From: a virus
DNA length: 42,818 nucleotides
Direction: 5' to 3' (one strand)
Virus record (IMG/VR): IMGVR_UViG_3300048930_000051
Span: 1 to 42,818 of that record
In this document: positions 1 to 42,818 of the stretch, piece after piece
Position numbering within the stretch: position 1 is the first letter of the stretch
Layout: the number at the start of each line of letters is the position of its first letter
The notes under the pieces: model-generated
Databases searched by the model: none
What the model saw: only the letters and a program-made list of their open reading frames with translations
Told to the model about the DNA's origin: nothing
Program-made: the position numbers and the translations under genes

Positions 1-60
1 CGCGCGCGGGGGGGGGGGGGGGGGGGGGGCCCCCCCGGGGGGGGGGGGGGGGCCGGCCTT
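1..60. repeat. G/C homopolymer run at contig end
   Basis: Almost pure G with one short C run and a CGCGCGC start. It is unlike anything else in the window. The right end is also G-rich, finishing in GGGGGGTGGGGGT. The most likely explanation is a poly-G sequencing or assembly artefact where the contig breaks. A real G-rich terminus cannot be excluded. Confidence 0.7.
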
Positions 61-223
61 CTCATGGGACTCCTAGAACCCAGCCTGAAGTGTGCTCGAT
101 TTGGTGATCGTACGAACGTTTGTTCGCCCTTTCTCCACTCAGACCCCTCGTAACCGCACCACCACGTTCCGTGGTCGGTGCTCGTTCTCAGGAACTGATC
201 TCCGTTTTTCTAGGAACGCGGGA

Positions 224-244
224 GCAACGCCCCCAGGGCGTTGC
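224..244. terminator. 9-bp perfect hairpin
   Basis: GCAACGCCC and GGGCGTTGC form a perfect 9-bp stem with a 3-nt loop. No T tract follows directly on either strand, so it could be a terminator without a U-run or an RNA structure or processing element of the leader. Confidence 0.4.
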
Positions 245-268
245 GACCCGTCCAGCTTCCTGCGCCCG

Positions 269-280
269 ACTTGTGGTCGT
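269..280 (+). repeat. dispersed 12-mer ACTTGTGGTCGT, copy 1
   Basis: ACTTGTGGTCGT occurs at 269-280 and 365-376, and in the opposite orientation at 34165-34176. A relative with A in place of T (CTTGTGGACGT) is at 335-345 and again at 34295-34305. All lie in the left leader or in the regulatory stretch beside the integrase module. A shared protein-binding site is possible. Confidence 0.45.
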
Positions 281-316
281 GCTCGTCAGCTGGCCGTCGA
301 TTAGCGCCAGCGGTTC

Positions 317-335
317 GACGGGCTGCTCGCCCGTC
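317..335. other. 7-bp hairpin
   Basis: GACGGGC and GCCCGTC form a perfect stem with a 5-nt loop, immediately followed by TTGTGGACGT, a member of the leader repeat family. Confidence 0.4.
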
Positions 336-364
336 TTGTGGACGTTCTGCGCCGTCCTTTCCCG

Positions 365-376
365 ACTTGTGGTCGT
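365..376 (+). repeat. dispersed 12-mer ACTTGTGGTCGT, copy 2
   Basis: Exact second copy of the 12-mer at 269-280, 96 bases further on. Confidence 0.45.
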
Positions 377-398
377 TCAAGTACAGCGCAATGCCCCC

Positions 399-421
399 GC
401 CGACGGGCCATCACCGTCGGC
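399..421. other. 8-bp hairpin
   Basis: GCCGACGG and CCGTCGGC form a perfect 8-bp stem with a 7-nt loop in the non-coding leader. Confidence 0.4.
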
Positions 422-648
422 TCCCAGTTCGTTTCACGTCCGAACCATCGACCTTGCACATCCACGTTGCCCCGCCGCCTAGCACTCAACGGGAACCGAT
501 CCTCGTTTCCGAGGGAAGTGTCGCCCTGGGCAGGCCCACCTGGAAGGTGCGGGCTCATCGTTGCTCGTGCGGGTCGTGCGGGATTCTCGGTTGTTCATGA
601 ACACGTGCAGGTGTGTCCCGCTTGTTGAAGTTTCAACTACTGGTGGGT

Positions 649-665
649 GGGACATCGCCGCATGT
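649..665 (+). promoter_or_regulatory. late motif copy 1 (putative leaderless promoter)
   Basis: GGGACA-N5-GCATGT, followed after 5 nt by GTG at 671. It is the first of seven copies along the late arm and heads the terminase transcription unit. No Shine-Dalgarno precedes the start codon. The motif overlaps in-frame upstream starts at 647 and 662, which argues for GTG 671 as the true start. Confidence 0.65.
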
Positions 666-670
666 TCTCC

Positions 671-1114
671 GTGGCACGACGTTTCTCAGAGCTTCAGAAG
701 TCCTACATCAACTTCCTGGTGACGCCCAAGGCGCTCCGCGACCCTGATGGGCCGAAGAACGACACCGAGTGGGCGAACGCTAACCACATTCGTCAGGCGC
801 AGCTGACGAAGTGGCGCAACGACCCCGAGTTCCAGATCGAGTGGCAGAAGCGGCTTGCTCGGGCTCGGGTGACGCCCGATCGGATCAACGACATCTACGA
901 CGGGCTGTACGAAGCGGCCACAAAGGGCAACGTCCAGGCGGCGAAGCTGTACTTGGAGTCCAACAACCGCCTGAACCCGCCTCGGGAGCTGCTGGACGAG
1001 TCCAAGGTCACGTCGGTTTCGACCCTGAGTGACGACGAGCTGGCCGCCCTGTTGGCCCAGGCGGCGGAATCCGAGCTCGCCAAGCGTTCGGGCGCTGATG
1101 ACGACGACGCCTGA
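671..1114 (+). CDS. terminase small subunit (putative)
   Basis: About 147 residues. The middle reads as a helical DNA-binding domain (an Ala-Asn-rich segment then KWRNDPEFQ), followed by IYDGLYEAATKGNVQAAKLY, the pattern seen after the HTH in small terminases of the phBC6A51 type, where the protein recognises the packaging site. The C-terminus is Glu/Asp-rich and ends DDDDA. It lies directly before the large terminase, overlapping it by 17 bases. GTG 671 is chosen because it sits 5 nt after the late motif; GTG 647 and ATG 662 are in-frame alternatives that lie within the motif. Confidence 0.8.
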   Translation: MARRFSELQKSYINFLVTPKALRDPDGPKNDTEWANANHIRQAQLTKWRNDPEFQIEWQKRLARARVTPDRINDIYDGLYEAATKGNVQAAKLYLESNNRLNPPRELLDESKVTSVSTLSDDELAALLAQAAESELAKRSGADDDDA

Positions 1115-2780
1115 CGGCTTCGATTTCGATGATCTGCTGTGGGAGCGGGATCGTCGGCGGTTCCGTGGCTCCGACGGCGATGTGGACTCCCAGGTCGCTG
1201 GATTCGAGGCGTTCTGCCGTGAGCACGTCTGGATTCAGCACCCGCTAGGGCGTCGGCTGTTCGAGCTCCGTGACGAACAGGTCACGGTGGCTCGCTCGTA
1301 CATCGAGCAGGACAAGACGATCTCGCTGAAGGCCCGCCAGATCGGGTTCACGACGGTCACGATGGCGTACGTCCTGTGGCGGTCGCTGTTCTTCGATGAA
1401 TGGACGACGATCGTCCTAAGCAAGAAGGAACGGGACGCCCAGTCCAACCTGCGCATGGCGATCTTCGCCTACGGGAACCTGGACGACAAGATCAAGTCGC
1501 GGCTGCCGAAGCGCACCGACAACTCGTCCATGACGATGACGTTCGACAACGGGTCGTGGATCGAGTCCCACCCGTCGATGGGCGACCCTGCCCGTGGCCG
1601 CACGGTGCGGACGATGGTGCTGGACGAGTGGGCGTTCATGCCGAACCCTGACGAGGCGTGGGCTGCCGTGGAGCCTGTGACGGATGTGGGCGGTCAGATC
1701 ATCGTGTTGTCCACGGCCAACGGCTGGGGCAACCTGTTCCATGAGACCTGGCGCAAAGCCAAGACGGGTGACAACGGGTTCAACCCGATCTTCTTCCCGT
1801 GGTGGGCGGTTCCCGACCGCCTGACGGAAGCCGACAAGGACGACCCACTCAGCGCCCCGTGGTTCATCTCCAAGTGCCGCCAGCTGCCCGAGTGGCAGCG
1901 CGCCCAAGAGTACCCTTCGTCTGAGGACGAGGCGTTCATCAAGTCGGGCAACATGTTCTTCGATCTGGCGGTGCTGGAGGCCCAGCCGCTGGACACGCCG
2001 CTGCTGGTCGGGAATCTGGTGAACCCGCTGGGCGTGGATTCCCCACGCGGTCGGGAGTTCATCAAGAACGACACGGGCTACATCAACGTGTGGGCGCAGC
2101 CGAAGCCGTACGGAACGTACGTCATCGGTGCTGACGTGGCCGAAGGTCTGAGCCACGGCGACTTCTCGTCCGCCCATGTGATCGACTGCGCTGCTACGAA
2201 GCCACCTGCCGCCCAGTTGGCACAGGTGGCGGCGACCTGGCACGGACACATCGACCCTGATCTATTTGCGTACGAGCTCGCTGCGCTGGGTTGGTGGTAC
2301 GGGACGGCGCTGGTCGGCGTCGAGGCCAACAACCACGGCATGACCACGCTGAAGGCGCTGAAGCGCATCGGCTACCCACGAATCTACTTGCGACGGGACC
2401 TGGGGTCCCGCACCGAGAACCAGTCGGATCGACTGGGCTGGTTCACGTCGGCGGCATCGAAGCCGCTGATGATGGACGAGTTGGCGGGTGAGATGCGCAA
2501 CCAGGCGTTGCGCTGCCCCGACAACTCCACGATCGAGGAAATGCGCGGCTACGTGCGCAACGAGAAGGGGAAGCTAAGTGGTTCCCCCCACGATGACCGT
2601 GTGATCTCGTTGGCGATCGCCAACCAGATGCGCAAATGGGCCACCGACCCGATCTACAACGACGATTCGGTCGTGAAGGAGTTCACGGTCATGTGGGCGT
2701 ACAACTCGCTCCAGGCCCAAGAGCAGGAAGCGAACAAGCGCAGGGTGCTGGGCGCACACAACGTGCGCCGCCCCCGTTGA
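1098..2780 (+). CDS. terL: terminase large subunit
   Basis: 560 residues; the DNA-packaging motor with ATPase and nuclease domains. An adenine/Walker-A-type segment LKARQIGFTT is at about residues 77-86, Walker B TMVLDEWAF at about 172-180 and the coupling motif LSTANG at about 204-209. The RNase-H-like nuclease domain starts with an Asp in VIGADVAEG at about residue 346, continues with GVEANNHG at about 407-414, and has the late acidic pair SPHDD at about 496-500. ATG 1098 is preferred over upstream frames because it overlaps the small-subunit stop slightly, as is usual here. Full length for the family. Confidence 0.95.
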   Translation: MTTTPDGFDFDDLLWERDRRRFRGSDGDVDSQVAGFEAFCREHVWIQHPLGRRLFELRDEQVTVARSYIEQDKTISLKARQIGFTTVTMAYVLWRSLFFDEWTTIVLSKKERDAQSNLRMAIFAYGNLDDKIKSRLPKRTDNSSMTMTFDNGSWIESHPSMGDPARGRTVRTMVLDEWAFMPNPDEAWAAVEPVTDVGGQIIVLSTANGWGNLFHETWRKAKTGDNGFNPIFFPWWAVPDRLTEADKDDPLSAPWFISKCRQLPEWQRAQEYPSSEDEAFIKSGNMFFDLAVLEAQPLDTPLLVGNLVNPLGVDSPRGREFIKNDTGYINVWAQPKPYGTYVIGADVAEGLSHGDFSSAHVIDCAATKPPAAQLAQVAATWHGHIDPDLFAYELAALGWWYGTALVGVEANNHGMTTLKALKRIGYPRIYLRRDLGSRTENQSDRLGWFTSAASKPLMMDELAGEMRNQALRCPDNSTIEEMRGYVRNEKGKLSGSPHDDRVISLAIANQMRKWATDPIYNDDSVVKEFTVMWAYNSLQAQEQEANKRRVLGAHNVRRPR

Positions 2781-2782
2781 AT

Positions 2783-2799
2783 GGGACATCCGTGCCTGT
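2783..2799 (+). promoter_or_regulatory. late motif copy 2
   Basis: GGGACA-N5-GCCTGT, with ATG 2806 beginning 6 nt after it. It lies two bases after the large terminase stop and would start a unit covering the small zinc protein, portal, 4984 gene and hydrolase. No Shine-Dalgarno precedes the start codon. Confidence 0.7.
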
Positions 2800-2805
2800 G
2801 TCTTG

Positions 2806-3057
2806 ATGGCTTTGAGCACCGACCCCCGACATTGTGAGATCGGCCCCGAAGGTTGCTTCGGGTGCCGTGCGCGCTATTGGAGGTTCAACCCTGGCGCGCT
2901 GGGAATCTCATACCGCCAAGGCCGTGACTTCTTCCACGGCACCACCCTGAAGGAGTCGGTGGACGAGAACGTGCGGTTGGCGAAGGCCAACGGCATCGAC
3001 ATCGAACCCGTCGTCGGCCCCAGTCCCGTTCCGACCTCTGCCCTGGGCGTGCTGTGA
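2806..3057 (+). CDS. small protein between terminase and portal
   Basis: 83 residues, not recognised. The N-terminal part has HCEIGPEGCFGCR, a Cys/His cluster that could bind one zinc. The remainder is mixed helix and strand with a Pro-rich tail. ATG 2806 lies 6 nt after a late motif; a TTG at 2803 also reads in frame. Its stop overlaps the portal start by 3 bases (GTGA). Small zinc-finger-like proteins in this position are common in phage head clusters; the role is unknown. Confidence 0.7.
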   Translation: MALSTDPRHCEIGPEGCFGCRARYWRFNPGALGISYRQGRDFFHGTTLKESVDENVRLAKANGIDIEPVVGPSPVPTSALGVL

Positions 3058-4958
3058 TCTACAACCCGAAGGACCCGCTGGAGAAGCAGGCCGACCAGTG
3101 TCGTCAGCGGTTGGCGTCGTCCAAGTCGTGGCGTGATTCCGAGAAGTACGACGAGACCTGGAACCGCCTGAAGGACCTGTATGCGCTGAAGCACTACGAG
3201 GGTTTCAGCGCCCAGGATCGGGTTGCTGTTGCGGTGTCGTTCGCCACGATCAACGTGATCGGCCCGTCCATTTCGGTCAACAAGCCGAAGACCACGGTGC
3301 TTGCCCGCAAGCCCGAGGACAACTCCAAGGCCATCATCGCTGAAGCGGTGCTGGACTGGCTGTGGGAGACAGGCGACGTTGGTGACGAGTTCCGTCGGGC
3401 CGTCAAGGACTTCCTTGTGGTCGGCCACGGGTGGGTCAAGACGGGCTGGCGGCTGCGCCAGAAGATGGTGGACCGCCCCACCGACGAGATCGACGCCGAG
3501 TTCGCAGAGCTCGTGGGCCAGATCGAGGAATCGGCGCTGGCCGATCCCGAGATGGCGGGTGCGATGCCCACCGATGACGAGATCATGGCGGGGATCTCTA
3601 CGTCCAAGATGGTCACCGTCGAGGATCGGGTGTTCGTGGAGCGGGTGTCGCCCCACGACATGTTCGTGGACCCGAACGCCACGTCACTGAACGATGCCTG
3701 CTGGATCGCCCAGCGGCTGGTGCGCCCCGCCTCCGAGGTTCGGGCCGACAAGACCTATGAGCCCAAGGCGCGCAAGGCCATCAAGGCGGATCTGGAAGCC
3801 CGTTGGGGCGAGAACCGTGCGAAGCGCAAGCCTGACCAGTCTGAGTCCCAGGACCAGATGGTCACGCTGTGGGAGTTCTACGATCTGAAGTCCAAGACGG
3901 TCTGCGTGTTCGCTGACCAAGGCAAGGGCTTCCTGGTGAAGCCCACGCCGATCCCGTACAAGATCGGGCATCCGTTCGTGATGCTGCGGAACTACGACGT
4001 TCCCGACGCGTTCTACCCGATCGGTGATCTGGAGGCGATCGAACCGCTTCAGCATGAGCTGAACCGCACCCGCAACCAGCTGATGCAGACTCGGGACCAG
4101 TTCTCCCGCAAGCTGCTGTACCGTGCCGAGGCGTTCGGCCCCGAGGGTCGCCAGGCCCTGGAGGCCAAGGGCGACTCGATGGTGCCTGTGGTGGCGGGCA
4201 TCGACTCGCTGAACGATCTGGTCTACGCGCTGCCCGTGAACAACATCCCTGGGGATCTGTTCAACTACAGCCAGCAGCTGGAGAACGACGTCAACACGGT
4301 GTCGGGTGTGTCCGACTACCAGCGTGGCGCTTCCCCTGAGATCCGCCGCACCGCCACCGAAGCGTCCATGATCCAGGACGCGGTGAACGCCCGTTCGGCG
4401 GACAAGCTGGCGATCATCGAGAAGGCGATCGCTCAGATCGGCAAGAACATGATGGGCCTGTGCCGTCAGTACATGACTGGCCCGCAGGTCGCCCGCATCG
4501 TGGGTGCCCAGGGGCTTCCGATCTGGGTTCCGTTCTCCCGTGAGAACATCGACGCCGACATGGACTTCACCGTCGAGGGCGGGTCCACCATGCCGAAGAA
4601 CGAGGCGTGGCGTCAGAACCAGGCGATGCAGTTGATGAACACGCTGACCCCACTGATGGAGTCGGGTGTTGTGAACGTGGTCGAGGTCGTCAAGTACGTG
4701 ATGACCGCCTTCGGCGTCAAGACCCCCGAGAAGTTCATCCAGGAGCCCCCGCCGATGATGGGCGGTCCCCCTGGGATGCCCCCAGGGATGGTGCCGCCTG
4801 GGATGGGGGCACCGCCCGAGGCGGAGCCCCCCGCCCCCGAAGCCGATGACCCCGCCATGACGGAACCTGGGATGGGCGCTGTCCCGCCCGAGATCCTGGC
4901 GCAACTCGAAGGCCAACTCCCCAACGGCCTGACCCTGCCAACGATGGGGCTGGCTTGA
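3054..4958 (+). CDS. portal protein
   Basis: 634 residues. It forms the dodecameric channel at the capsid vertex for DNA entry and exit. The N-terminal half reads as a P22-type portal: a helical start, then RLKDLYALKHYEGF, a segment INVIGPSISVNKPKTTV, and VGHGWVKTGWRLRQK. The central region has a long helical stretch, LEPLQHELNRTRNQL-like, at about residues 325-345. The C-terminus is low-complexity Pro/Gly/Met-rich. The GTG start at 3054 overlaps the preceding stop as GTGA. Size fits P22-like portals and supports podovirus morphology. Confidence 0.9.
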   Translation: MIYNPKDPLEKQADQCRQRLASSKSWRDSEKYDETWNRLKDLYALKHYEGFSAQDRVAVAVSFATINVIGPSISVNKPKTTVLARKPEDNSKAIIAEAVLDWLWETGDVGDEFRRAVKDFLVVGHGWVKTGWRLRQKMVDRPTDEIDAEFAELVGQIEESALADPEMAGAMPTDDEIMAGISTSKMVTVEDRVFVERVSPHDMFVDPNATSLNDACWIAQRLVRPASEVRADKTYEPKARKAIKADLEARWGENRAKRKPDQSESQDQMVTLWEFYDLKSKTVCVFADQGKGFLVKPTPIPYKIGHPFVMLRNYDVPDAFYPIGDLEAIEPLQHELNRTRNQLMQTRDQFSRKLLYRAEAFGPEGRQALEAKGDSMVPVVAGIDSLNDLVYALPVNNIPGDLFNYSQQLENDVNTVSGVSDYQRGASPEIRRTATEASMIQDAVNARSADKLAIIEKAIAQIGKNMMGLCRQYMTGPQVARIVGAQGLPIWVPFSRENIDADMDFTVEGGSTMPKNEAWRQNQAMQLMNTLTPLMESGVVNVVEVVKYVMTAFGVKTPEKFIQEPPPMMGGPPGMPPGMVPPGMGAPPEAEPPAPEADDPAMTEPGMGAVPPEILAQLEGQLPNGLTLPTMGLA

Positions 4959-4983
4959 TGCCCCGAACTGAAGTGGAGACACC

Positions 4984-5556
4984 GTGACTGACCACATTGG
5001 CGACCTGATGGCGCAGTTCTTCGGTGGTGGCACCGACGAACAGAAGGACTTCTATGCCGCCGCAGCCGCCACTGGGCGGACTGCTGCGGATGTCATCACG
5101 AAGGGCTACATCACCCACGTCGCACCCGAGGCCACCACGGCGTCGCTTGTGGTCCCTGCGGCCACATGGACCAACGTGCCCGAGCTGATTACCACGTCGT
5201 TCGTGATGCCCCCTGGTCTTGTCAGGGCCTCCACCCCCGCCGCCCTGACGGTTCACTCGGCTGGCGGTCACCTGACCAACGACCGACTGGGGCTGCGCTA
5301 CCGCATCAACGGCACGGGGTCCTGGCATCTGGCGGCTTCCGCCGCTCCGTCTTCGTTCAGCGGTGGCCTCGCCACTTGGAATCCGCTGGTGGCGTTCATC
5401 CCGACGATCTCGGCCACGGCCACCGACCCCGAACCCTATGACGACATCGAGATCGCCTGGGCGCACTACAGCGCAGCGGGCACCACGCTGACCGTCCAGG
5501 TCTCCGACACCACCACCAACGGCATCTGGCCCCACATCTGGGTCGAGGCCCCGTGA
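4984..5556 (+). CDS. putative virion structural protein
   Basis: 190 residues, not recognised. After a short helical start (about residues 1-40) it is rich in Thr, Ala, Val and Gly and looks all-beta, ending in a tryptophan-containing strand (IWPHIWVEAP). GTG 4984 is preceded by GGAG with 6 nt spacing, a good Shine-Dalgarno. It sits between the portal and the hydrolase and overlaps the latter as GTGA. A head-surface or fibre-like role is plausible by context only. Confidence 0.75.
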   Translation: MTDHIGDLMAQFFGGGTDEQKDFYAAAAATGRTAADVITKGYITHVAPEATTASLVVPAATWTNVPELITTSFVMPPGLVRASTPAALTVHSAGGHLTNDRLGLRYRINGTGSWHLAASAAPSSFSGGLATWNPLVAFIPTISATATDPEPYDDIEIAWAHYSAAGTTLTVQVSDTTTNGIWPHIWVEAP

Positions 5557-6338
5557 CTTCCCGCTCTGGGCTGGTGTGGGGTGCCACGGCCAGTGGTTCC
5601 AGGTATCTGCGCCGCACGACTGCGGCGTGGAACCGAACGTTGCCACCCGTGCTTGTGGTCGGGGGTTGGCCCTACGACCGCTACTACCACGCCTACCTGA
5701 CGCCGACCCCTGCTGGCTTCGTGGACCCGCTGCTGCGGGCGGGCTATGCGGTGTACGAGGTCTTCACGGGGTCCTGCTGGGGCACGACCACCGTGACCCC
5801 CAGCGGGCGCGGTGGGATCGGACGGGAAGCGATCACCGAGGTTCTGGCCGAGGCCGAAGCCGACGGCTGCAATGTGTCGAACGGGGCCAACTTGTTCGGC
5901 CAGTCGCACGGCGGTTGCGTCGTCACCAACTGGGCGTGGCGCAACCCCGATGACGTCAACGCCGTGTTCCTGCACCTGCCTGGCATCGACCTGGCGTACC
6001 TGTACGACCACAACTCGGTCGTGACGGGCTGGGGGCTTCCGAACGTCCAGGACTCGCTGGAGGCGGCGCACGGTGGTACCGACAGGGCATCTTGGCTTCC
6101 ACTGGCAGCCGACTATGACCCCGTGCGCAACGCCGAGGAATACGCCGAGCTCGGCCCCAAGACCCATGTGTTTCTGCATGAAGGCGACGAGATCGTGGAC
6201 GTTGAGTCCACGTCCGAGTGGGCCACCGAGGTTGGCGCAAAGCTGACCGTTGCCGACGGCGGATCGCACATCTTCCCCTATTCGGAACCCGAATGGAACG
6301 ATGACATTGTGCTTGGGTGGTTCCGCTCCCAGCAGTAA
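5553..6338 (+). CDS. alpha/beta hydrolase in the head-gene cluster
   Basis: 261 residues. It has the marks of an alpha/beta-hydrolase fold: PPVLVVGGWP near residue 31, nucleophile elbow FGQSHGG with Ser118, acidic candidates Asp212 and Asp216 in HEGDEIVD, and His239 in GGSHIF, in the expected order for a Ser-Asp-His triad. No signal peptide. It is translationally coupled (GTGA) to a structural-type gene, between portal and scaffold, so it may be a virion-borne esterase or depolymerase acting on host surface polymers. That role is inferred; the fold assignment is fairly secure. Confidence 0.8.
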   Translation: MTSRSGLVWGATASGSRYLRRTTAAWNRTLPPVLVVGGWPYDRYYHAYLTPTPAGFVDPLLRAGYAVYEVFTGSCWGTTTVTPSGRGGIGREAITEVLAEAEADGCNVSNGANLFGQSHGGCVVTNWAWRNPDDVNAVFLHLPGIDLAYLYDHNSVVTGWGLPNVQDSLEAAHGGTDRASWLPLAADYDPVRNAEEYAELGPKTHVFLHEGDEIVDVESTSEWATEVGAKLTVADGGSHIFPYSEPEWNDDIVLGWFRSQQ

Positions 6339-6340
6339 GT

Positions 6341-6357
6341 GGGACACTCTTGCATGT
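6341..6357 (+). promoter_or_regulatory. late motif copy 3
   Basis: GGGACA-N5-GCATGT upstream of the scaffold gene. Here GAG, not a start codon, stands at the expected +1 (6364). The scaffold ATG is 48 nt further on and has its own strong Shine-Dalgarno, consistent with a transcript that has a leader. Confidence 0.65.
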
Positions 6358-6411
6358 ATCTCCGAGCGAACAACTTGAAACGCAAGATTCGCCAGGGAGA
6401 AGAAGATAACC

Positions 6412-7191
6412 ATGACGGACGTTACTGCCGCCGAGATCCCCGCCCCCGAGATGGAGTTGGTGGACAACTCGTCAGCGGATCAGGAAACCGTCGCAGCGGA
6501 ACCCGAGGTCCCGATCCTCAGTGTTGACGAATATGCGGATTACCGCGTGCCCGTCAAGATTGGTGGGGAGGAACAACTGGTCCCGATCACCGAGGCCCTG
6601 AGCGGCTACCAGCGCCAAGCGGACTACACCCGCAAGACGCAGGAGATCGCCCAGCTTCGGGAGGAAGCTGAGTACGGACTGAACCTGGCCCGTGCATTGG
6701 AGGAAGACCCCAGCAAGACGCTGGCGATTCTTCAGATGCTTCACCAGGATGTGGACGTTGCTGCCGCCGAGGAAGAACTGCTGGACCCGCAAGAGAAGCG
6801 TTTGCGGCAAGTCGAGTCGTTCATCGAGGCGCAGAACCAAGCCGAGTTGGAAGCCAAGGTCACTCGTGAACTTGATGCTTACAGCTCGCAGTACGGACTG
6901 GAGCCCGACGAGGTTCTTCAGCACGCGCTGGACCTGAACCTGGGAGTCGAACAGCTGGACCTGGCAGTCAGGTCGCTGATGTTCGAGAAGTCCCAGATCC
7001 AGGCTGCCGTTTCTGAGCACGAAGCATCGCAGGCAGCCGCTGAGGCGGCGGTCGGAGATGCGAAGGCCCAGGCGGCGTTCATCGCTGGCGGGAGTGCCAC
7101 GACCCCTGATGCAACGCAGGCTCAGATCCCCACTTCGAGCGACCCCCTGGAGGTCGCCCGAGCGGTGTGGACACGGGCTGGGTTGCTGTAA
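6412..7191 (+). CDS. capsid scaffolding protein
   Basis: 259 residues, acidic and strongly helical with coiled-coil character; assembles the procapsid and is then lost. Residues about 44-75 carry the VPVKIGGEEQLVPITEAL... GYQRQADYTRKTQE pattern that is recurrent in phage scaffolds. Long Glu/Gln/Ala-rich helices follow to about residue 230. It lies directly before the major capsid gene, the standard position. A strong Shine-Dalgarno (GGGAGAAG) precedes ATG 6412. Confidence 0.9.
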   Translation: MTDVTAAEIPAPEMELVDNSSADQETVAAEPEVPILSVDEYADYRVPVKIGGEEQLVPITEALSGYQRQADYTRKTQEIAQLREEAEYGLNLARALEEDPSKTLAILQMLHQDVDVAAAEEELLDPQEKRLRQVESFIEAQNQAELEAKVTRELDAYSSQYGLEPDEVLQHALDLNLGVEQLDLAVRSLMFEKSQIQAAVSEHEASQAAAEAAVGDAKAQAAFIAGGSATTPDATQAQIPTSSDPLEVARAVWTRAGLL

Positions 7192-7226
7192 CGACCCACC
7201 AGAACTAACCCCTAGGAGGGGGAATC

Positions 7227-8183
7227 ATGGTTGACCACAACCCCGACTTCAACACCCTGGCGACGACCACTCTCCAGTCCTACGAGGACGGTTTCGAGGA
7301 GTTCATCTCGACCCGTTCGACCGTCTACCAGATGCTGAAGCAGTACAACCGCATCGAGTCGGCCACTGGCCGTTCGATCGTTGTGCCGCTCATGTACGGT
7401 GACAACTCGACCAGCGGCACGTACGACCCGTACGAGGATCTGGCGATCACCGCTCAGGACGGCATGACCGCTGCCGAGTACACCCCCAAGTGGCACTCGG
7501 TCACCGTGGCGATCAGCGGCCCCGAGAAGGCCATGAACGCTGGTCCCGAGCAGCAGATCGACCTGCTCGCTGCCAAGATCAAGCAGGCCCAGCTCACCGC
7601 CGCCGAGGACTTCGAGGACATGTTCCAGTCCGATGGCACGGGCAACTCGGGGAAGAACTTCCTGGGTATCCAGGCCCTGATCGGTGATGCTTCCAGCTCG
7701 GTCACCACGGTCGGCGGCATCGACGCCTCCGACTCCACCAACGCCTACTGGACTTCCCAGATCCTGCGTTCGGCTGGGACCCTGACCCTGAAGAAGCTGT
7801 CGCACCAGTACAACCTGGGCGTCCGCGGCTCCAAGCGTCCGAAGTGGGCTCAGACCACCCTGGATCTGTACGAGGCTTACGAGGCTCTGCTCCAGCCCGC
7901 CCAGCGGTTCACGAACCCGAAGACGGCTGAGGCTGGCTTCGAGAACCTGATCCACAAGGGCTGCACCGTGGTCTGGGGCGACTCCGTGGAGTCTGGCACC
8001 TGGACCAACATCAACCCCGACCACATCACGTTGAAGAAGTGGAACGGCACCTGGCTGAAGGCCACCCCGATGCAGAAGCCCGTCAACCGTGACGCCTTCT
8101 ACTCGCAGTACCTCAGCTACGGCCAGCTGGTCACCGATAACCGTCGGGACCTGGGCACCAAGCTGGAGGGCCTGACCCCCTAG
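7227..8183 (+). CDS. major capsid protein
   Basis: 318 residues. The position after the scaffold, the excellent Shine-Dalgarno (AGGAGGGG before ATG 7227), the highly biased codon use and the following strong terminator all point to the most highly expressed virion protein. Sequence features fit an HK97-fold capsid: an N-terminal helical arm (TLQSYEDGFEEFISTRS), an E-loop-like stretch around residues 50-90 and a C-terminal mixed domain. No protease gene was seen and no cleaved propeptide is evident. Confidence 0.9.
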   Translation: MVDHNPDFNTLATTTLQSYEDGFEEFISTRSTVYQMLKQYNRIESATGRSIVVPLMYGDNSTSGTYDPYEDLAITAQDGMTAAEYTPKWHSVTVAISGPEKAMNAGPEQQIDLLAAKIKQAQLTAAEDFEDMFQSDGTGNSGKNFLGIQALIGDASSSVTTVGGIDASDSTNAYWTSQILRSAGTLTLKKLSHQYNLGVRGSKRPKWAQTTLDLYEAYEALLQPAQRFTNPKTAEAGFENLIHKGCTVVWGDSVESGTWTNINPDHITLKKWNGTWLKATPMQKPVNRDAFYSQYLSYGQLVTDNRRDLGTKLEGLTP

Positions 8184-8204
8184 TAGGGCCGTCATCCCGA
8201 GCAG

Positions 8205-8240
8205 GAAACACCCCGCTGGCTTCGGCTGGCGGGGTGTTTC
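8205..8240 (+). terminator. strong intrinsic terminator after the capsid gene
   Basis: A 12-bp perfect stem (GAAACACCCCGC with GCGGGGTGTTTC) is extended inward by TGGC/GCTG with two G-T wobbles around a TTCG tetraloop, giving a 16-bp hairpin. The stem ends in TTTCTGTT. It begins 22 bases after the capsid stop and is followed at once by a new late motif. Confidence 0.85.
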
Positions 8241-8252
8241 TGTTCCCATGGC

Positions 8253-8269
8253 GGGACATACCTGCCTGT
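8253..8269 (+). promoter_or_regulatory. late motif copy 4
   Basis: GGGACA-N5-GCCTGT, starting 13 nt after the capsid terminator. This placement is the best positional argument that the motif is a promoter, since the next genes need new transcription. The expected +1 is not a start codon; the next gene begins 43 nt later with GGAG in its leader. Confidence 0.7.
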
Positions 8270-8318
8270 AGCCACGAGGCCATGTGGCCGACCGTCACCC
8301 CCTTGGAGTTCACCCAAC

Positions 8319-8945
8319 ATGGCTACCCCTGTCGCCCCCACCGCCGTTGCGGATACCGCTACCATCAAGCAGAACGTCACCACGGCGGTCAACGTCAAGG
8401 CGAACGACACCGCTGGTACCGACGCCACCCCGACCACCGTGTCGCTGACTTCGGCTGCGGTGACCTTCGCACCGACGGGCCAGCCGTCGGGCGTTGTGAT
8501 CTCGAACAACAACCTGCGGGCCACCAAGGAAGGCGTCGGGGTGTGGGCCATCGACTCCAACCTCGTGCACTTCACCCCCGAACCCAAGTTCGTGGGCGTG
8601 GCTGATGCCGTCAAGTACATCGTGACCGACTCCCAGCCGCTGGCGTCGAACGCCGCCACCGTCACCATCACCGTCACCGCCGCCACCGACCTGGCTTCCG
8701 CCACCCGCACCTACGGCGTGTCTGCTGACGGTCAGCGGTACGTGGATGTGGTGCTGGACGAAGAGATCAGCGCCAACGAGCCCGTCAGTGCCGACTCGAT
8801 CGGGCTGTCGAACATCGACCCCGACAACGTGTGGGTCAAGGCACCTGCCGCTTCGGGTCTGCTGTTCCCGAACAGCCACTCCCCCGCCGTGTACCCGACC
8901 TCCACCATCGCCAACGGTTCCACCGTTCGCTTCTACGGGGCCTGA
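8319..8945 (+). CDS. cadherin/Ig-like virion protein
   Basis: 208 residues. The N-terminus (APTAVADTATIKQN...TAVNVKANDT) reads like tandem cadherin/Ig-like beta-sandwich repeats of surface and adhesion proteins, continuing to VKYIVTDSQPLASNAATVTITV at about residue 120. The C-terminal 75 residues form a separate beta-rich segment. It comes right after the major capsid gene, so a capsid decoration protein or head fibre is likely. GGAG lies about 10 nt before ATG 8319. The fold is recognised; the virion role is inferred. Confidence 0.75.
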   Translation: MATPVAPTAVADTATIKQNVTTAVNVKANDTAGTDATPTTVSLTSAAVTFAPTGQPSGVVISNNNLRATKEGVGVWAIDSNLVHFTPEPKFVGVADAVKYIVTDSQPLASNAATVTITVTAATDLASATRTYGVSADGQRYVDVVLDEEISANEPVSADSIGLSNIDPDNVWVKAPAASGLLFPNSHSPAVYPTSTIANGSTVRFYGA

Positions 8946-9229
8946 TGTCGTACGCAACCGCAACCCCCGCCATGTTGAGCGGTGGTTCCGATCGGTTCGT
9001 CCCTGCTGCGTCGTATGCCGTGGCGGGGGCGAGCCGTGTGTACGAGGGCATGACCCCTGCTTGGTCGGCGGTCCCCTGGGAGCCCGAGGGGCACCCTGGG
9101 GTTTGCGAGTGCAAGACCAAGAGCGGTGAACCGTGCACGATGCCGAAGGCCCATGACACCACGGCCTGCGTCGGGCACCTGAACGCGATCGCCGCCTACG
9201 AGCGGGCGATCGCCAAGTCGGAGGACTAG
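8945..9229 (+). CDS. small zinc-finger-like protein
   Basis: 94 residues. The first 50 residues are Ala/Ser/Gly-rich. The C-terminal part has CECKTKSGEPCTMPKAHDTT followed by ACVGH, a Cys/His arrangement compatible with one zinc site and similar to short phage domains that read CxCxTKSGxxC. ATG 8945 overlaps the preceding stop by one base (TGATG). It is placed between the decoration-like protein and the connector; the role is unknown. Confidence 0.7.
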   Translation: MSYATATPAMLSGGSDRFVPAASYAVAGASRVYEGMTPAWSAVPWEPEGHPGVCECKTKSGEPCTMPKAHDTTACVGHLNAIAAYERAIAKSED

Positions 9230-9232
9230 TAG

Positions 9233-9910
9233 ATGGATCTTGCTTCGCTGCGCTCTGCGGTGCGTGAGGCCCTGGAGGTTGACGAAGACGAGATCCCCGA
9301 CCCCATGCTGGATCGCTGGCTGGAAGAAGGGTTCGACCGCATCGTCGATGCCGACCAGCGGTGGACGTGGCTGGAACACACCTGGACCTACCAGTGGCCC
9401 AGCGGCACCGCTTCGGTGTCGTTGGATGACATCGGTGATTCGGAGCCGATCCGCAACCTGACTTCGGTTGTGGTCAGCGGGGATCGCTTCATTCGGTTCG
9501 TCGGGCACGACGAGGCGGAAGCCGTCCACGTCACCACCACGGGGACGGGCACGCCCGCCGAGTGGTCGGTCTTCGGCTCGAAGCTGTACTTGTGGCCGAC
9601 TCCGAGCAGCGCGCAGCTTCTCCAACTGCGTGGGTTCCGTGAGCCCACGCCGTTCTATGAGCTGTCGTCGGGTGCTTCCCCCGACATGCCCCGCAAGTTC
9701 CACAAGCTGCTGGTGTCGTGGGCGCTGCACGCCGCCTATGAGCGTGACGAGGACCCCGAGATGTCGGCGTATCACCGCCAGCACTTCGAGGATGCGGTCA
9801 TCAAGGCGCAGCGTGACGATCGGGCCATCCCTGCGGCGCAGCCGCTGGTGATGGGCGGGTCCCGCCGTCGTGGGCTCCACGTCGGTCCCCAGTTCCCGTT
9901 CGACTACTAA
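9233..9910 (+). CDS. head-to-tail connector (gp4/gp6-like adaptor)
   Basis: 225 residues. The helical N-terminus LRSAVREALEV...DPMLDRWLEEGFDRI, followed by RWTWLEHTWTYQWPSGTASVSLDDI and a strand-rich middle, matches the pattern of podovirus adaptor proteins that form the ring under the portal. The C-terminal half returns to helix (FHKLLVSWALHAAYERDEDPE). It lies immediately before the nozzle-like protein, as in P22-like gene order. Assigned by sequence character and context. Confidence 0.75.
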   Translation: MDLASLRSAVREALEVDEDEIPDPMLDRWLEEGFDRIVDADQRWTWLEHTWTYQWPSGTASVSLDDIGDSEPIRNLTSVVVSGDRFIRFVGHDEAEAVHVTTTGTGTPAEWSVFGSKLYLWPTPSSAQLLQLRGFREPTPFYELSSGASPDMPRKFHKLLVSWALHAAYERDEDPEMSAYHRQHFEDAVIKAQRDDRAIPAAQPLVMGGSRRRGLHVGPQFPFDY

Positions 9911-9919
9911 GGGGGCACC

Positions 9920-11467
9920 GTGCCGAAAGCACGCCAAGTTGCCACCCAAGACGAGTTCACGGGTGGCCTGAACCTTCGGGCCAACCAGTTCCAGTTGGCG
10001 AACAACGAGTCGCCCGAGATGTTGAACGTGGACATCGACCCCCGTGGCGGTGTCCACCTGCGTCGTGGCGTCGCACCGTGGGCTGAGGATCTGAGCGACC
10101 CCGTGCATTCGCTGGGCCAGTTCCGTTCTGCGTCCACGTCCCAGGTGCTGGCTGGGCATGGTACCGAGGTCTCGTACACGACGGGGACCACGTGGGCCAC
10201 CGTCAAGAACGACAACACGGTGTCCACGCCGCTGACCTTCGCCCAGTTCAAGGATGCCATCTACATCCAGAACGGCACCGATCAGCCCATCAAGTGGACG
10301 GGCACCACGGCGACCCGTCTGGCCCAGACGTACGCCGAGGATTTCGATTCCCCTGGCTCGGGCAAGATGCCTGTGGGTCGGCTGATCGCCGCCCACAACG
10401 GTCACGTCTTCGTGGCGAACACGCTGGAGTCTGCGACCCGCTACCCGAACCGCATCCGCTGGTCGCATCCGAACCAGCCCGAGTCGTACCGCGCCTTGGA
10501 CTACATCGACGTGGACCCTGGGGTGGACGGCGACGAGATCGTGGCGCTGGTGCCGTTCACCGACCATCTGCTGGTGATGAAGCGGCGTTCCACCCACGTC
10601 CTGTACGGGTTCGGTTGGGAGTCGTTTTCGGTGCAGAAGGTGTCGGCCGACATCGGCTGCGCCAACTCCCAGGCTGCGGTCTCCACCCCTGGCGGCGTCT
10701 ACTTGTGGTCGCCTGATACGGGCGTGTGGCGCTACGGCGGGCGTGGTGTCGAGTGGACGTTCGCTTCGCTGTGGCCCGCCATCGAGACGGGCTCGGTTGA
10801 CGCCAACCGCCAGGACGAGGTTCGGTTGGGCTGGCTGGACAACCGCCTGTGGGTGTCGGTCCCGTGGGCGGTGGGCACCTTGGAGACCGCCGTGTTCGTG
10901 TTGGACCCGACGATCTCGAAGTCGGGTTCGTGGACGGCCTACCATCTGCCGATCGGCGTGATGCTGTCGTTCGGCGTGGACGACCAGCCGTCGATCCCGT
11001 TGGCGGCGTACAACGACGGCGATCGGTTGCTCCAGCTGGAGCTGGAGAACCAGTCGTGGGATGACTTCGATGGGGAGACCCAAACCCACATCGAGTCGTA
11101 CTACAGGACCCCGTGGTTCGACATGAACCAGCCTGCGGTTATCAAGCGGTTCCATGCCCCGACGTTCGTGTTCCAGGGGAACTCGAACGATGTGGCAACC
11201 ATCGAGGTCTACACGGACTACGACTCCCTGTCGGTCTCCAAGTCGTTCACCGAGTCGGTGTCGTCCACAAGCGGTGAGGCCGTCTGGGACACGCTGGAGT
11301 GGGACACCGACCTGTGGGGCGGTCAGGAGCGCCTGCACGCCGTCCAGCGTGGCGCACCGCTCGGCAAGGCCCGTGCGGTGCAGCTGAAGGTCACTGGCCC
11401 CGCAACGAACATCACTTGGGGCATGGATGCCGTGTCCCTGGTCTACACACCACGAAAGGTCCGCTGA
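9920..11467 (+). CDS. tail nozzle/stabilisation protein (P22 gp10-like)
   Basis: 515 residues, predominantly beta with repeated blade-like units. It opens with FTGGLNLRANQFQLANNESPEMLNVD and GGVHLRRGVAPW, the signature start of the gp10-type packaged-DNA stabilisation proteins that close the tail tube of podoviruses. Blades include GRLIAAHNGHVFVAN and LVMKRRSTHVLYGF. The start is GTG 9920, 9 nt after the connector stop, with GGGGG upstream. It overlaps the next gene by one base. Confidence 0.8.
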   Translation: MPKARQVATQDEFTGGLNLRANQFQLANNESPEMLNVDIDPRGGVHLRRGVAPWAEDLSDPVHSLGQFRSASTSQVLAGHGTEVSYTTGTTWATVKNDNTVSTPLTFAQFKDAIYIQNGTDQPIKWTGTTATRLAQTYAEDFDSPGSGKMPVGRLIAAHNGHVFVANTLESATRYPNRIRWSHPNQPESYRALDYIDVDPGVDGDEIVALVPFTDHLLVMKRRSTHVLYGFGWESFSVQKVSADIGCANSQAAVSTPGGVYLWSPDTGVWRYGGRGVEWTFASLWPAIETGSVDANRQDEVRLGWLDNRLWVSVPWAVGTLETAVFVLDPTISKSGSWTAYHLPIGVMLSFGVDDQPSIPLAAYNDGDRLLQLELENQSWDDFDGETQTHIESYYRTPWFDMNQPAVIKRFHAPTFVFQGNSNDVATIEVYTDYDSLSVSKSFTESVSSTSGEAVWDTLEWDTDLWGGQERLHAVQRGAPLGKARAVQLKVTGPATNITWGMDAVSLVYTPRKVR

Positions 11468-12138
11468 TGGCTACCGCATCGGTCAGCAACTCGTTCACTG
11501 GCGGTACCACCGCCGTCGCCGCCGAGGTCAACGAGAACTTCGACGACATCGTGTCGTTCCTGAACGAACAGGCCATCCAGAAGGATGCGTCCCTGGCGTT
11601 CACGTCGATCCCCAGCGGTCCCGACTCGAACCCGTCGTCCGACAACCAGTTCGCCCGCAAGAAGTACGTCGATCTGCGGGCTCCACGGATCGTGGCCCGC
11701 AAGCAGCACTTCGAGGTCTCGGAGTACGCCGACACGTCCACCCCCACCGACCTGAACGTGGACTGGTCGTTCGTGGTGCCCACGCTGCTGACGGGACAGT
11801 ACCTGAAGTTCACGGTGTTCGCCCCCAAGGTCCAGGTGGGTGGCCCCCCGTACCCGATCGTGGGCGGGGCCATGAAGCTGTACGTGCGCAAGGGTACCGA
11901 CATCCTGTGCTACGGCCAGTCGTCGGTCACCGACGCCTTGGGGTTCGATGCTGAAGGCAGCTCGTCGCTGTACGGCTCCCGCTTGTGGTCGGCAAGTGAG
12001 GTCGCCGCAACGGTCGGTGCGGCGGGCGATACCGTCAACCTGAAGACCTATGGGGCCACGTCGCCCGACGACACGGGCAAGTGGCGACTGTACGGCGAAG
12101 CGAACTCTCCCGTGCAGTTCACCGTGGAGGTCGTGTGA
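11467..12138 (+). CDS. tail fibre-like protein
   Basis: 223 residues. The N-terminus SNSFTGGTTAVAAEVNENFDDIVSFLN is a recurrent virion-attachment segment of phage tail fibres and fibre-like proteins. After a short helical linker the rest is beta-rich (LKFTVFAPKVQVGGPPYP...). ATG 11467 overlaps the nozzle stop by one base. It is too short for a complete receptor-binding fibre, so it may be a short fibre or adaptor; the receptor is unknown. Confidence 0.7.
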   Translation: MATASVSNSFTGGTTAVAAEVNENFDDIVSFLNEQAIQKDASLAFTSIPSGPDSNPSSDNQFARKKYVDLRAPRIVARKQHFEVSEYADTSTPTDLNVDWSFVVPTLLTGQYLKFTVFAPKVQVGGPPYPIVGGAMKLYVRKGTDILCYGQSSVTDALGFDAEGSSSLYGSRLWSASEVAATVGAAGDTVNLKTYGATSPDDTGKWRLYGEANSPVQFTVEVV

Positions 12139-12503
12139 CCCTGCAAGGTGGGCTTCTGATCGACCCCTTGGTTCGCCAGAACCTGACGAGGTTGGAATCC
12201 CAGATCGCCCCCGATTCCCCTTCCTTGCGCCGTGGGATCAACGCCCAGACGGGCACCGCCTATGCGGTGACCGATCTGGACTTCGCCAAGATCGTCGTGC
12301 GCAACAACGGGTCTGCGTCCACCCAGACGTGGCCCGAAGGGGCGGTGGCTGGCACCCAGGTCCAGACCATCAACCGTGGTGCGGGCACGATCACACATTC
12401 GGCTGCGGGTGCCGCGACGGTGATCGGCACCACGTCACAGGCCCAGTGGGTCCTGACGACGGCCACAAGCATCGGTTCCGATACCTGGGTGTTGACGACG
12501 TGA
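12135..12503 (+). CDS. small virion-cluster protein
   Basis: 122 residues, not recognised. A short N-terminal helix (LIDPLVRQNLTRLESQI) is followed by Thr/Ala/Gly-rich beta sequence (AVTDLDFAKIVVRNNGSAS...TQAQWVLTTATSIGSDTWVLTT) that resembles fibre-tip or trimerising domains. GTG 12135 overlaps the preceding stop as GTGA, which decides the start. It is the last gene before late motif copy 5. A fibre or tail accessory role is guessed from context. Confidence 0.7.
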   Translation: MTLQGGLLIDPLVRQNLTRLESQIAPDSPSLRRGINAQTGTAYAVTDLDFAKIVVRNNGSASTQTWPEGAVAGTQVQTINRGAGTITHSAAGAATVIGTTSQAQWVLTTATSIGSDTWVLTT

Positions 12504-12506
12504 TGT

Positions 12507-12523
12507 GGGACAAAGGGGGGTGT
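12507..12523 (+). promoter_or_regulatory. late motif copy 5
   Basis: GGGACA-N5-GGGTGT with ATG 12530 starting 6 nt after it. The N5-GGG part also gives a purine-rich run 10 nt before the ATG, so this copy cannot by itself separate promoter from ribosome-binding function. Confidence 0.6.
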
Positions 12524-12529
12524 ATCTAG

Positions 12530-12958
12530 ATGGCACAGGAACTGAACTCGAATGAGCGGTGGTGGTTCAAGAACCGCGCCGCCCAGGCGGATCGCCAGTT
12601 CCGCTATGGCAAGGCCCAGAACGACTACGAGCGTGGGCTGGCAAAGACCCAGGCCACCTGGGACCGTTCGGACCTGATTCGCCAGTTCACCAACCAGCGC
12701 AACTCGCTGGCTGGTGGCTTCCAGCGACGTGGCGTGATGAACTCTGGCCTGTATCAGCGGGGCTACAAGGACTGGTCGGAGAACAAGGTGCGGTCGTTGA
12801 CCCGCCAGACTTCGGCTGCCGATGCCCGCCAGAGGGGCTTCGACATTGCCGCCTATTCGCTGGCTGACATCAGGCAGAAGACACTGGATGATCTCCAGGC
12901 GCAGAAGTTGGCTTACGAGCAGTCCCTTTCCGAGTTTGTGAAGGCGAATCAGGTATGA
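12530..12958 (+). CDS. internal virion protein candidate (small, helical)
   Basis: 142 residues, charged and almost entirely helical with Gln/Arg-rich stretches (RQFRYGKAQNDYERGLAKTQ) and a C-terminal coiled-coil-like segment (IRQKTLDDLQAQKLAYEQ). ATG 12530 lies 6 nt after a late motif. It overlaps the next helical protein as ATGA. Position in the podovirus ejection-protein region suggests an internal or tail-associated virion component; not recognised by sequence. Confidence 0.7.
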   Translation: MAQELNSNERWWFKNRAAQADRQFRYGKAQNDYERGLAKTQATWDRSDLIRQFTNQRNSLAGGFQRRGVMNSGLYQRGYKDWSENKVRSLTRQTSAADARQRGFDIAAYSLADIRQKTLDDLQAQKLAYEQSLSEFVKANQV

Positions 12959-14235
12959 GCACCCCCAAGTCCAGCGAGACCAAGAAGAAGGGCAAGAAGA
13001 AGGGCGGCTCGTCGGCAATGATCGTTCCGCCGAACCCGCTGAAGGATCTGCCCCCGCAGATCGAGTCAACCTTGCGTGGGCAGCTCAGGCCGAAGCGAGA
13101 GGACGGGGCGAAGCTGCGGTCCTCCGATCTGATGAAGGCGATGGTCCAGAAGGGGATTCTGGACTCCCGCATCCAGCAGCATGGCAACATGAAGAAGGAA
13201 CTGGACGGACTGTTCGCCAGCCGTTCAGCCGAGAACATGGGCACGTCGCTGTCGTCGCTGTTCGACGCCATCATGGGACGAGTGCCGTCCACGCCCCAGG
13301 TCCAGCCCAACCTGATCGACGTGAACTCGTTGGTTGCCCCGTACGCCCAGGCTCGTGACGCTGCCAACTCCCAGGCAACCTCGAACCGTGCACGGCTGGA
13401 AGAACTGCTGATGCGAGCCCAGGCCGACGCCAAGATGTCGGCTGGGGTTGGCAGGGACCAGGCTGCCGCCGCTGGTGCCCAGATGAAGGAGGGTGCTGCG
13501 AACGCCCGCCTCCAGCAGGAGTCGGATGTTCGTGCCGCTGCGGCCGCCGCCGCCGCCCAAGGCATGGACCCGACGGTGGTTGCCAGTCTCGGTGACGCTG
13601 GCGATCAGGCCATCGCCGCCACCGCTCAGAACCGTGCCAGTGGCCAGGAGTACGCCAAGGCCATGGGGTCGGCTGCGGAACTGGAAGCCACCCGCCGTGC
13701 CCAGGATGTGGCCGACCAGAACCGTGGTGCGAACACGAACCTGGACCAGTCGCTGCTTCAGGCCGTGATTGCGCTGAACGCCCAGGAAGCGCAGACCCGC
13801 ACCCAGGCTGAACAGGCCAACGCTGCTGCCATGAACGAGGCTTCCCAGGCGAACGCTGGTTTGGCTCGCCAGGGGCTCCAGGATCGGGTGTCGCTGGCCG
13901 ACGCCATCCAGCAGATGGCTGCCCAGTCGAACGCGTTCGATACCCCGTACCGTTCGTCGGTGCTGGAGTCGCTGTCAGGTGATGTGGGCATCGCCCGCAC
14001 GGCGATGCGTGGTGCCATCGAGACCTCGGACACCTACGACGAGGCGTACGCCAAGATCGCTTCGGTGCTGGAGGCGGATGACCGCAAGCGGGAAGCCGCT
14101 GGACTGGGTGGTCGGGATTGGGACTACCCGTGGATCGAGGCGCAACTTCAGAAGGCGTATGCCACCGACCAGACCCGCCTGAAGCCTGGCGCTGGCGACT
14201 CGCTACTGAAGATGTTCACGCTGGGAATGGGCTAA
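12955..14235 (+). CDS. internal virion (ejection) protein candidate
   Basis: 426 residues. A Lys-rich N-terminus (about residues 6-18) and a Pro-containing linker precede a long Ala/Gln-rich helical region (about 120-340) with coiled-coil character, including an eight-alanine run near residue 186. Such composition is typical of podovirus ejection proteins that leave the capsid with the DNA. It is coupled to the upstream gene by ATGA and followed 4 bases later by the NlpC/P60 gene. Function is inferred from composition and position. Confidence 0.7.
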   Translation: MSTPKSSETKKKGKKKGGSSAMIVPPNPLKDLPPQIESTLRGQLRPKREDGAKLRSSDLMKAMVQKGILDSRIQQHGNMKKELDGLFASRSAENMGTSLSSLFDAIMGRVPSTPQVQPNLIDVNSLVAPYAQARDAANSQATSNRARLEELLMRAQADAKMSAGVGRDQAAAAGAQMKEGAANARLQQESDVRAAAAAAAAQGMDPTVVASLGDAGDQAIAATAQNRASGQEYAKAMGSAAELEATRRAQDVADQNRGANTNLDQSLLQAVIALNAQEAQTRTQAEQANAAAMNEASQANAGLARQGLQDRVSLADAIQQMAAQSNAFDTPYRSSVLESLSGDVGIARTAMRGAIETSDTYDEAYAKIASVLEADDRKREAAGLGGRDWDYPWIEAQLQKAYATDQTRLKPGAGDSLLKMFTLGMG

Positions 14236-14239
14236 CCCC

Positions 14240-14917
14240 ATGGCGTCACCCGCCCAAGTCATGGGCATCCAGCCCGCCACCGTCAGGTGGTCCCAGGGCG
14301 GAACGAACGCAAACGCCAAGAAGCCACGCATCGACGATGGTGCGACGGCCAGCGCCTTCGCACGCATCGGTGAGTCGAACGCTGGGGGGTATGCCGCTGG
14401 TGGCCCTACCCGTGACTGGTCATCCATGGTGCAGCCCCCTGCCAACATGGGGCCGTATGCCAAGCCAGGTCAGCCGCTCTCCGATGTGGGCGGCATGGGG
14501 CCGTACGTCACCAGTGGCCCCAAGGTCTCCAAGGCGATTGATTTCGCCAAGTCCCAGCTGGGTGACCCGTACGTCTGGGGTGCTGGTCGCGATCTGGGCA
14601 ATGCGAACCCGAGTGGGTTCGATTGCTCGGGGCTCACCTATTGGGCGTTCGGTCGCGCTGGGATCAAGCTGGGTGCAACCGCTGACGCCCAGTTCAAGCA
14701 GGTCCCCAAGGTTCAGGGCGGGCTGGCGAACGCCAAGCCTGGGGATCTGGTGTTCTACAACTTCGGTCGGCTGGGCGCTGGGCGTGCCGATCACGTTGCC
14801 ATCTACTTGGGCAACAACCAGATCCTGCACGCACCCAACAAGAAGTCCCCTGTGAAGATCGCCACGATGACGCCTGGCTATGCCAGCTCGATCATCGGTG
14901 TCGGAAGGGCTGGCTGA
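14240..14917 (+). CDS. NlpC/P60 peptidoglycan endopeptidase, virion-associated
   Basis: 225 residues. The first 90 are low-complexity linker. The catalytic domain follows: AIDFAKSQLGDPYVWGAG, Cys129 in FDCSGLTYW, His185 in ADHVAIYLG and a third polar position at His197 in ILHAPN, the standard NlpC/P60 triad order. It cuts D-gamma-glutamyl bonds in cell-wall peptides. It lies among internal virion genes and overlaps the transglycosylase by one base, so it probably opens the wall during DNA entry instead of acting in lysis. Confidence 0.9.
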   Translation: MASPAQVMGIQPATVRWSQGGTNANAKKPRIDDGATASAFARIGESNAGGYAAGGPTRDWSSMVQPPANMGPYAKPGQPLSDVGGMGPYVTSGPKVSKAIDFAKSQLGDPYVWGAGRDLGNANPSGFDCSGLTYWAFGRAGIKLGATADAQFKQVPKVQGGLANAKPGDLVFYNFGRLGAGRADHVAIYLGNNQILHAPNKKSPVKIATMTPGYASSIIGVGRAG

Positions 14918-15513
14918 TGGCGCTGAACCCGATCGTGCAACGTGTGCTGGCGAACCTGGCGGCTGGCGAGGGTGGACCCGACCAGGGGCCACGTATGGCC
15001 CAGCAGCAGCAGTCGCTGATGAACCAGTTCGTGAACCAGTCCCCGACCATGGGTGGAACGACCACAGATCCCGTTGGCGGTCAGTTCTGGCAGTCCACGG
15101 GTGCCGCTGGTGGTCCCCAGTCCTTCTGGCAGAAGGTCGGCAACGGTGTCGATCTGGACAAGATCCTGGCGACGATTCGGGCCAAGGAATCGGGCGGCAA
15201 CTACGGGGCCAAGAACCCCGTGTCGTCGGCTTCTGGTGCGTACCAGTTCATCAACTCCACCTGGAACAACTACGGCGGCTACAAGTACGCATACCAGGCT
15301 CCGAAGGCGGTACAAGATGCCAAGGCCAAGGAGCACATCCAGTCGATCTTGAAGAAGTACGGGAACACGCTGGAGGCGGTTCCCGCTGCTTGGTACACGG
15401 GCACCTACAAGGGCAAGGGGAAGTTGAACTACAACCCTGGTGGCCCTGGTAACCCGCTGACGGTCCAACAGTACGTGGACGCCTGGATCAAGCAATACCT
15501 GAGTATGAAGTGA
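14917..15513 (+). CDS. lytic transglycosylase-like virion enzyme
   Basis: 198 residues. After a Gln-rich linker the domain starts near residue 78: LDKILATIRAKESGGNYGAK with catalytic Glu91, then SASGAYQFINSTWNNYGGY, the SLT/Rpf-like lysozyme pattern. Later VPAAWYTGTYKGKGKLNY and VQQYVDAWIKQYL complete the fold. It would cleave the glycan strand. ATG 14917 overlaps the NlpC/P60 stop by one base. Together the two enzymes form a wall-penetration pair. Confidence 0.9.
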   Translation: MALNPIVQRVLANLAAGEGGPDQGPRMAQQQQSLMNQFVNQSPTMGGTTTDPVGGQFWQSTGAAGGPQSFWQKVGNGVDLDKILATIRAKESGGNYGAKNPVSSASGAYQFINSTWNNYGGYKYAYQAPKAVQDAKAKEHIQSILKKYGNTLEAVPAAWYTGTYKGKGKLNYNPGGPGNPLTVQQYVDAWIKQYLSMK

Positions 15514-15528
15514 AACGGCCTGTGATGG

Positions 15529-15534
15529 TACAGT
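15529..15534 (+). promoter_or_regulatory. putative -10 box of a leaderless promoter
   Basis: TACAGT lies exactly 6 nt before ATG 15541, the same geometry as the early leaderless promoters, and the same hexamer lies 6 nt before the ATG at 34712. No clear -35 is seen (TGAAGT at 15506 with 17 nt spacing is weak). Confidence 0.4.
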
Positions 15535-15540
15535 GGAACC

Positions 15541-15669
15541 ATGCCAACCGACGCTGACCTGGCTATCGGGTCCCTGCTGTTCGTGATCTTCCTGGTGGGG
15601 GCCGTGCTGTTCTGGCTGGCCGCACTTGTGTACGTGTACGTGCGGGACTGGTTGAAGCCACCCAAATAG
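15541..15669 (+). CDS. 42-residue single-pass membrane protein
   Basis: A short gene. One long hydrophobic segment (about residues 8-32, GSLLFVIFLVGAVLFWLAAL and following) is followed by a basic end, RDWLKPPK. It sits between the transglycosylase gene and the large ejection-protein gene. No Shine-Dalgarno; a TACAGT box 6 nt upstream suggests separate leaderless expression. It could be a holin-like or ejection-conduit membrane peptide; no family was recognised. Confidence 0.65.
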   Translation: MPTDADLAIGSLLFVIFLVGAVLFWLAALVYVYVRDWLKPPK

Positions 15670-15678
15670 CCCCATTTC

Positions 15679-15695
15679 GGGACTGAACTGCCTGT
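15679..15695 (+). promoter_or_regulatory. late motif copy 6
   Basis: GGGACT-N5-GCCTGT, with ATG 15702 beginning 6 nt after it. One base of the first half differs from the GGGACA consensus. It heads the large ejection-protein gene; no Shine-Dalgarno is present. Confidence 0.65.
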
Positions 15696-15701
15696 AACGA
15701 G

Positions 15702-18700
15702 ATGGCAGGACTGTTTGACGACTATGGCGCAGGAACCACCCGCAAGTCGGGTGGTTCTAGTGACCCTGGCGGGTCCAGCTACTCCCGCACGGCCGATGGG
15801 CGCAAGCGCCCCAAGTACGTCGCTGACCAGATGCGCAAGCGGGCGTCGTCCAAGTCCGAGCCCGCAAACCCCGAGGCGTTCCTGGAGGATCTGACCTCCA
15901 CGGACCTGAAGGCCATCCTTAGCAGCCCCGACACCCCCGAGTCGCTGAAGAAGGTTGCCAAGAAGATCGTCGAGGGCAAGGCTGATGGCAAGCCCAAGGA
16001 CGGGATCGTCGGTCTGCTGACCAACAACCCGCTGACGGACACGATGGGTGCCGTCCTGGATCTGATCGACAAGCCCAAGCGTGCCGTGGTGGCGACAGTG
16101 GACGAGGGCCTAGAGCAGCTGTACGGCTACGAGGATGGCTCCTCGTGGGCCGACAACGTGCTGCGCAAGAAGCAGTACGGGTTCGGTGACGTGTGGCAGA
16201 ACGCCGTCGATTACGAGAACTCCCAAGGCGATGGCGAAGTGTTCGGCATCGACGCCGACAACAAGTGGCTGGGCCGTGGTGTCGGGCTCGTGGGCGACAT
16301 CGGGCTGGACCCGCTCACGTATCTGGGTGTAGGTCTTGTGGACGACACCGCCAGGGCCAGTGGTGCTGCGGCCAAGGCGTTCAAGCCTGCCCGTTCGGAC
16401 ATCGCCCGTCGTGCGTTGACCGAAGCAGGCGAAGCCGCCAAGGGCGGTGACGCCAGCGCCGTGACGGCATTCCAGGAGTTGGCGCAACGGGTCGGCACGG
16501 GCGGGCGGGTGACCGCCGCCGAAGCCGAGAAGCTGGGGCTGGAAGGTGGCATCCGTTTCGGTGGCAAGCGCATCTTCGGTGATGCGGCCACATCCACGAA
16601 CCTGACCCGTCCCCTGACGTACGTGCGCTCCAAGGGTATGAACGCGCTGGGGCCGAAGCTGGCGAAGGTGTTCGGTGCCGACGAGATCGCGCTGGAGCGC
16701 CAGCTGCTGCGCTCCAAGGACACCGATCCCGTCAAGTGGGCTGCGGCGTTCGCTTCCAAGGACGCCAAGAAGGGCGGTCAGCTTGCCGCTGGCCGCTTCG
16801 GTGCCCGCAAGATCGTCGAGCTGGACGACATCTTCAACGAGCTGAAGAACAGCGGTGTCGATGGTGTGACGGTGAACCGTGCGCTGATCGGTGACCCCGA
16901 CGCCGCCGAGGCGGTCGGGGACGCCCTGCCACGGCTGCGTGCATGGCTGGACGATGTGCGCTCCGAAGCCGAAATCTACGGGTATCGGGAGAACTACGCC
17001 CCCCGTCTGTTGACCGACGAGGCCCGCAAGTTCCTGGAGACCAAGTGGGGTGCCACCGACCGTGGCTCGAACGGGGCTCGGACCACTTTGGAGGCGGTGC
17101 CGTGGTTCGAGAAGAAGTCGTACCAGATCGGTGACGAGTTCGGTGATCGGGTGCTGGGTTCACCTGAGCTTGTGGATGAGTTCGGTGATGTGGTCGAGGA
17201 CCAGATCCAGGGGCTGATCTCCAAGTGGGGTGGCCCTGAGGCCATCTACGTGGATGATGCCTTCCAGACGCTGCCACGATACGTGGCGGGCGTCCAGCAC
17301 CGCATCAAGGCCCAGTTCATCACCGAGAAGCTGCGTGAAGCAGGGGTGATCGTCACCGACGGGGAAGCCCTGGGACGGGCGACCACGAGGGCGGCGAAGC
17401 GGGCTGGGTTGGATGACATCGCCGCCAACGTCGATGACATCGCCCGTGACGCCGACGAAGCCGACAAGGCCATCGAACGCATCGAAGCCAAGATCACCGA
17501 CACCCGACCCGAGGTTGCCCCGAAGCTGGAGGCGGCATCGTCGCCCGATGCTGCCCCAGCGATGAAGCTGGAAGGCGATCGGGTCAACTGGGAGTCACGG
17601 CTGGATGACGCCAACCCTGCCCAGTTGAAGTTCACCGACCTGAAGAACCATCCTGGGTGGCAGCGCACGTTCAAGAACGAGCTTCAGATCGGCTTGGAGC
17701 GGTTCGGCAAGCCCGACGATTTCGAGATGTGGCCGTCGTGGATGGTCGAGGCGTACTCGAATGCGGGCAAGGTCGCTGACGACCCTGGCCCGTTCCTGCG
17801 GTTCGTGGACCAGGCCAACAAGCTTTTCAAGACCCAGGCCGTGTTCTCGCCTGGCTTCCACATCCGCAACTCGATGGGCGCGTACTTCAACTCGTTCGTG
17901 GCGGGCGTGGACATCCGTTCGTACCGTGAGTTCCGCCAGCTGATGCGTCAGTACCGCAAGGGCGGGTACGAGGCTTTGCCCGAGGGTTCCCGTGGGGTCA
18001 TGCGAACCATCATCGAGTCTGGTCTGATGGACGACGGCAACCGCTATGCGAACGAGCTGGCGTCCGCAGCCGATGGCGGCGGTCGCATCGTGCTCGGTGA
18101 CGTGTCTACTGCACGGCCACAAGGACGGCTCCAGGGGCTGCGAGACACGGCCATCGGCCCCAAGGCCCCGATGACCAAGGAACGGGTGCTGGAAGCCGCT
18201 CAGAAGCCTTTCAGGCACCCGCTGAACACGCTGAACGACAACCCCGCCACCCGTGCCTCACGGTTCGCTGGGGAGCGCATCGAGCACTTCCATCGTGGGT
18301 CGGTGGCGTACGACACGTTGAAGAAGGGCGGCTCCATGGAGACCGCCATCGACAAGGTGTACCAGTTCCACTTCGACTACGGGGACCTGAGCCACTTCGA
18401 GTCCAAGTACATGCGCCGTCTGGTGCCGTTCTGGACGTGGACCTCCCGCAACATGCCGCTCCAACTGGAGATGGCGCTGACCCAGCCCAAGATGTACCAG
18501 CGGTTCCGTGCCGTCCAGCAGTCGCTGGAACAGGGCTCCACCCAGGACCCGCTGGACCCCGAGTGGCTGACGAAATCGCCCACGAACATCAACATGTCGG
18601 GCTTCGACAAGATGGAGTTGGGACCGTTCTCGATCGGCGGTGAGGGCTCGTATCTGCTGCCCGATCTGCCGTTCCAGGATGTGGGCGAGAAGACCACCCA

Positions 18701-19187
18701 GCTTTCCCAGCAGGGTCCGACGGCGTTGCTGATGGACGCTGCGCCGATCATCAAGACGCCGCTGGAAACCACGTTCGGCAGGCAGCTGTTCAGCGGGGCT
18801 CCGCTGACCAACGAGTTGACCCCGATCCCGAACACGTGGTCGTTCCTGGTGCCGATCATCCGAGGCGCAACAGGCGACTCGGTGATCTCCAAGAACCCGA
18901 ACACGGGGGACTGGATGATCTCGAACAAGGACGCCTACAAGATCGAGCAGGCGCTTCCGCTGCTGGCACGTTTCCGACGGCTCGCCCCGTCGGAACAGAA
19001 GTACCAGGACCGTGCAGACGCTTCCTGGCTGTCGTTCTTGGGCTTCGGTACCCGCCAGGTCACCGAGAACGACCGCAAGAACAGCGCCTATGGGCGGCTG
19101 GATGACCTACAGACGCTTCGGGACCGCTTGAAGGACCAGGGCTACGACGTGCGCTCAGAGCGCACACGACAAATTGAAGGCGGTTGA
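15702..19187 (+). CDS. large internal virion/ejection protein
   Basis: 1161 residues, the largest gene. The N-terminus is Ser/Gly-rich; a Gly-rich hydrophobic patch GRGVGLVGDIGLDPLTYLGV follows near residue 190. Long charged helical regions with linkers dominate, including AENYAPRLLTDEA-type sequence near residue 430 and WTSRNMPLQLEMALTQPKMY near residue 915. Size, position after the wall-degrading enzymes and mixed helical/membrane-active character fit a podovirus ejection protein that helps form the trans-envelope DNA channel. No catalytic motif was recognised. Confidence 0.75.
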   Translation: MAGLFDDYGAGTTRKSGGSSDPGGSSYSRTADGRKRPKYVADQMRKRASSKSEPANPEAFLEDLTSTDLKAILSSPDTPESLKKVAKKIVEGKADGKPKDGIVGLLTNNPLTDTMGAVLDLIDKPKRAVVATVDEGLEQLYGYEDGSSWADNVLRKKQYGFGDVWQNAVDYENSQGDGEVFGIDADNKWLGRGVGLVGDIGLDPLTYLGVGLVDDTARASGAAAKAFKPARSDIARRALTEAGEAAKGGDASAVTAFQELAQRVGTGGRVTAAEAEKLGLEGGIRFGGKRIFGDAATSTNLTRPLTYVRSKGMNALGPKLAKVFGADEIALERQLLRSKDTDPVKWAAAFASKDAKKGGQLAAGRFGARKIVELDDIFNELKNSGVDGVTVNRALIGDPDAAEAVGDALPRLRAWLDDVRSEAEIYGYRENYAPRLLTDEARKFLETKWGATDRGSNGARTTLEAVPWFEKKSYQIGDEFGDRVLGSPELVDEFGDVVEDQIQGLISKWGGPEAIYVDDAFQTLPRYVAGVQHRIKAQFITEKLREAGVIVTDGEALGRATTRAAKRAGLDDIAANVDDIARDADEADKAIERIEAKITDTRPEVAPKLEAASSPDAAPAMKLEGDRVNWESRLDDANPAQLKFTDLKNHPGWQRTFKNELQIGLERFGKPDDFEMWPSWMVEAYSNAGKVADDPGPFLRFVDQANKLFKTQAVFSPGFHIRNSMGAYFNSFVAGVDIRSYREFRQLMRQYRKGGYEALPEGSRGVMRTIIESGLMDDGNRYANELASAADGGGRIVLGDVSTARPQGRLQGLRDTAIGPKAPMTKERVLEAAQKPFRHPLNTLNDNPATRASRFAGERIEHFHRGSVAYDTLKKGGSMETAIDKVYQFHFDYGDLSHFESKYMRRLVPFWTWTSRNMPLQLEMALTQPKMYQRFRAVQQSLEQGSTQDPLDPEWLTKSPTNINMSGFDKMELGPFSIGGEGSYLLPDLPFQDVGEKTTQLSQQGPTALLMDAAPIIKTPLETTFGRQLFSGAPLTNELTPIPNTWSFLVPIIRGATGDSVISKNPNTGDWMISNKDAYKIEQALPLLARFRRLAPSEQKYQDRADASWLSFLGFGTRQVTENDRKNSAYGRLDDLQTLRDRLKDQGYDVRSERTRQIEGG

Positions 19188-19519
19188 AACCGTTGTACGG
19201 GCAGACGATTCTGGGACTCAGCGAGGGGGGCACGGTTGCGATCGTGGTTGCCATCGTCGGTGCGATCGGGCTGGTGGTGCCAGCCGCGATCAATGGGTGG
19301 GTCCAAACGTCCAAGCTGAATCGCAAGGTCGATGAACTGGGTTCAGCCATAGCGACGAACCATGGCAAGCGCCCAGGGGAGTATCTGGAGATGGTGGCGG
19401 AAGCCCTCCAGGCGACCGTCCACATCCGTCACACACTGGACGAGCACACCATCCAGGACCAGGAACGGTTCGACGAGCTGACCGCCCAGATCCAGCAGGC
19501 GGGACAGAAGCGCCTGTAG
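19184..19519 (+). CDS. membrane protein with coiled coil (holin/spanin-like candidate)
   Basis: 111 residues. One strong transmembrane helix, GTVAIVVAIVGAIGLVVPAA, lies at about residues 16-35, followed by a charged helical tail (YLEMVAEALQATVHIRHTLDEHTI...) likely to be coiled coil. The likely start is TTG 19184 overlapping the preceding stop (TTGA); TTG 19193 is an alternative. It lies directly before the amidase and holin, so it probably belongs to the lysis cassette. The exact role is uncertain. Confidence 0.65.
   Translation: MKPLYGQTILGLSEGGTVAIVVAIVGAIGLVVPAAINGWVQTSKLNRKVDELGSAIATNHGKRPGEYLEMVAEALQATVHIRHTLDEHTIQDQERFDELTAQIQQAGQKRL
19501..19517 (+). promoter_or_regulatory. late motif copy 7
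   Basis: GGGACA-N5-GCCTGT within the last codons of the membrane-protein gene, with GTG 19524 starting 6 nt after it. It heads the amidase-holin pair. Conservation of the motif inside coding sequence is notable. Confidence 0.65.
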
Positions 19520-19523
19520 GTCT

Positions 19524-20282
19524 GTGCCTATGCAAACGTGGTGCCCGTTCGCCATCCACAAGCCGTTGGATGAAGCAGACGAACAGCCGAAGATCGTCCC
19601 CATCTGTTCGATCCTGCACTCGGCTGGTGGTTCTGCCGAGCTGAAGGGCTGGTGGGACAACCCGCTCTCCAAGGGGCTGGAGTCGCACTTCTTTGTGGAC
19701 GATCAGACGTACTTCGACAAGGGTGTCGAGTACGCCAAGCTGTACCAGTACATGCCGATCGACGTTCGTGCCGATGCGAACGGTGAAGCCAACCGCTTCC
19801 TGAAGGGTGGTCGCTGGTGTGGTGCGGTCTCGGTGGAGACCGCATCCACGGTCAACGCCACCGAGCCCTGGAGCCCGCCGCAGCTGCGGACCCTGGCCCG
19901 TCTGGGTGCGTGGCTGGTGAACCAGACCGAGATCGAACCGCGCATCATGCGCAACAAGGTGGACCACGGATTCGGCTGGCACATCATGTTCGGGACGGGT
20001 CCGAATGCCCCCTGGACGAAGGTCGTGGGCAAGGTTTGCCCTGGGCCGCAGCGGATCAAGCAGATGCCTGGTCTGGTCGAGAACATCAAGGCGTTGTCCT
20101 CTGGGGCACCGCCGTACGTGAAGGAGCAGAACATCTTGGCTGCCATCAGCGAAGCCCGTTTCAAGAAGCTGGAAGACGACGTTGCCGCCATCTTGCGCCA
20201 GCTGGAGTCCTCGGCGGATCGGTCGTCCCCCAAGGGTGCGACCATCCGCAACGGCCTGAAGCAGCTGGGAGCGAAGCTGTGA
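19524..20282 (+). CDS. N-acetylmuramoyl-L-alanine amidase endolysin
   Basis: 252 residues. It reads as an Amidase_2/PGRP-type zinc enzyme that cuts between muramic acid and L-alanine: first ligand His32 in SILHSAGG, a conserved Glu105 in GAVSVETAST, His148/His153 in DHGFGWHI, and a Cys ligand (Cys172) in KVCPGPQRI. The C-terminal 60 residues are a helical segment, perhaps for multimerisation or wall binding. GTG 19524 follows a late motif; ATG 19530 is an alternative. It overlaps the holin gene as GTGA, forming a lysis pair. Confidence 0.85.
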   Translation: MPMQTWCPFAIHKPLDEADEQPKIVPICSILHSAGGSAELKGWWDNPLSKGLESHFFVDDQTYFDKGVEYAKLYQYMPIDVRADANGEANRFLKGGRWCGAVSVETASTVNATEPWSPPQLRTLARLGAWLVNQTEIEPRIMRNKVDHGFGWHIMFGTGPNAPWTKVVGKVCPGPQRIKQMPGLVENIKALSSGAPPYVKEQNILAAISEARFKKLEDDVAAILRQLESSADRSSPKGATIRNGLKQLGAKL

Positions 20283-20467
20283 CCCCCGAACAGCGTACCG
20301 CCGTCTATGCGGCGGTACCGCCGATCGCTGCGGTTATGGTCGTGTTCGGGTTGCTCAGCGAGCAACAGGCGGCCGTGGTTGCCGCCGCCGTGGTGGCGAT
20401 CCTGGGCGTGCTGGTGGCGTTCTGGAACCGCCCCACCAAGATGGACCCGCTACCGCCCCTGCGCTAG
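20279..20467 (+). CDS. holin
   Basis: 62 residues with two predicted transmembrane helices, about residues 9-25 (AAVPPIAAVMVVFGLL) and 29-48 (QAAVVAAAVVAILGVLVAFW), and a short charged, Pro-rich tail. Size and two-helix topology fit actinophage-type holins that let the endolysin reach the wall. GTG 20279 overlaps the amidase stop as GTGA. It is the last gene of the late arm, 7 bases from the convergent gene's stop. Confidence 0.8.
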   Translation: MTPEQRTAVYAAVPPIAAVMVVFGLLSEQQAAVVAAAVVAILGVLVAFWNRPTKMDPLPPLR

Positions 20468-20471
20468 ATGG

Positions 20472-20510
20472 CCCCTAGGGCTTCAAGCACTCGTGGCTGA
20501 AGCCCAGGGG
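20472..20510. terminator. bidirectional terminator between converging arms
   Basis: CCCCT-A-GGGCTTCA pairs with TGAAGCCC-AGGGG: a 13-bp stem with one bulged A and a 12-nt loop. It lies exactly between the end of the late arm and the end of the early arm and overlaps the last codons of the left-pointing gene. No long T tract on either side. Confidence 0.7.
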
Positions 20511-20828
20511 CGGGTTCCAGCGGACCGCATTCCACTTCCCGTTGGCATTGTTGAACTCAACATGCCACCCGTCTTCTGGCGGATACTGGGCGTTCACCCG
20601 ATCCTTCTCGGCTTGACGCTCTGGTGTTGGGATGATGTTCCCGTCCTTGTCAATCCAGATGTGGGCGGCCAGGCGGGTGTCAGCCCAGATGAACGCATCC
20701 ACGGCGCTAGGGAACCCGTCCGTCTCGGCCCACCAATCATCGTCGGTGGATCGAATGGACATCATCGCTTCTTCGTATCGGATGCCGTAGAAGGGGCACC
20801 CATACGGCCACGACTCACCTGCTGTCAT
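20475..20828 (-). CDS. hypothetical protein, end of early arm
   Basis: 117 residues, not recognised; acidic and Trp-rich (SIRSTDDDWWAETDGFPSAV, IWIDKDGNIIPTPERQAEKD). It is soluble, with no membrane segment. ATG overlaps the stop of the preceding gene (ATGA). Last gene of the left-pointing arm; its stop lies inside the terminator hairpin. Confidence 0.75.
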   Translation of the reverse strand: MTAGESWPYGCPFYGIRYEEAMMSIRSTDDDWWAETDGFPSAVDAFIWADTRLAAHIWIDKDGNIIPTPERQAEKDRVNAQYPPEDGWHVEFNNANGKWNAVRWNPPLGFSHECLKP

Positions 20829-20971
20829 TGGTCATCCTCTTTCGTGCATCGGTCCAGCAGGCCATTCGCTGCGAAGTCCAGGGCGTCGTACGCCCCCTCG
20901 TTGATGATCTCCCACAAGCACCCTGGGGTGTCGGGGTAGCCGCACACCGTGTTGCCGCATGGCTGGGTCAC
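20825..20971 (-). CDS. 48-residue Cys-containing protein
   Basis: Small gene found from its overlaps on both sides (GTGA at its start, ATGA at its end). Cysteines at positions 5, 10, 18 and 43 (CGNTVCGYPDTPGC) could form a small zinc-binding knuckle. The C-terminal half is an amphipathic helix. Function unknown. Confidence 0.65.
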   Translation of the reverse strand: MTQPCGNTVCGYPDTPGCLWEIINEGAYDALDFAANGLLDRCTKEDDQ

Positions 20972-21135
20972 GGGAACACCGCCTCAACCGTCGTGCGGTA
21001 CACCGTGTACGGTGCCCACTGGGGCGACGCCTTGGCCCACCGCTTCGCTTCGGCCAGCGCCTTTGCCTTGTTGGTGTGGTCGGAAGTCAGTAGTCCATCG
21101 GCGGACCTGACCTCGTACTTGGCCCAGCGGCTCAT
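20968..21135 (-). CDS. 55-residue hypothetical protein
   Basis: Small basic protein with a helical middle (NKAKALAEAKRWAKASP) and C-terminal strands. Starts with ATG overlapping the upstream stop (ATGA) and ends in a GTGA overlap, so it fits the translationally coupled chain. Not recognised. Confidence 0.65.
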   Translation of the reverse strand: MSRWAKYEVRSADGLLTSDHTNKAKALAEAKRWAKASPQWAPYTVYRTTVEAVFP

Positions 21136-21491
21136 GGGTTCACTCCGTCGATGTAGTCAGCGGCAGCCAGGAAGAGCCACCCTGCATAAGTGCTCGTCCC
21201 CGAGAGTGCTCCGCTTGCGACACGGCGCATCTCGTTGGTGTCTGGCTTCGCTGGCTTCCTGGGCACCGAACCATCGGCCCAACGGGTCACGATGACGGGA
21301 CGGGCGGTGGTAAATGCGGACGCGTCGCTGTCAACCTCGTCGACGAAGAACCTGCGAAACAGCACGTCGGGGTTGAAAGGCTCAACACCCACCACCTCGG
21401 CGTCCTCACACACCTCGGACCCGATAGGCACGTCACGCAGCAGCGCCACCCACCCGATGCCGTCAACCCAACCACCAGGACGGGCCGTCAT
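21132..21491 (-). CDS. hypothetical protein
   Basis: 119 residues, mixed alpha/beta, not recognised. Segments FNPDVLFRRFFVDEVDSD and FTTARPVIVTRWADGS look like strands around a loop. Coupled on both sides by ATGA overlaps. Confidence 0.7.
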   Translation of the reverse strand: MTARPGGWVDGIGWVALLRDVPIGSEVCEDAEVVGVEPFNPDVLFRRFFVDEVDSDASAFTTARPVIVTRWADGSVPRKPAKPDTNEMRRVASGALSGTSTYAGWLFLAAADYIDGVNP

Positions 21492-21688
21492 CGCCTGACC
21501 TCCACGGTCACCACGGGCTCAACTTCAATCGGGAACCACACGGCCTTGACGGTCACGTCACCGACCTCGAAGGTGGCACGGCAAAGCCTGCTGTCGGGGA
21601 TGACCGCTTCGGTCTTCCGCAGCGCCTCCAGCGCCAGCAGAAGGTCCAGGTGGTCACCCGAGTTCATCTGAAGGTCGCTAGTACTCAT
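21488..21688 (-). CDS. 66-residue hypothetical protein
   Basis: A helical N-terminal half (DHLDLLLALEALRKTEAVI) is followed by two strands ending in EVEPVVTVEVRR. The ATG at 21688 is chosen because it overlaps the upstream stop (ATGA); longer upstream extensions read in the wrong frame for gene g-like neighbours and are Arg-rich. Not recognised. Confidence 0.65.
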   Translation of the reverse strand: MSTSDLQMNSGDHLDLLLALEALRKTEAVIPDSRLCRATFEVGDVTVKAVWFPIEVEPVVTVEVRR

Positions 21689-21786
21689 GCCAGCACCAGC
21701 CATGCGATGAACACGATCACCAGGAACACGACCAGTCGCTGGGTCCAGATGTCGCTGGCGTGATAGATGGAACGTGCAAGGTTCAT
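21685..21786 (-). CDS. 33-residue membrane peptide
   Basis: A very short gene with one transmembrane helix (RLVVFLVIVFIAWLVL, about residues 17-32). ATG 21786 overlaps the upstream stop and its stop overlaps the next start, the strongest argument that it is real. Function unknown. Confidence 0.6.
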   Translation of the reverse strand: MNLARSIYHASDIWTQRLVVFLVIVFIAWLVLA

Positions 21787-21959
21787 CGGCCACCATCCAG
21801 GGACGGAACGTGGCGAGGGGGTGCAAGGCGCTTGTCGTGCGACACGCACAGGCACGCCATGCAGTTCCACCACGATCCAACGTTCGGGTCGGCTTCAAGG
21901 GTATTGTCCAGGCGACACTGAGGACACCGCCGCCCATTGAGTTCAGTTCGCTCGCTCAT
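21783..21959 (-). CDS. 58-residue zinc-ribbon protein
   Basis: CPQC and CMAC are spaced by 17 residues, a standard two-knuckle zinc ribbon, with a Pro/Arg-rich tail. Overlaps both neighbours as ATGA. Small zinc ribbons like this are common in phage early regions; the partner is unknown. Confidence 0.7.
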   Translation of the reverse strand: MSERTELNGRRCPQCRLDNTLEADPNVGSWWNCMACLCVSHDKRLAPPRHVPSLDGGR

Positions 21960-22372
21960 CGGTCACCCCGCACGGACCCAGATGCCTCAATGGCTTCGCG
22001 GTTCCTGATGTAGTCCAGATCCAGCTCGTGGTCGGCATCGGGGCCGTCCCACTTCAGCACCCGAGCCGAGGTCGGACGGATACCGAAGATGTCCGACTCG
22101 GGCAGCTTCTCGAACGCCTCTTGCACCAGGGCGGCGATCGCCAGCGGGGTCATCTCGCCAACCGTGTCCTCGGCGGCTTGACCATGCGCAACGTCGTGGT
22201 GTGCGGCCTTCGGGTTGATCTCGATACGCACCACCACCGAAGCGGCGGTACCTCGGGAGTGCCCACCCAGCGGCTGGGCTTCGATCTGGTCGATGGCTTC
22301 GTCGATCTGCTGATTGCTCAGCGGCAGGAAGAACGCCCCGCTGGTTTCGATGGTCTGTTCGTGATTGGTCAT
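21956..22372 (-). CDS. hypothetical protein behind a leaderless promoter
   Basis: 138 residues from the ATG at 22372, acidic, not recognised. An in-frame ATG at 22381 lies next to the predicted -10 box, so the downstream ATG is chosen: it lies 7 nt after TAGGAT. Segments include LSNQQIDEAIDQIEAQPLGG and AALVQEAFEKLPESDIF. It is the first gene of a transcription unit that runs to the end of the arm. Confidence 0.7.
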   Translation of the reverse strand: MTNHEQTIETSGAFFLPLSNQQIDEAIDQIEAQPLGGHSRGTAASVVVRIEINPKAAHHDVAHGQAAEDTVGEMTPLAIAALVQEAFEKLPESDIFGIRPTSARVLKWDGPDADHELDLDYIRNREAIEASGSVRGDR

Positions 22373-22379
22373 GGATGAC

Positions 22380-22411
22380 ATCCTAGTCGGTGACAGTTGG
22401 GTGATGTACGG
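22380..22411 (-). promoter_or_regulatory. leaderless early promoter, copy 1
   Basis: On the minus strand: a 21-bp box containing GTACATCACCCAACTGTCA (22391-22411), a 5-nt gap, -10 box TAGGAT (22380-22385), then 7 nt to ATG 22372. The same layout occurs three more times. The box spans the region where a -35 would lie, but no TTGACA-like hexamer is evident. Confidence 0.75.
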
Positions 22412-22580
22412 ATGGGTCGAACTTGGTGCCCCTCAGCAGCCCCAGGAACGCCCCCCACGGCATGTTGTGGACGTACGCCTTGGAGCCCGCAGGGGACCGC
22501 TGGGTGTTGTCCAACGTCTTGTCGGCCCGTACCGCTGCCGCAGCAGCGTTCAGGGCCTCTCGCACGGTCAGGTCGGTCAT
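22383..22580 (-). CDS. 65-residue hypothetical protein
   Basis: A helical N-terminus (TVREALNAAAAAVRADKTL) and C-terminal strands. Its last codons (PSVHHPTVTD) are encoded by the promoter box of the next unit, so the protein end and the regulatory element share sequence. ATG 22580 overlaps the upstream stop (ATGA). Not recognised. Confidence 0.65.
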   Translation of the reverse strand: MTDLTVREALNAAAAAVRADKTLDNTQRSPAGSKAYVHNMPWGAFLGLLRGTKFDPSVHHPTVTD

Positions 22581-22795
22581 CGCACCCCCGCTTCGGAGAT
22601 AAGGTCGTCACGGTGCTGCACCTGGAGCTTCAGTTCGGCAATGCGGTCCAGCAGGTCCTCCACGTCATCACTGGATTCGGTCAACATCAGCACCAGATCC
22701 TCGATGCGATCGGCTGCTCGGATCATCAGATCCCGAACGTCCCAGCGTTCGGGATGTTCAGCTGCTGCACGCAGCGTTTCAGCGGTTGTGTTCAC
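22577..22795 (-). CDS. 72-residue helical protein
   Basis: Acidic coiled-coil-like protein (MIRAADRIEDLVLMLTESSD followed by DVEDLLDRIAELKLQ). GTG 22795 overlaps the upstream stop as GTGA and decides the start. Not recognised; oligomerisation is likely. Confidence 0.65.
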   Translation of the reverse strand: MNTTAETLRAAAEHPERWDVRDLMIRAADRIEDLVLMLTESSDDVEDLLDRIAELKLQVQHRDDLISEAGVR

Positions 22796-23058
22796 GTGTC
22801 GCTCCTGTCTTCCCAGGCATAGGTGTGTGTGTTGTTCTCGGGGTCGTAGTGGCGGCGGTATGCACCGCCGCCCACGGGCACCAGTTCGGGCAGCTCGGAT
22901 GTGATCCGTCGATGCCCTGCTTCGTCTTTGACGGTGCGTGTTCTCGCTAGGTACAGCAGCCCGTCGCATGGACCGCCACCTGTCGCCAGGAAGCGGTCCT
23001 TGTCGGGGTTGGGTTTGGGGGGTGTCTTGCGGTTGGTCTTCGTGCGCTTGATTGCCAT
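22792..23058 (-). CDS. 88-residue hypothetical protein
   Basis: A very basic Lys/Pro/Thr-rich N-terminus (AIKRTKTNRKTPPKPNPD) precedes a small strand-rich domain ending PVGGGAYRRHYDPENNTHTY. ATG 23058 overlaps the upstream stop by one base (TAATG). Not recognised; nucleic-acid contact is possible from the charge. Confidence 0.65.
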   Translation of the reverse strand: MAIKRTKTNRKTPPKPNPDKDRFLATGGGPCDGLLYLARTRTVKDEAGHRRITSELPELVPVGGGAYRRHYDPENNTHTYAWEDRSDT

Positions 23059-23312
23059 TACGGGTGCCTGATGGGCCTGGCGTCCAAGAACATCTCGTAG
23101 CAAGAACTGAAGTGACCAAACACCTGGTCGTCTGGGATCAGTCGCCACTCCCCAGTCTTGATGTCAAGCTCACCGTGGTGGTGGGTCCCGTACCCTGCGT
23201 CCATCGTGAAGTAGTGGGTGTATCCACCCCCAGAGTTGATGCGACGGATCGGCAGGCCAGTTCTTTTGGCCCACTTCTTGGTGTTCTTCTCGCTGAGGGC
23301 CTGGAGTCCCAC
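23058..23312 (-). CDS. 84-residue hypothetical protein
   Basis: Contains NSGGGYTHYFTMDAGYGTHH, a Gly/His/aromatic-rich stretch that may be a metal or nucleotide site. N-terminus is basic helix (SEKNTKKWAKRTGLPIRRI). GTG 23312 directly abuts the upstream stop (TAGGTG). Not recognised. Confidence 0.6.
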   Translation of the reverse strand: MGLQALSEKNTKKWAKRTGLPIRRINSGGGYTHYFTMDAGYGTHHHGELDIKTGEWRLIPDDQVFGHFSSCYEMFLDARPIRHP

Positions 23313-23864
23313 CTAGAACACCGTGTTCAGGATCGACAGCTGGTAACCGTCAGCGGCACGCTGACGTTCCAGATCCTCAGCCAACGGCAACGTGAACGTG
23401 CCGTCCAACAGCATGAGCCCGACCAGCGAGTACCCCACCAGATCCACCCAGGCGTCCTCCAGCGGCTCTGCGGCCCCACTGGAGCCCCGCTCCAGCAGGT
23501 TGTTGATGCGGGCAACCTTGTCGGAGATCCGCACGACCAACCCTGTGTGGCCGAATGCCAGGATGTTGCCCGACCCGTAGTCGCGCTGCTTGTTGGTGAC
23601 GTGGAAGCGGATCTCGGTCATCGACAAATCGCACACACCGAAGGATGCTGCACCGATGATCTCGTAGTCGGCGGGGACGATCGCAACGGGGGTGCCGTTG
23701 CGAACATCGTCCCGCAAATCCCGCAGCCGTGACTCGACCACATCGAGTGCTTCCTGGGGGGACTCGGGAAGGTCAATGCTTTGATGGACGGCCCAGCTGC
23801 ACCAGCGGAGGTCGATCTTCAACCCCGCCTGTTCGATTCCTTCTTGCCAGGTCGATGCGGTCAT
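23313..23864 (-). CDS. Nmad1/DUF1599-like nucleotide-modification protein
   Basis: 183 residues. The C-terminal two thirds match the DUF1599 (Nucleotide modification associated domain 1) pattern: NKQRDYGSGNILAFG at about residues 91-105, LVVRISDKVARINNLLERG at about 109-127 and AAEPLEDAWVDLVGYSLVGL at about 131-150, with Lys92, Asp95, Arg112, Asp115 and Asp137 as likely active-site residues. The family is all-alpha, related to NTP pyrophosphohydrolases, and is found in phages with modified bases. ATG 23864 overlaps the phosphatase gene stop (ATGA), suggesting joint function. Confidence 0.75.
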   Translation of the reverse strand: MTASTWQEGIEQAGLKIDLRWCSWAVHQSIDLPESPQEALDVVESRLRDLRDDVRNGTPVAIVPADYEIIGAASFGVCDLSMTEIRFHVTNKQRDYGSGNILAFGHTGLVVRISDKVARINNLLERGSSGAAEPLEDAWVDLVGYSLVGLMLLDGTFTLPLAEDLERQRAADGYQLSILNTVF

Positions 23865-24370
23865 GCCAGGTTCTCCTTCACCATCCGCTCGAAGGACTCG
23901 TTGCACAAGCACGCAGGGCTTCGCTGCGTGCGGATCAGCTCGATGGCTTCGGCTCCGTTCGCAACGTCGCCGCCAGCCACCAGGGCAGCGGCCACAACCA
24001 GGGACGAACGGTTCAGCCCAGCCTGACAGTGGACCAGCACGGGTCCCGTCTTGCGGCAGACGTTCACCCACCCACCCAGGGCCTGGATCTGAGGCCAGTG
24101 CGCACCACCTGCTGAGTCGTACATCCGCACGGTGACGCTGGACTCCAGCTCGTGGCGAACCTGATACTGCTCCCACGGGTACAGCGACACCAGATGCTTG
24201 ATCTGGTCGGGGAGCACCAGCCCGCCCTCACACCCGCCCTGCCACAAGTTGTGGGCGATCTGGGTTGCGAACGGGACCTCGAACGGGGTGTCGCCGTGGA
24301 TGGCGACACCCCGCATCACCCGTTCTCGTGGGTCGAAGCTGATCTTGAATGCGGTCGGGTCGTAGCTCAT
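23861..24370 (-). CDS. dual-specificity/tyrosine-type phosphatase
   Basis: 169 residues. The P-loop VHCQAGLNRSS fits HCxxGxxRS, with nucleophile Cys115 and Arg121; Asp85 in MYDSAGG is a candidate general acid. Upstream elements IAHNLWQGG and HLVSLYPWEQY match the substrate-side region of DSP-fold enzymes. Its substrate could be a phosphoprotein, or a nucleotide or nucleic-acid 5' phosphate. It is coupled by ATGA on both sides, to the HTH gene above and the Nmad1 gene below. Confidence 0.85.
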   Translation of the reverse strand: MSYDPTAFKISFDPRERVMRGVAIHGDTPFEVPFATQIAHNLWQGGCEGGLVLPDQIKHLVSLYPWEQYQVRHELESSVTVRMYDSAGGAHWPQIQALGGWVNVCRKTGPVLVHCQAGLNRSSLVVAAALVAGGDVANGAEAIELIRTQRSPACLCNESFERMVKENLA

Positions 24371-24780
24371 GCTCGGTTCTCCATGTGTTCTCGTACGGTC
24401 GGGTTGTCGGCCAGCTGTGCGGCCAACTTCTCTTGGATCAGCACCAGGCGTCGGGCCACCGTGGACTTGGGGATCGCCAACTCGCGGCCGATGGCACGCA
24501 TCGAGATCCGTCGATGCACCCGTGCCTCCCAGATCCAGCGGTCCTCATCCCCCAGCGACTCGACGGCATCGTTCAGCACGGTCCGCAGCTCGTGCCGTTC
24601 CTGCTGGGATGTGACCGCCTCGGTGTGCGGTGGGGCTTCCATCAGCGCCTGGTACACGTCCAGCGGCACGTGGGGCTCGATGCGGCGCTCGCATGACGCT
24701 TGGTCTTGGGATGACAGTGATGTCCACGGGATGGTGTTGCGGTCGTGTTCGGCACCGCCGACACGACGCATCCACGTCAC
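24367..24780 (-). CDS. sigma region-4-like HTH protein A
   Basis: 137 residues. The C-terminal part reads as an HTH of sigma-70 region-4 type: LNDAVESLGDEDRWIWEARV, then HRRISMRAIGRELAIPKSTV, ARRLVLIQEKL. The N-terminal half is unstructured. GTG 24780 overlaps the upstream stop (GTGA). It is clearly paralogous to the product of 32571-32990 over about 60 residues (WIWEARVHRRISMRAIGREL against WIWDAHVNRAMSFRKIAAEL). A transcription regulator or sigma-like factor is likely. Confidence 0.75.
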   Translation of the reverse strand: MTWMRRVGGAEHDRNTIPWTSLSSQDQASCERRIEPHVPLDVYQALMEAPPHTEAVTSQQERHELRTVLNDAVESLGDEDRWIWEARVHRRISMRAIGRELAIPKSTVARRLVLIQEKLAAQLADNPTVREHMENRA

Positions 24781-25244
24781 AACTGGTATCCGTTCTGCAC
24801 GAACCACGTGGCGGGGATCTCCCAATACGCCTTCGGGTTATTGGTGTTCGCATCGAAGAAGCCCTGGGGGAATGCCCCAGCGTTGGCTTCCAAAGCGATG
24901 TCCATGATCGGAGCCCCGAACGCCCGCTTGTTCTTGGAGTCCCACGCCCACAACCAGACGGGATGATGCAGCGACCAGGCGTGCAGCGCTTGCAGCTTGT
25001 CAACCTTCAGCTTGAACTTCTGGTCCCGCCCGAAGCCTTGGACTTCGACCAGCTTGTCCCCCAACAGATAGTCGGGGGTGAATCGCACGAAGGCCGATAC
25101 GTTGCGCAACGAGATCGGTGGGCGGTTCAGCCCGTATCGCACGTACTTGACACCTGCCAGATCACACAGGTATTCGAAGACGCCTTCGGACTGGTCCCCC
25201 ATGGCTCCGATGCGTGAGCTGAAGGGCTGCTCCCGAAAGGTCAC
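24777..25244 (-). CDS. PD-(D/E)XK-like nuclease
   Basis: 155 residues from GTG 25244 (GTGA overlap with the upstream stop). RFTPDYLLGDKLVEVQGFGRDQKFKLKVD at about residues 54-82 gives the order PD...E-V-Q...K, expected for a restriction-endonuclease-like fold with Asp58 and Glu67 as metal ligands and Gln69 in place of the usual Lys. SEGVFEYLCDLAGVKYVRYG before it resembles the preceding helix-strand. It may act in recombination or DNA processing. Confidence 0.65.
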   Translation of the reverse strand: MTFREQPFSSRIGAMGDQSEGVFEYLCDLAGVKYVRYGLNRPPISLRNVSAFVRFTPDYLLGDKLVEVQGFGRDQKFKLKVDKLQALHAWSLHHPVWLWAWDSKNKRAFGAPIMDIALEANAGAFPQGFFDANTNNPKAYWEIPATWFVQNGYQL

Positions 25245-25435
25245 GAAGCCGCCTCGGCGCGTTCTCCACACCACCACGTCGAGAGGGTGCGGGGGAACTG
25301 CGACCCGCTACCGCTGGGGCGGGGCCTTGGAGGGTACCGCAGGCACAGCCCGTAGTCGTATGCGCCAGTCACGTCGCGATTCCATTGGTGGCCGTAGCGA
25401 CAGGTCCCGCAGGTCCCCTCATTCGCATCGGCCAT
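25241..25435 (-). CDS. 64-residue Cys-rich zinc-binding protein
   Basis: CGTCRYG and a later LCLRYPP plus WWCGERAE give four Cys for one zinc. The middle is Pro/Arg/Ser-rich. ATG 25435 overlaps the upstream stop; GTG 25438 is an in-frame alternative. Stop overlaps the nuclease start as GTGA. Not recognised. Confidence 0.65.
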   Translation of the reverse strand: MADANEGTCGTCRYGHQWNRDVTGAYDYGLCLRYPPRPRPSGSGSQFPRTLSTWWCGERAEAAS

Positions 25436-25698
25436 CACGCCTGCGCTTCAGCTAGACGGGCGGCACGCTTCAGTTCCTTGGCGAGCGCCCTGGCAGCCCA
25501 CGGGCTGAGGATGGCGTATGCCTCGTCATCCACATCAACCCTGGCGGGGCCGAGGTTCAGAACGCAGAGATTGACATGACCAATAGTCATGGCGGGGCCG
25601 ACGTAGATGGGATCGCTGTCGCAATCCGTGATCTCAGCGGTTGCCTCAGTGGCGTACTTGCGGGCCAGGTAGGGGTACGTGAACTCGGTGTCGCTCAT
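25435..25698 (-). CDS. 87-residue hypothetical protein behind a leaderless promoter
   Basis: Strand-rich N-terminal half (TIGHVNLCVLNLGPARVDVD) and an amphipathic C-terminal helix (ARALAKELKRAARLAEAQA). ATG 25698 lies 6 nt after the -10 box TAGAAT with no Shine-Dalgarno. First gene of a transcription unit containing the nuclease, HTH, phosphatase and Nmad1 genes. Not recognised. Confidence 0.75.
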   Translation of the reverse strand: MSDTEFTYPYLARKYATEATAEITDCDSDPIYVGPAMTIGHVNLCVLNLGPARVDVDDEAYAILSPWAARALAKELKRAARLAEAQA

Positions 25699-25704
25699 GT
25701 TGAC

Positions 25705-25736
25705 ATTCTACTTTCTGACAGTTGGGTGTTGTACGG
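25705..25736 (-). promoter_or_regulatory. leaderless early promoter, copy 2
   Basis: Box at 25716-25736 (one base different: GTACAACACCCAACTGTCA), 5-nt gap, -10 TAGAAT (25705-25710), 6 nt, then ATG 25698. It lies between the RusA stop and this ATG. Confidence 0.75.
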
Positions 25737-25747
25737 TTGCGTGCGTT

Positions 25748-26092
25748 CTAGTGTTTGGTCAGCCACAGGTCCATCACCTGCTTGTCGTTCAGGAAAGCCC
25801 CGCCCTTCTGGAGCCCGTCCAAGGTCAGCTTTCCGCCGTTGTCAACATCCCAGCGGATCTTGGACGCCTGGTCGGCATCCAGCGTTCGCACCGTGATCCA
25901 TTGGCCGTCGCTGTAGTAGTCCACAGTGACACCGACAGGCCCCTCCAGGGTTGGGTGGTTGGCTTGGTGCCACGCCTCGGCAATGATGTCCTCTGCCTCG
26001 GATGTGGCCGCTGGGGTGTAGACGCGTCCCCGCCTTGTCATGCGGGGGCGCTGCTTGGCTTTGGGTGGTCCTGGGACCCACAACTCGATCAC
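25748..26092 (-). CDS. rusA: RusA-type Holliday-junction resolvase
   Basis: 114 residues. It opens with ELWVPGPPKAKQRPRMTRRGR, the RusA N-terminal pattern, and has WDVDNGGKLTLDGLQKGGAF at about residues 81-100 followed by NDKQV; Asp82, Asp84, Asp92 and Asp103 are the likely metal ligands and Lys88 a conserved Lys. It resolves four-way junctions formed in phage replication and recombination. ATGA-coupled chain above. Normal family length. Confidence 0.9.
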   Translation of the reverse strand: MIELWVPGPPKAKQRPRMTRRGRVYTPAATSEAEDIIAEAWHQANHPTLEGPVGVTVDYYSDGQWITVRTLDADQASKIRWDVDNGGKLTLDGLQKGGAFLNDKQVMDLWLTKH

Positions 26093-26286
26093 AACACTCC
26101 GCGCTTTCGTAGTTCGTCAGGGTCGTCGTCGGCCCAATGGCCCGTGCGGGGCTGGATGGTCAGCTTCGCTTGACGCTCAGCTTCGACCGCCTTCCACCAG
26201 TCGTCGATGCATTCGTCGTGCAGATCCAGCCACAGGTCGGGGCGATATGTCGCCCCCGACCGACCGCAGCGGTCACAACTGGTCAT
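26089..26286 (-). CDS. 65-residue zinc-finger-like protein
   Basis: CDRCGRSG near the N-terminus and HDEC near residue 25 offer Cys/His ligands for one zinc, followed by a charged helix (WWKAVEAERQAKL). ATG 26286 overlaps the upstream stop; its stop overlaps the RusA start, so it may be co-translated with RusA. Confidence 0.65.
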   Translation of the reverse strand: MTSCDRCGRSGATYRPDLWLDLHDECIDDWWKAVEAERQAKLTIQPRTGHWADDDPDELRKRGVL

Positions 26287-26573
26287 CGGTACAGGACGCT
26301 ATTGACTCGCTCGCGCTCCACCTGCAAGGTCTCACGCAGCACGGCCTCGACGCCCTTGTGCGGGCTCACCCCCAGGTACTCGTCCAGGGCGTCCCGCAGC
26401 GGCTTCAGGAACAGCGTGGGGACACGTGGCAGTTCGTCCATGTCCAACTCCATCGCTGGGTCGAACTCGTGCCACCCCCCATCCGCCTTGTAGACCCTGG
26501 AGCCCCAGACCAGCACCAGTGACGCTCCATCCCTCCAGGGCTGGGCGCTGACATACGCTCGTACGTCGTTCAT
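26283..26573 (-). CDS. 96-residue hypothetical protein with strong RBS
   Basis: Acidic helical protein with LRDALDEYLGVSPHKGVEAV and LRETLQVERERVNSV. It is one of few minus-strand genes with a full Shine-Dalgarno: AGGAGG 8 nt before ATG 26573, in an 18-base gap after the primase stop. High translation is likely. Not recognised. Confidence 0.75.
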   Translation of the reverse strand: MNDVRAYVSAQPWRDGASLVLVWGSRVYKADGGWHEFDPAMELDMDELPRVPTLFLKPLRDALDEYLGVSPHKGVEAVLRETLQVERERVNSVLYR

Positions 26574-26591
26574 CCGTATACCTCCTGTCGC

Positions 26592-27542
26592 TTATCCATA
26601 AGCGACTTCTAGAATCTTGTGCAGCTGCTCGTCGCCATCTGCACGTTCACAGAACTTCTGTCCATGCCGCATGTCCGCTTCACGCAGCAGCACCCACGCA
26701 TCGCCTGGGGCGATGTCTTGTTCGTGCATCAAGTGAGCAAAGCGAACTAGACTGTTGGATCGGTCATGGGCTTGCGGGTCTTTGGTGCCGTACCGCCAGA
26801 ACAGCGCAGCGTCACCTACCAATAGGTACGCCAGCCGTTCGGCTTCGGCGGATGCGGGGCCGATCTCGATTGTCTTGCGGGGCGGTGGTGCGACGTACTT
26901 GGCGGCTGCTGCTTCCAGCACCGCCAGCGGGGTCAAGTTGTCCAACGCCCGTTCCACGAAGTCATGGAGGCCAACCAGGACACGCCCACCATCCAGCATC
27001 ACCTGACGCTCGACGTACGGTCCGATGTCGGGGTTCAACCCACCTGGGTAAGCCAGCCTCACCCAGTTCCCGAGGCCCTGGGCGGTGCCGTCCAACGTCA
27101 CCTGCTTGGGATTCACTTCCTTGGCGGGAACCTCCAGCTTCTGATGCACCGCCAGAAACGCGTTGCGCATGGTCGCAGCTGGCACGGCTTCTTCAGCGAA
27201 CACCCATGCGTGGAAACCCTTGGTTCGTGAGCGTTCGACCCATGCGGTGATGCCGATGGCGGCGAACATGGTCTGGATGTTCAGCGCGTTCTGCAAGTCG
27301 GGCTCGCCGTTGTCCAGATCGGTGCACCCCCAACTGACCGTCAGGTTGTCACGCAGCGGGTACACGCCCATCGGCTGGTCGCCCATCAGGTGGGCCGTCA
27401 CACGTCGCTGGTACTCGCCCCAGTGGGTGTCGGCGGGTTCAACATGATCGGCGTACGGGCTGTCGCCCGCCACGCCGTACGCATCGAGTCTGCCTTGAAA
27501 AAGCGAGGCGAACCGCTGGACCAGATCGTCCACATCGGTCAC
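26592..27542 (-). CDS. AEP-type DNA primase
   Basis: 316 residues. It reads as an archaeo-eukaryotic primase of the phage/TOTE type: TVSWGCTDLD at about residues 68-77 gives the catalytic Asp75/Asp77 pair, and SRTKGFHAWVF at about 105-115 the nucleotide-binding His111. GNWVRLAYPGG at about 158-168 fits the third motif. The C-terminal helical part (about 235-316) resembles a PriCT-like domain. It starts with GTG overlapping the upstream stop. With the helicase at 28263-29366 it would start replication, using the host polymerase. Confidence 0.85.
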   Translation of the reverse strand: MTDVDDLVQRFASLFQGRLDAYGVAGDSPYADHVEPADTHWGEYQRRVTAHLMGDQPMGVYPLRDNLTVSWGCTDLDNGEPDLQNALNIQTMFAAIGITAWVERSRTKGFHAWVFAEEAVPAATMRNAFLAVHQKLEVPAKEVNPKQVTLDGTAQGLGNWVRLAYPGGLNPDIGPYVERQVMLDGGRVLVGLHDFVERALDNLTPLAVLEAAAAKYVAPPPRKTIEIGPASAEAERLAYLLVGDAALFWRYGTKDPQAHDRSNSLVRFAHLMHEQDIAPGDAWVLLREADMRHGQKFCERADGDEQLHKILEVAYG

Positions 27543-27883
27543 TGGAGACGGCCTCTGCGGACGTCACGCACGATGGCCTCCATCATCCGATCCTGCACCA
27601 GCTCGTTTGCCAGCAACCAGGGCTCGACGTCCTGCTTCATCTCAATCGGAACCAGCGGCTGGGCTTGGTGCTGCTGCCGCAACCAGTCATCGTTCATGGA
27701 ACGCAAGGTGGCCCGCTCCTGGGCCATCAGGGAGTCGGTGCGGATCTTGACGACGCCATCCACATCGTCACGCAACGCCCCAGCGGCCCGCTCCAGACCG
27801 TCGGGCGTGGACACGTCCCAGTCCCGCCACAGCGTGCAGCCCTTGGATTGGATGTACTGCTTGCAAGCGTCCAACGTGTTCAT
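27539..27883 (-). CDS. hypothetical helical protein in the replication cluster
   Basis: 114 residues, helical and charged (ACKQYIQSKGCTLWRDWDVS, ERATLRSMNDDWLRQQHQAQ, LVQDRMMEAIVRDVRRGRLQ). ATG 27883 overlaps the upstream stop (ATGA) and its stop overlaps the primase start. Not recognised; position between helicase and primase suggests a replication accessory role. Confidence 0.7.
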   Translation of the reverse strand: MNTLDACKQYIQSKGCTLWRDWDVSTPDGLERAAGALRDDVDGVVKIRTDSLMAQERATLRSMNDDWLRQQHQAQPLVPIEMKQDVEPWLLANELVQDRMMEAIVRDVRRGRLQ

Positions 27884-28263
27884 ACCCGAATCTCCACCGC
27901 CGACCCCATCGGTCGGCTCTCGGGGGTCTGGTCCTTGGCAATCCACTTGCGGGCAGCCATCTCGGCCTTGTACGCGGTGTCGGCTTCACCATCAGCAACC
28001 CGCTTGGCGGGGAAGCTGACGTGCCCCGAGCGGTGCTCGGTGCGGGTGAGCCCGACAACCCTCCACGCCCACTTACCCGTCGCCAGCGGGGTGATAGTGA
28101 TGTCGAACATAGGGCGTCCGAACCGAGGGGCCAGATCATCCTTCAGTCGGAGGATTTCAACGCCCTTGATCCTTTCACTCATGCGAAGTTCGTCGGCCTT
28201 GCGGGCCGACGCCTTGTACTTCGCCTCTAGGTCCTTGATACGGTTCTTCTTGCGGTTGAACAT
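27880..28263 (-). CDS. hypothetical basic protein after the helicase
   Basis: 127 residues. The N-terminal half is a Lys/Arg/Glu-rich coiled coil (KKNRIKDLEAKYKASARKAD); the C-terminal half has strands such as PMFDITITPLATGKWAWRVV. ATG 28263 overlaps the helicase stop; GTG 28266 is an alternative. The mix suggests a nucleic-acid or helicase-associated factor, without a recognised family. Confidence 0.7.
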   Translation of the reverse strand: MFNRKKNRIKDLEAKYKASARKADELRMSERIKGVEILRLKDDLAPRFGRPMFDITITPLATGKWAWRVVGLTRTEHRSGHVSFPAKRVADGEADTAYKAEMAARKWIAKDQTPESRPMGSAVEIRV

Positions 28264-29366
28264 CACAGCATCTCCATCTGTTCGGTTGTGGGCGGGAACA
28301 CCCCGATCGGCGGAACCGACAGACGGGGTGGGGTGAAAGGGGTCAGCTGGCCGTTGCGGTGGTCCATCACGAAGTCCACGTCCTCCACCAGACGGGACGG
28401 GGGCCGCTTGCACTTGACCAGATTGAACGTGATCGTGTTCTGGTGGATGCGGGCCTCGTCTTCCAGATCCCGAATCCGTTCCATGATCTCGTCACGGTTG
28501 CGGGGGGTGCCCTTCAGCTTGCCGTTCAGCTCCCGCAGGGCATCACGGATCGAGTCACGCTTGCGGCGCACACCGACCATGAAGTACGCCTGCTGCTCGC
28601 CGCCGTACGCACCCGAGGTCAACGTGATCTCCTGGCCTGGTGCACCACCCGACCGTGAGGTCTGGTGCAGAACCACCAGTGGCACATCTTGGGTCTTGCC
28701 CCACGCCTTGATGGCGCTCGCCTTGGCACGGGTGTCCCCGTCGCCCTCACCGATCTGGAGCAAATCCAAGTAGTCCACGAACACGCCCTTGGCCTTGGAG
28801 CCCCAGGCGTCTTCGGCTTCCATCAGACCCCGTGTCATCGCATCCAGCGATGCCACTTCATCGAACACAGCCAGGCGTGGGAACGCCTCCTTGGCAACGC
28901 CACGTACCAGCTTCTCGGCGGCTTCATCACCGTTGGCGATGCGCCGCTCCAGATCCTCGGCCGATTCCCCCGTCAGCAGACTCACCAGCTTCACCAGCAC
29001 GAGCACACGGTCCTCGTCGATGGTGAACAGCGCGATCGGTTCTTCTGGATTGTTTAGGATCATCTGGGTGGCGAACACGGTCTTACCGCTGTGGGCGAAC
29101 CCGACGATGATGCACAGCTCCTTGGGGCCGATGCCCCGCATGGCGTCATCGAAGATCGGGATGCCTGTGTACAACCGTTGTCCCGTGGACAACGTGCGTG
29201 CCTGGGAGGCGAAGGCGTCGGCTGCTTCTTCCAGCGGCTTGTAGTGCCTGTAGGTGGTGCGGTAACCGCCAACCCCCCCGACATCAACAGGGGATGCGCT
29301 GATGTCGTTTGGGGTTGGGGTATCCGCTGCCCACAACGCAGCAGCGTCATCGGCAGTAATGGTCAC
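28263..29366 (-). CDS. DnaB/RecA-like replicative helicase
   Basis: 367 residues. A RecA-fold ATPase: Walker A GFAHSGKT at about residues 89-96, Walker B GVFVDYLDLLQ at about 194-204, and a sensor-like HQTSRSGG after it, as in DnaB-family and phage SF4 helicases. LYTGIPIFDDAMRGIGPKEL before Walker A is the usual lead-in. It has no DnaB N-terminal domain, so it is a core-only helicase. GTG 29366 overlaps the upstream stop. It works with the AEP primase encoded just downstream. Confidence 0.85.
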   Translation of the reverse strand: MTITADDAAALWAADTPTPNDISASPVDVGGVGGYRTTYRHYKPLEEAADAFASQARTLSTGQRLYTGIPIFDDAMRGIGPKELCIIVGFAHSGKTVFATQMILNNPEEPIALFTIDEDRVLVLVKLVSLLTGESAEDLERRIANGDEAAEKLVRGVAKEAFPRLAVFDEVASLDAMTRGLMEAEDAWGSKAKGVFVDYLDLLQIGEGDGDTRAKASAIKAWGKTQDVPLVVLHQTSRSGGAPGQEITLTSGAYGGEQQAYFMVGVRRKRDSIRDALRELNGKLKGTPRNRDEIMERIRDLEDEARIHQNTITFNLVKCKRPPSRLVEDVDFVMDHRNGQLTPFTPPRLSVPPIGVFPPTTEQMEML

Positions 29367-29545
29367 GTTGGTGCCGCCCACGCCAACAGCGTGCGACCGA
29401 GTTCGGCGGCTTCGGATCTGGTCAACCCGACCCGCTGGGTAGAGTTCACGTGCTCGTCGGTGATGCTGAAGTCGATGTGGGTTGACCCCTTGATGACCTG
29501 CATCTTGGATTCGCCATCCCAGACGACCCAGCTTCCCGTGCTCAC
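29363..29545 (-). CDS. 60-residue hypothetical protein
   Basis: Small protein with N-terminal strands (GSWVVWDGESKMQVIKGSTH) and a C-terminal helix (TRSEAAELGRTLLAWAA). ATG and stop both lie in 4-base overlaps with neighbours. Not recognised. Confidence 0.65.
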   Translation of the reverse strand: MSTGSWVVWDGESKMQVIKGSTHIDFSITDEHVNSTQRVGLTRSEAAELGRTLLAWAAPT

Positions 29546-29754
29546 ATCGCCCCCAGCATGTCGTCGGCCAAAGCGCCCAGATCGAACGCCAACGTGCCCG
29601 CCTGTTCGAGCCCCAGTCGGAACGACGTGACGAACGAACCGTCGTCGTCCTCGACGATCATCAGGATGATGCCGTCGTTGTCGATGGCAGGGATGACCAG
29701 CAGCTTGCGGTCATCCTCTTGGTCCTGGTATTCGGCGTACTCGACGGGGATCAC
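29542..29754 (-). CDS. 70-residue acidic hypothetical protein
   Basis: A strand-rich N-terminus (KLLVIPAIDNDGIILMIVED) followed by a helix (AGTLAFDLGALADDMLGAM). GTG 29754 overlaps the upstream stop as GTGA. The architecture resembles that of its neighbours at 29751 and 29363, but no family was recognised. Confidence 0.65.
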   Translation of the reverse strand: MIPVEYAEYQDQEDDRKLLVIPAIDNDGIILMIVEDDDGSFVTSFRLGLEQAGTLAFDLGALADDMLGAM

Positions 29755-29960
29755 ACCGCCTCCGTTTCCACCACGTAAGCGAGCAACGCATCGCTCACTT
29801 CTTCGGCCAGGGCGTCGGTGTGGCTGAACTTGTCGCCCTGGAGCGCGATGACCGTGCGGTTCTCGCGGTCCACGAAGACGTTCACGATCTGGTCGGTGGC
29901 GATGATGACGGGGTTGCCGTCCTTGGGGACGTTGATGAACTGGGGGGCGGTGGTGGTCAC
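29751..29960 (-). CDS. 69-residue hypothetical protein
   Basis: Strands NPVIIATDQIVNVFVDRENR and TVIALQGDKFSH precede a helix (DALAEEVSDALLAYVVE). GTG 29960 overlaps the upstream stop. Not recognised. The strand-then-helix plan matches the two genes downstream, which might reflect old duplication. Confidence 0.65.
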   Translation of the reverse strand: MTTTAPQFINVPKDGNPVIIATDQIVNVFVDRENRTVIALQGDKFSHTDALAEEVSDALLAYVVETEAV

Positions 29961-30139
29961 GAAGCCTCCAGGCACAGCGTCTTGGCGGTCGGGTCCTCGA
30001 TCTGGGTGCAAGCGGCGATGCGCTCAGACTTGATCTGCTGGTCACCCATCACGGCGGTGAACGATCCGTAGGTGATCGCCAAGAAGAAGATCAGGACCGC
30101 CACGATGGCGGCGATGTGGACGCGGTGCTCGTACTTCAC
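29957..30139 (-). CDS. 60-residue membrane protein
   Basis: One transmembrane helix at about residues 8-26 (HIAAIVAVLIFFLAITYGSF), then a short soluble tail with two Cys. GTG 30139 overlaps the upstream stop as GTGA. Possibly an exclusion or membrane-sensing protein; no family recognised. Confidence 0.7.
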   Translation of the reverse strand: MKYEHRVHIAAIVAVLIFFLAITYGSFTAVMGDQQIKSERIAACTQIEDPTAKTLCLEAS

Positions 30140-30732
30140 TTGTCCATCCAGACGCCAGTGTTGAAGCCCTTGTCGTTGACGCAGTTCTTGTCCTTGCACT
30201 TGGCGTCAGGGGCCGTGTCCTTGCGCTTGTCCACGCTGTTGTCCCACATCTCGCCGTTGCACTTCGGGCAGAAGATCGGAGCCGTGCGGGACGTGCCACC
30301 ATTCGCACGCCACTGGCCGTCCGAGCCCTTGGGGAGATTGGCCGCAGGAGCGGCGGTTCCGAGGTCCACGCGGCCGAGGTTCGGGGAGGCGGCACCAGGC
30401 GTCAGGGCTGGGGCCACGTTCACCGCATCGGGGAAGGCGGCAGCCACGGGATCAACGCGCTGCCCACCCTGCTCCACGACGGGGGTACCAACCATGGCCG
30501 CACGGCCAGGGCGGGAGTCGAGACCCAGCGCAGACTCGGCCAGCTCGATGGCCTTCTCCAACCCGAACTGCACAACGCTGATGGCGTGGTCGCCCAGCGT
30601 GCGCTCGGGGTCAGCCAGGTCCACGGGCAGCGAAACGCTGGCCTCGGCCGACTCGTACTGCTTGGGGGAGGTCTTGCGGGCGTATCGCACGTAGGCGATC
30701 GACGTGGGCTCGGTGACGGTGGTTTCGCTCAT
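30136..30732 (-). CDS. early zinc-ribbon protein behind a leaderless promoter
   Basis: 198 residues. The N-terminal 80 residues form a mixed domain (YVRYARKTSPKQYESAEASV, VSLPVDLADPERTLGDH..., LEKAIELAESALG). A Pro/Ala/Gly linker follows, then a C-terminal zinc ribbon with CPKC and CKDKNC. The first gene of the replication unit; ATG 30732 is 7 nt after the -10 TAGACT. A DNA-binding or transcription role is plausible from the ribbon and position, but the family is not recognised. Confidence 0.75.
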   Translation of the reverse strand: MSETTVTEPTSIAYVRYARKTSPKQYESAEASVSLPVDLADPERTLGDHAISVVQFGLEKAIELAESALGLDSRPGRAAMVGTPVVEQGGQRVDPVAAAFPDAVNVAPALTPGAASPNLGRVDLGTAAPAANLPKGSDGQWRANGGTSRTAPIFCPKCNGEMWDNSVDKRKDTAPDAKCKDKNCVNDKGFNTGVWMDK

Positions 30733-30737
30733 GTTCC

Positions 30738-31466
30738 TTAGTCTACTTTCTGACAGTTGGGTGATGTACGGGTGTTGGGTTGGTTGTTGAGCCAGATCAT
30801 CTCGGATGACTTGCCCAAGGTTGACTTGACGTCGGCCAAGTGGTGGAAAGGCAACCACTCCGCACCAGCCTGGTCGCAGGCGATCACTTGACCTTGGCGA
30901 GACCTGCACCAGGCACCAAGGCGTTCGTAGTCGATGTCGCTGAAGCGGTACCGCCTGCCAGCCTTGGTCTCGTATGGCGGGTCAATGAACCAAGTGGCGG
31001 TCGGATTCGACAACAGATCCTCGTAGCCCATGTTGCTGATGCGCCAGTGGCGGATGTGCTGCACCTGCGATGCGATGCGATGCCGAATCACTTCACCCCA
31101 GAAAGATGAGTTGTGCTGACCCTTTCGCATCCAGGACGAAGGGGTTCGACATGGATGGGTGGTGCCGTGGTTCAACCAGAACCCGATCAGGTCTCGGGCC
31201 TCGGGGATCACGGTGATGTCGTCAACGTGATCGAACCCCACTGGTAACGCCAGGATCTCGGACTCGGTTGCACCGATCAGGTACTGCCAAACCCCAGCGA
31301 CCACGGGGTCTTTGTCAACCAGCCAAACGCTGTGGTCGGGGTACCTGAGTGAGTAGCCAGCGGACCCAGCAAAGGGCTCGATGATCGTCTGGTGCTCGGG
31401 GGCTGGGTACTTCTTGGCGCAGCGCCACTTCGACCCATAGAACGAGAAGAACGGACGCAGGGTCAC
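30738..31466 (-). CDS. D12-class N6-adenine DNA methyltransferase
   Basis: 242 residues. FFSFYGSKWRCAKKY and TIIEPFAGSAGYSLRYP at about residues 6-42 form the SAM-binding part, and WFIDPPYE at about 159-166 carries the catalytic DPPY, in the order of Dam-like enzymes. It would methylate adenine in a short target, for protection against restriction or for regulation. GTG 31466 overlaps the upstream stop. Its last codons (RTSPNCQKVD) are encoded by the promoter box of the next unit. Confidence 0.9.
   Translation of the reverse strand: MTLRPFFSFYGSKWRCAKKYPAPEHQTIIEPFAGSAGYSLRYPDHSVWLVDKDPVVAGVWQYLIGATESEILALPVGFDHVDDITVIPEARDLIGFWLNHGTTHPCRTPSSWMRKGQHNSSFWGEVIRHRIASQVQHIRHWRISNMGYEDLLSNPTATWFIDPPYETKAGRRYRFSDIDYERLGAWCRSRQGQVIACDQAGAEWLPFHHLADVKSTLGKSSEMIWLNNQPNTRTSPNCQKVD
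30740..30771 (-). promoter_or_regulatory. leaderless early promoter, copy 3
   Basis: Box with GTACATCACCCAACTGTCA at 30751-30771, 5-nt gap, -10 TAGACT (30740-30745), 7 nt, then ATG 30732. It overlaps the end of the methylase gene and would drive the whole replication unit. Confidence 0.75.
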
Positions 31467-32407
31467 ACCAACTCCAACGTGGGGGCGGCTGGGAATGTGA
31501 TCGGGTACTCGACGGGCTGTGCCCATTCGTGTTGGCCCACGAATGCGCCCTTGCACGACGCAAACGCCGTGCACCACTTCGGGCCACACAGAGCGTGCTG
31601 GTCCCGCAACGGCCACATCTCCAGGTCCGCTTCCAGTAGGGGCACGACGCTAAGGAGTTGGCGCTTCAGCCACCCGTCCCATCCCGTGGGGCGGGTCAGC
31701 TGGACGATCTGGGCGTTCTGCTTGCCTTCGGCGGTGACGATGAACTTCCACAGCCCGACGGTGATGGCGTAGTCGGTCAGCCGCTCCCGAACGTCCTTCA
31801 GGTCGTCGGCCTTGCACATGGCGTACCAGTACACGGTGGGCTGGATCGCCCACCGCACCTTCTCCCACGCCTTGTACTCACGGCCCGCCGTCTTCCAGTC
31901 CCCCAGATAGTTGCGGTCCACGTAGTCCATGGTGCCGCTCACATAGATGCGGCGGTGCTCGTCTTCCAGCACCAAGCAATCGGAGAAGTGGACTTCGGTT
32001 GCGACGGGCTCCAGGTTCGGCAGCACGTCGGTCGCCCACACGTTGGCGCAGTTGCGTCCGAACTGGGTTGCCTTGTCGGGGTTGCGCTTCACCCAGTGGA
32101 TCGTGTTCTCGTTCTGGAACTTCTCCCAGTGGGCATCGAACAGATCGACGACTTCGGGTGGTTCCAGGCGGAACCCCATGTCGTCGTCCAGGATGATCTC
32201 GATGGTGTCTTCGATGGCGGCGTGGACGCAGGTGCCGACCGCTGTGGGGTCGGTCTCTCGCCGTTCCAGCTGGCCCGTCATGTCCAACCGTGCTTGTTCG
32301 GGGCACACGTCCAGCAGCGTGTTCAGCCACGACTGGCGGATGCGGTGCTCGTACTTGCCGTCGGCTGCGATGGTGGTGACCGAGTTCTGTAGCTTGACGG
32401 GGGGCAC
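31463..32407 (-). CDS. Cas4/RecB-like PD-(D/E)XK exonuclease with Fe-S-type cysteines
   Basis: 314 residues. VGTCVHAAIED at about residues 57-67 holds the early His62; YVSGTMDYVDRNYLGDWKTA at about 155-174 gives catalytic Asp161 and the D170-W-K172 motif; QPTVYWYAM at about 189-197 is the RecB-family QxxxY-type motif. Cys35 near the N-terminus plus Cys274, Cys279 and Cys285 fit a 4Fe-4S cluster as in Cas4 and AddB. Likely a recombination exonuclease. GTG 32407 overlaps the upstream stop by one base (TAGTG). Confidence 0.85.
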   Translation of the reverse strand: MPPVKLQNSVTTIAADGKYEHRIRQSWLNTLLDVCPEQARLDMTGQLERRETDPTAVGTCVHAAIEDTIEIILDDDMGFRLEPPEVVDLFDAHWEKFQNENTIHWVKRNPDKATQFGRNCANVWATDVLPNLEPVATEVHFSDCLVLEDEHRRIYVSGTMDYVDRNYLGDWKTAGREYKAWEKVRWAIQPTVYWYAMCKADDLKDVRERLTDYAITVGLWKFIVTAEGKQNAQIVQLTRPTGWDGWLKRQLLSVVPLLEADLEMWPLRDQHALCGPKWCTAFASCKGAFVGQHEWAQPVEYPITFPAAPTLELV

Positions 32408-32571
32408 TAGGGGTTCACCGTCCCAAGCACGATGCGCCTGTTGCCTTCTGAATCGGCAACCGATACCCATCCCTCGAAGTCCTGGGCGCACCCCCAACCC
32501 GACTCATACAGTTGCACGACGGCCGTCCCGTCATATCCATCCAGAATCTGCATCAGTTCTTCGACGGTCAC
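32407..32571 (-). CDS. 54-residue hypothetical protein
   Basis: Small acidic protein (MTVEELMQILDGYDGTAVVQ, DFEGWVSVADSEGNRRIVLG), likely one helix plus a small sheet. GTG 32571 and its stop both lie in one-base TAGTG overlaps, the same rare junction on both sides. Not recognised. Confidence 0.65.
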   Translation of the reverse strand: MTVEELMQILDGYDGTAVVQLYESGWGCAQDFEGWVSVADSEGNRRIVLGTVNP

Positions 32572-32990
32572 TAGATGACCCCTCTCAGTGTCAGGATGTC
32601 CGCAAGGTCATCTCGGGTTTGGTGGTAGCGGCGGTGGATGTCGGTCTTGGAACGATCTAGCTCGGCGGCGATCTTGCGGAACGACATCGCACGGTTGACG
32701 TGGGCGTCCCAGATCCACTTGTTCAGCGCATCCACACTTTCGATCGCGTCCTGGAGCAGTTCACGCAGCCGCACGCCATCCAGGGCGGATGGCTGGGGCT
32801 CGGTGTTCGGCGGTGCTGCCATCAGCGCCGCCAGCGGTGTCGCTTCCCGATGCGTGTGGATCGCATGGGGTTCCAGCGGGTCGCTGACGGGCGACCCCAT
32901 GCGCCCGTTGTTCTCGATGGTGGCGAACCCGAGCGGCAGCGGCACGCAACGGCGGTCGTTCTCGGGGTCCATGTTGGTGGTCCAGGTCAC
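32571..32990 (-). CDS. sigma region-4-like HTH protein B
   Basis: 139 residues from GTG 32990. The C-terminal part, LRELLQDAIESVDALNKWIW then DAHVNRAMSFRKIAAELDRS, KTDIHRRYHQTRDDLADIL, aligns with the C-terminal part of the 24367-24780 product. The N-terminal parts share short stretches too (a P-rich linker with AAPPNTEP against EAPPHTEA). An HTH transcription factor or sigma-like specificity factor is the best reading. Confidence 0.75.
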   Translation of the reverse strand: MTWTTNMDPENDRRCVPLPLGFATIENNGRMGSPVSDPLEPHAIHTHREATPLAALMAAPPNTEPQPSALDGVRLRELLQDAIESVDALNKWIWDAHVNRAMSFRKIAAELDRSKTDIHRRYHQTRDDLADILTLRGVI

Positions 32991-33151
32991 TGGTCACCGT
33001 CCCAAACCAGCTTCACGCCCTGGGCGTTGACCGCTGACAGCACGTGCGGCCAGTAATCGGCCCAGCTTTCCTCTGCGGAAGCGTCGGCGGCAGCCTGCTT
33101 CAGAACATCCACCGCTTCCCAGTCGTCCAACGCTTCGCCGTCGCTCTTCAC
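32987..33151 (-). CDS. 54-residue hypothetical protein
   Basis: Acidic and helical (ALDDWEAVDVLKQAAADASA, SWADYWPHVLSAVNAQGVKL). Both ends lie in GTGA overlaps. Not recognised. Confidence 0.65.
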   Translation of the reverse strand: MKSDGEALDDWEAVDVLKQAAADASAEESWADYWPHVLSAVNAQGVKLVWDGDQ

Positions 33152-33441
33152 GATTCACCGTCCAGTAGTCGGCGGATGCGGTCGTAGGCATTCACCCAGG
33201 GGCTAGCAATGAAGCCGTCCTCCATCTGGTCGTCGGCCAACTCCATGACCCGTTCCAGATCCGCCACATCGACCTCGATGGTCTCGGCGGGCCACTCCAC
33301 CACGTACACGGGATGCGTCTCGCGCCTGTCCCGATCCTTGGTGTAGATCACCATGGGGTCGGATTGGTAGCTGAACGTGGTGTCCAGCGGCAGGTCGCAG
33401 AGTCGGTATGCCTCGACAGGCTCAGGTCGATGATCGTTCAT
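33148..33441 (-). CDS. 97-residue hypothetical protein behind a leaderless promoter
   Basis: Mixed strands (PVEAYRLCDLPLDTTFSYQ, DPMVIYTKDRDRRETHPVYV) and a C-terminal helix (DLERVMELADDQMEDGF). ATG 33441 lies 7 nt after the -10 TATGAT; upstream in-frame ATGs at 33450 and 33453 touch or lie in the -10 region, so they are rejected. First gene of the unit with HTH B, the exonuclease and the methylase. Confidence 0.75.
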   Translation of the reverse strand: MNDHRPEPVEAYRLCDLPLDTTFSYQSDPMVIYTKDRDRRETHPVYVVEWPAETIEVDVADLERVMELADDQMEDGFIASPWVNAYDRIRRLLDGES

Positions 33442-33448
33442 GTCTGAC

Positions 33449-33480
33449 ATCATACTGCCTGACAGTTGGGTGATGTACGG
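33449..33480 (-). promoter_or_regulatory. leaderless early promoter, copy 4
   Basis: Box with GTACATCACCCAACTGTCA at 33460-33480, 5-nt gap, -10 TATGAT (33449-33454, the best match to TATAAT of the four), 7 nt, then ATG 33441. It overlaps the end of the gene at 33450-34118. Confidence 0.8.
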
Positions 33481-34118
33481 GCCAGCCGCTGGTTGAACTT
33501 GAACGCCGCCTGGATCGACGGCAGGTGCTCGATGCCGTCCCACCGCTGGCGCATCTGGCGGTGCGCTTCGGTCGGACCCACCCCCGACTCGATCTGGGAC
33601 TTCATCCACGCCAGCGCCGCACCGAAGGGTGCGTTGATCCCTGTCAAGTTGTACAGCTGCCGCCACTTGCGGACGCATTCTTCGCTGCGACCCACCAGCA
33701 GCGCCGCCTGCTTCGTGGACTTGCCTGCACGGATCGCGTCCATCGCCAGGTCGATGCTGTCGTCCATGTACAGGCGGGTCACTTCTTCATCCGACAGCCC
33801 CAGGATCTCGGGCATGTGCTGACGCCGCACACCCAGACGGGCCAGGTCGGCGCACGCCTGGCGCACAGCACACGTGCGGTCCCTGCCTTCCAGGTCCGAG
33901 ATGGCGTTGCACGCCAACTCGACCGACTCGGGGATCTGGGGACGTTCGGTGGGCAACGAGCCCCACCCGAACCCCAGCACGCCATCCGACTCGACCAGCA
34001 CGCCGATCCGAAGCAGCTGCATCAGCTCGTCGGGGTCGGTGGTGATCTGGACGGGGCCACCCGCATCGGCCAGCACCTGTTCCCAGGTGCGGCCATCCGA
34101 TTCGATCATGTCATCCAT
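33450..34118 (-). CDS. HTH DNA-binding protein, candidate repressor
   Basis: 222 residues. A plausible HTH lies at about residues 145-170 (RAGKSTKQAALLVGRSEECV, RKWRQLY), and a second helical unit at about 110-130 (RRQHMPEILGLSDEEVTRLY) also resembles an HTH. The C-terminus is basic and ends in the promoter box of the next unit (RTSPNCQAV). ATG 34118 sits 4 nt after a perfect 14-bp inverted repeat whose arm contains the Shine-Dalgarno; ATG 34109 gives an ATGA overlap with the upstream frame and is an alternative. Autoregulation is likely; its identity as an immunity repressor is a guess. Confidence 0.7.
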   Translation of the reverse strand: MDDMIESDGRTWEQVLADAGGPVQITTDPDELMQLLRIGVLVESDGVLGFGWGSLPTERPQIPESVELACNAISDLEGRDRTCAVRQACADLARLGVRRQHMPEILGLSDEEVTRLYMDDSIDLAMDAIRAGKSTKQAALLVGRSEECVRKWRQLYNLTGINAPFGAALAWMKSQIESGVGPTEAHRQMRQRWDGIEHLPSIQAAFKFNQRLARTSPNCQAV

Positions 34119-34414
34119 GTCCGTTCTCCGTTCGTGTTGGCACGAACGGAGAACGATGTTTGCAACGACCACAAGTCGTGGTAGTATGCATCTAGCGTTA
34201 TCCGTTCGTGATTGGTCTCAGGTTCGGTTTCGCTGGTCGAACGGGTCACCCCCAAGGGTGACCCGTTCTCGTTGTCCGTCCACATCACCAGCGTCTGCTT
34301 GTGGACGTTCCCCAGGCCCTTGGTTCCCTGGGAAGCTTGGCTGCTCGCTGCCGCCTGGGGGCGGCGCTTCGCTTCGCGTAGCGAGTATACACCCAGTCGT
34401 TCCCGAGGTACCAC
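34106..34414 (-). CDS. possible 102-residue protein in a structured regulatory stretch
   Basis: GTG 34414 follows AGGAG with 7 nt spacing, and the stop forms an ATGA overlap with ATG 34109, both in favour of a real gene. Against it, the first third is Arg/Ala/Gln-rich, and the frame is crossed by three strong hairpins (34123-34154, 34239-34268, 34350-34365) and a dispersed 12-mer. The last 60 residues (from MWTDNENGSPLGVTRSTSET on) look protein-like. It may be a leader peptide or small regulator. Not recognised. Confidence 0.45.
   Translation of the reverse strand: MVPRERLGVYSLREAKRRPQAAASSQASQGTKGLGNVHKQTLVMWTDNENGSPLGVTRSTSETEPETNHERITLDAYYHDLWSLQTSFSVRANTNGERTWMT
34123..34154. promoter_or_regulatory. 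perfect 14-bp inverted repeat before the HTH gene
   Basis: GTTCTCCGTTCGTG and CACGAACGGAGAAC around a TTGG loop. On the minus strand the second arm contains GGAG, 7 nt before ATG 34118. It can be an operator for the downstream HTH protein or an RNA hairpin that hides the ribosome site. Confidence 0.7.
34165..34176 (-). repeat. dispersed 12-mer ACTTGTGGTCGT, copy 3
   Basis: Same word as at 269-280 and 365-376 but on the minus strand, 11 bases from the perfect inverted repeat. The overlap CCAC-GACTT-GTGG makes it a small palindrome. Confidence 0.45.
34239..34268. terminator. 13-bp perfect hairpin
   Basis: GAACGGGTCACCC and GGGTGACCCGTTC with a CCAA loop. It is one of the most stable structures in the window. 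No T tract of note, so it could be a terminator, an attenuator or a processing signal within the integrase-to-HTH interval. Confidence 0.5.
34350..34365. other. 6-bp GC hairpin
   Basis: GCCGCC and GGCGGC with a TGGG loop, followed by a CGCTTCGC-rich stretch. It is part of the structured 34.12-34.41 kb interval. Confidence 0.3.
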
Positions 34415-34424
34415 AAATGGGCTC

Positions 34425-34712
34425 CTAGTCCGTTGTGGTCGTCTGGTTGCGCAGCCGCTCGTTCTCACGGGCGAGTTCTTCCATGCGCTTCATCATCCAG
34501 TCGATCATCTGGGTGCTCTCGTCCCCGTTGCGGGGGCGTGAGCGGCGGGTGCCTTGGCGGTTGGGCTCCAGCCCTGCCGCTTGCACGAAGTACATGATGG
34601 TGGGACGGGGGATGCCTGTCTCGGCGGTGATGTCCCGCAGCTTGGCCCCGTCTTGGTACATCTTGACGGCGCGGTCCCGTTCTTCGTTGGTGTATTTGGA
34701 TTGTGTGCCCAT
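34425..34712 (-). CDS. HTH protein, excisionase/regulator candidate
   Basis: 95 residues. An IS3/Hin-type HTH occupies about residues 7-45 (TNEERDRAVKMYQDGAKLRD then ITAETGIPRPTIMYFVQAAG), followed by an Arg-rich linker and a C-terminal coiled coil (MIDWMMKRMEELARENERLR). Next to the integrase it may act as excisionase or as a lysogeny regulator. ATG 34712 lies 6 nt after TACAGT, so it is probably leaderless; there is no Shine-Dalgarno. Confidence 0.75.
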   Translation of the reverse strand: MGTQSKYTNEERDRAVKMYQDGAKLRDITAETGIPRPTIMYFVQAAGLEPNRQGTRRSRPRNGDESTQMIDWMMKRMEELARENERLRNQTTTTD

Positions 34713-34718
34713 GTGTTG

Positions 34719-34742
34719 ACTGTACCCGCTGACTGTCAGTCA
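34719..34742 (-). promoter_or_regulatory. leaderless promoter with palindrome
   Basis: -10 TACAGT at 34719-34724, 6 nt before ATG 34712. Upstream, the 13-base palindrome TGACTG-T-CAGTCA (34730-34742) covers the integrase stop and the promoter spacer, a likely operator. It shares CTGTCAG with the 21-bp box of the early promoters. Confidence 0.55.
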
Positions 34743-35843
34743 CAGACCACCCCCGCCTACTGGTTCACGCCGTTCACCTGACGGTAAGCTATGGTCACCC
34801 TGAGTGACATGGGCCGTTTGACCCATTCGGCGGGCCTCTTCTGCTTCCCGCCACGATTTCAGCTCCCCGCCACCCAGCTTGGCGTACCGCATCGTGATCG
34901 TCAGGCTGGAGTGGTTCGCAAGGCGGGACACGTGCTCGATCGGGCAACGGACCCGCAGTAGGTTGGTCACGAAGCTGTGCCTTAGGCTGTGGGCGGTCCA
35001 GGAGGCCCCCAGACGCCCCGCCAGGGCCGATACGCCCCGACCCAAGGCATCGGGTCCCCACGGGCCGCACAGCGGCTCCTGGGGGGCAATGGTGGCGATC
35101 TGGGCGGTCATCAGCTCGACGATGTGGCCGTTGGACCACATGTCGGGCATGAACGCGGACCACACGTCCGCTATCTCACCCCACGGCAGCACATCGTCAC
35201 CGCCACCCTTGCGGGGGAACCCGACTAGTTGGCGGTTCGTCACGTCCACATGTGCACCCCGTAGCGCCGCCACTTCGGATCTCCTTAGCCCGAACCAGAA
35301 CATGAGCCCCATCGCCAACCGCAGACGGTCATCAGCGGCATCCCATGCCGCCAGCCACTGGGCGTCGGTGATCGGCTTCGGGTTCACGTTGTGCACCGTC
35401 GGTGCAGCAACCATCGCACCCAGGTTCACCGAGCACATGCCACGCCCCAGCATCCACCCGTACAGCGACCTCAGCACGGCCACATCTCGGGCTCGGGATG
35501 CGGGCTTGCCGATGGCACCGTTCGAGCGGGGGCGCACCACCCATGCTTCGGCGGTCGGCACGTCTGCTGCTGCCAGCGGTACGCCCCCCAGGTGCTGGAC
35601 CCAGGAGTTGCAGGCCGAGCGGTAGTTGCGCACCGTGGCATCGGAGCGGTTGCGTGCAACCCGCAACCAGTCCAGCCATGCTGACACGATCTGGGCGTTG
35701 GCCCTGGCGACCTGGGACTGTCCAGGTGTCAGCACCCCGATCGGTGGACGTATCACGTTGCCGCCGATCCGCTGTGTGGCAGCGGTATCGGCACCCATTC
35801 GGTTGTTATACGGTGATGCTGCGGGGATCATGTAACCAATCAT
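34740..35843 (-). CDS. int: tyrosine recombinase integrase
   Basis: 367 residues. N-terminal arm and SAM-like domain (AWLDWLRVARNRSDATVRNY at about 55-75), then the catalytic domain with Arg187 or Arg188 in GLRRSEVAALRG, Lys212 in FPRKGG, the HxxR pair His285/Arg288 in AHSLRHSF, His311 in ANHSSLTITMRY and the nucleophile Tyr320. All family residues are present, so it should be active. It catalyses integration of the phage into the host chromosome, which makes the phage temperate. The attachment site was not identified. Confidence 0.95.
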   Translation of the reverse strand: MIGYMIPAASPYNNRMGADTAATQRIGGNVIRPPIGVLTPGQSQVARANAQIVSAWLDWLRVARNRSDATVRNYRSACNSWVQHLGGVPLAAADVPTAEAWVVRPRSNGAIGKPASRARDVAVLRSLYGWMLGRGMCSVNLGAMVAAPTVHNVNPKPITDAQWLAAWDAADDRLRLAMGLMFWFGLRRSEVAALRGAHVDVTNRQLVGFPRKGGGDDVLPWGEIADVWSAFMPDMWSNGHIVELMTAQIATIAPQEPLCGPWGPDALGRGVSALAGRLGASWTAHSLRHSFVTNLLRVRCPIEHVSRLANHSSLTITMRYAKLGGGELKSWREAEEARRMGQTAHVTQGDHSLPSGERREPVGGGGL

Positions 35844-35939
35844 TCGTCCAGGTCAGGATGCATTTCGGTCACATCGACCGTCCCAAGGTTCGATAACGCG
35901 TATTATCCGTGTCGGGTATGACCGTATACTAGGAAACGG
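35844..35939. other. intergenic region upstream of integrase
   Basis: About 96 bases with a CGGTC-ACATC-GACCG inverted repeat at about 35867-35881, a GATAAT box (minus strand, about 35903-35908) and part of a 22-bp operator. It is AT-richer than the surroundings. Candidate for the int promoter and possibly attP; neither is proved. Confidence 0.4.
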
Positions 35940-35941
35940 TC
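35920..35941. promoter_or_regulatory. 22-bp operator, copy 1 (imperfect)
   Basis: GACCGTAT-N6-AAACGGTC: one mismatch between the arms. On the minus strand it includes TACGGT, the -10 box of the other copies, preceded by CAGACC at 17 nt. It lies upstream of the integrase gene and overlaps the stop of the small basic gene. Confidence 0.6.
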
Positions 35942-36077
35942 ATGGTCTGCGGATCGACTTGCGCTTGACGATGGCAACCTTGCCCGTGCGCCCAGCCACC
36001 AGGCGGTGGCGGGTCCCAGGATCACCCCTGTTCAGGCGAGCCCTGAGTGCCCGTCGGTGCTTGCGTGCTCGACTCAC
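35940..36077 (-). CDS. 45-residue very basic protein
   Basis: Arg/Lys/His make up nearly half of it (SRARKHRRALRARLNRGDPG, KVAIVKRKSIRRP). GTG 36077 overlaps the upstream stop as GTGA. The charge suggests nucleic-acid binding; its place directly before the integrase promoter region could fit a recombination or regulatory cofactor. Not recognised. Confidence 0.6.
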   Translation of the reverse strand: MSRARKHRRALRARLNRGDPGTRHRLVAGRTGKVAIVKRKSIRRP

Positions 36078-36367
36078 TCGGGTCCCTTCACGATCTGGGC
36101 CACCCGAGAATCAGTGACCCCCAACATCTCACCGATGGCCGACAACGTGTAATCGGCACGCAACGCACGCACCGCAGCACGCCGCTCCGTCGTCACCGCG
36201 GGCTGGAGTTCGGAACGCACGAACTCCCACAGCTCAGCTGCCAGCATCGCCCGCTGTTCGGCGCTGGTGGCACCACGCAGCAGCACCACCCGATCATCGA
36301 ACTCGTCCAGCTTCTGCCGCAACAACGGGATCACGTCACCGACCGTAGCACAACCCACGGTACTCAC
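36074..36367 (-). CDS. HTH regulator candidate for the 22-bp operators
   Basis: 97 residues. The N-terminal half is helical (LLRQKLDEFDDRVVLLRGAT, AMLAAELWEFVRSELQPAV). The C-terminus has a clear HTH: RALRADYTLSAIGEMLGVTD then SRVAQIVKGPE, similar to sigma-factor region 4 and related regulators. GTG 36367 overlaps the upstream stop as GTGA. An imperfect operator copy lies within its first codons, so it may control itself. Confidence 0.75.
   Translation of the reverse strand: MSTVGCATVGDVIPLLRQKLDEFDDRVVLLRGATSAEQRAMLAAELWEFVRSELQPAVTTERRAAVRALRADYTLSAIGEMLGVTDSRVAQIVKGPE
36341..36362. promoter_or_regulatory. 22-bp operator, copy 2 (degenerate)
   Basis: GACCGTAG-N6-CCACGGTA, two mismatches between arms, same 22-bp length as the perfect copies. 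It lies in the first codons of the HTH gene at 36074-36367. Confidence 0.45.
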
Positions 36368-36966
36368 GATGCACCGCCGATCTGGGTATCAGCAAGCTGG
36401 TGGGCCACGTCGTCGGGCAACGTGAACACACCCTGGCGTCCCTTGCACGGGATCGGATCGCACGGCTGCGGGTTCCCTAGCAGCCAGCCCCAACGGCCAG
36501 GCGTGAAATCACCGAGCGGAAGCTGGTCGCTCATCGGGAATCCGACATCCTCGGCGTCAAGGAACCGCCACAGCCCGCCATGGTCGTCGGGGTACAGGCA
36601 CTCGTCGGAGTCCTCGGGGTTGCCCACGATCGGCAGGGCGTCGTCCACGGTGACCGTGCACACCACCGCACCAAGGGGGGCTGGATGGAACTTGACGGGC
36701 TGCTTCCAGTTGACGACGCAGGACGGATCGCCAGCGGTTGATTCCCAGTACCAGCCCGAATCGCCCAAGTCCTCACCTGGGGCGGTTCCAGGCGTCGCCC
36801 CAGCGACGATGGCGATGCGCTCGCCACGTTCCAACGAACACCCAGGCAGACCACGCACACCCTCGGGACGCATCGGACCGTTCGGCGGCGACGGACGGGT
36901 CTCGATCGTCTTGACCCCGAGGGCGATCAACGTCGCCCACGGTTGGCGCACCACGATCGCCTTCAC
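36364..36966 (-). CDS. ASCH-domain protein
   Basis: 200 residues from GTG 36966 (GTGA overlap). KAIVVRQPWATLIALGVKTIETR at about residues 2-24 is the N-terminal signature of ASCH domains (RNA-binding PUA-like fold; QPWA...G.K..E.R), and GRWGWLLGNPQP near residue 165 closes the barrel. RIAIVAGATPG near residue 50 is a core strand. ASCH proteins are thought to bind RNA and regulate translation; the phage role is unknown. The C-terminal 25 residues are extra. Confidence 0.8.
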   Translation of the reverse strand: MKAIVVRQPWATLIALGVKTIETRPSPPNGPMRPEGVRGLPGCSLERGERIAIVAGATPGTAPGEDLGDSGWYWESTAGDPSCVVNWKQPVKFHPAPLGAVVCTVTVDDALPIVGNPEDSDECLYPDDHGGLWRFLDAEDVGFPMSDQLPLGDFTPGRWGWLLGNPQPCDPIPCKGRQGVFTLPDDVAHQLADTQIGGAS

Positions 36967-37085
36967 CGTGCACCGCCTCGGGTTGGGTCGTCGGGGTGTG
37001 TCGGTTCCGTGCGGCACGCCCACCGCAGCCACAGGACCATCGCCACCGCGAACACAGCCAAACAGATCCAGTCGTCAGCGTTCAT
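36963..37085 (-). CDS. 40-residue membrane peptide
   Basis: One transmembrane helix (WICLAVFAVAMVLWLRWAC, about residues 6-24), then a charged Pro/Arg-rich tail. Both ends sit in 4-base overlaps with neighbours. Not recognised. Confidence 0.6.
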   Translation of the reverse strand: MNADDWICLAVFAVAMVLWLRWACRTEPTHPDDPTRGGAR

Positions 37086-37672
37086 CGGGCACCGTCCACC
37101 AGCACCTCGACGCAGCCATCGGCGTCCAGCGTGAGCTTCGTCCAAGGTGCAGAGCGCGGGATGCCGTCGCCGAAAGCGGCCCAAGTGTTGTCGGGGCCAG
37201 TCTCGCCAACACGCACGATCGGCCAGGTGTGTCCCGCCAGGATGCGGCCCCGCAGCTCGTGCAGCGGCACCCGTTCGGTGCGGGGCTGGTGGGCCTGGGT
37301 GCGACGGACGAGGTAGACGGTGCCGTGGAACGTGCCGTCACCCAAGAACCACGACGCCATGCAGTCGCCGTACTCCCGCCACGACCATCCACCTCCGAGG
37401 GTGCGTACGTCCTCGCCCATGGCCCGCCACGTCGGACGCCCATCGGTGTCATCCACCCGCACACACGGAATCGGAGGAGCCTGCTCGCTTCGCTCGCTCG
37501 ACACCGTGGCGGTGTCGGCGGGCTCGGGGGCGTTCAGCTTCGCAACGAAGTGCTCGGCTGCGTCCCGTCCGAGGATGGGGAAACGGGTATCTCGGTAGTA
37601 CCCCTCGGAATCGGTCCAGTAGACCCGCTCGTCGATGGGGCTCCATCGTGCTTCGTACTTGTGATCGTTCAT
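37082..37672 (-). CDS. hypothetical protein
   Basis: 196 residues, not recognised. An N-terminal segment rich in Tyr/Trp (YEARWSPIDERVYWTDSEGY), a middle with SWREYGDCMASWFLGDGTFH and FHGTVYLVRRTQAHQPRTER, and a C-terminal strand pair (WTKLTLDADGCVEVLVDG). Possibly an all-beta soluble protein. ATG 37672 overlaps the preceding stop (ATGA); AAAGAG upstream is a weak ribosome site. Confidence 0.7.
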   Translation of the reverse strand: MNDHKYEARWSPIDERVYWTDSEGYYRDTRFPILGRDAAEHFVAKLNAPEPADTATVSSERSEQAPPIPCVRVDDTDGRPTWRAMGEDVRTLGGGWSWREYGDCMASWFLGDGTFHGTVYLVRRTQAHQPRTERVPLHELRGRILAGHTWPIVRVGETGPDNTWAAFGDGIPRSAPWTKLTLDADGCVEVLVDGAR

Positions 37673-37770
37673 CGTGTCTCTTTCTGTTCGGTTCGGTTGA
37701 TTCGGATTCGGGACCATGCCGCCAACGTGGACCCAGCCACGATCAACGACCAGCCCAACACGGCGGTCAC
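37669..37770 (-). CDS. 33-residue membrane peptide
   Basis: A hydrophobic N-terminal half (TAVLGWSLIVAGSTLAAW) and a basic C-terminal half (SRIRINRTEQKETR), the inside-positive topology of a tail-anchored or single-pass peptide. Overlaps both neighbours (GTGA, ATGA), which is the main evidence it is a gene. Confidence 0.55.
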   Translation of the reverse strand: MTAVLGWSLIVAGSTLAAWSRIRINRTEQKETR

Positions 37771-37964
37771 CGTGCACGCCTGGCGTGCAGCTGGTGATCG
37801 TCCACCAGCACCCCCAGCCCCATGCCCAGACGACACGATGTGGACCATCGGCCACACTGACAGTCGCCCACGATACGGTTCTGGCTCGTCTGGAACCTGT
37901 AGGTCATCTGGTGGGGCGGTTCCCCGACGGTCCCCGTGGACTGGCGACCCAACGTGTCGGTCAT
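37767..37964 (-). CDS. 65-residue hypothetical protein
   Basis: Soluble small protein with a CQCGRWSTSC cluster at about residues 35-44 that might bind metal. ATG 37964 overlaps the upstream stop (ATGA) and its stop overlaps the next GTG. Not recognised. Confidence 0.6.
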   Translation of the reverse strand: MTDTLGRQSTGTVGEPPHQMTYRFQTSQNRIVGDCQCGRWSTSCRLGMGLGVLVDDHQLHARRAR

Positions 37965-38161
37965 CGGTCGGCTCCCGTCACGGCTTCGATCCAGTCCAGC
38001 GCCCCCGTCATTTGCACGAAGGTGTTTGGTCCGATATTGCCCAGCGCGTACAGCACCCCGACGGCCGTGCGCAGGCGCTCGGTGTCGGGCGGATCGCCCA
38101 GCGCACGCTGGCGGTCCAGCGACGCCCCGTGGGCGTCTCGGGCTCGGTCATGATCGATCAC
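37961..38161 (-). CDS. 66-residue hypothetical protein
   Basis: Charged helical N-terminus (HDRARDAHGASLDRQRALGD), then PPDTERLRTAVGVLYALGNI with a second helix. GTG 38161 overlaps the upstream stop. Not recognised. Confidence 0.6.
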   Translation of the reverse strand: MIDHDRARDAHGASLDRQRALGDPPDTERLRTAVGVLYALGNIGPNTFVQMTGALDWIEAVTGADR

Positions 38162-38361
38162 TGGTCATCCTCCTGGCCTTCCAGCCATGCCTCATGGTCG
38201 GCCCACGCCCCCAGCAGCGACTGTGACAGGTGCGGGACGATGTGGGGTGACAGGTTCACCGTCACCGACTGATCAAACCCCAGGCCGAAGGTCAACTGCA
38301 CGACCCCTTGCCCCTCGATGTGTTCAGCCTTCCAGTGGGTAATCGTTCGCTCGTTCAGCAT
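38158..38361 (-). CDS. 67-residue hypothetical protein under operator control
   Basis: A strand-rich first half (TITHWKAEHIEGQGVVQLTF) and an acidic helix at the end (SLLGAWADHEAWLEGQEDDQ). ATG 38361 has GGAG upstream. It is the first gene behind the operator-promoter at 38404-38433. Not recognised. Confidence 0.65.
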   Translation of the reverse strand: MLNERTITHWKAEHIEGQGVVQLTFGLGFDQSVTVNLSPHIVPHLSQSLLGAWADHEAWLEGQEDDQ

Positions 38362-38403
38362 TTGTGTTGCTCCATTCGTTGTGATCGGATTCAGTGTCGG
38401 GTT

Positions 38404-38433
38404 GACCGTACCCCATGGTACGGTCGGGGTCAA
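38404..38433 (-). promoter_or_regulatory. sigma-70-type promoter with 22-bp operator, copy 3
   Basis: Minus strand: -35 TTGACC (38428-38433), 17-nt spacer, -10 TACGGT (38405-38410). The perfect inverted repeat GACCGTAC-N6-GTACGGTC (38404-38425) spans the -10 and spacer, so a bound protein would block RNA polymerase. Confidence 0.8.
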
Positions 38434-38723
38434 GCATTTCGTTTGCGGGGCATCGGCGGGCACGAGACGTGGCCGCAGAACCACTGGCACTCGCCCAGCA
38501 GCACATCGGCACGATCGAACGGCTTGACCGATCGGCCACAAGCGCAGGACACGTCCAGCGTCTTGGGATTGTGGCGCAGGATTGGGTACGGGTTGCGGCC
38601 CGACGTGTCGGGCTTGGGTCCCGATCTCTCTAGCTGGGCACCGAGCGGGGCTCGGGCCACCTGTAGCCGACGATCGGCAGCGTACTGCCAATCCCCCGCT
38701 ACCGACCCCGAGTAGGTGGTCAC
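38430..38723 (-). CDS. 97-residue zinc-binding protein
   Basis: The C-terminal part has VSCACGRSVKPFDRA followed by GECQWFCGHVSCP, giving two Cys pairs for a zinc ribbon. The N-terminus is basic/mixed (DWQYAADRRLQVARAPLGAQ). GTG 38723 overlaps the upstream stop (GTGA); ATG 38738 is an alternative. Its stop lies just before the operator-promoter. Not recognised. Confidence 0.65.
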   Translation of the reverse strand: MTTYSGSVAGDWQYAADRRLQVARAPLGAQLERSGPKPDTSGRNPYPILRHNPKTLDVSCACGRSVKPFDRADVLLGECQWFCGHVSCPPMPRKRNA

Positions 38724-38950
38724 GACTGCCCCATCCATGATGGGCGACGGTCCGTCATGGGGGTGCCGAACAACCCTGGTCCCTCGGGGTACGGTTGCCC
38801 CTCGGCTGCCAGCTTCAGCCCCGACCATCCACGCTGGCGGTAGCCAGCAGCCTCGCCGTGCAACCGCTTGTAACCGCCACGGGTGATCTTAATGGGGACG
38901 GCACCCTCATGGGTGGCGATCCCCCAAAGCGCGTAGGTGGTGCGCTTCAT
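38720..38950 (-). CDS. 76-residue hypothetical protein
   Basis: Basic, strand-helix protein (TTYALWGIATHEGAVPIKIT, GGYKRLHGEAAGYRQRGWSG). ATG 38950 overlaps the upstream stop (ATGA). Not recognised. Confidence 0.65.
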   Translation of the reverse strand: MKRTTYALWGIATHEGAVPIKITRGGYKRLHGEAAGYRQRGWSGLKLAAEGQPYPEGPGLFGTPMTDRRPSWMGQS

Positions 38951-39324
38951 CGGTCGCCCCCAATCCAGCGGGCCACGGCCCACCCTGCGGGCTCGGGCCA
39001 CTCGTCGTCGGGATCGACCACGTAACAGACCAGCGCCACATAGATCCCAGGCTCTGCCAGGATGTCGCGCTCCATCGCCCCGCCGATCTGCTCGGAAGCG
39101 TGCATGATCGGCCCGCTGTAGCGATCCTGGCGGCTGTAGCCGTTCAGTAGCTCCCACGATCCACCACCGTCCAGGTGGTGCGAGTCGTCGCCATCGAACC
39201 AATACAGTTCGGGCGCATAGAACCCAAGCGGGCCATCGGTCACGGTGCCGTCCTCGTGCACCTGGATCACGTGATCGAACTCCATCCGATCGGACAACGA
39301 TCGGGCATCGGTGGTGGCGCTCAT
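38947..39324 (-). CDS. hypothetical protein
   Basis: 125 residues, acidic, mixed alpha/beta (FDHVIQVHEDGTVTDGPLGF, YVALVCYVVDPDDEWPEPAG). Fairly many Asp, His and Gly in DGDDSHHLDGGG suggest a metal loop. ATG 39324 overlaps the upstream stop as ATGA. Not recognised. Confidence 0.7.
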   Translation of the reverse strand: MSATTDARSLSDRMEFDHVIQVHEDGTVTDGPLGFYAPELYWFDGDDSHHLDGGGSWELLNGYSRQDRYSGPIMHASEQIGGAMERDILAEPGIYVALVCYVVDPDDEWPEPAGWAVARWIGGDR

Positions 39325-39470
39325 GGCTTGTTCCCTTCTTGTGCGTAGAACCACTTGGGGCCACGCGTTCCCTTGCGGCCACATGTGCAGGTGCAGGACT
39401 TCGAGCAGCAACCAGGGGTGCCGTTGGTCCCCGAGTGGTTGCCATTGGTGCAGTTGCGACAGGTGCTCAC
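39321..39470 (-). CDS. 49-residue cysteine-rich protein
   Basis: Eight cysteines in 49 residues: CRNC near the start, then CCSKSCTCTC. GTG 39470 overlaps the upstream stop and its stop overlaps the next ATG. The density of Cys suggests binding of two metals or a small disulfide fold (a toxin- or metallothionein-like peptide). Not recognised. Confidence 0.65.
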   Translation of the reverse strand: MSTCRNCTNGNHSGTNGTPGCCSKSCTCTCGRKGTRGPKWFYAQEGNKP

Positions 39471-39826
39471 AACGCCCCCTCGTACACGCCCAACTCACGC
39501 CCGTCGGGGGCGATCAGCCGCACCGTGTAACCCCGAGGGTCCCCATCGAACTGGACCCGCCAGGGGCCGTCGTCGGGCTCGGGCAGGTCCCGAACGTGGT
39601 CCATGATCTTGTTCATGATCCCCAGCTCTCGCCGCTCCAGGTTCTTGGTGTAGCGGGATTCGGGGTCGGCGGTGCGCTCGTCGCAGCACCACGCCTCTTG
39701 GATTCGCTCGTACGTGACTGCCAGCCGATGGATTCGGGCGCACGTCTGGCGGATCTGGTAGGTGGTCCCCACGTAGGGATTCAGCTTGCTTGCGAAGCGG
39801 TCGCCTCGCTCGGTCGTCGTCATCAT
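39467..39826 (-). CDS. hypothetical protein under operator control
   Basis: 119 residues. Helical middle (YQIRQTCARIHRLAVTYERI then QEAWCCDERTADPESRYTKN) and a C-terminal strand pair (WRVQFDGDPRGYTVRLIAPD). First gene after the operator-promoter at 39863-39892; two adjacent ATGs (39826, 39823) could start it. Not recognised. Confidence 0.7.
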   Translation of the reverse strand: MMTTTERGDRFASKLNPYVGTTYQIRQTCARIHRLAVTYERIQEAWCCDERTADPESRYTKNLERRELGIMNKIMDHVRDLPEPDDGPWRVQFDGDPRGYTVRLIAPDGRELGVYEGAL

Positions 39827-39862
39827 GTGCTCGTTTCGTGTTGTGATTGATCGTGTCGGGTT

Positions 39863-39892
39863 GACCGTAGCATAGTCTACGGTCGGGGTCAA
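39863..39892 (-). promoter_or_regulatory. sigma-70-type promoter with 22-bp operator, copy 4
   Basis: Minus strand: -35 TTGACC (39887-39892), 17-nt spacer, -10 TACGGT (39864-39869), with the perfect operator GACCGTAG-N6-CTACGGTC at 39863-39884. The following GTGTCGGGTT stretch is shared with copy 3. Confidence 0.8.
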
Positions 39893-40404
39893 GCAACGTC
39901 GTCCAAGATGGCAGCAGCGTGCTCGGGCGTGGTGTTCCACATCTTCGCCATGCGGCGGTTGCGATCGGCGTAGGCGTCGGCCATCGCCTCTTCGGTCAGG
40001 TCCTGGATAACCTGACGGTGGTAGTCGGTATCCATCGCCCCGATACCCCATAGCGAGGCCGAACCCATGCCACCATCGGGGAGTTCCACTTCGACCCCGA
40101 TGCCCACATAGCCGTAATCCAACAGGTCCTGGATCTCGTGGCGCAGTGTGTCCAAGTGCTCGTCGGCCACATCCTTGGGCGGTTGCCACCAGTACGCGTC
40201 CCGCATCTGGGAGGGGCTGATCTTACGGGCTCGTCCGTCGAAGTGCGACGGACGTTCGTTACCCAGTCGGGGCGCACCGACTGGCACCAGCTCCCCGTAC
40301 CAATCATCATCTAGAATCGACTTGTCGTAGTCGTTCATGGTGGTAACGGTTCGCACCGTGCCATCGGCCAACTTGTCGGTTTCGGTGTCCAGCACATCAC
40401 TCAT
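39889..40404 (-). CDS. hypothetical protein under operator control
   Basis: 171 residues, acidic. Contains a helical repeat-like stretch (EHLDTLRHEIQDLLDYGYVG then GIGVEVELPDGGMGSAS) and an acidic C-terminal helix (EEAMADAYADRNRRMAKMWN). ATG 40404 is preceded by AGGA at 8 nt. It is the first gene behind operator copy 5. Not recognised. Confidence 0.7.
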   Translation of the reverse strand: MSDVLDTETDKLADGTVRTVTTMNDYDKSILDDDWYGELVPVGAPRLGNERPSHFDGRARKISPSQMRDAYWWQPPKDVADEHLDTLRHEIQDLLDYGYVGIGVEVELPDGGMGSASLWGIGAMDTDYHRQVIQDLTEEAMADAYADRNRRMAKMWNTTPEHAAAILDDVA

Positions 40405-40439
40405 TGGGTAGATCCTAACTGTGTCGGTTTGATTGGATT

Positions 40440-40469
40440 GACCGTAGCATGGACTACGGTCGGTTGGTA
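40440..40469 (-). promoter_or_regulatory. 22-bp operator, copy 5, with -10 box
   Basis: Perfect inverted repeat GACCGTAG-N6-CTACGGTC at 40440-40461; -10 TACGGT at 40441-40446. The -35 position holds TACCAA, far from consensus, so this promoter may be weaker or need an activator. Confidence 0.7.
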
Positions 40470-40490
40470 TGGGCCATATGGCCCATTTGG

Positions 40491-41354
40491 TTAGCTCTGG
40501 TCGTGGCCGCACAAGTAGCACAGCAGGAAACCGCCATCGGTCTCCACGTAGCTGAGCTCGTCGGCCAGGTCGATCAGGTCCCCGCAGTCGGCCACGATCT
40601 CGGAGTCCAGCCATGCGGACGTGTCCACTGGCATTGGATCGTGCGGCAGGTAGTAGCCCTCGTTCGCACGGTGGAACCGTTGGAACCGTGCCAACATGCG
40701 AAACGTGTCATCGAGCCATGCGTGAGCACGCGGTGAGTGGTAATCCTGATAACCCACGCCCCAGTTCAGGCCCACGCATCCCAAGTGTTCCAGCTCGCAG
40801 ATGTCCGAGTATGACCCCTGGCCCATGCGAGCGCCAGCATCCTCGACCATCTCGCCTAGCTCTTTGGAATCGTACTGGTAGGCGACCACATCGGTACCTC
40901 CACGATCAAACTCGATCATCCAATCGTACTCTTTGGATGGCACGAAATCGCGAGCGGTAGACCCCCCGATTTCCTCGTCGGTCGTCAGCAGAATGTCGCA
41001 TGTGATCCCCAGGGCTGGCAGGAGCTCCAAGATCACATAGGCGCCCAAACGGTCATCCAGTCCGCCAGATACCGCCAGCAATCCGCTAGCGGTATCGACC
41101 ACCTGGCAGGTGCGATCATCTTGCACCGTGTCCAGATGTGCGACCGCTAGCACGCTGGAACCGTTATCGCGGTGCCAGTAGAACCGCTCCGAACCGTCCG
41201 CATGTGGTCGGAGCTCAAACCGATCTGCCCAGCGGGTGAAATCGTCGGTCTGGCAGATGTCCACCAAACGGTCCGCATCGAAAGCGGATCGAACCGCTGC
41301 GATGTCGTCGGGCGTGGGCTGTCGTGAAGCGTACATGCGGGGTCCTTCTGTCAC
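40491..41354 (-). CDS. M20/M28-type zinc peptidase
   Basis: 287 residues. The order of likely metal ligands fits a dinuclear zinc exopeptidase: AVAHLDTV with His73 and Asp75, GGLDDRLGAY with Asp100/Asp101, LTTDEEIGG with Glu127 (base) and Glu128, EFDRGG with Asp150, and a final His206 or His211 in YHSPRAHAW. No signal peptide, so it is intracellular. Such enzymes cleave peptides, acyl-amino acids or amides. GTG 41354 overlaps the upstream stop (GTGA). Rarely described in phages; the substrate is unknown. Confidence 0.75.
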   Translation of the reverse strand: MTEGPRMYASRQPTPDDIAAVRSAFDADRLVDICQTDDFTRWADRFELRPHADGSERFYWHRDNGSSVLAVAHLDTVQDDRTCQVVDTASGLLAVSGGLDDRLGAYVILELLPALGITCDILLTTDEEIGGSTARDFVPSKEYDWMIEFDRGGTDVVAYQYDSKELGEMVEDAGARMGQGSYSDICELEHLGCVGLNWGVGYQDYHSPRAHAWLDDTFRMLARFQRFHRANEGYYLPHDPMPVDTSAWLDSEIVADCGDLIDLADELSYVETDGGFLLCYLCGHDQS

Positions 41355-42541
41355 GCTGCGACGATCGAACCGACAGCGGCAGCATCGTAGGTGTAATGGG
41401 CGTCATTGCCTGGCAGGGTGACCGTACCGTATTCTTCGCACGTGGCCGCGTCAGCGATCAGGTAACCGCCAGCGTTCACATACTGTGGATCGGCACTGAA
41501 CCCAACCTTGCGATAGGTTCGGCCTGTCAGATGGGCGACGATGCGAGCAGCAGCGTAGCCCGAAAGGTCGCCGTATCCGTTGTAGACCACATAGGCGTGA
41601 GCGTTCGCAGCGTCGTGCGTCGGACGCATGTCGGCATCCAGCGGCTGAACCCACGCCCGACCTTCCACACCGCCCCACTCCCCAAAGGTCCGCATCCCGA
41701 TACCGCCCCAGTTCTTTAGAGCGCACCGTGACTTGCTGTAGGACTGCCACCAGCAAGAATCCTCGTGATAGAAGTCCTCGGCGGGCAGGTTCAGGTCGCG
41801 GGTGAACTCGATCGCCCATTCCGAACCATCAGAGGAATGTTGGCGGGCGATGTTGCCAACCTTGGACAATGCCTCGGCCGACAACTTGTAACCGCCAGCC
41901 TTGTGCAATGCGGAGCTCAGACGGCGCGTGTAGTTGCCACGCTTACCCTGCCACTGGTCGCCCAGATCGCCCCAGATGTGGTCGATACCAAGCGGGCACT
42001 CTAGATCCCGAGTGACCAGATAGCGGATTTCGGCCAATCCCTCGTCTGAGATCGTGCCAGACGGTAGCGTCACGTCCAACCGCTCATCCTGGCAAACGGT
42101 GCCAGCACCGTTGGCGGGAAAGCGAAAGCGCATGTTCGGCGCTTCGCAGGTGCAACCGTTGCGCTCCGATTCGGCATCGTGGTAGCACGATGCGCACATC
42201 ACCAATTCACACCAATCAGCGTAGTGCGAATCGTCTCTCCAGATTTCATCGCCACACTCATCGCACGATGTGAACGTGTCCGAATAGCACAATCCGCAGT
42301 ACCGCTCCCCATCGATACCGCTGTACCAATCGTCATGATCGGACGGTGCCAGATCCCCGCAGCAGTAGCACTGGCTCAGATCCCAACCAAGGAAGCGGGC
42401 AGCAGCAGCGATGAAATCGGCCAAGGTGGCATAGCCCCAAGGTGACACCTGGCGAAACGCATAGTAAGCGTCATTCAGGTCATCATCCCAGGGATCAAGT
42501 TCACGATTCAGCAACACAAGATGGGGACCAGGGTAAAGCAT
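41351..42541 (-). CDS. large zinc-finger (LIM/treble-clef-like) early protein
   Basis: 396 residues. The N-terminal third holds a Cys/His-rich region: CYCCGD, CGLCYSD, CDECGDEIW, CASCYH and CTCEA between about residues 58 and 132, compatible with two or three zinc fingers of LIM/treble-clef type. The remaining 260 residues are a separate mixed domain with aromatic motifs such as HEDSCWWQSYSKSRCALKNW. ATG 42541 is 10 nt after AAAGG; GTG 42550 is an alternative. First gene of the early arm, so probably early expressed. No family name recognised. Confidence 0.75.
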   Translation of the reverse strand: MLYPGPHLVLLNRELDPWDDDLNDAYYAFRQVSPWGYATLADFIAAAARFLGWDLSQCYCCGDLAPSDHDDWYSGIDGERYCGLCYSDTFTSCDECGDEIWRDDSHYADWCELVMCASCYHDAESERNGCTCEAPNMRFRFPANGAGTVCQDERLDVTLPSGTISDEGLAEIRYLVTRDLECPLGIDHIWGDLGDQWQGKRGNYTRRLSSALHKAGGYKLSAEALSKVGNIARQHSSDGSEWAIEFTRDLNLPAEDFYHEDSCWWQSYSKSRCALKNWGGIGMRTFGEWGGVEGRAWVQPLDADMRPTHDAANAHAYVVYNGYGDLSGYAAARIVAHLTGRTYRKVGFSADPQYVNAGGYLIADAATCEEYGTVTLPGNDAHYTYDAAAVGSIVAA

Positions 42542-42573
42542 GGGATTCACTACCTTTCGGGATGGGATGTGAT

Positions 42574-42603
42574 GACCGTAGCACGCTCTACGGTCGGAAC
42601 CAA
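42574..42603 (-). promoter_or_regulatory. early promoter with 22-bp operator, copy 6
   Basis: Perfect inverted repeat GACCGTAG-N6-CTACGGTC at 42574-42595 with -10 TACGGT (42575-42580) and -35 TTGGTT (42598-42603), 17 nt apart. It would start the whole leftward arm. Confidence 0.75.
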
Positions 42604-42818
42604 ATAGGTCATTCGACCCATTCGTAGGTCAAGCCGACATCGGACCCCCCGCAGCCTGGCACTGCCTCGTCCCCCCAAAGAGAGAGCACTGCTCTCGCTT
42701 TCCATCTGCCCCACCGATGGGCTGACCCCGCATCATCTGTGAAATAGTTTGTGCGATTGTGAAATCGAACTGAAATCGTATAAGTGTTGTTGTATGCGAG
42801 CAGCTGGGGGGTGGGGGT
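42596..42818. other. right-end non-coding region
   Basis: About 220 bases without a gene. It holds the -35 of the leftmost early promoter, a small hairpin (GAGAGCA-C-TGCTCTC, 42682-42696), an AT-richer stretch with four TGAAAT/GAAATCG words, a possible rightward promoter and a G-rich end. If the genome is circular or permuted it joins the left leader. Confidence 0.55.
42757..42784 (+). promoter_or_regulatory. possible rightward promoter near the end
   Basis: TTGTGA (42757-42762), a 16-nt spacer and TATAAG (42779-42784) on the + strand. It faces off the right end, towards the late arm if the ends join. The surrounding repeats (TGTGAAATCG, CTGAAATCG) may be binding sites. Confidence 0.4.

Follow-up and report, generated by a model that had tools for sequence, protein, structure and literature searches.

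The question raised by this locus is whether the element GGGACA-N5-GC(C/A)TGT, described in the original prediction as a seven-copy late motif resembling a compact leaderless promoter, acts in DNA as a promoter or in mRNA as a translation signal, and which protein would read it. The window analysed here covers the whole of a virus record (42,818 bases). Gene calls divided it into a rightward late block (0.65-20.5 kb), with the terminase, portal, scaffold and capsid genes at 1.0-8.2 kb, and a leftward block (20.5-42.5 kb). The closest annotated genome was that of the uncultured podophage MW202803 (42% identity for TerL and 38% for the capsid protein); no relatives of the window were obtained by a capsid-protein search of IMG/VR or by a DNA-level search of GenBank phages. 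Judging from the sequence, the host is probably an actinobacterium, because an Rpf-like transglycosylase domain is encoded in the window and the leftward block carries leaderless TANNNT promoters. A tyrosine recombinase gene was found at 34740-35843, and the phage may therefore be temperate. Both ends of the record consist of long G runs (1-53 and 42806-42818), possibly an assembly artefact.

All seven sites were confirmed at the predicted coordinates on the + strand, with the same 5-nt internal gap, and all of them corresponded to gene junctions of the late block (Table 1). The consensus itself held exactly in five copies (649, 2783, 6341, 8253, and 19501; 0.04 expected), a number that was reached in none of 100 shuffles, and no exact match occurred on the minus strand. 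The other two departed from it, with one mismatch at 15679 and two at 12507. When two mismatches were allowed, the window contained nine matches against 11 expected, which is not above chance, so that the copies at 12507 and 15679 rest on position and not on sequence alone; in both, an ATG at a gene border follows after 6 nt, with the same geometry as in the exact copies. With a matrix derived only from relatives, six of the seven copies were the six best places in the window, 15679 being the sixth, and 12507 ranked 10th among + strand sites. A one-mismatch version of the motif, not mentioned in the original prediction, was also present on the minus strand (619-603), facing left just upstream of the copy at 649 and followed by no gene. 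Two other readings were rejected by inspection: a hairpin, since ACA/TGT pairing was not kept across copies, and a sigma-54 element (GG...GC), the spacing being one base short.

Table 1. Positions of the candidate late promoters, the predicted leader hairpin and the sigma region 4-like proteins in the window.
Feature	Position	Strand	Details
Candidate late promoter, copy 1	649..665	+	GGGACA-TCGCC-GCATGT, exact; predicted +1 GTG 671, small terminase-like gene
Candidate late promoter, copy 2	2783..2799	+	GGGACA-TCCGT-GCCTGT, exact; predicted +1 ATG 2806, directly after TerL stop
Candidate late promoter, copy 3	6341..6357	+	GGGACA-CTCTT-GCATGT, exact; predicted +1 6364, scaffold/capsid unit
Candidate late promoter, copy 4	8253..8269	+	GGGACA-TACCT-GCCTGT, exact; predicted +1 8276
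Candidate late promoter, copy 5 (weak)	12507..12523	+	GGGACA-AAGGG-GGGTGT; predicted +1 ATG 12530
Candidate late promoter, copy 6	15679..15695	+	GGGACT-GAACT-GCCTGT; predicted +1 ATG 15702 (1161-aa protein)
Candidate late promoter, copy 7	19501..19517	+	GGGACA-GAAGC-GCCTGT, exact; predicted +1 GTG 19524, amidase-like gene
Predicted 5' leader hairpin of scaffold/capsid transcript	6364..6393	+	RNA fold -8.0 kcal/mol, z -3.4
Candidate late specificity factor (137 aa), sigma region 4-like	24367..24780	-	PHROG 1740 sigma factor 4e-8
Paralogous sigma region 4-like protein, 139 aa	32571..32990	-	36% identity to 137-aa protein; TIGR02937 E 0.0014

The gaps between motif and start codon were, in the order of the copies, 5, 6, 54, 49, 6, 6, and 6 nt; the five close starts (5, 6, 6, 6, and 6 nt) thus agreed with what had been predicted. 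None of these five, that of the copy at 12507 included, was preceded by a Shine-Dalgarno of the type AGGA/GGAG/GAGG. The start behind the copy at 649 is uncertain, given that ATG 662, which falls within the motif, was chosen in the gene model in preference to GTG 671. The two distant starts (54 and 49 nt, behind 6341 and 8253) did have their own Shine-Dalgarno, as in the gene at 8319 that follows the second of them. Five of the seven window copies therefore showed the hallmark of leaderless mRNAs of the actinobacterial type, a putative 5' end on ATG or GTG with no Shine-Dalgarno, and in mycobacteria nothing more than a 5'-terminal ATG or GTG is needed for translation (PMC4633059). The 5' ends given in Table 1 were predicted on the basis of the constant gap of 5-6 nt, and transcription would probably start within 1-2 nt of them, giving leaderless messages where the start codon is close.

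In order to follow the motif in relatives, IMG/VR was scanned for GGGACA-N5-GCCTGT-N5/6-ATG, which yielded 67 stretches, most of them presumably chance matches. Six of these were relatives that have in common with the window the 1161-aa protein, the primase, the helicase or a sigma-like protein; they belonged to two lineages, in which the motif follows the homolog of gene 15702-19187. One of the six, of 25 kb and 43% GC (G005), very different from the window in base composition and with TerL and portal proteins 45% identical to its own, displayed three copies at equivalent junctions: at 2068, just after the TerL stop (window 2783); at 4546, between the portal stop and the scaffold gene (window 6341); and at 22205, behind the 1161-aa homolog (window 19501). 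The copy at 6068 of G004 was likewise equivalent to window 19501, and the spacers of these last two copies differed. The TerL of G005 (L171:225-2064) consists of two reading frames split by a ferredoxin-like ORF (1112-1393). TerL borders were read in 80 TerL relatives (743 kb in total). A first motif search of TerL relatives with GCCTGT as second half gave no match; the motif was found in them after the second half had been relaxed to NCCTNT and the junctions read by eye. GGGACA-N5-NCCTNT occurred six times in the 743 kb, always on the late strand and just behind TerL, in the arrangement GGGACA-N5-NCCTNT-N6-ATG. Other gaps between the two halves gave at most two matches each, except a gap of 6 (seven and two), whose matches came partly from one lineage (L013/L014). 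The original prediction was to be abandoned if the motif proved absent or random in relatives; the search found it kept at homologous junctions of very distant ones.

Most other relatives presented GTAACGA in place of GGGACA, with 146 occurrences on the late strand vs. 41 on the other. The distance from the end of GTAACGA to an ATG was 14-15 nt in 36 of 104 distinct sites, a peak that did not appear on the other strand, and the distance to the conserved leader AGAGCAACC was 15 nt in 10 of 13. When the GTAACGA and GGGACA classes were aligned, the box and a CCT element fell in the same register, 12 nt apart; GTGACA constituted a third box class. Taken as G[GT][AGT]AC[AG], the box started 21-24 nt before the ATG of the next gene at 33 of 51 distinct TerL borders, compared with a background of 285 of 14273 ATGs (2.0%) at the same loci (binomial 2e-43, which is overstated, related sequences not being independent). 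A Shine-Dalgarno was found at 2 of 38 borders with the box vs. 9 of 10 without it (Fisher 3e-7). These conserved junctions, together with an offset that ends at a start codon in some units and at a leader in others, lend support to the predicted promoter with transcription beginning at the start codon, and the late motif is very probably a promoter.

Neither the box nor a detectable sigma-like protein was present in MW202803. Its dyad counts were traced to another element, GTTTC-N4/5-GAAAC, and discarded as a late promoter; about 39 copies of this element (L006) occur on both strands, many just upstream of gene starts, and perhaps represent RNA hairpins or an operator, since their spacing is variable. 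The region before TerL held its own repeated dyad in each of several relatives (TCCCG-N4-CGGGA in L032 and L037, ATACG-N2-CGTAT in L024 and L026, CTCGG-N8-CCGAG in L083), and these dyads look like operators with changed specificity.

Two further classes of promoter-like elements were observed in the window. The leftward genes carry CCGTACA(T/A)CACCCAACTGTCA-N5-TANNNT-N6/7-ATG on the minus strand at 22411, 25736, 30771, and 33480, with a degenerate copy before 34712; this class is leaderless, has a normal -10, and probably corresponds to middle promoters with an activator box. A dyad GACCGTA...TACGGTC appeared at 38399-38427, 39858-39886, 40435-40463, 42569-42597, and 35919-35942, overlapping TTGACC-N17-TACGGT in several copies; these are probably early promoters with a repressor operator.

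Neither of the two sigma region 4-like proteins figured in the original prediction. The candidate reader of the late box is the 137-aa protein of Table 1, which also matched NCBIfam TIGR02937 (1.4e-9, below the cut-off of the model); the homologous protein of a relative matched Pfam Sigma70_r4_2 (1e-5, just below cut-off). The AlphaFold model of the 137-aa protein was confident at residues 60-125 and mostly of low confidence at 1-58, and Foldseek matched it to region 4 of ECF sigma factors (Mycobacterium tuberculosis SigL and Escherichia coli sigmaE region 4 on -35 DNA). Region 2, responsible for -10 recognition and melting, was not matched in profile searches with this protein, nor were the RinA/ArpU models of the Ltr family in NCBIfam, where the one related match, to a positive control sigma-like factor, was weak (E 0.018). 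With the window protein as query, no match was obtained by tblastn against GenBank phages or in a scan of IMG/VR. In a profile search the protein turned up in 11 relatives besides G003-G005, and it was present in every relative contig above 30 kb searched, except MW202803. Further sigma-like proteins were retrieved with class-wise queries, and 27 of 30 contigs picked in this way also encoded this TerL; boxes were read at the TerL junctions of these contigs, the late genes often lying outside the sigma-gene flanks. In the GTAACG class, the recognition helix was K.H.WRLRN with Trp (8 genomes and about 16 more), and the same residue was Ala or Asp in the GGGACA class and Ser in the GTGACA class; G037 combined the Trp helix with a TerL border that carries no box. 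The residue tracks the box as would be expected of a box reader, and shared ancestry can also explain the match, because both follow phage relatedness. On balance, we lean slightly towards the sigma-like protein being the reader. Our guess is that one of the two paralogs serves the middle promoters. In L180 (1459-2322), a long reading frame joins the sigma-like domain to a second domain resembling the DUF1599 protein of the window (23313-23864), and long frames with a sigma-like and a second domain were also noted, by frame length only, in G020, G024, G030, and G031.

Among other explanations, the one that survives best assigns the box to a different phage DNA-binding protein that would activate host primary-sigma promoters, the sigma-like protein being a bystander. 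Further HTH proteins are indeed encoded at 33450-34118 and 34425-34712, and in actinobacteria the sigma adaptation mediated by PafBC makes use of a box near -26 (PMC11804915). Nevertheless, the TANNNT of the housekeeping sigma70/sigmaA was not found at -12 to -7 of the late promoters, unlike in the putative middle promoters of this phage: the window has GCMTGT there, and at -11, the second position of a -10 element, 15 of 16 (94%) GGGACA-class sites had C instead of A. As the recognition-helix match of the sigma-like protein also speaks against a bystander role, we regard this explanation as unlikely.

An ordinary ECF-type promoter of host or phage, with normal -35/-10 spacing and initiation about 12 nt inside the annotated genes, would account for the resemblance of the box to ECF -35 elements; G[GT][AGT]AC[AG] has the form of the GGAAC/GTAAC-like upstream box of ECF sigma promoters. 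The sigma promoters of phage 7-11 (GTAAtg-(16)-aCTA; PMC8948821) point in the same direction. On the other hand, the ECF hallmark of about 16 nt between box and -10 element was not found here, and no element 15-19 nt after the box was common to ATG-type and leader-type sites. The start codons of relatives are, moreover, fixed by an N-terminal CxxC right after the ATG, which internal starts would omit, and the phage protein is without region 2. Such a promoter thus seems quite unlikely.

We consider it very unlikely that the motif is the promoter of an undetected phage RNA polymerase, single-subunit or strongly diverged. A compact element ending near +1 and the AT-rich stretch just before the predicted +1 in low-GC relatives would suit such an enzyme, but the T7-type domain PF00940 was detected in none of the 22 related records, the T7 control being positive (1e-110), in line with the earlier remark that no phage RNA polymerase gene is recognised, and the longest unexplained protein (1161 aa) sits in the late structural block.

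The distinction between a promoter and a translation signal comes from the scaffold/capsid unit. The same box offset leads to a start codon in some units and, in others, to an untranslated leader with the start codon further on, and this holds for the window, G005 and the relatives. The leader AGAGCAACC-N3-9-GGACTC(T) lies at the predicted RNA 5' end of this unit in L020 (4947), L030 (4225), L049 (7112) and about 18 other relatives. In the window, the hairpin at 6364 was better than nearly all shuffles, and RNA structure at 8276, the predicted +1 of the copy at 8253, was not above chance. A promoter is favoured because the scaffold/capsid box keeps an equal offset from the leader and not from the start codon; for an element read by the ribosome, a fixed distance to the start codon would be expected, whereas here the fixed distance is that to the predicted RNA 5' end. 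A translation-start element acting in mRNA at the start codon, like the SAS elements of cluster K mycobacteriophages, which likewise stand just upstream of starts (PMC3203893), would match the five of seven copies with a start 5-6 nt away and no Shine-Dalgarno, but this alternative, already raised in the original prediction, is highly improbable given that two window copies and their G005 equivalents are separated from the start codon by a long stretch that includes a Shine-Dalgarno, that the offset to the conserved untranslated leader in relatives equals that to the ATG, and that the motif is unlike SAS (GGGATAGGAGCCC).

We therefore return to the late promoter. It is fairly likely, as far as sequence comparison can tell, that the motif is a late promoter, leaderless in most units and read by host RNA polymerase redirected by a region-4-only factor. 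A large group of uncultured podophage-like viruses would share this promoter, of which the window motif would be the local form. Transcription would start on a purine, about 22-23 nt after the first base of the box G[GT][AGT]AC[AG] and about 10 nt after a weaker element of the CCT type. In most units, the first transcribed base would be the first base (A or G) of the start codon, resulting in leaderless mRNA, and the RNA of the scaffold/capsid unit would begin with a structured leader followed by a Shine-Dalgarno. Host RNA polymerase would be directed to the box by the sigma-like protein, which has a -35-binding domain and no recognisable region 2. Against a sigma reading stands the position of the box, which is 11-12 bp (one helical turn) nearer to the proposed start than would be expected of a sigma -35 element; the usual placing of sigma region 4 does not fit because the box is at about -22, and the -10 hexamer of no known sigma followed the box. 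A new bacterial-type promoter, in which a region-4-only phage protein binds a GNNAC box about 22 nt upstream and positions the host polymerase, with no recognisable -10, a start at the start codon and co-evolution of box and helix throughout the phage group, is a tentative possibility. No description of the late promoter was found in the part of the literature that our search covered.

With these results, promoters could be placed to the base in a large group of uncultured phages, and leaderless translation would be tied to a phage-wide late switch. The natural protein/box pairs (Trp-GTAACG, Ala/Asp-GGGACA, Ser-GTGACA) are suited to tests of sigma region 4 specificity. If a box at about -22 is indeed used through a region-4-only factor, the range of action of sigma-like proteins would be widened.

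Among known systems, phages 7-11 and phiEco32 encode sigma factors for late promoters (PMC8948821). The phiEco32-like phage 7-11 is alike in its phage sigma-family protein, host RNA polymerase, late-gene promoters and GTAA-type box; however, SaPh711_gp47 is active as a sigma by itself with normal spacing, whereas here there is region 4 only and a box about 22 nt before the proposed start. The gp36 promoters of phiEco32 (tAATGTAtA) are also phage-specific late promoters of one compact block, but gp36 is without region 4 and uses a single element near the start, the reverse of the region 4 alone found here. The cluster K SAS, located immediately upstream of start codons with rare exceptions (PMC3203893), is likewise a repeated one-strand element directly before starts and begins with GGGA. 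The window element is not one of them, differing in sequence and length, standing also before untranslated leaders (copies 6341 and 8253, 54 and 49 nt upstream of the start), and occurring only at late gene borders. PafBC of mycobacteria also enables the polymerase to work with a box located downstream of -35, although it is a WYL/HTH heterodimer with a -26 box and not a single sigma region 4-like domain. Finally, the Ltr late regulators of phages of Gram-positive bacteria (RinA, ArpU, and LtrC) are, similarly, small phage proteins that activate the genes for packaging and structure. The late promoter controlled by Ltr has a normal TATA box, and Ltr binds to several repeats that precede it (PMC13123087), in contrast with the window, where seven promoters have one box each.
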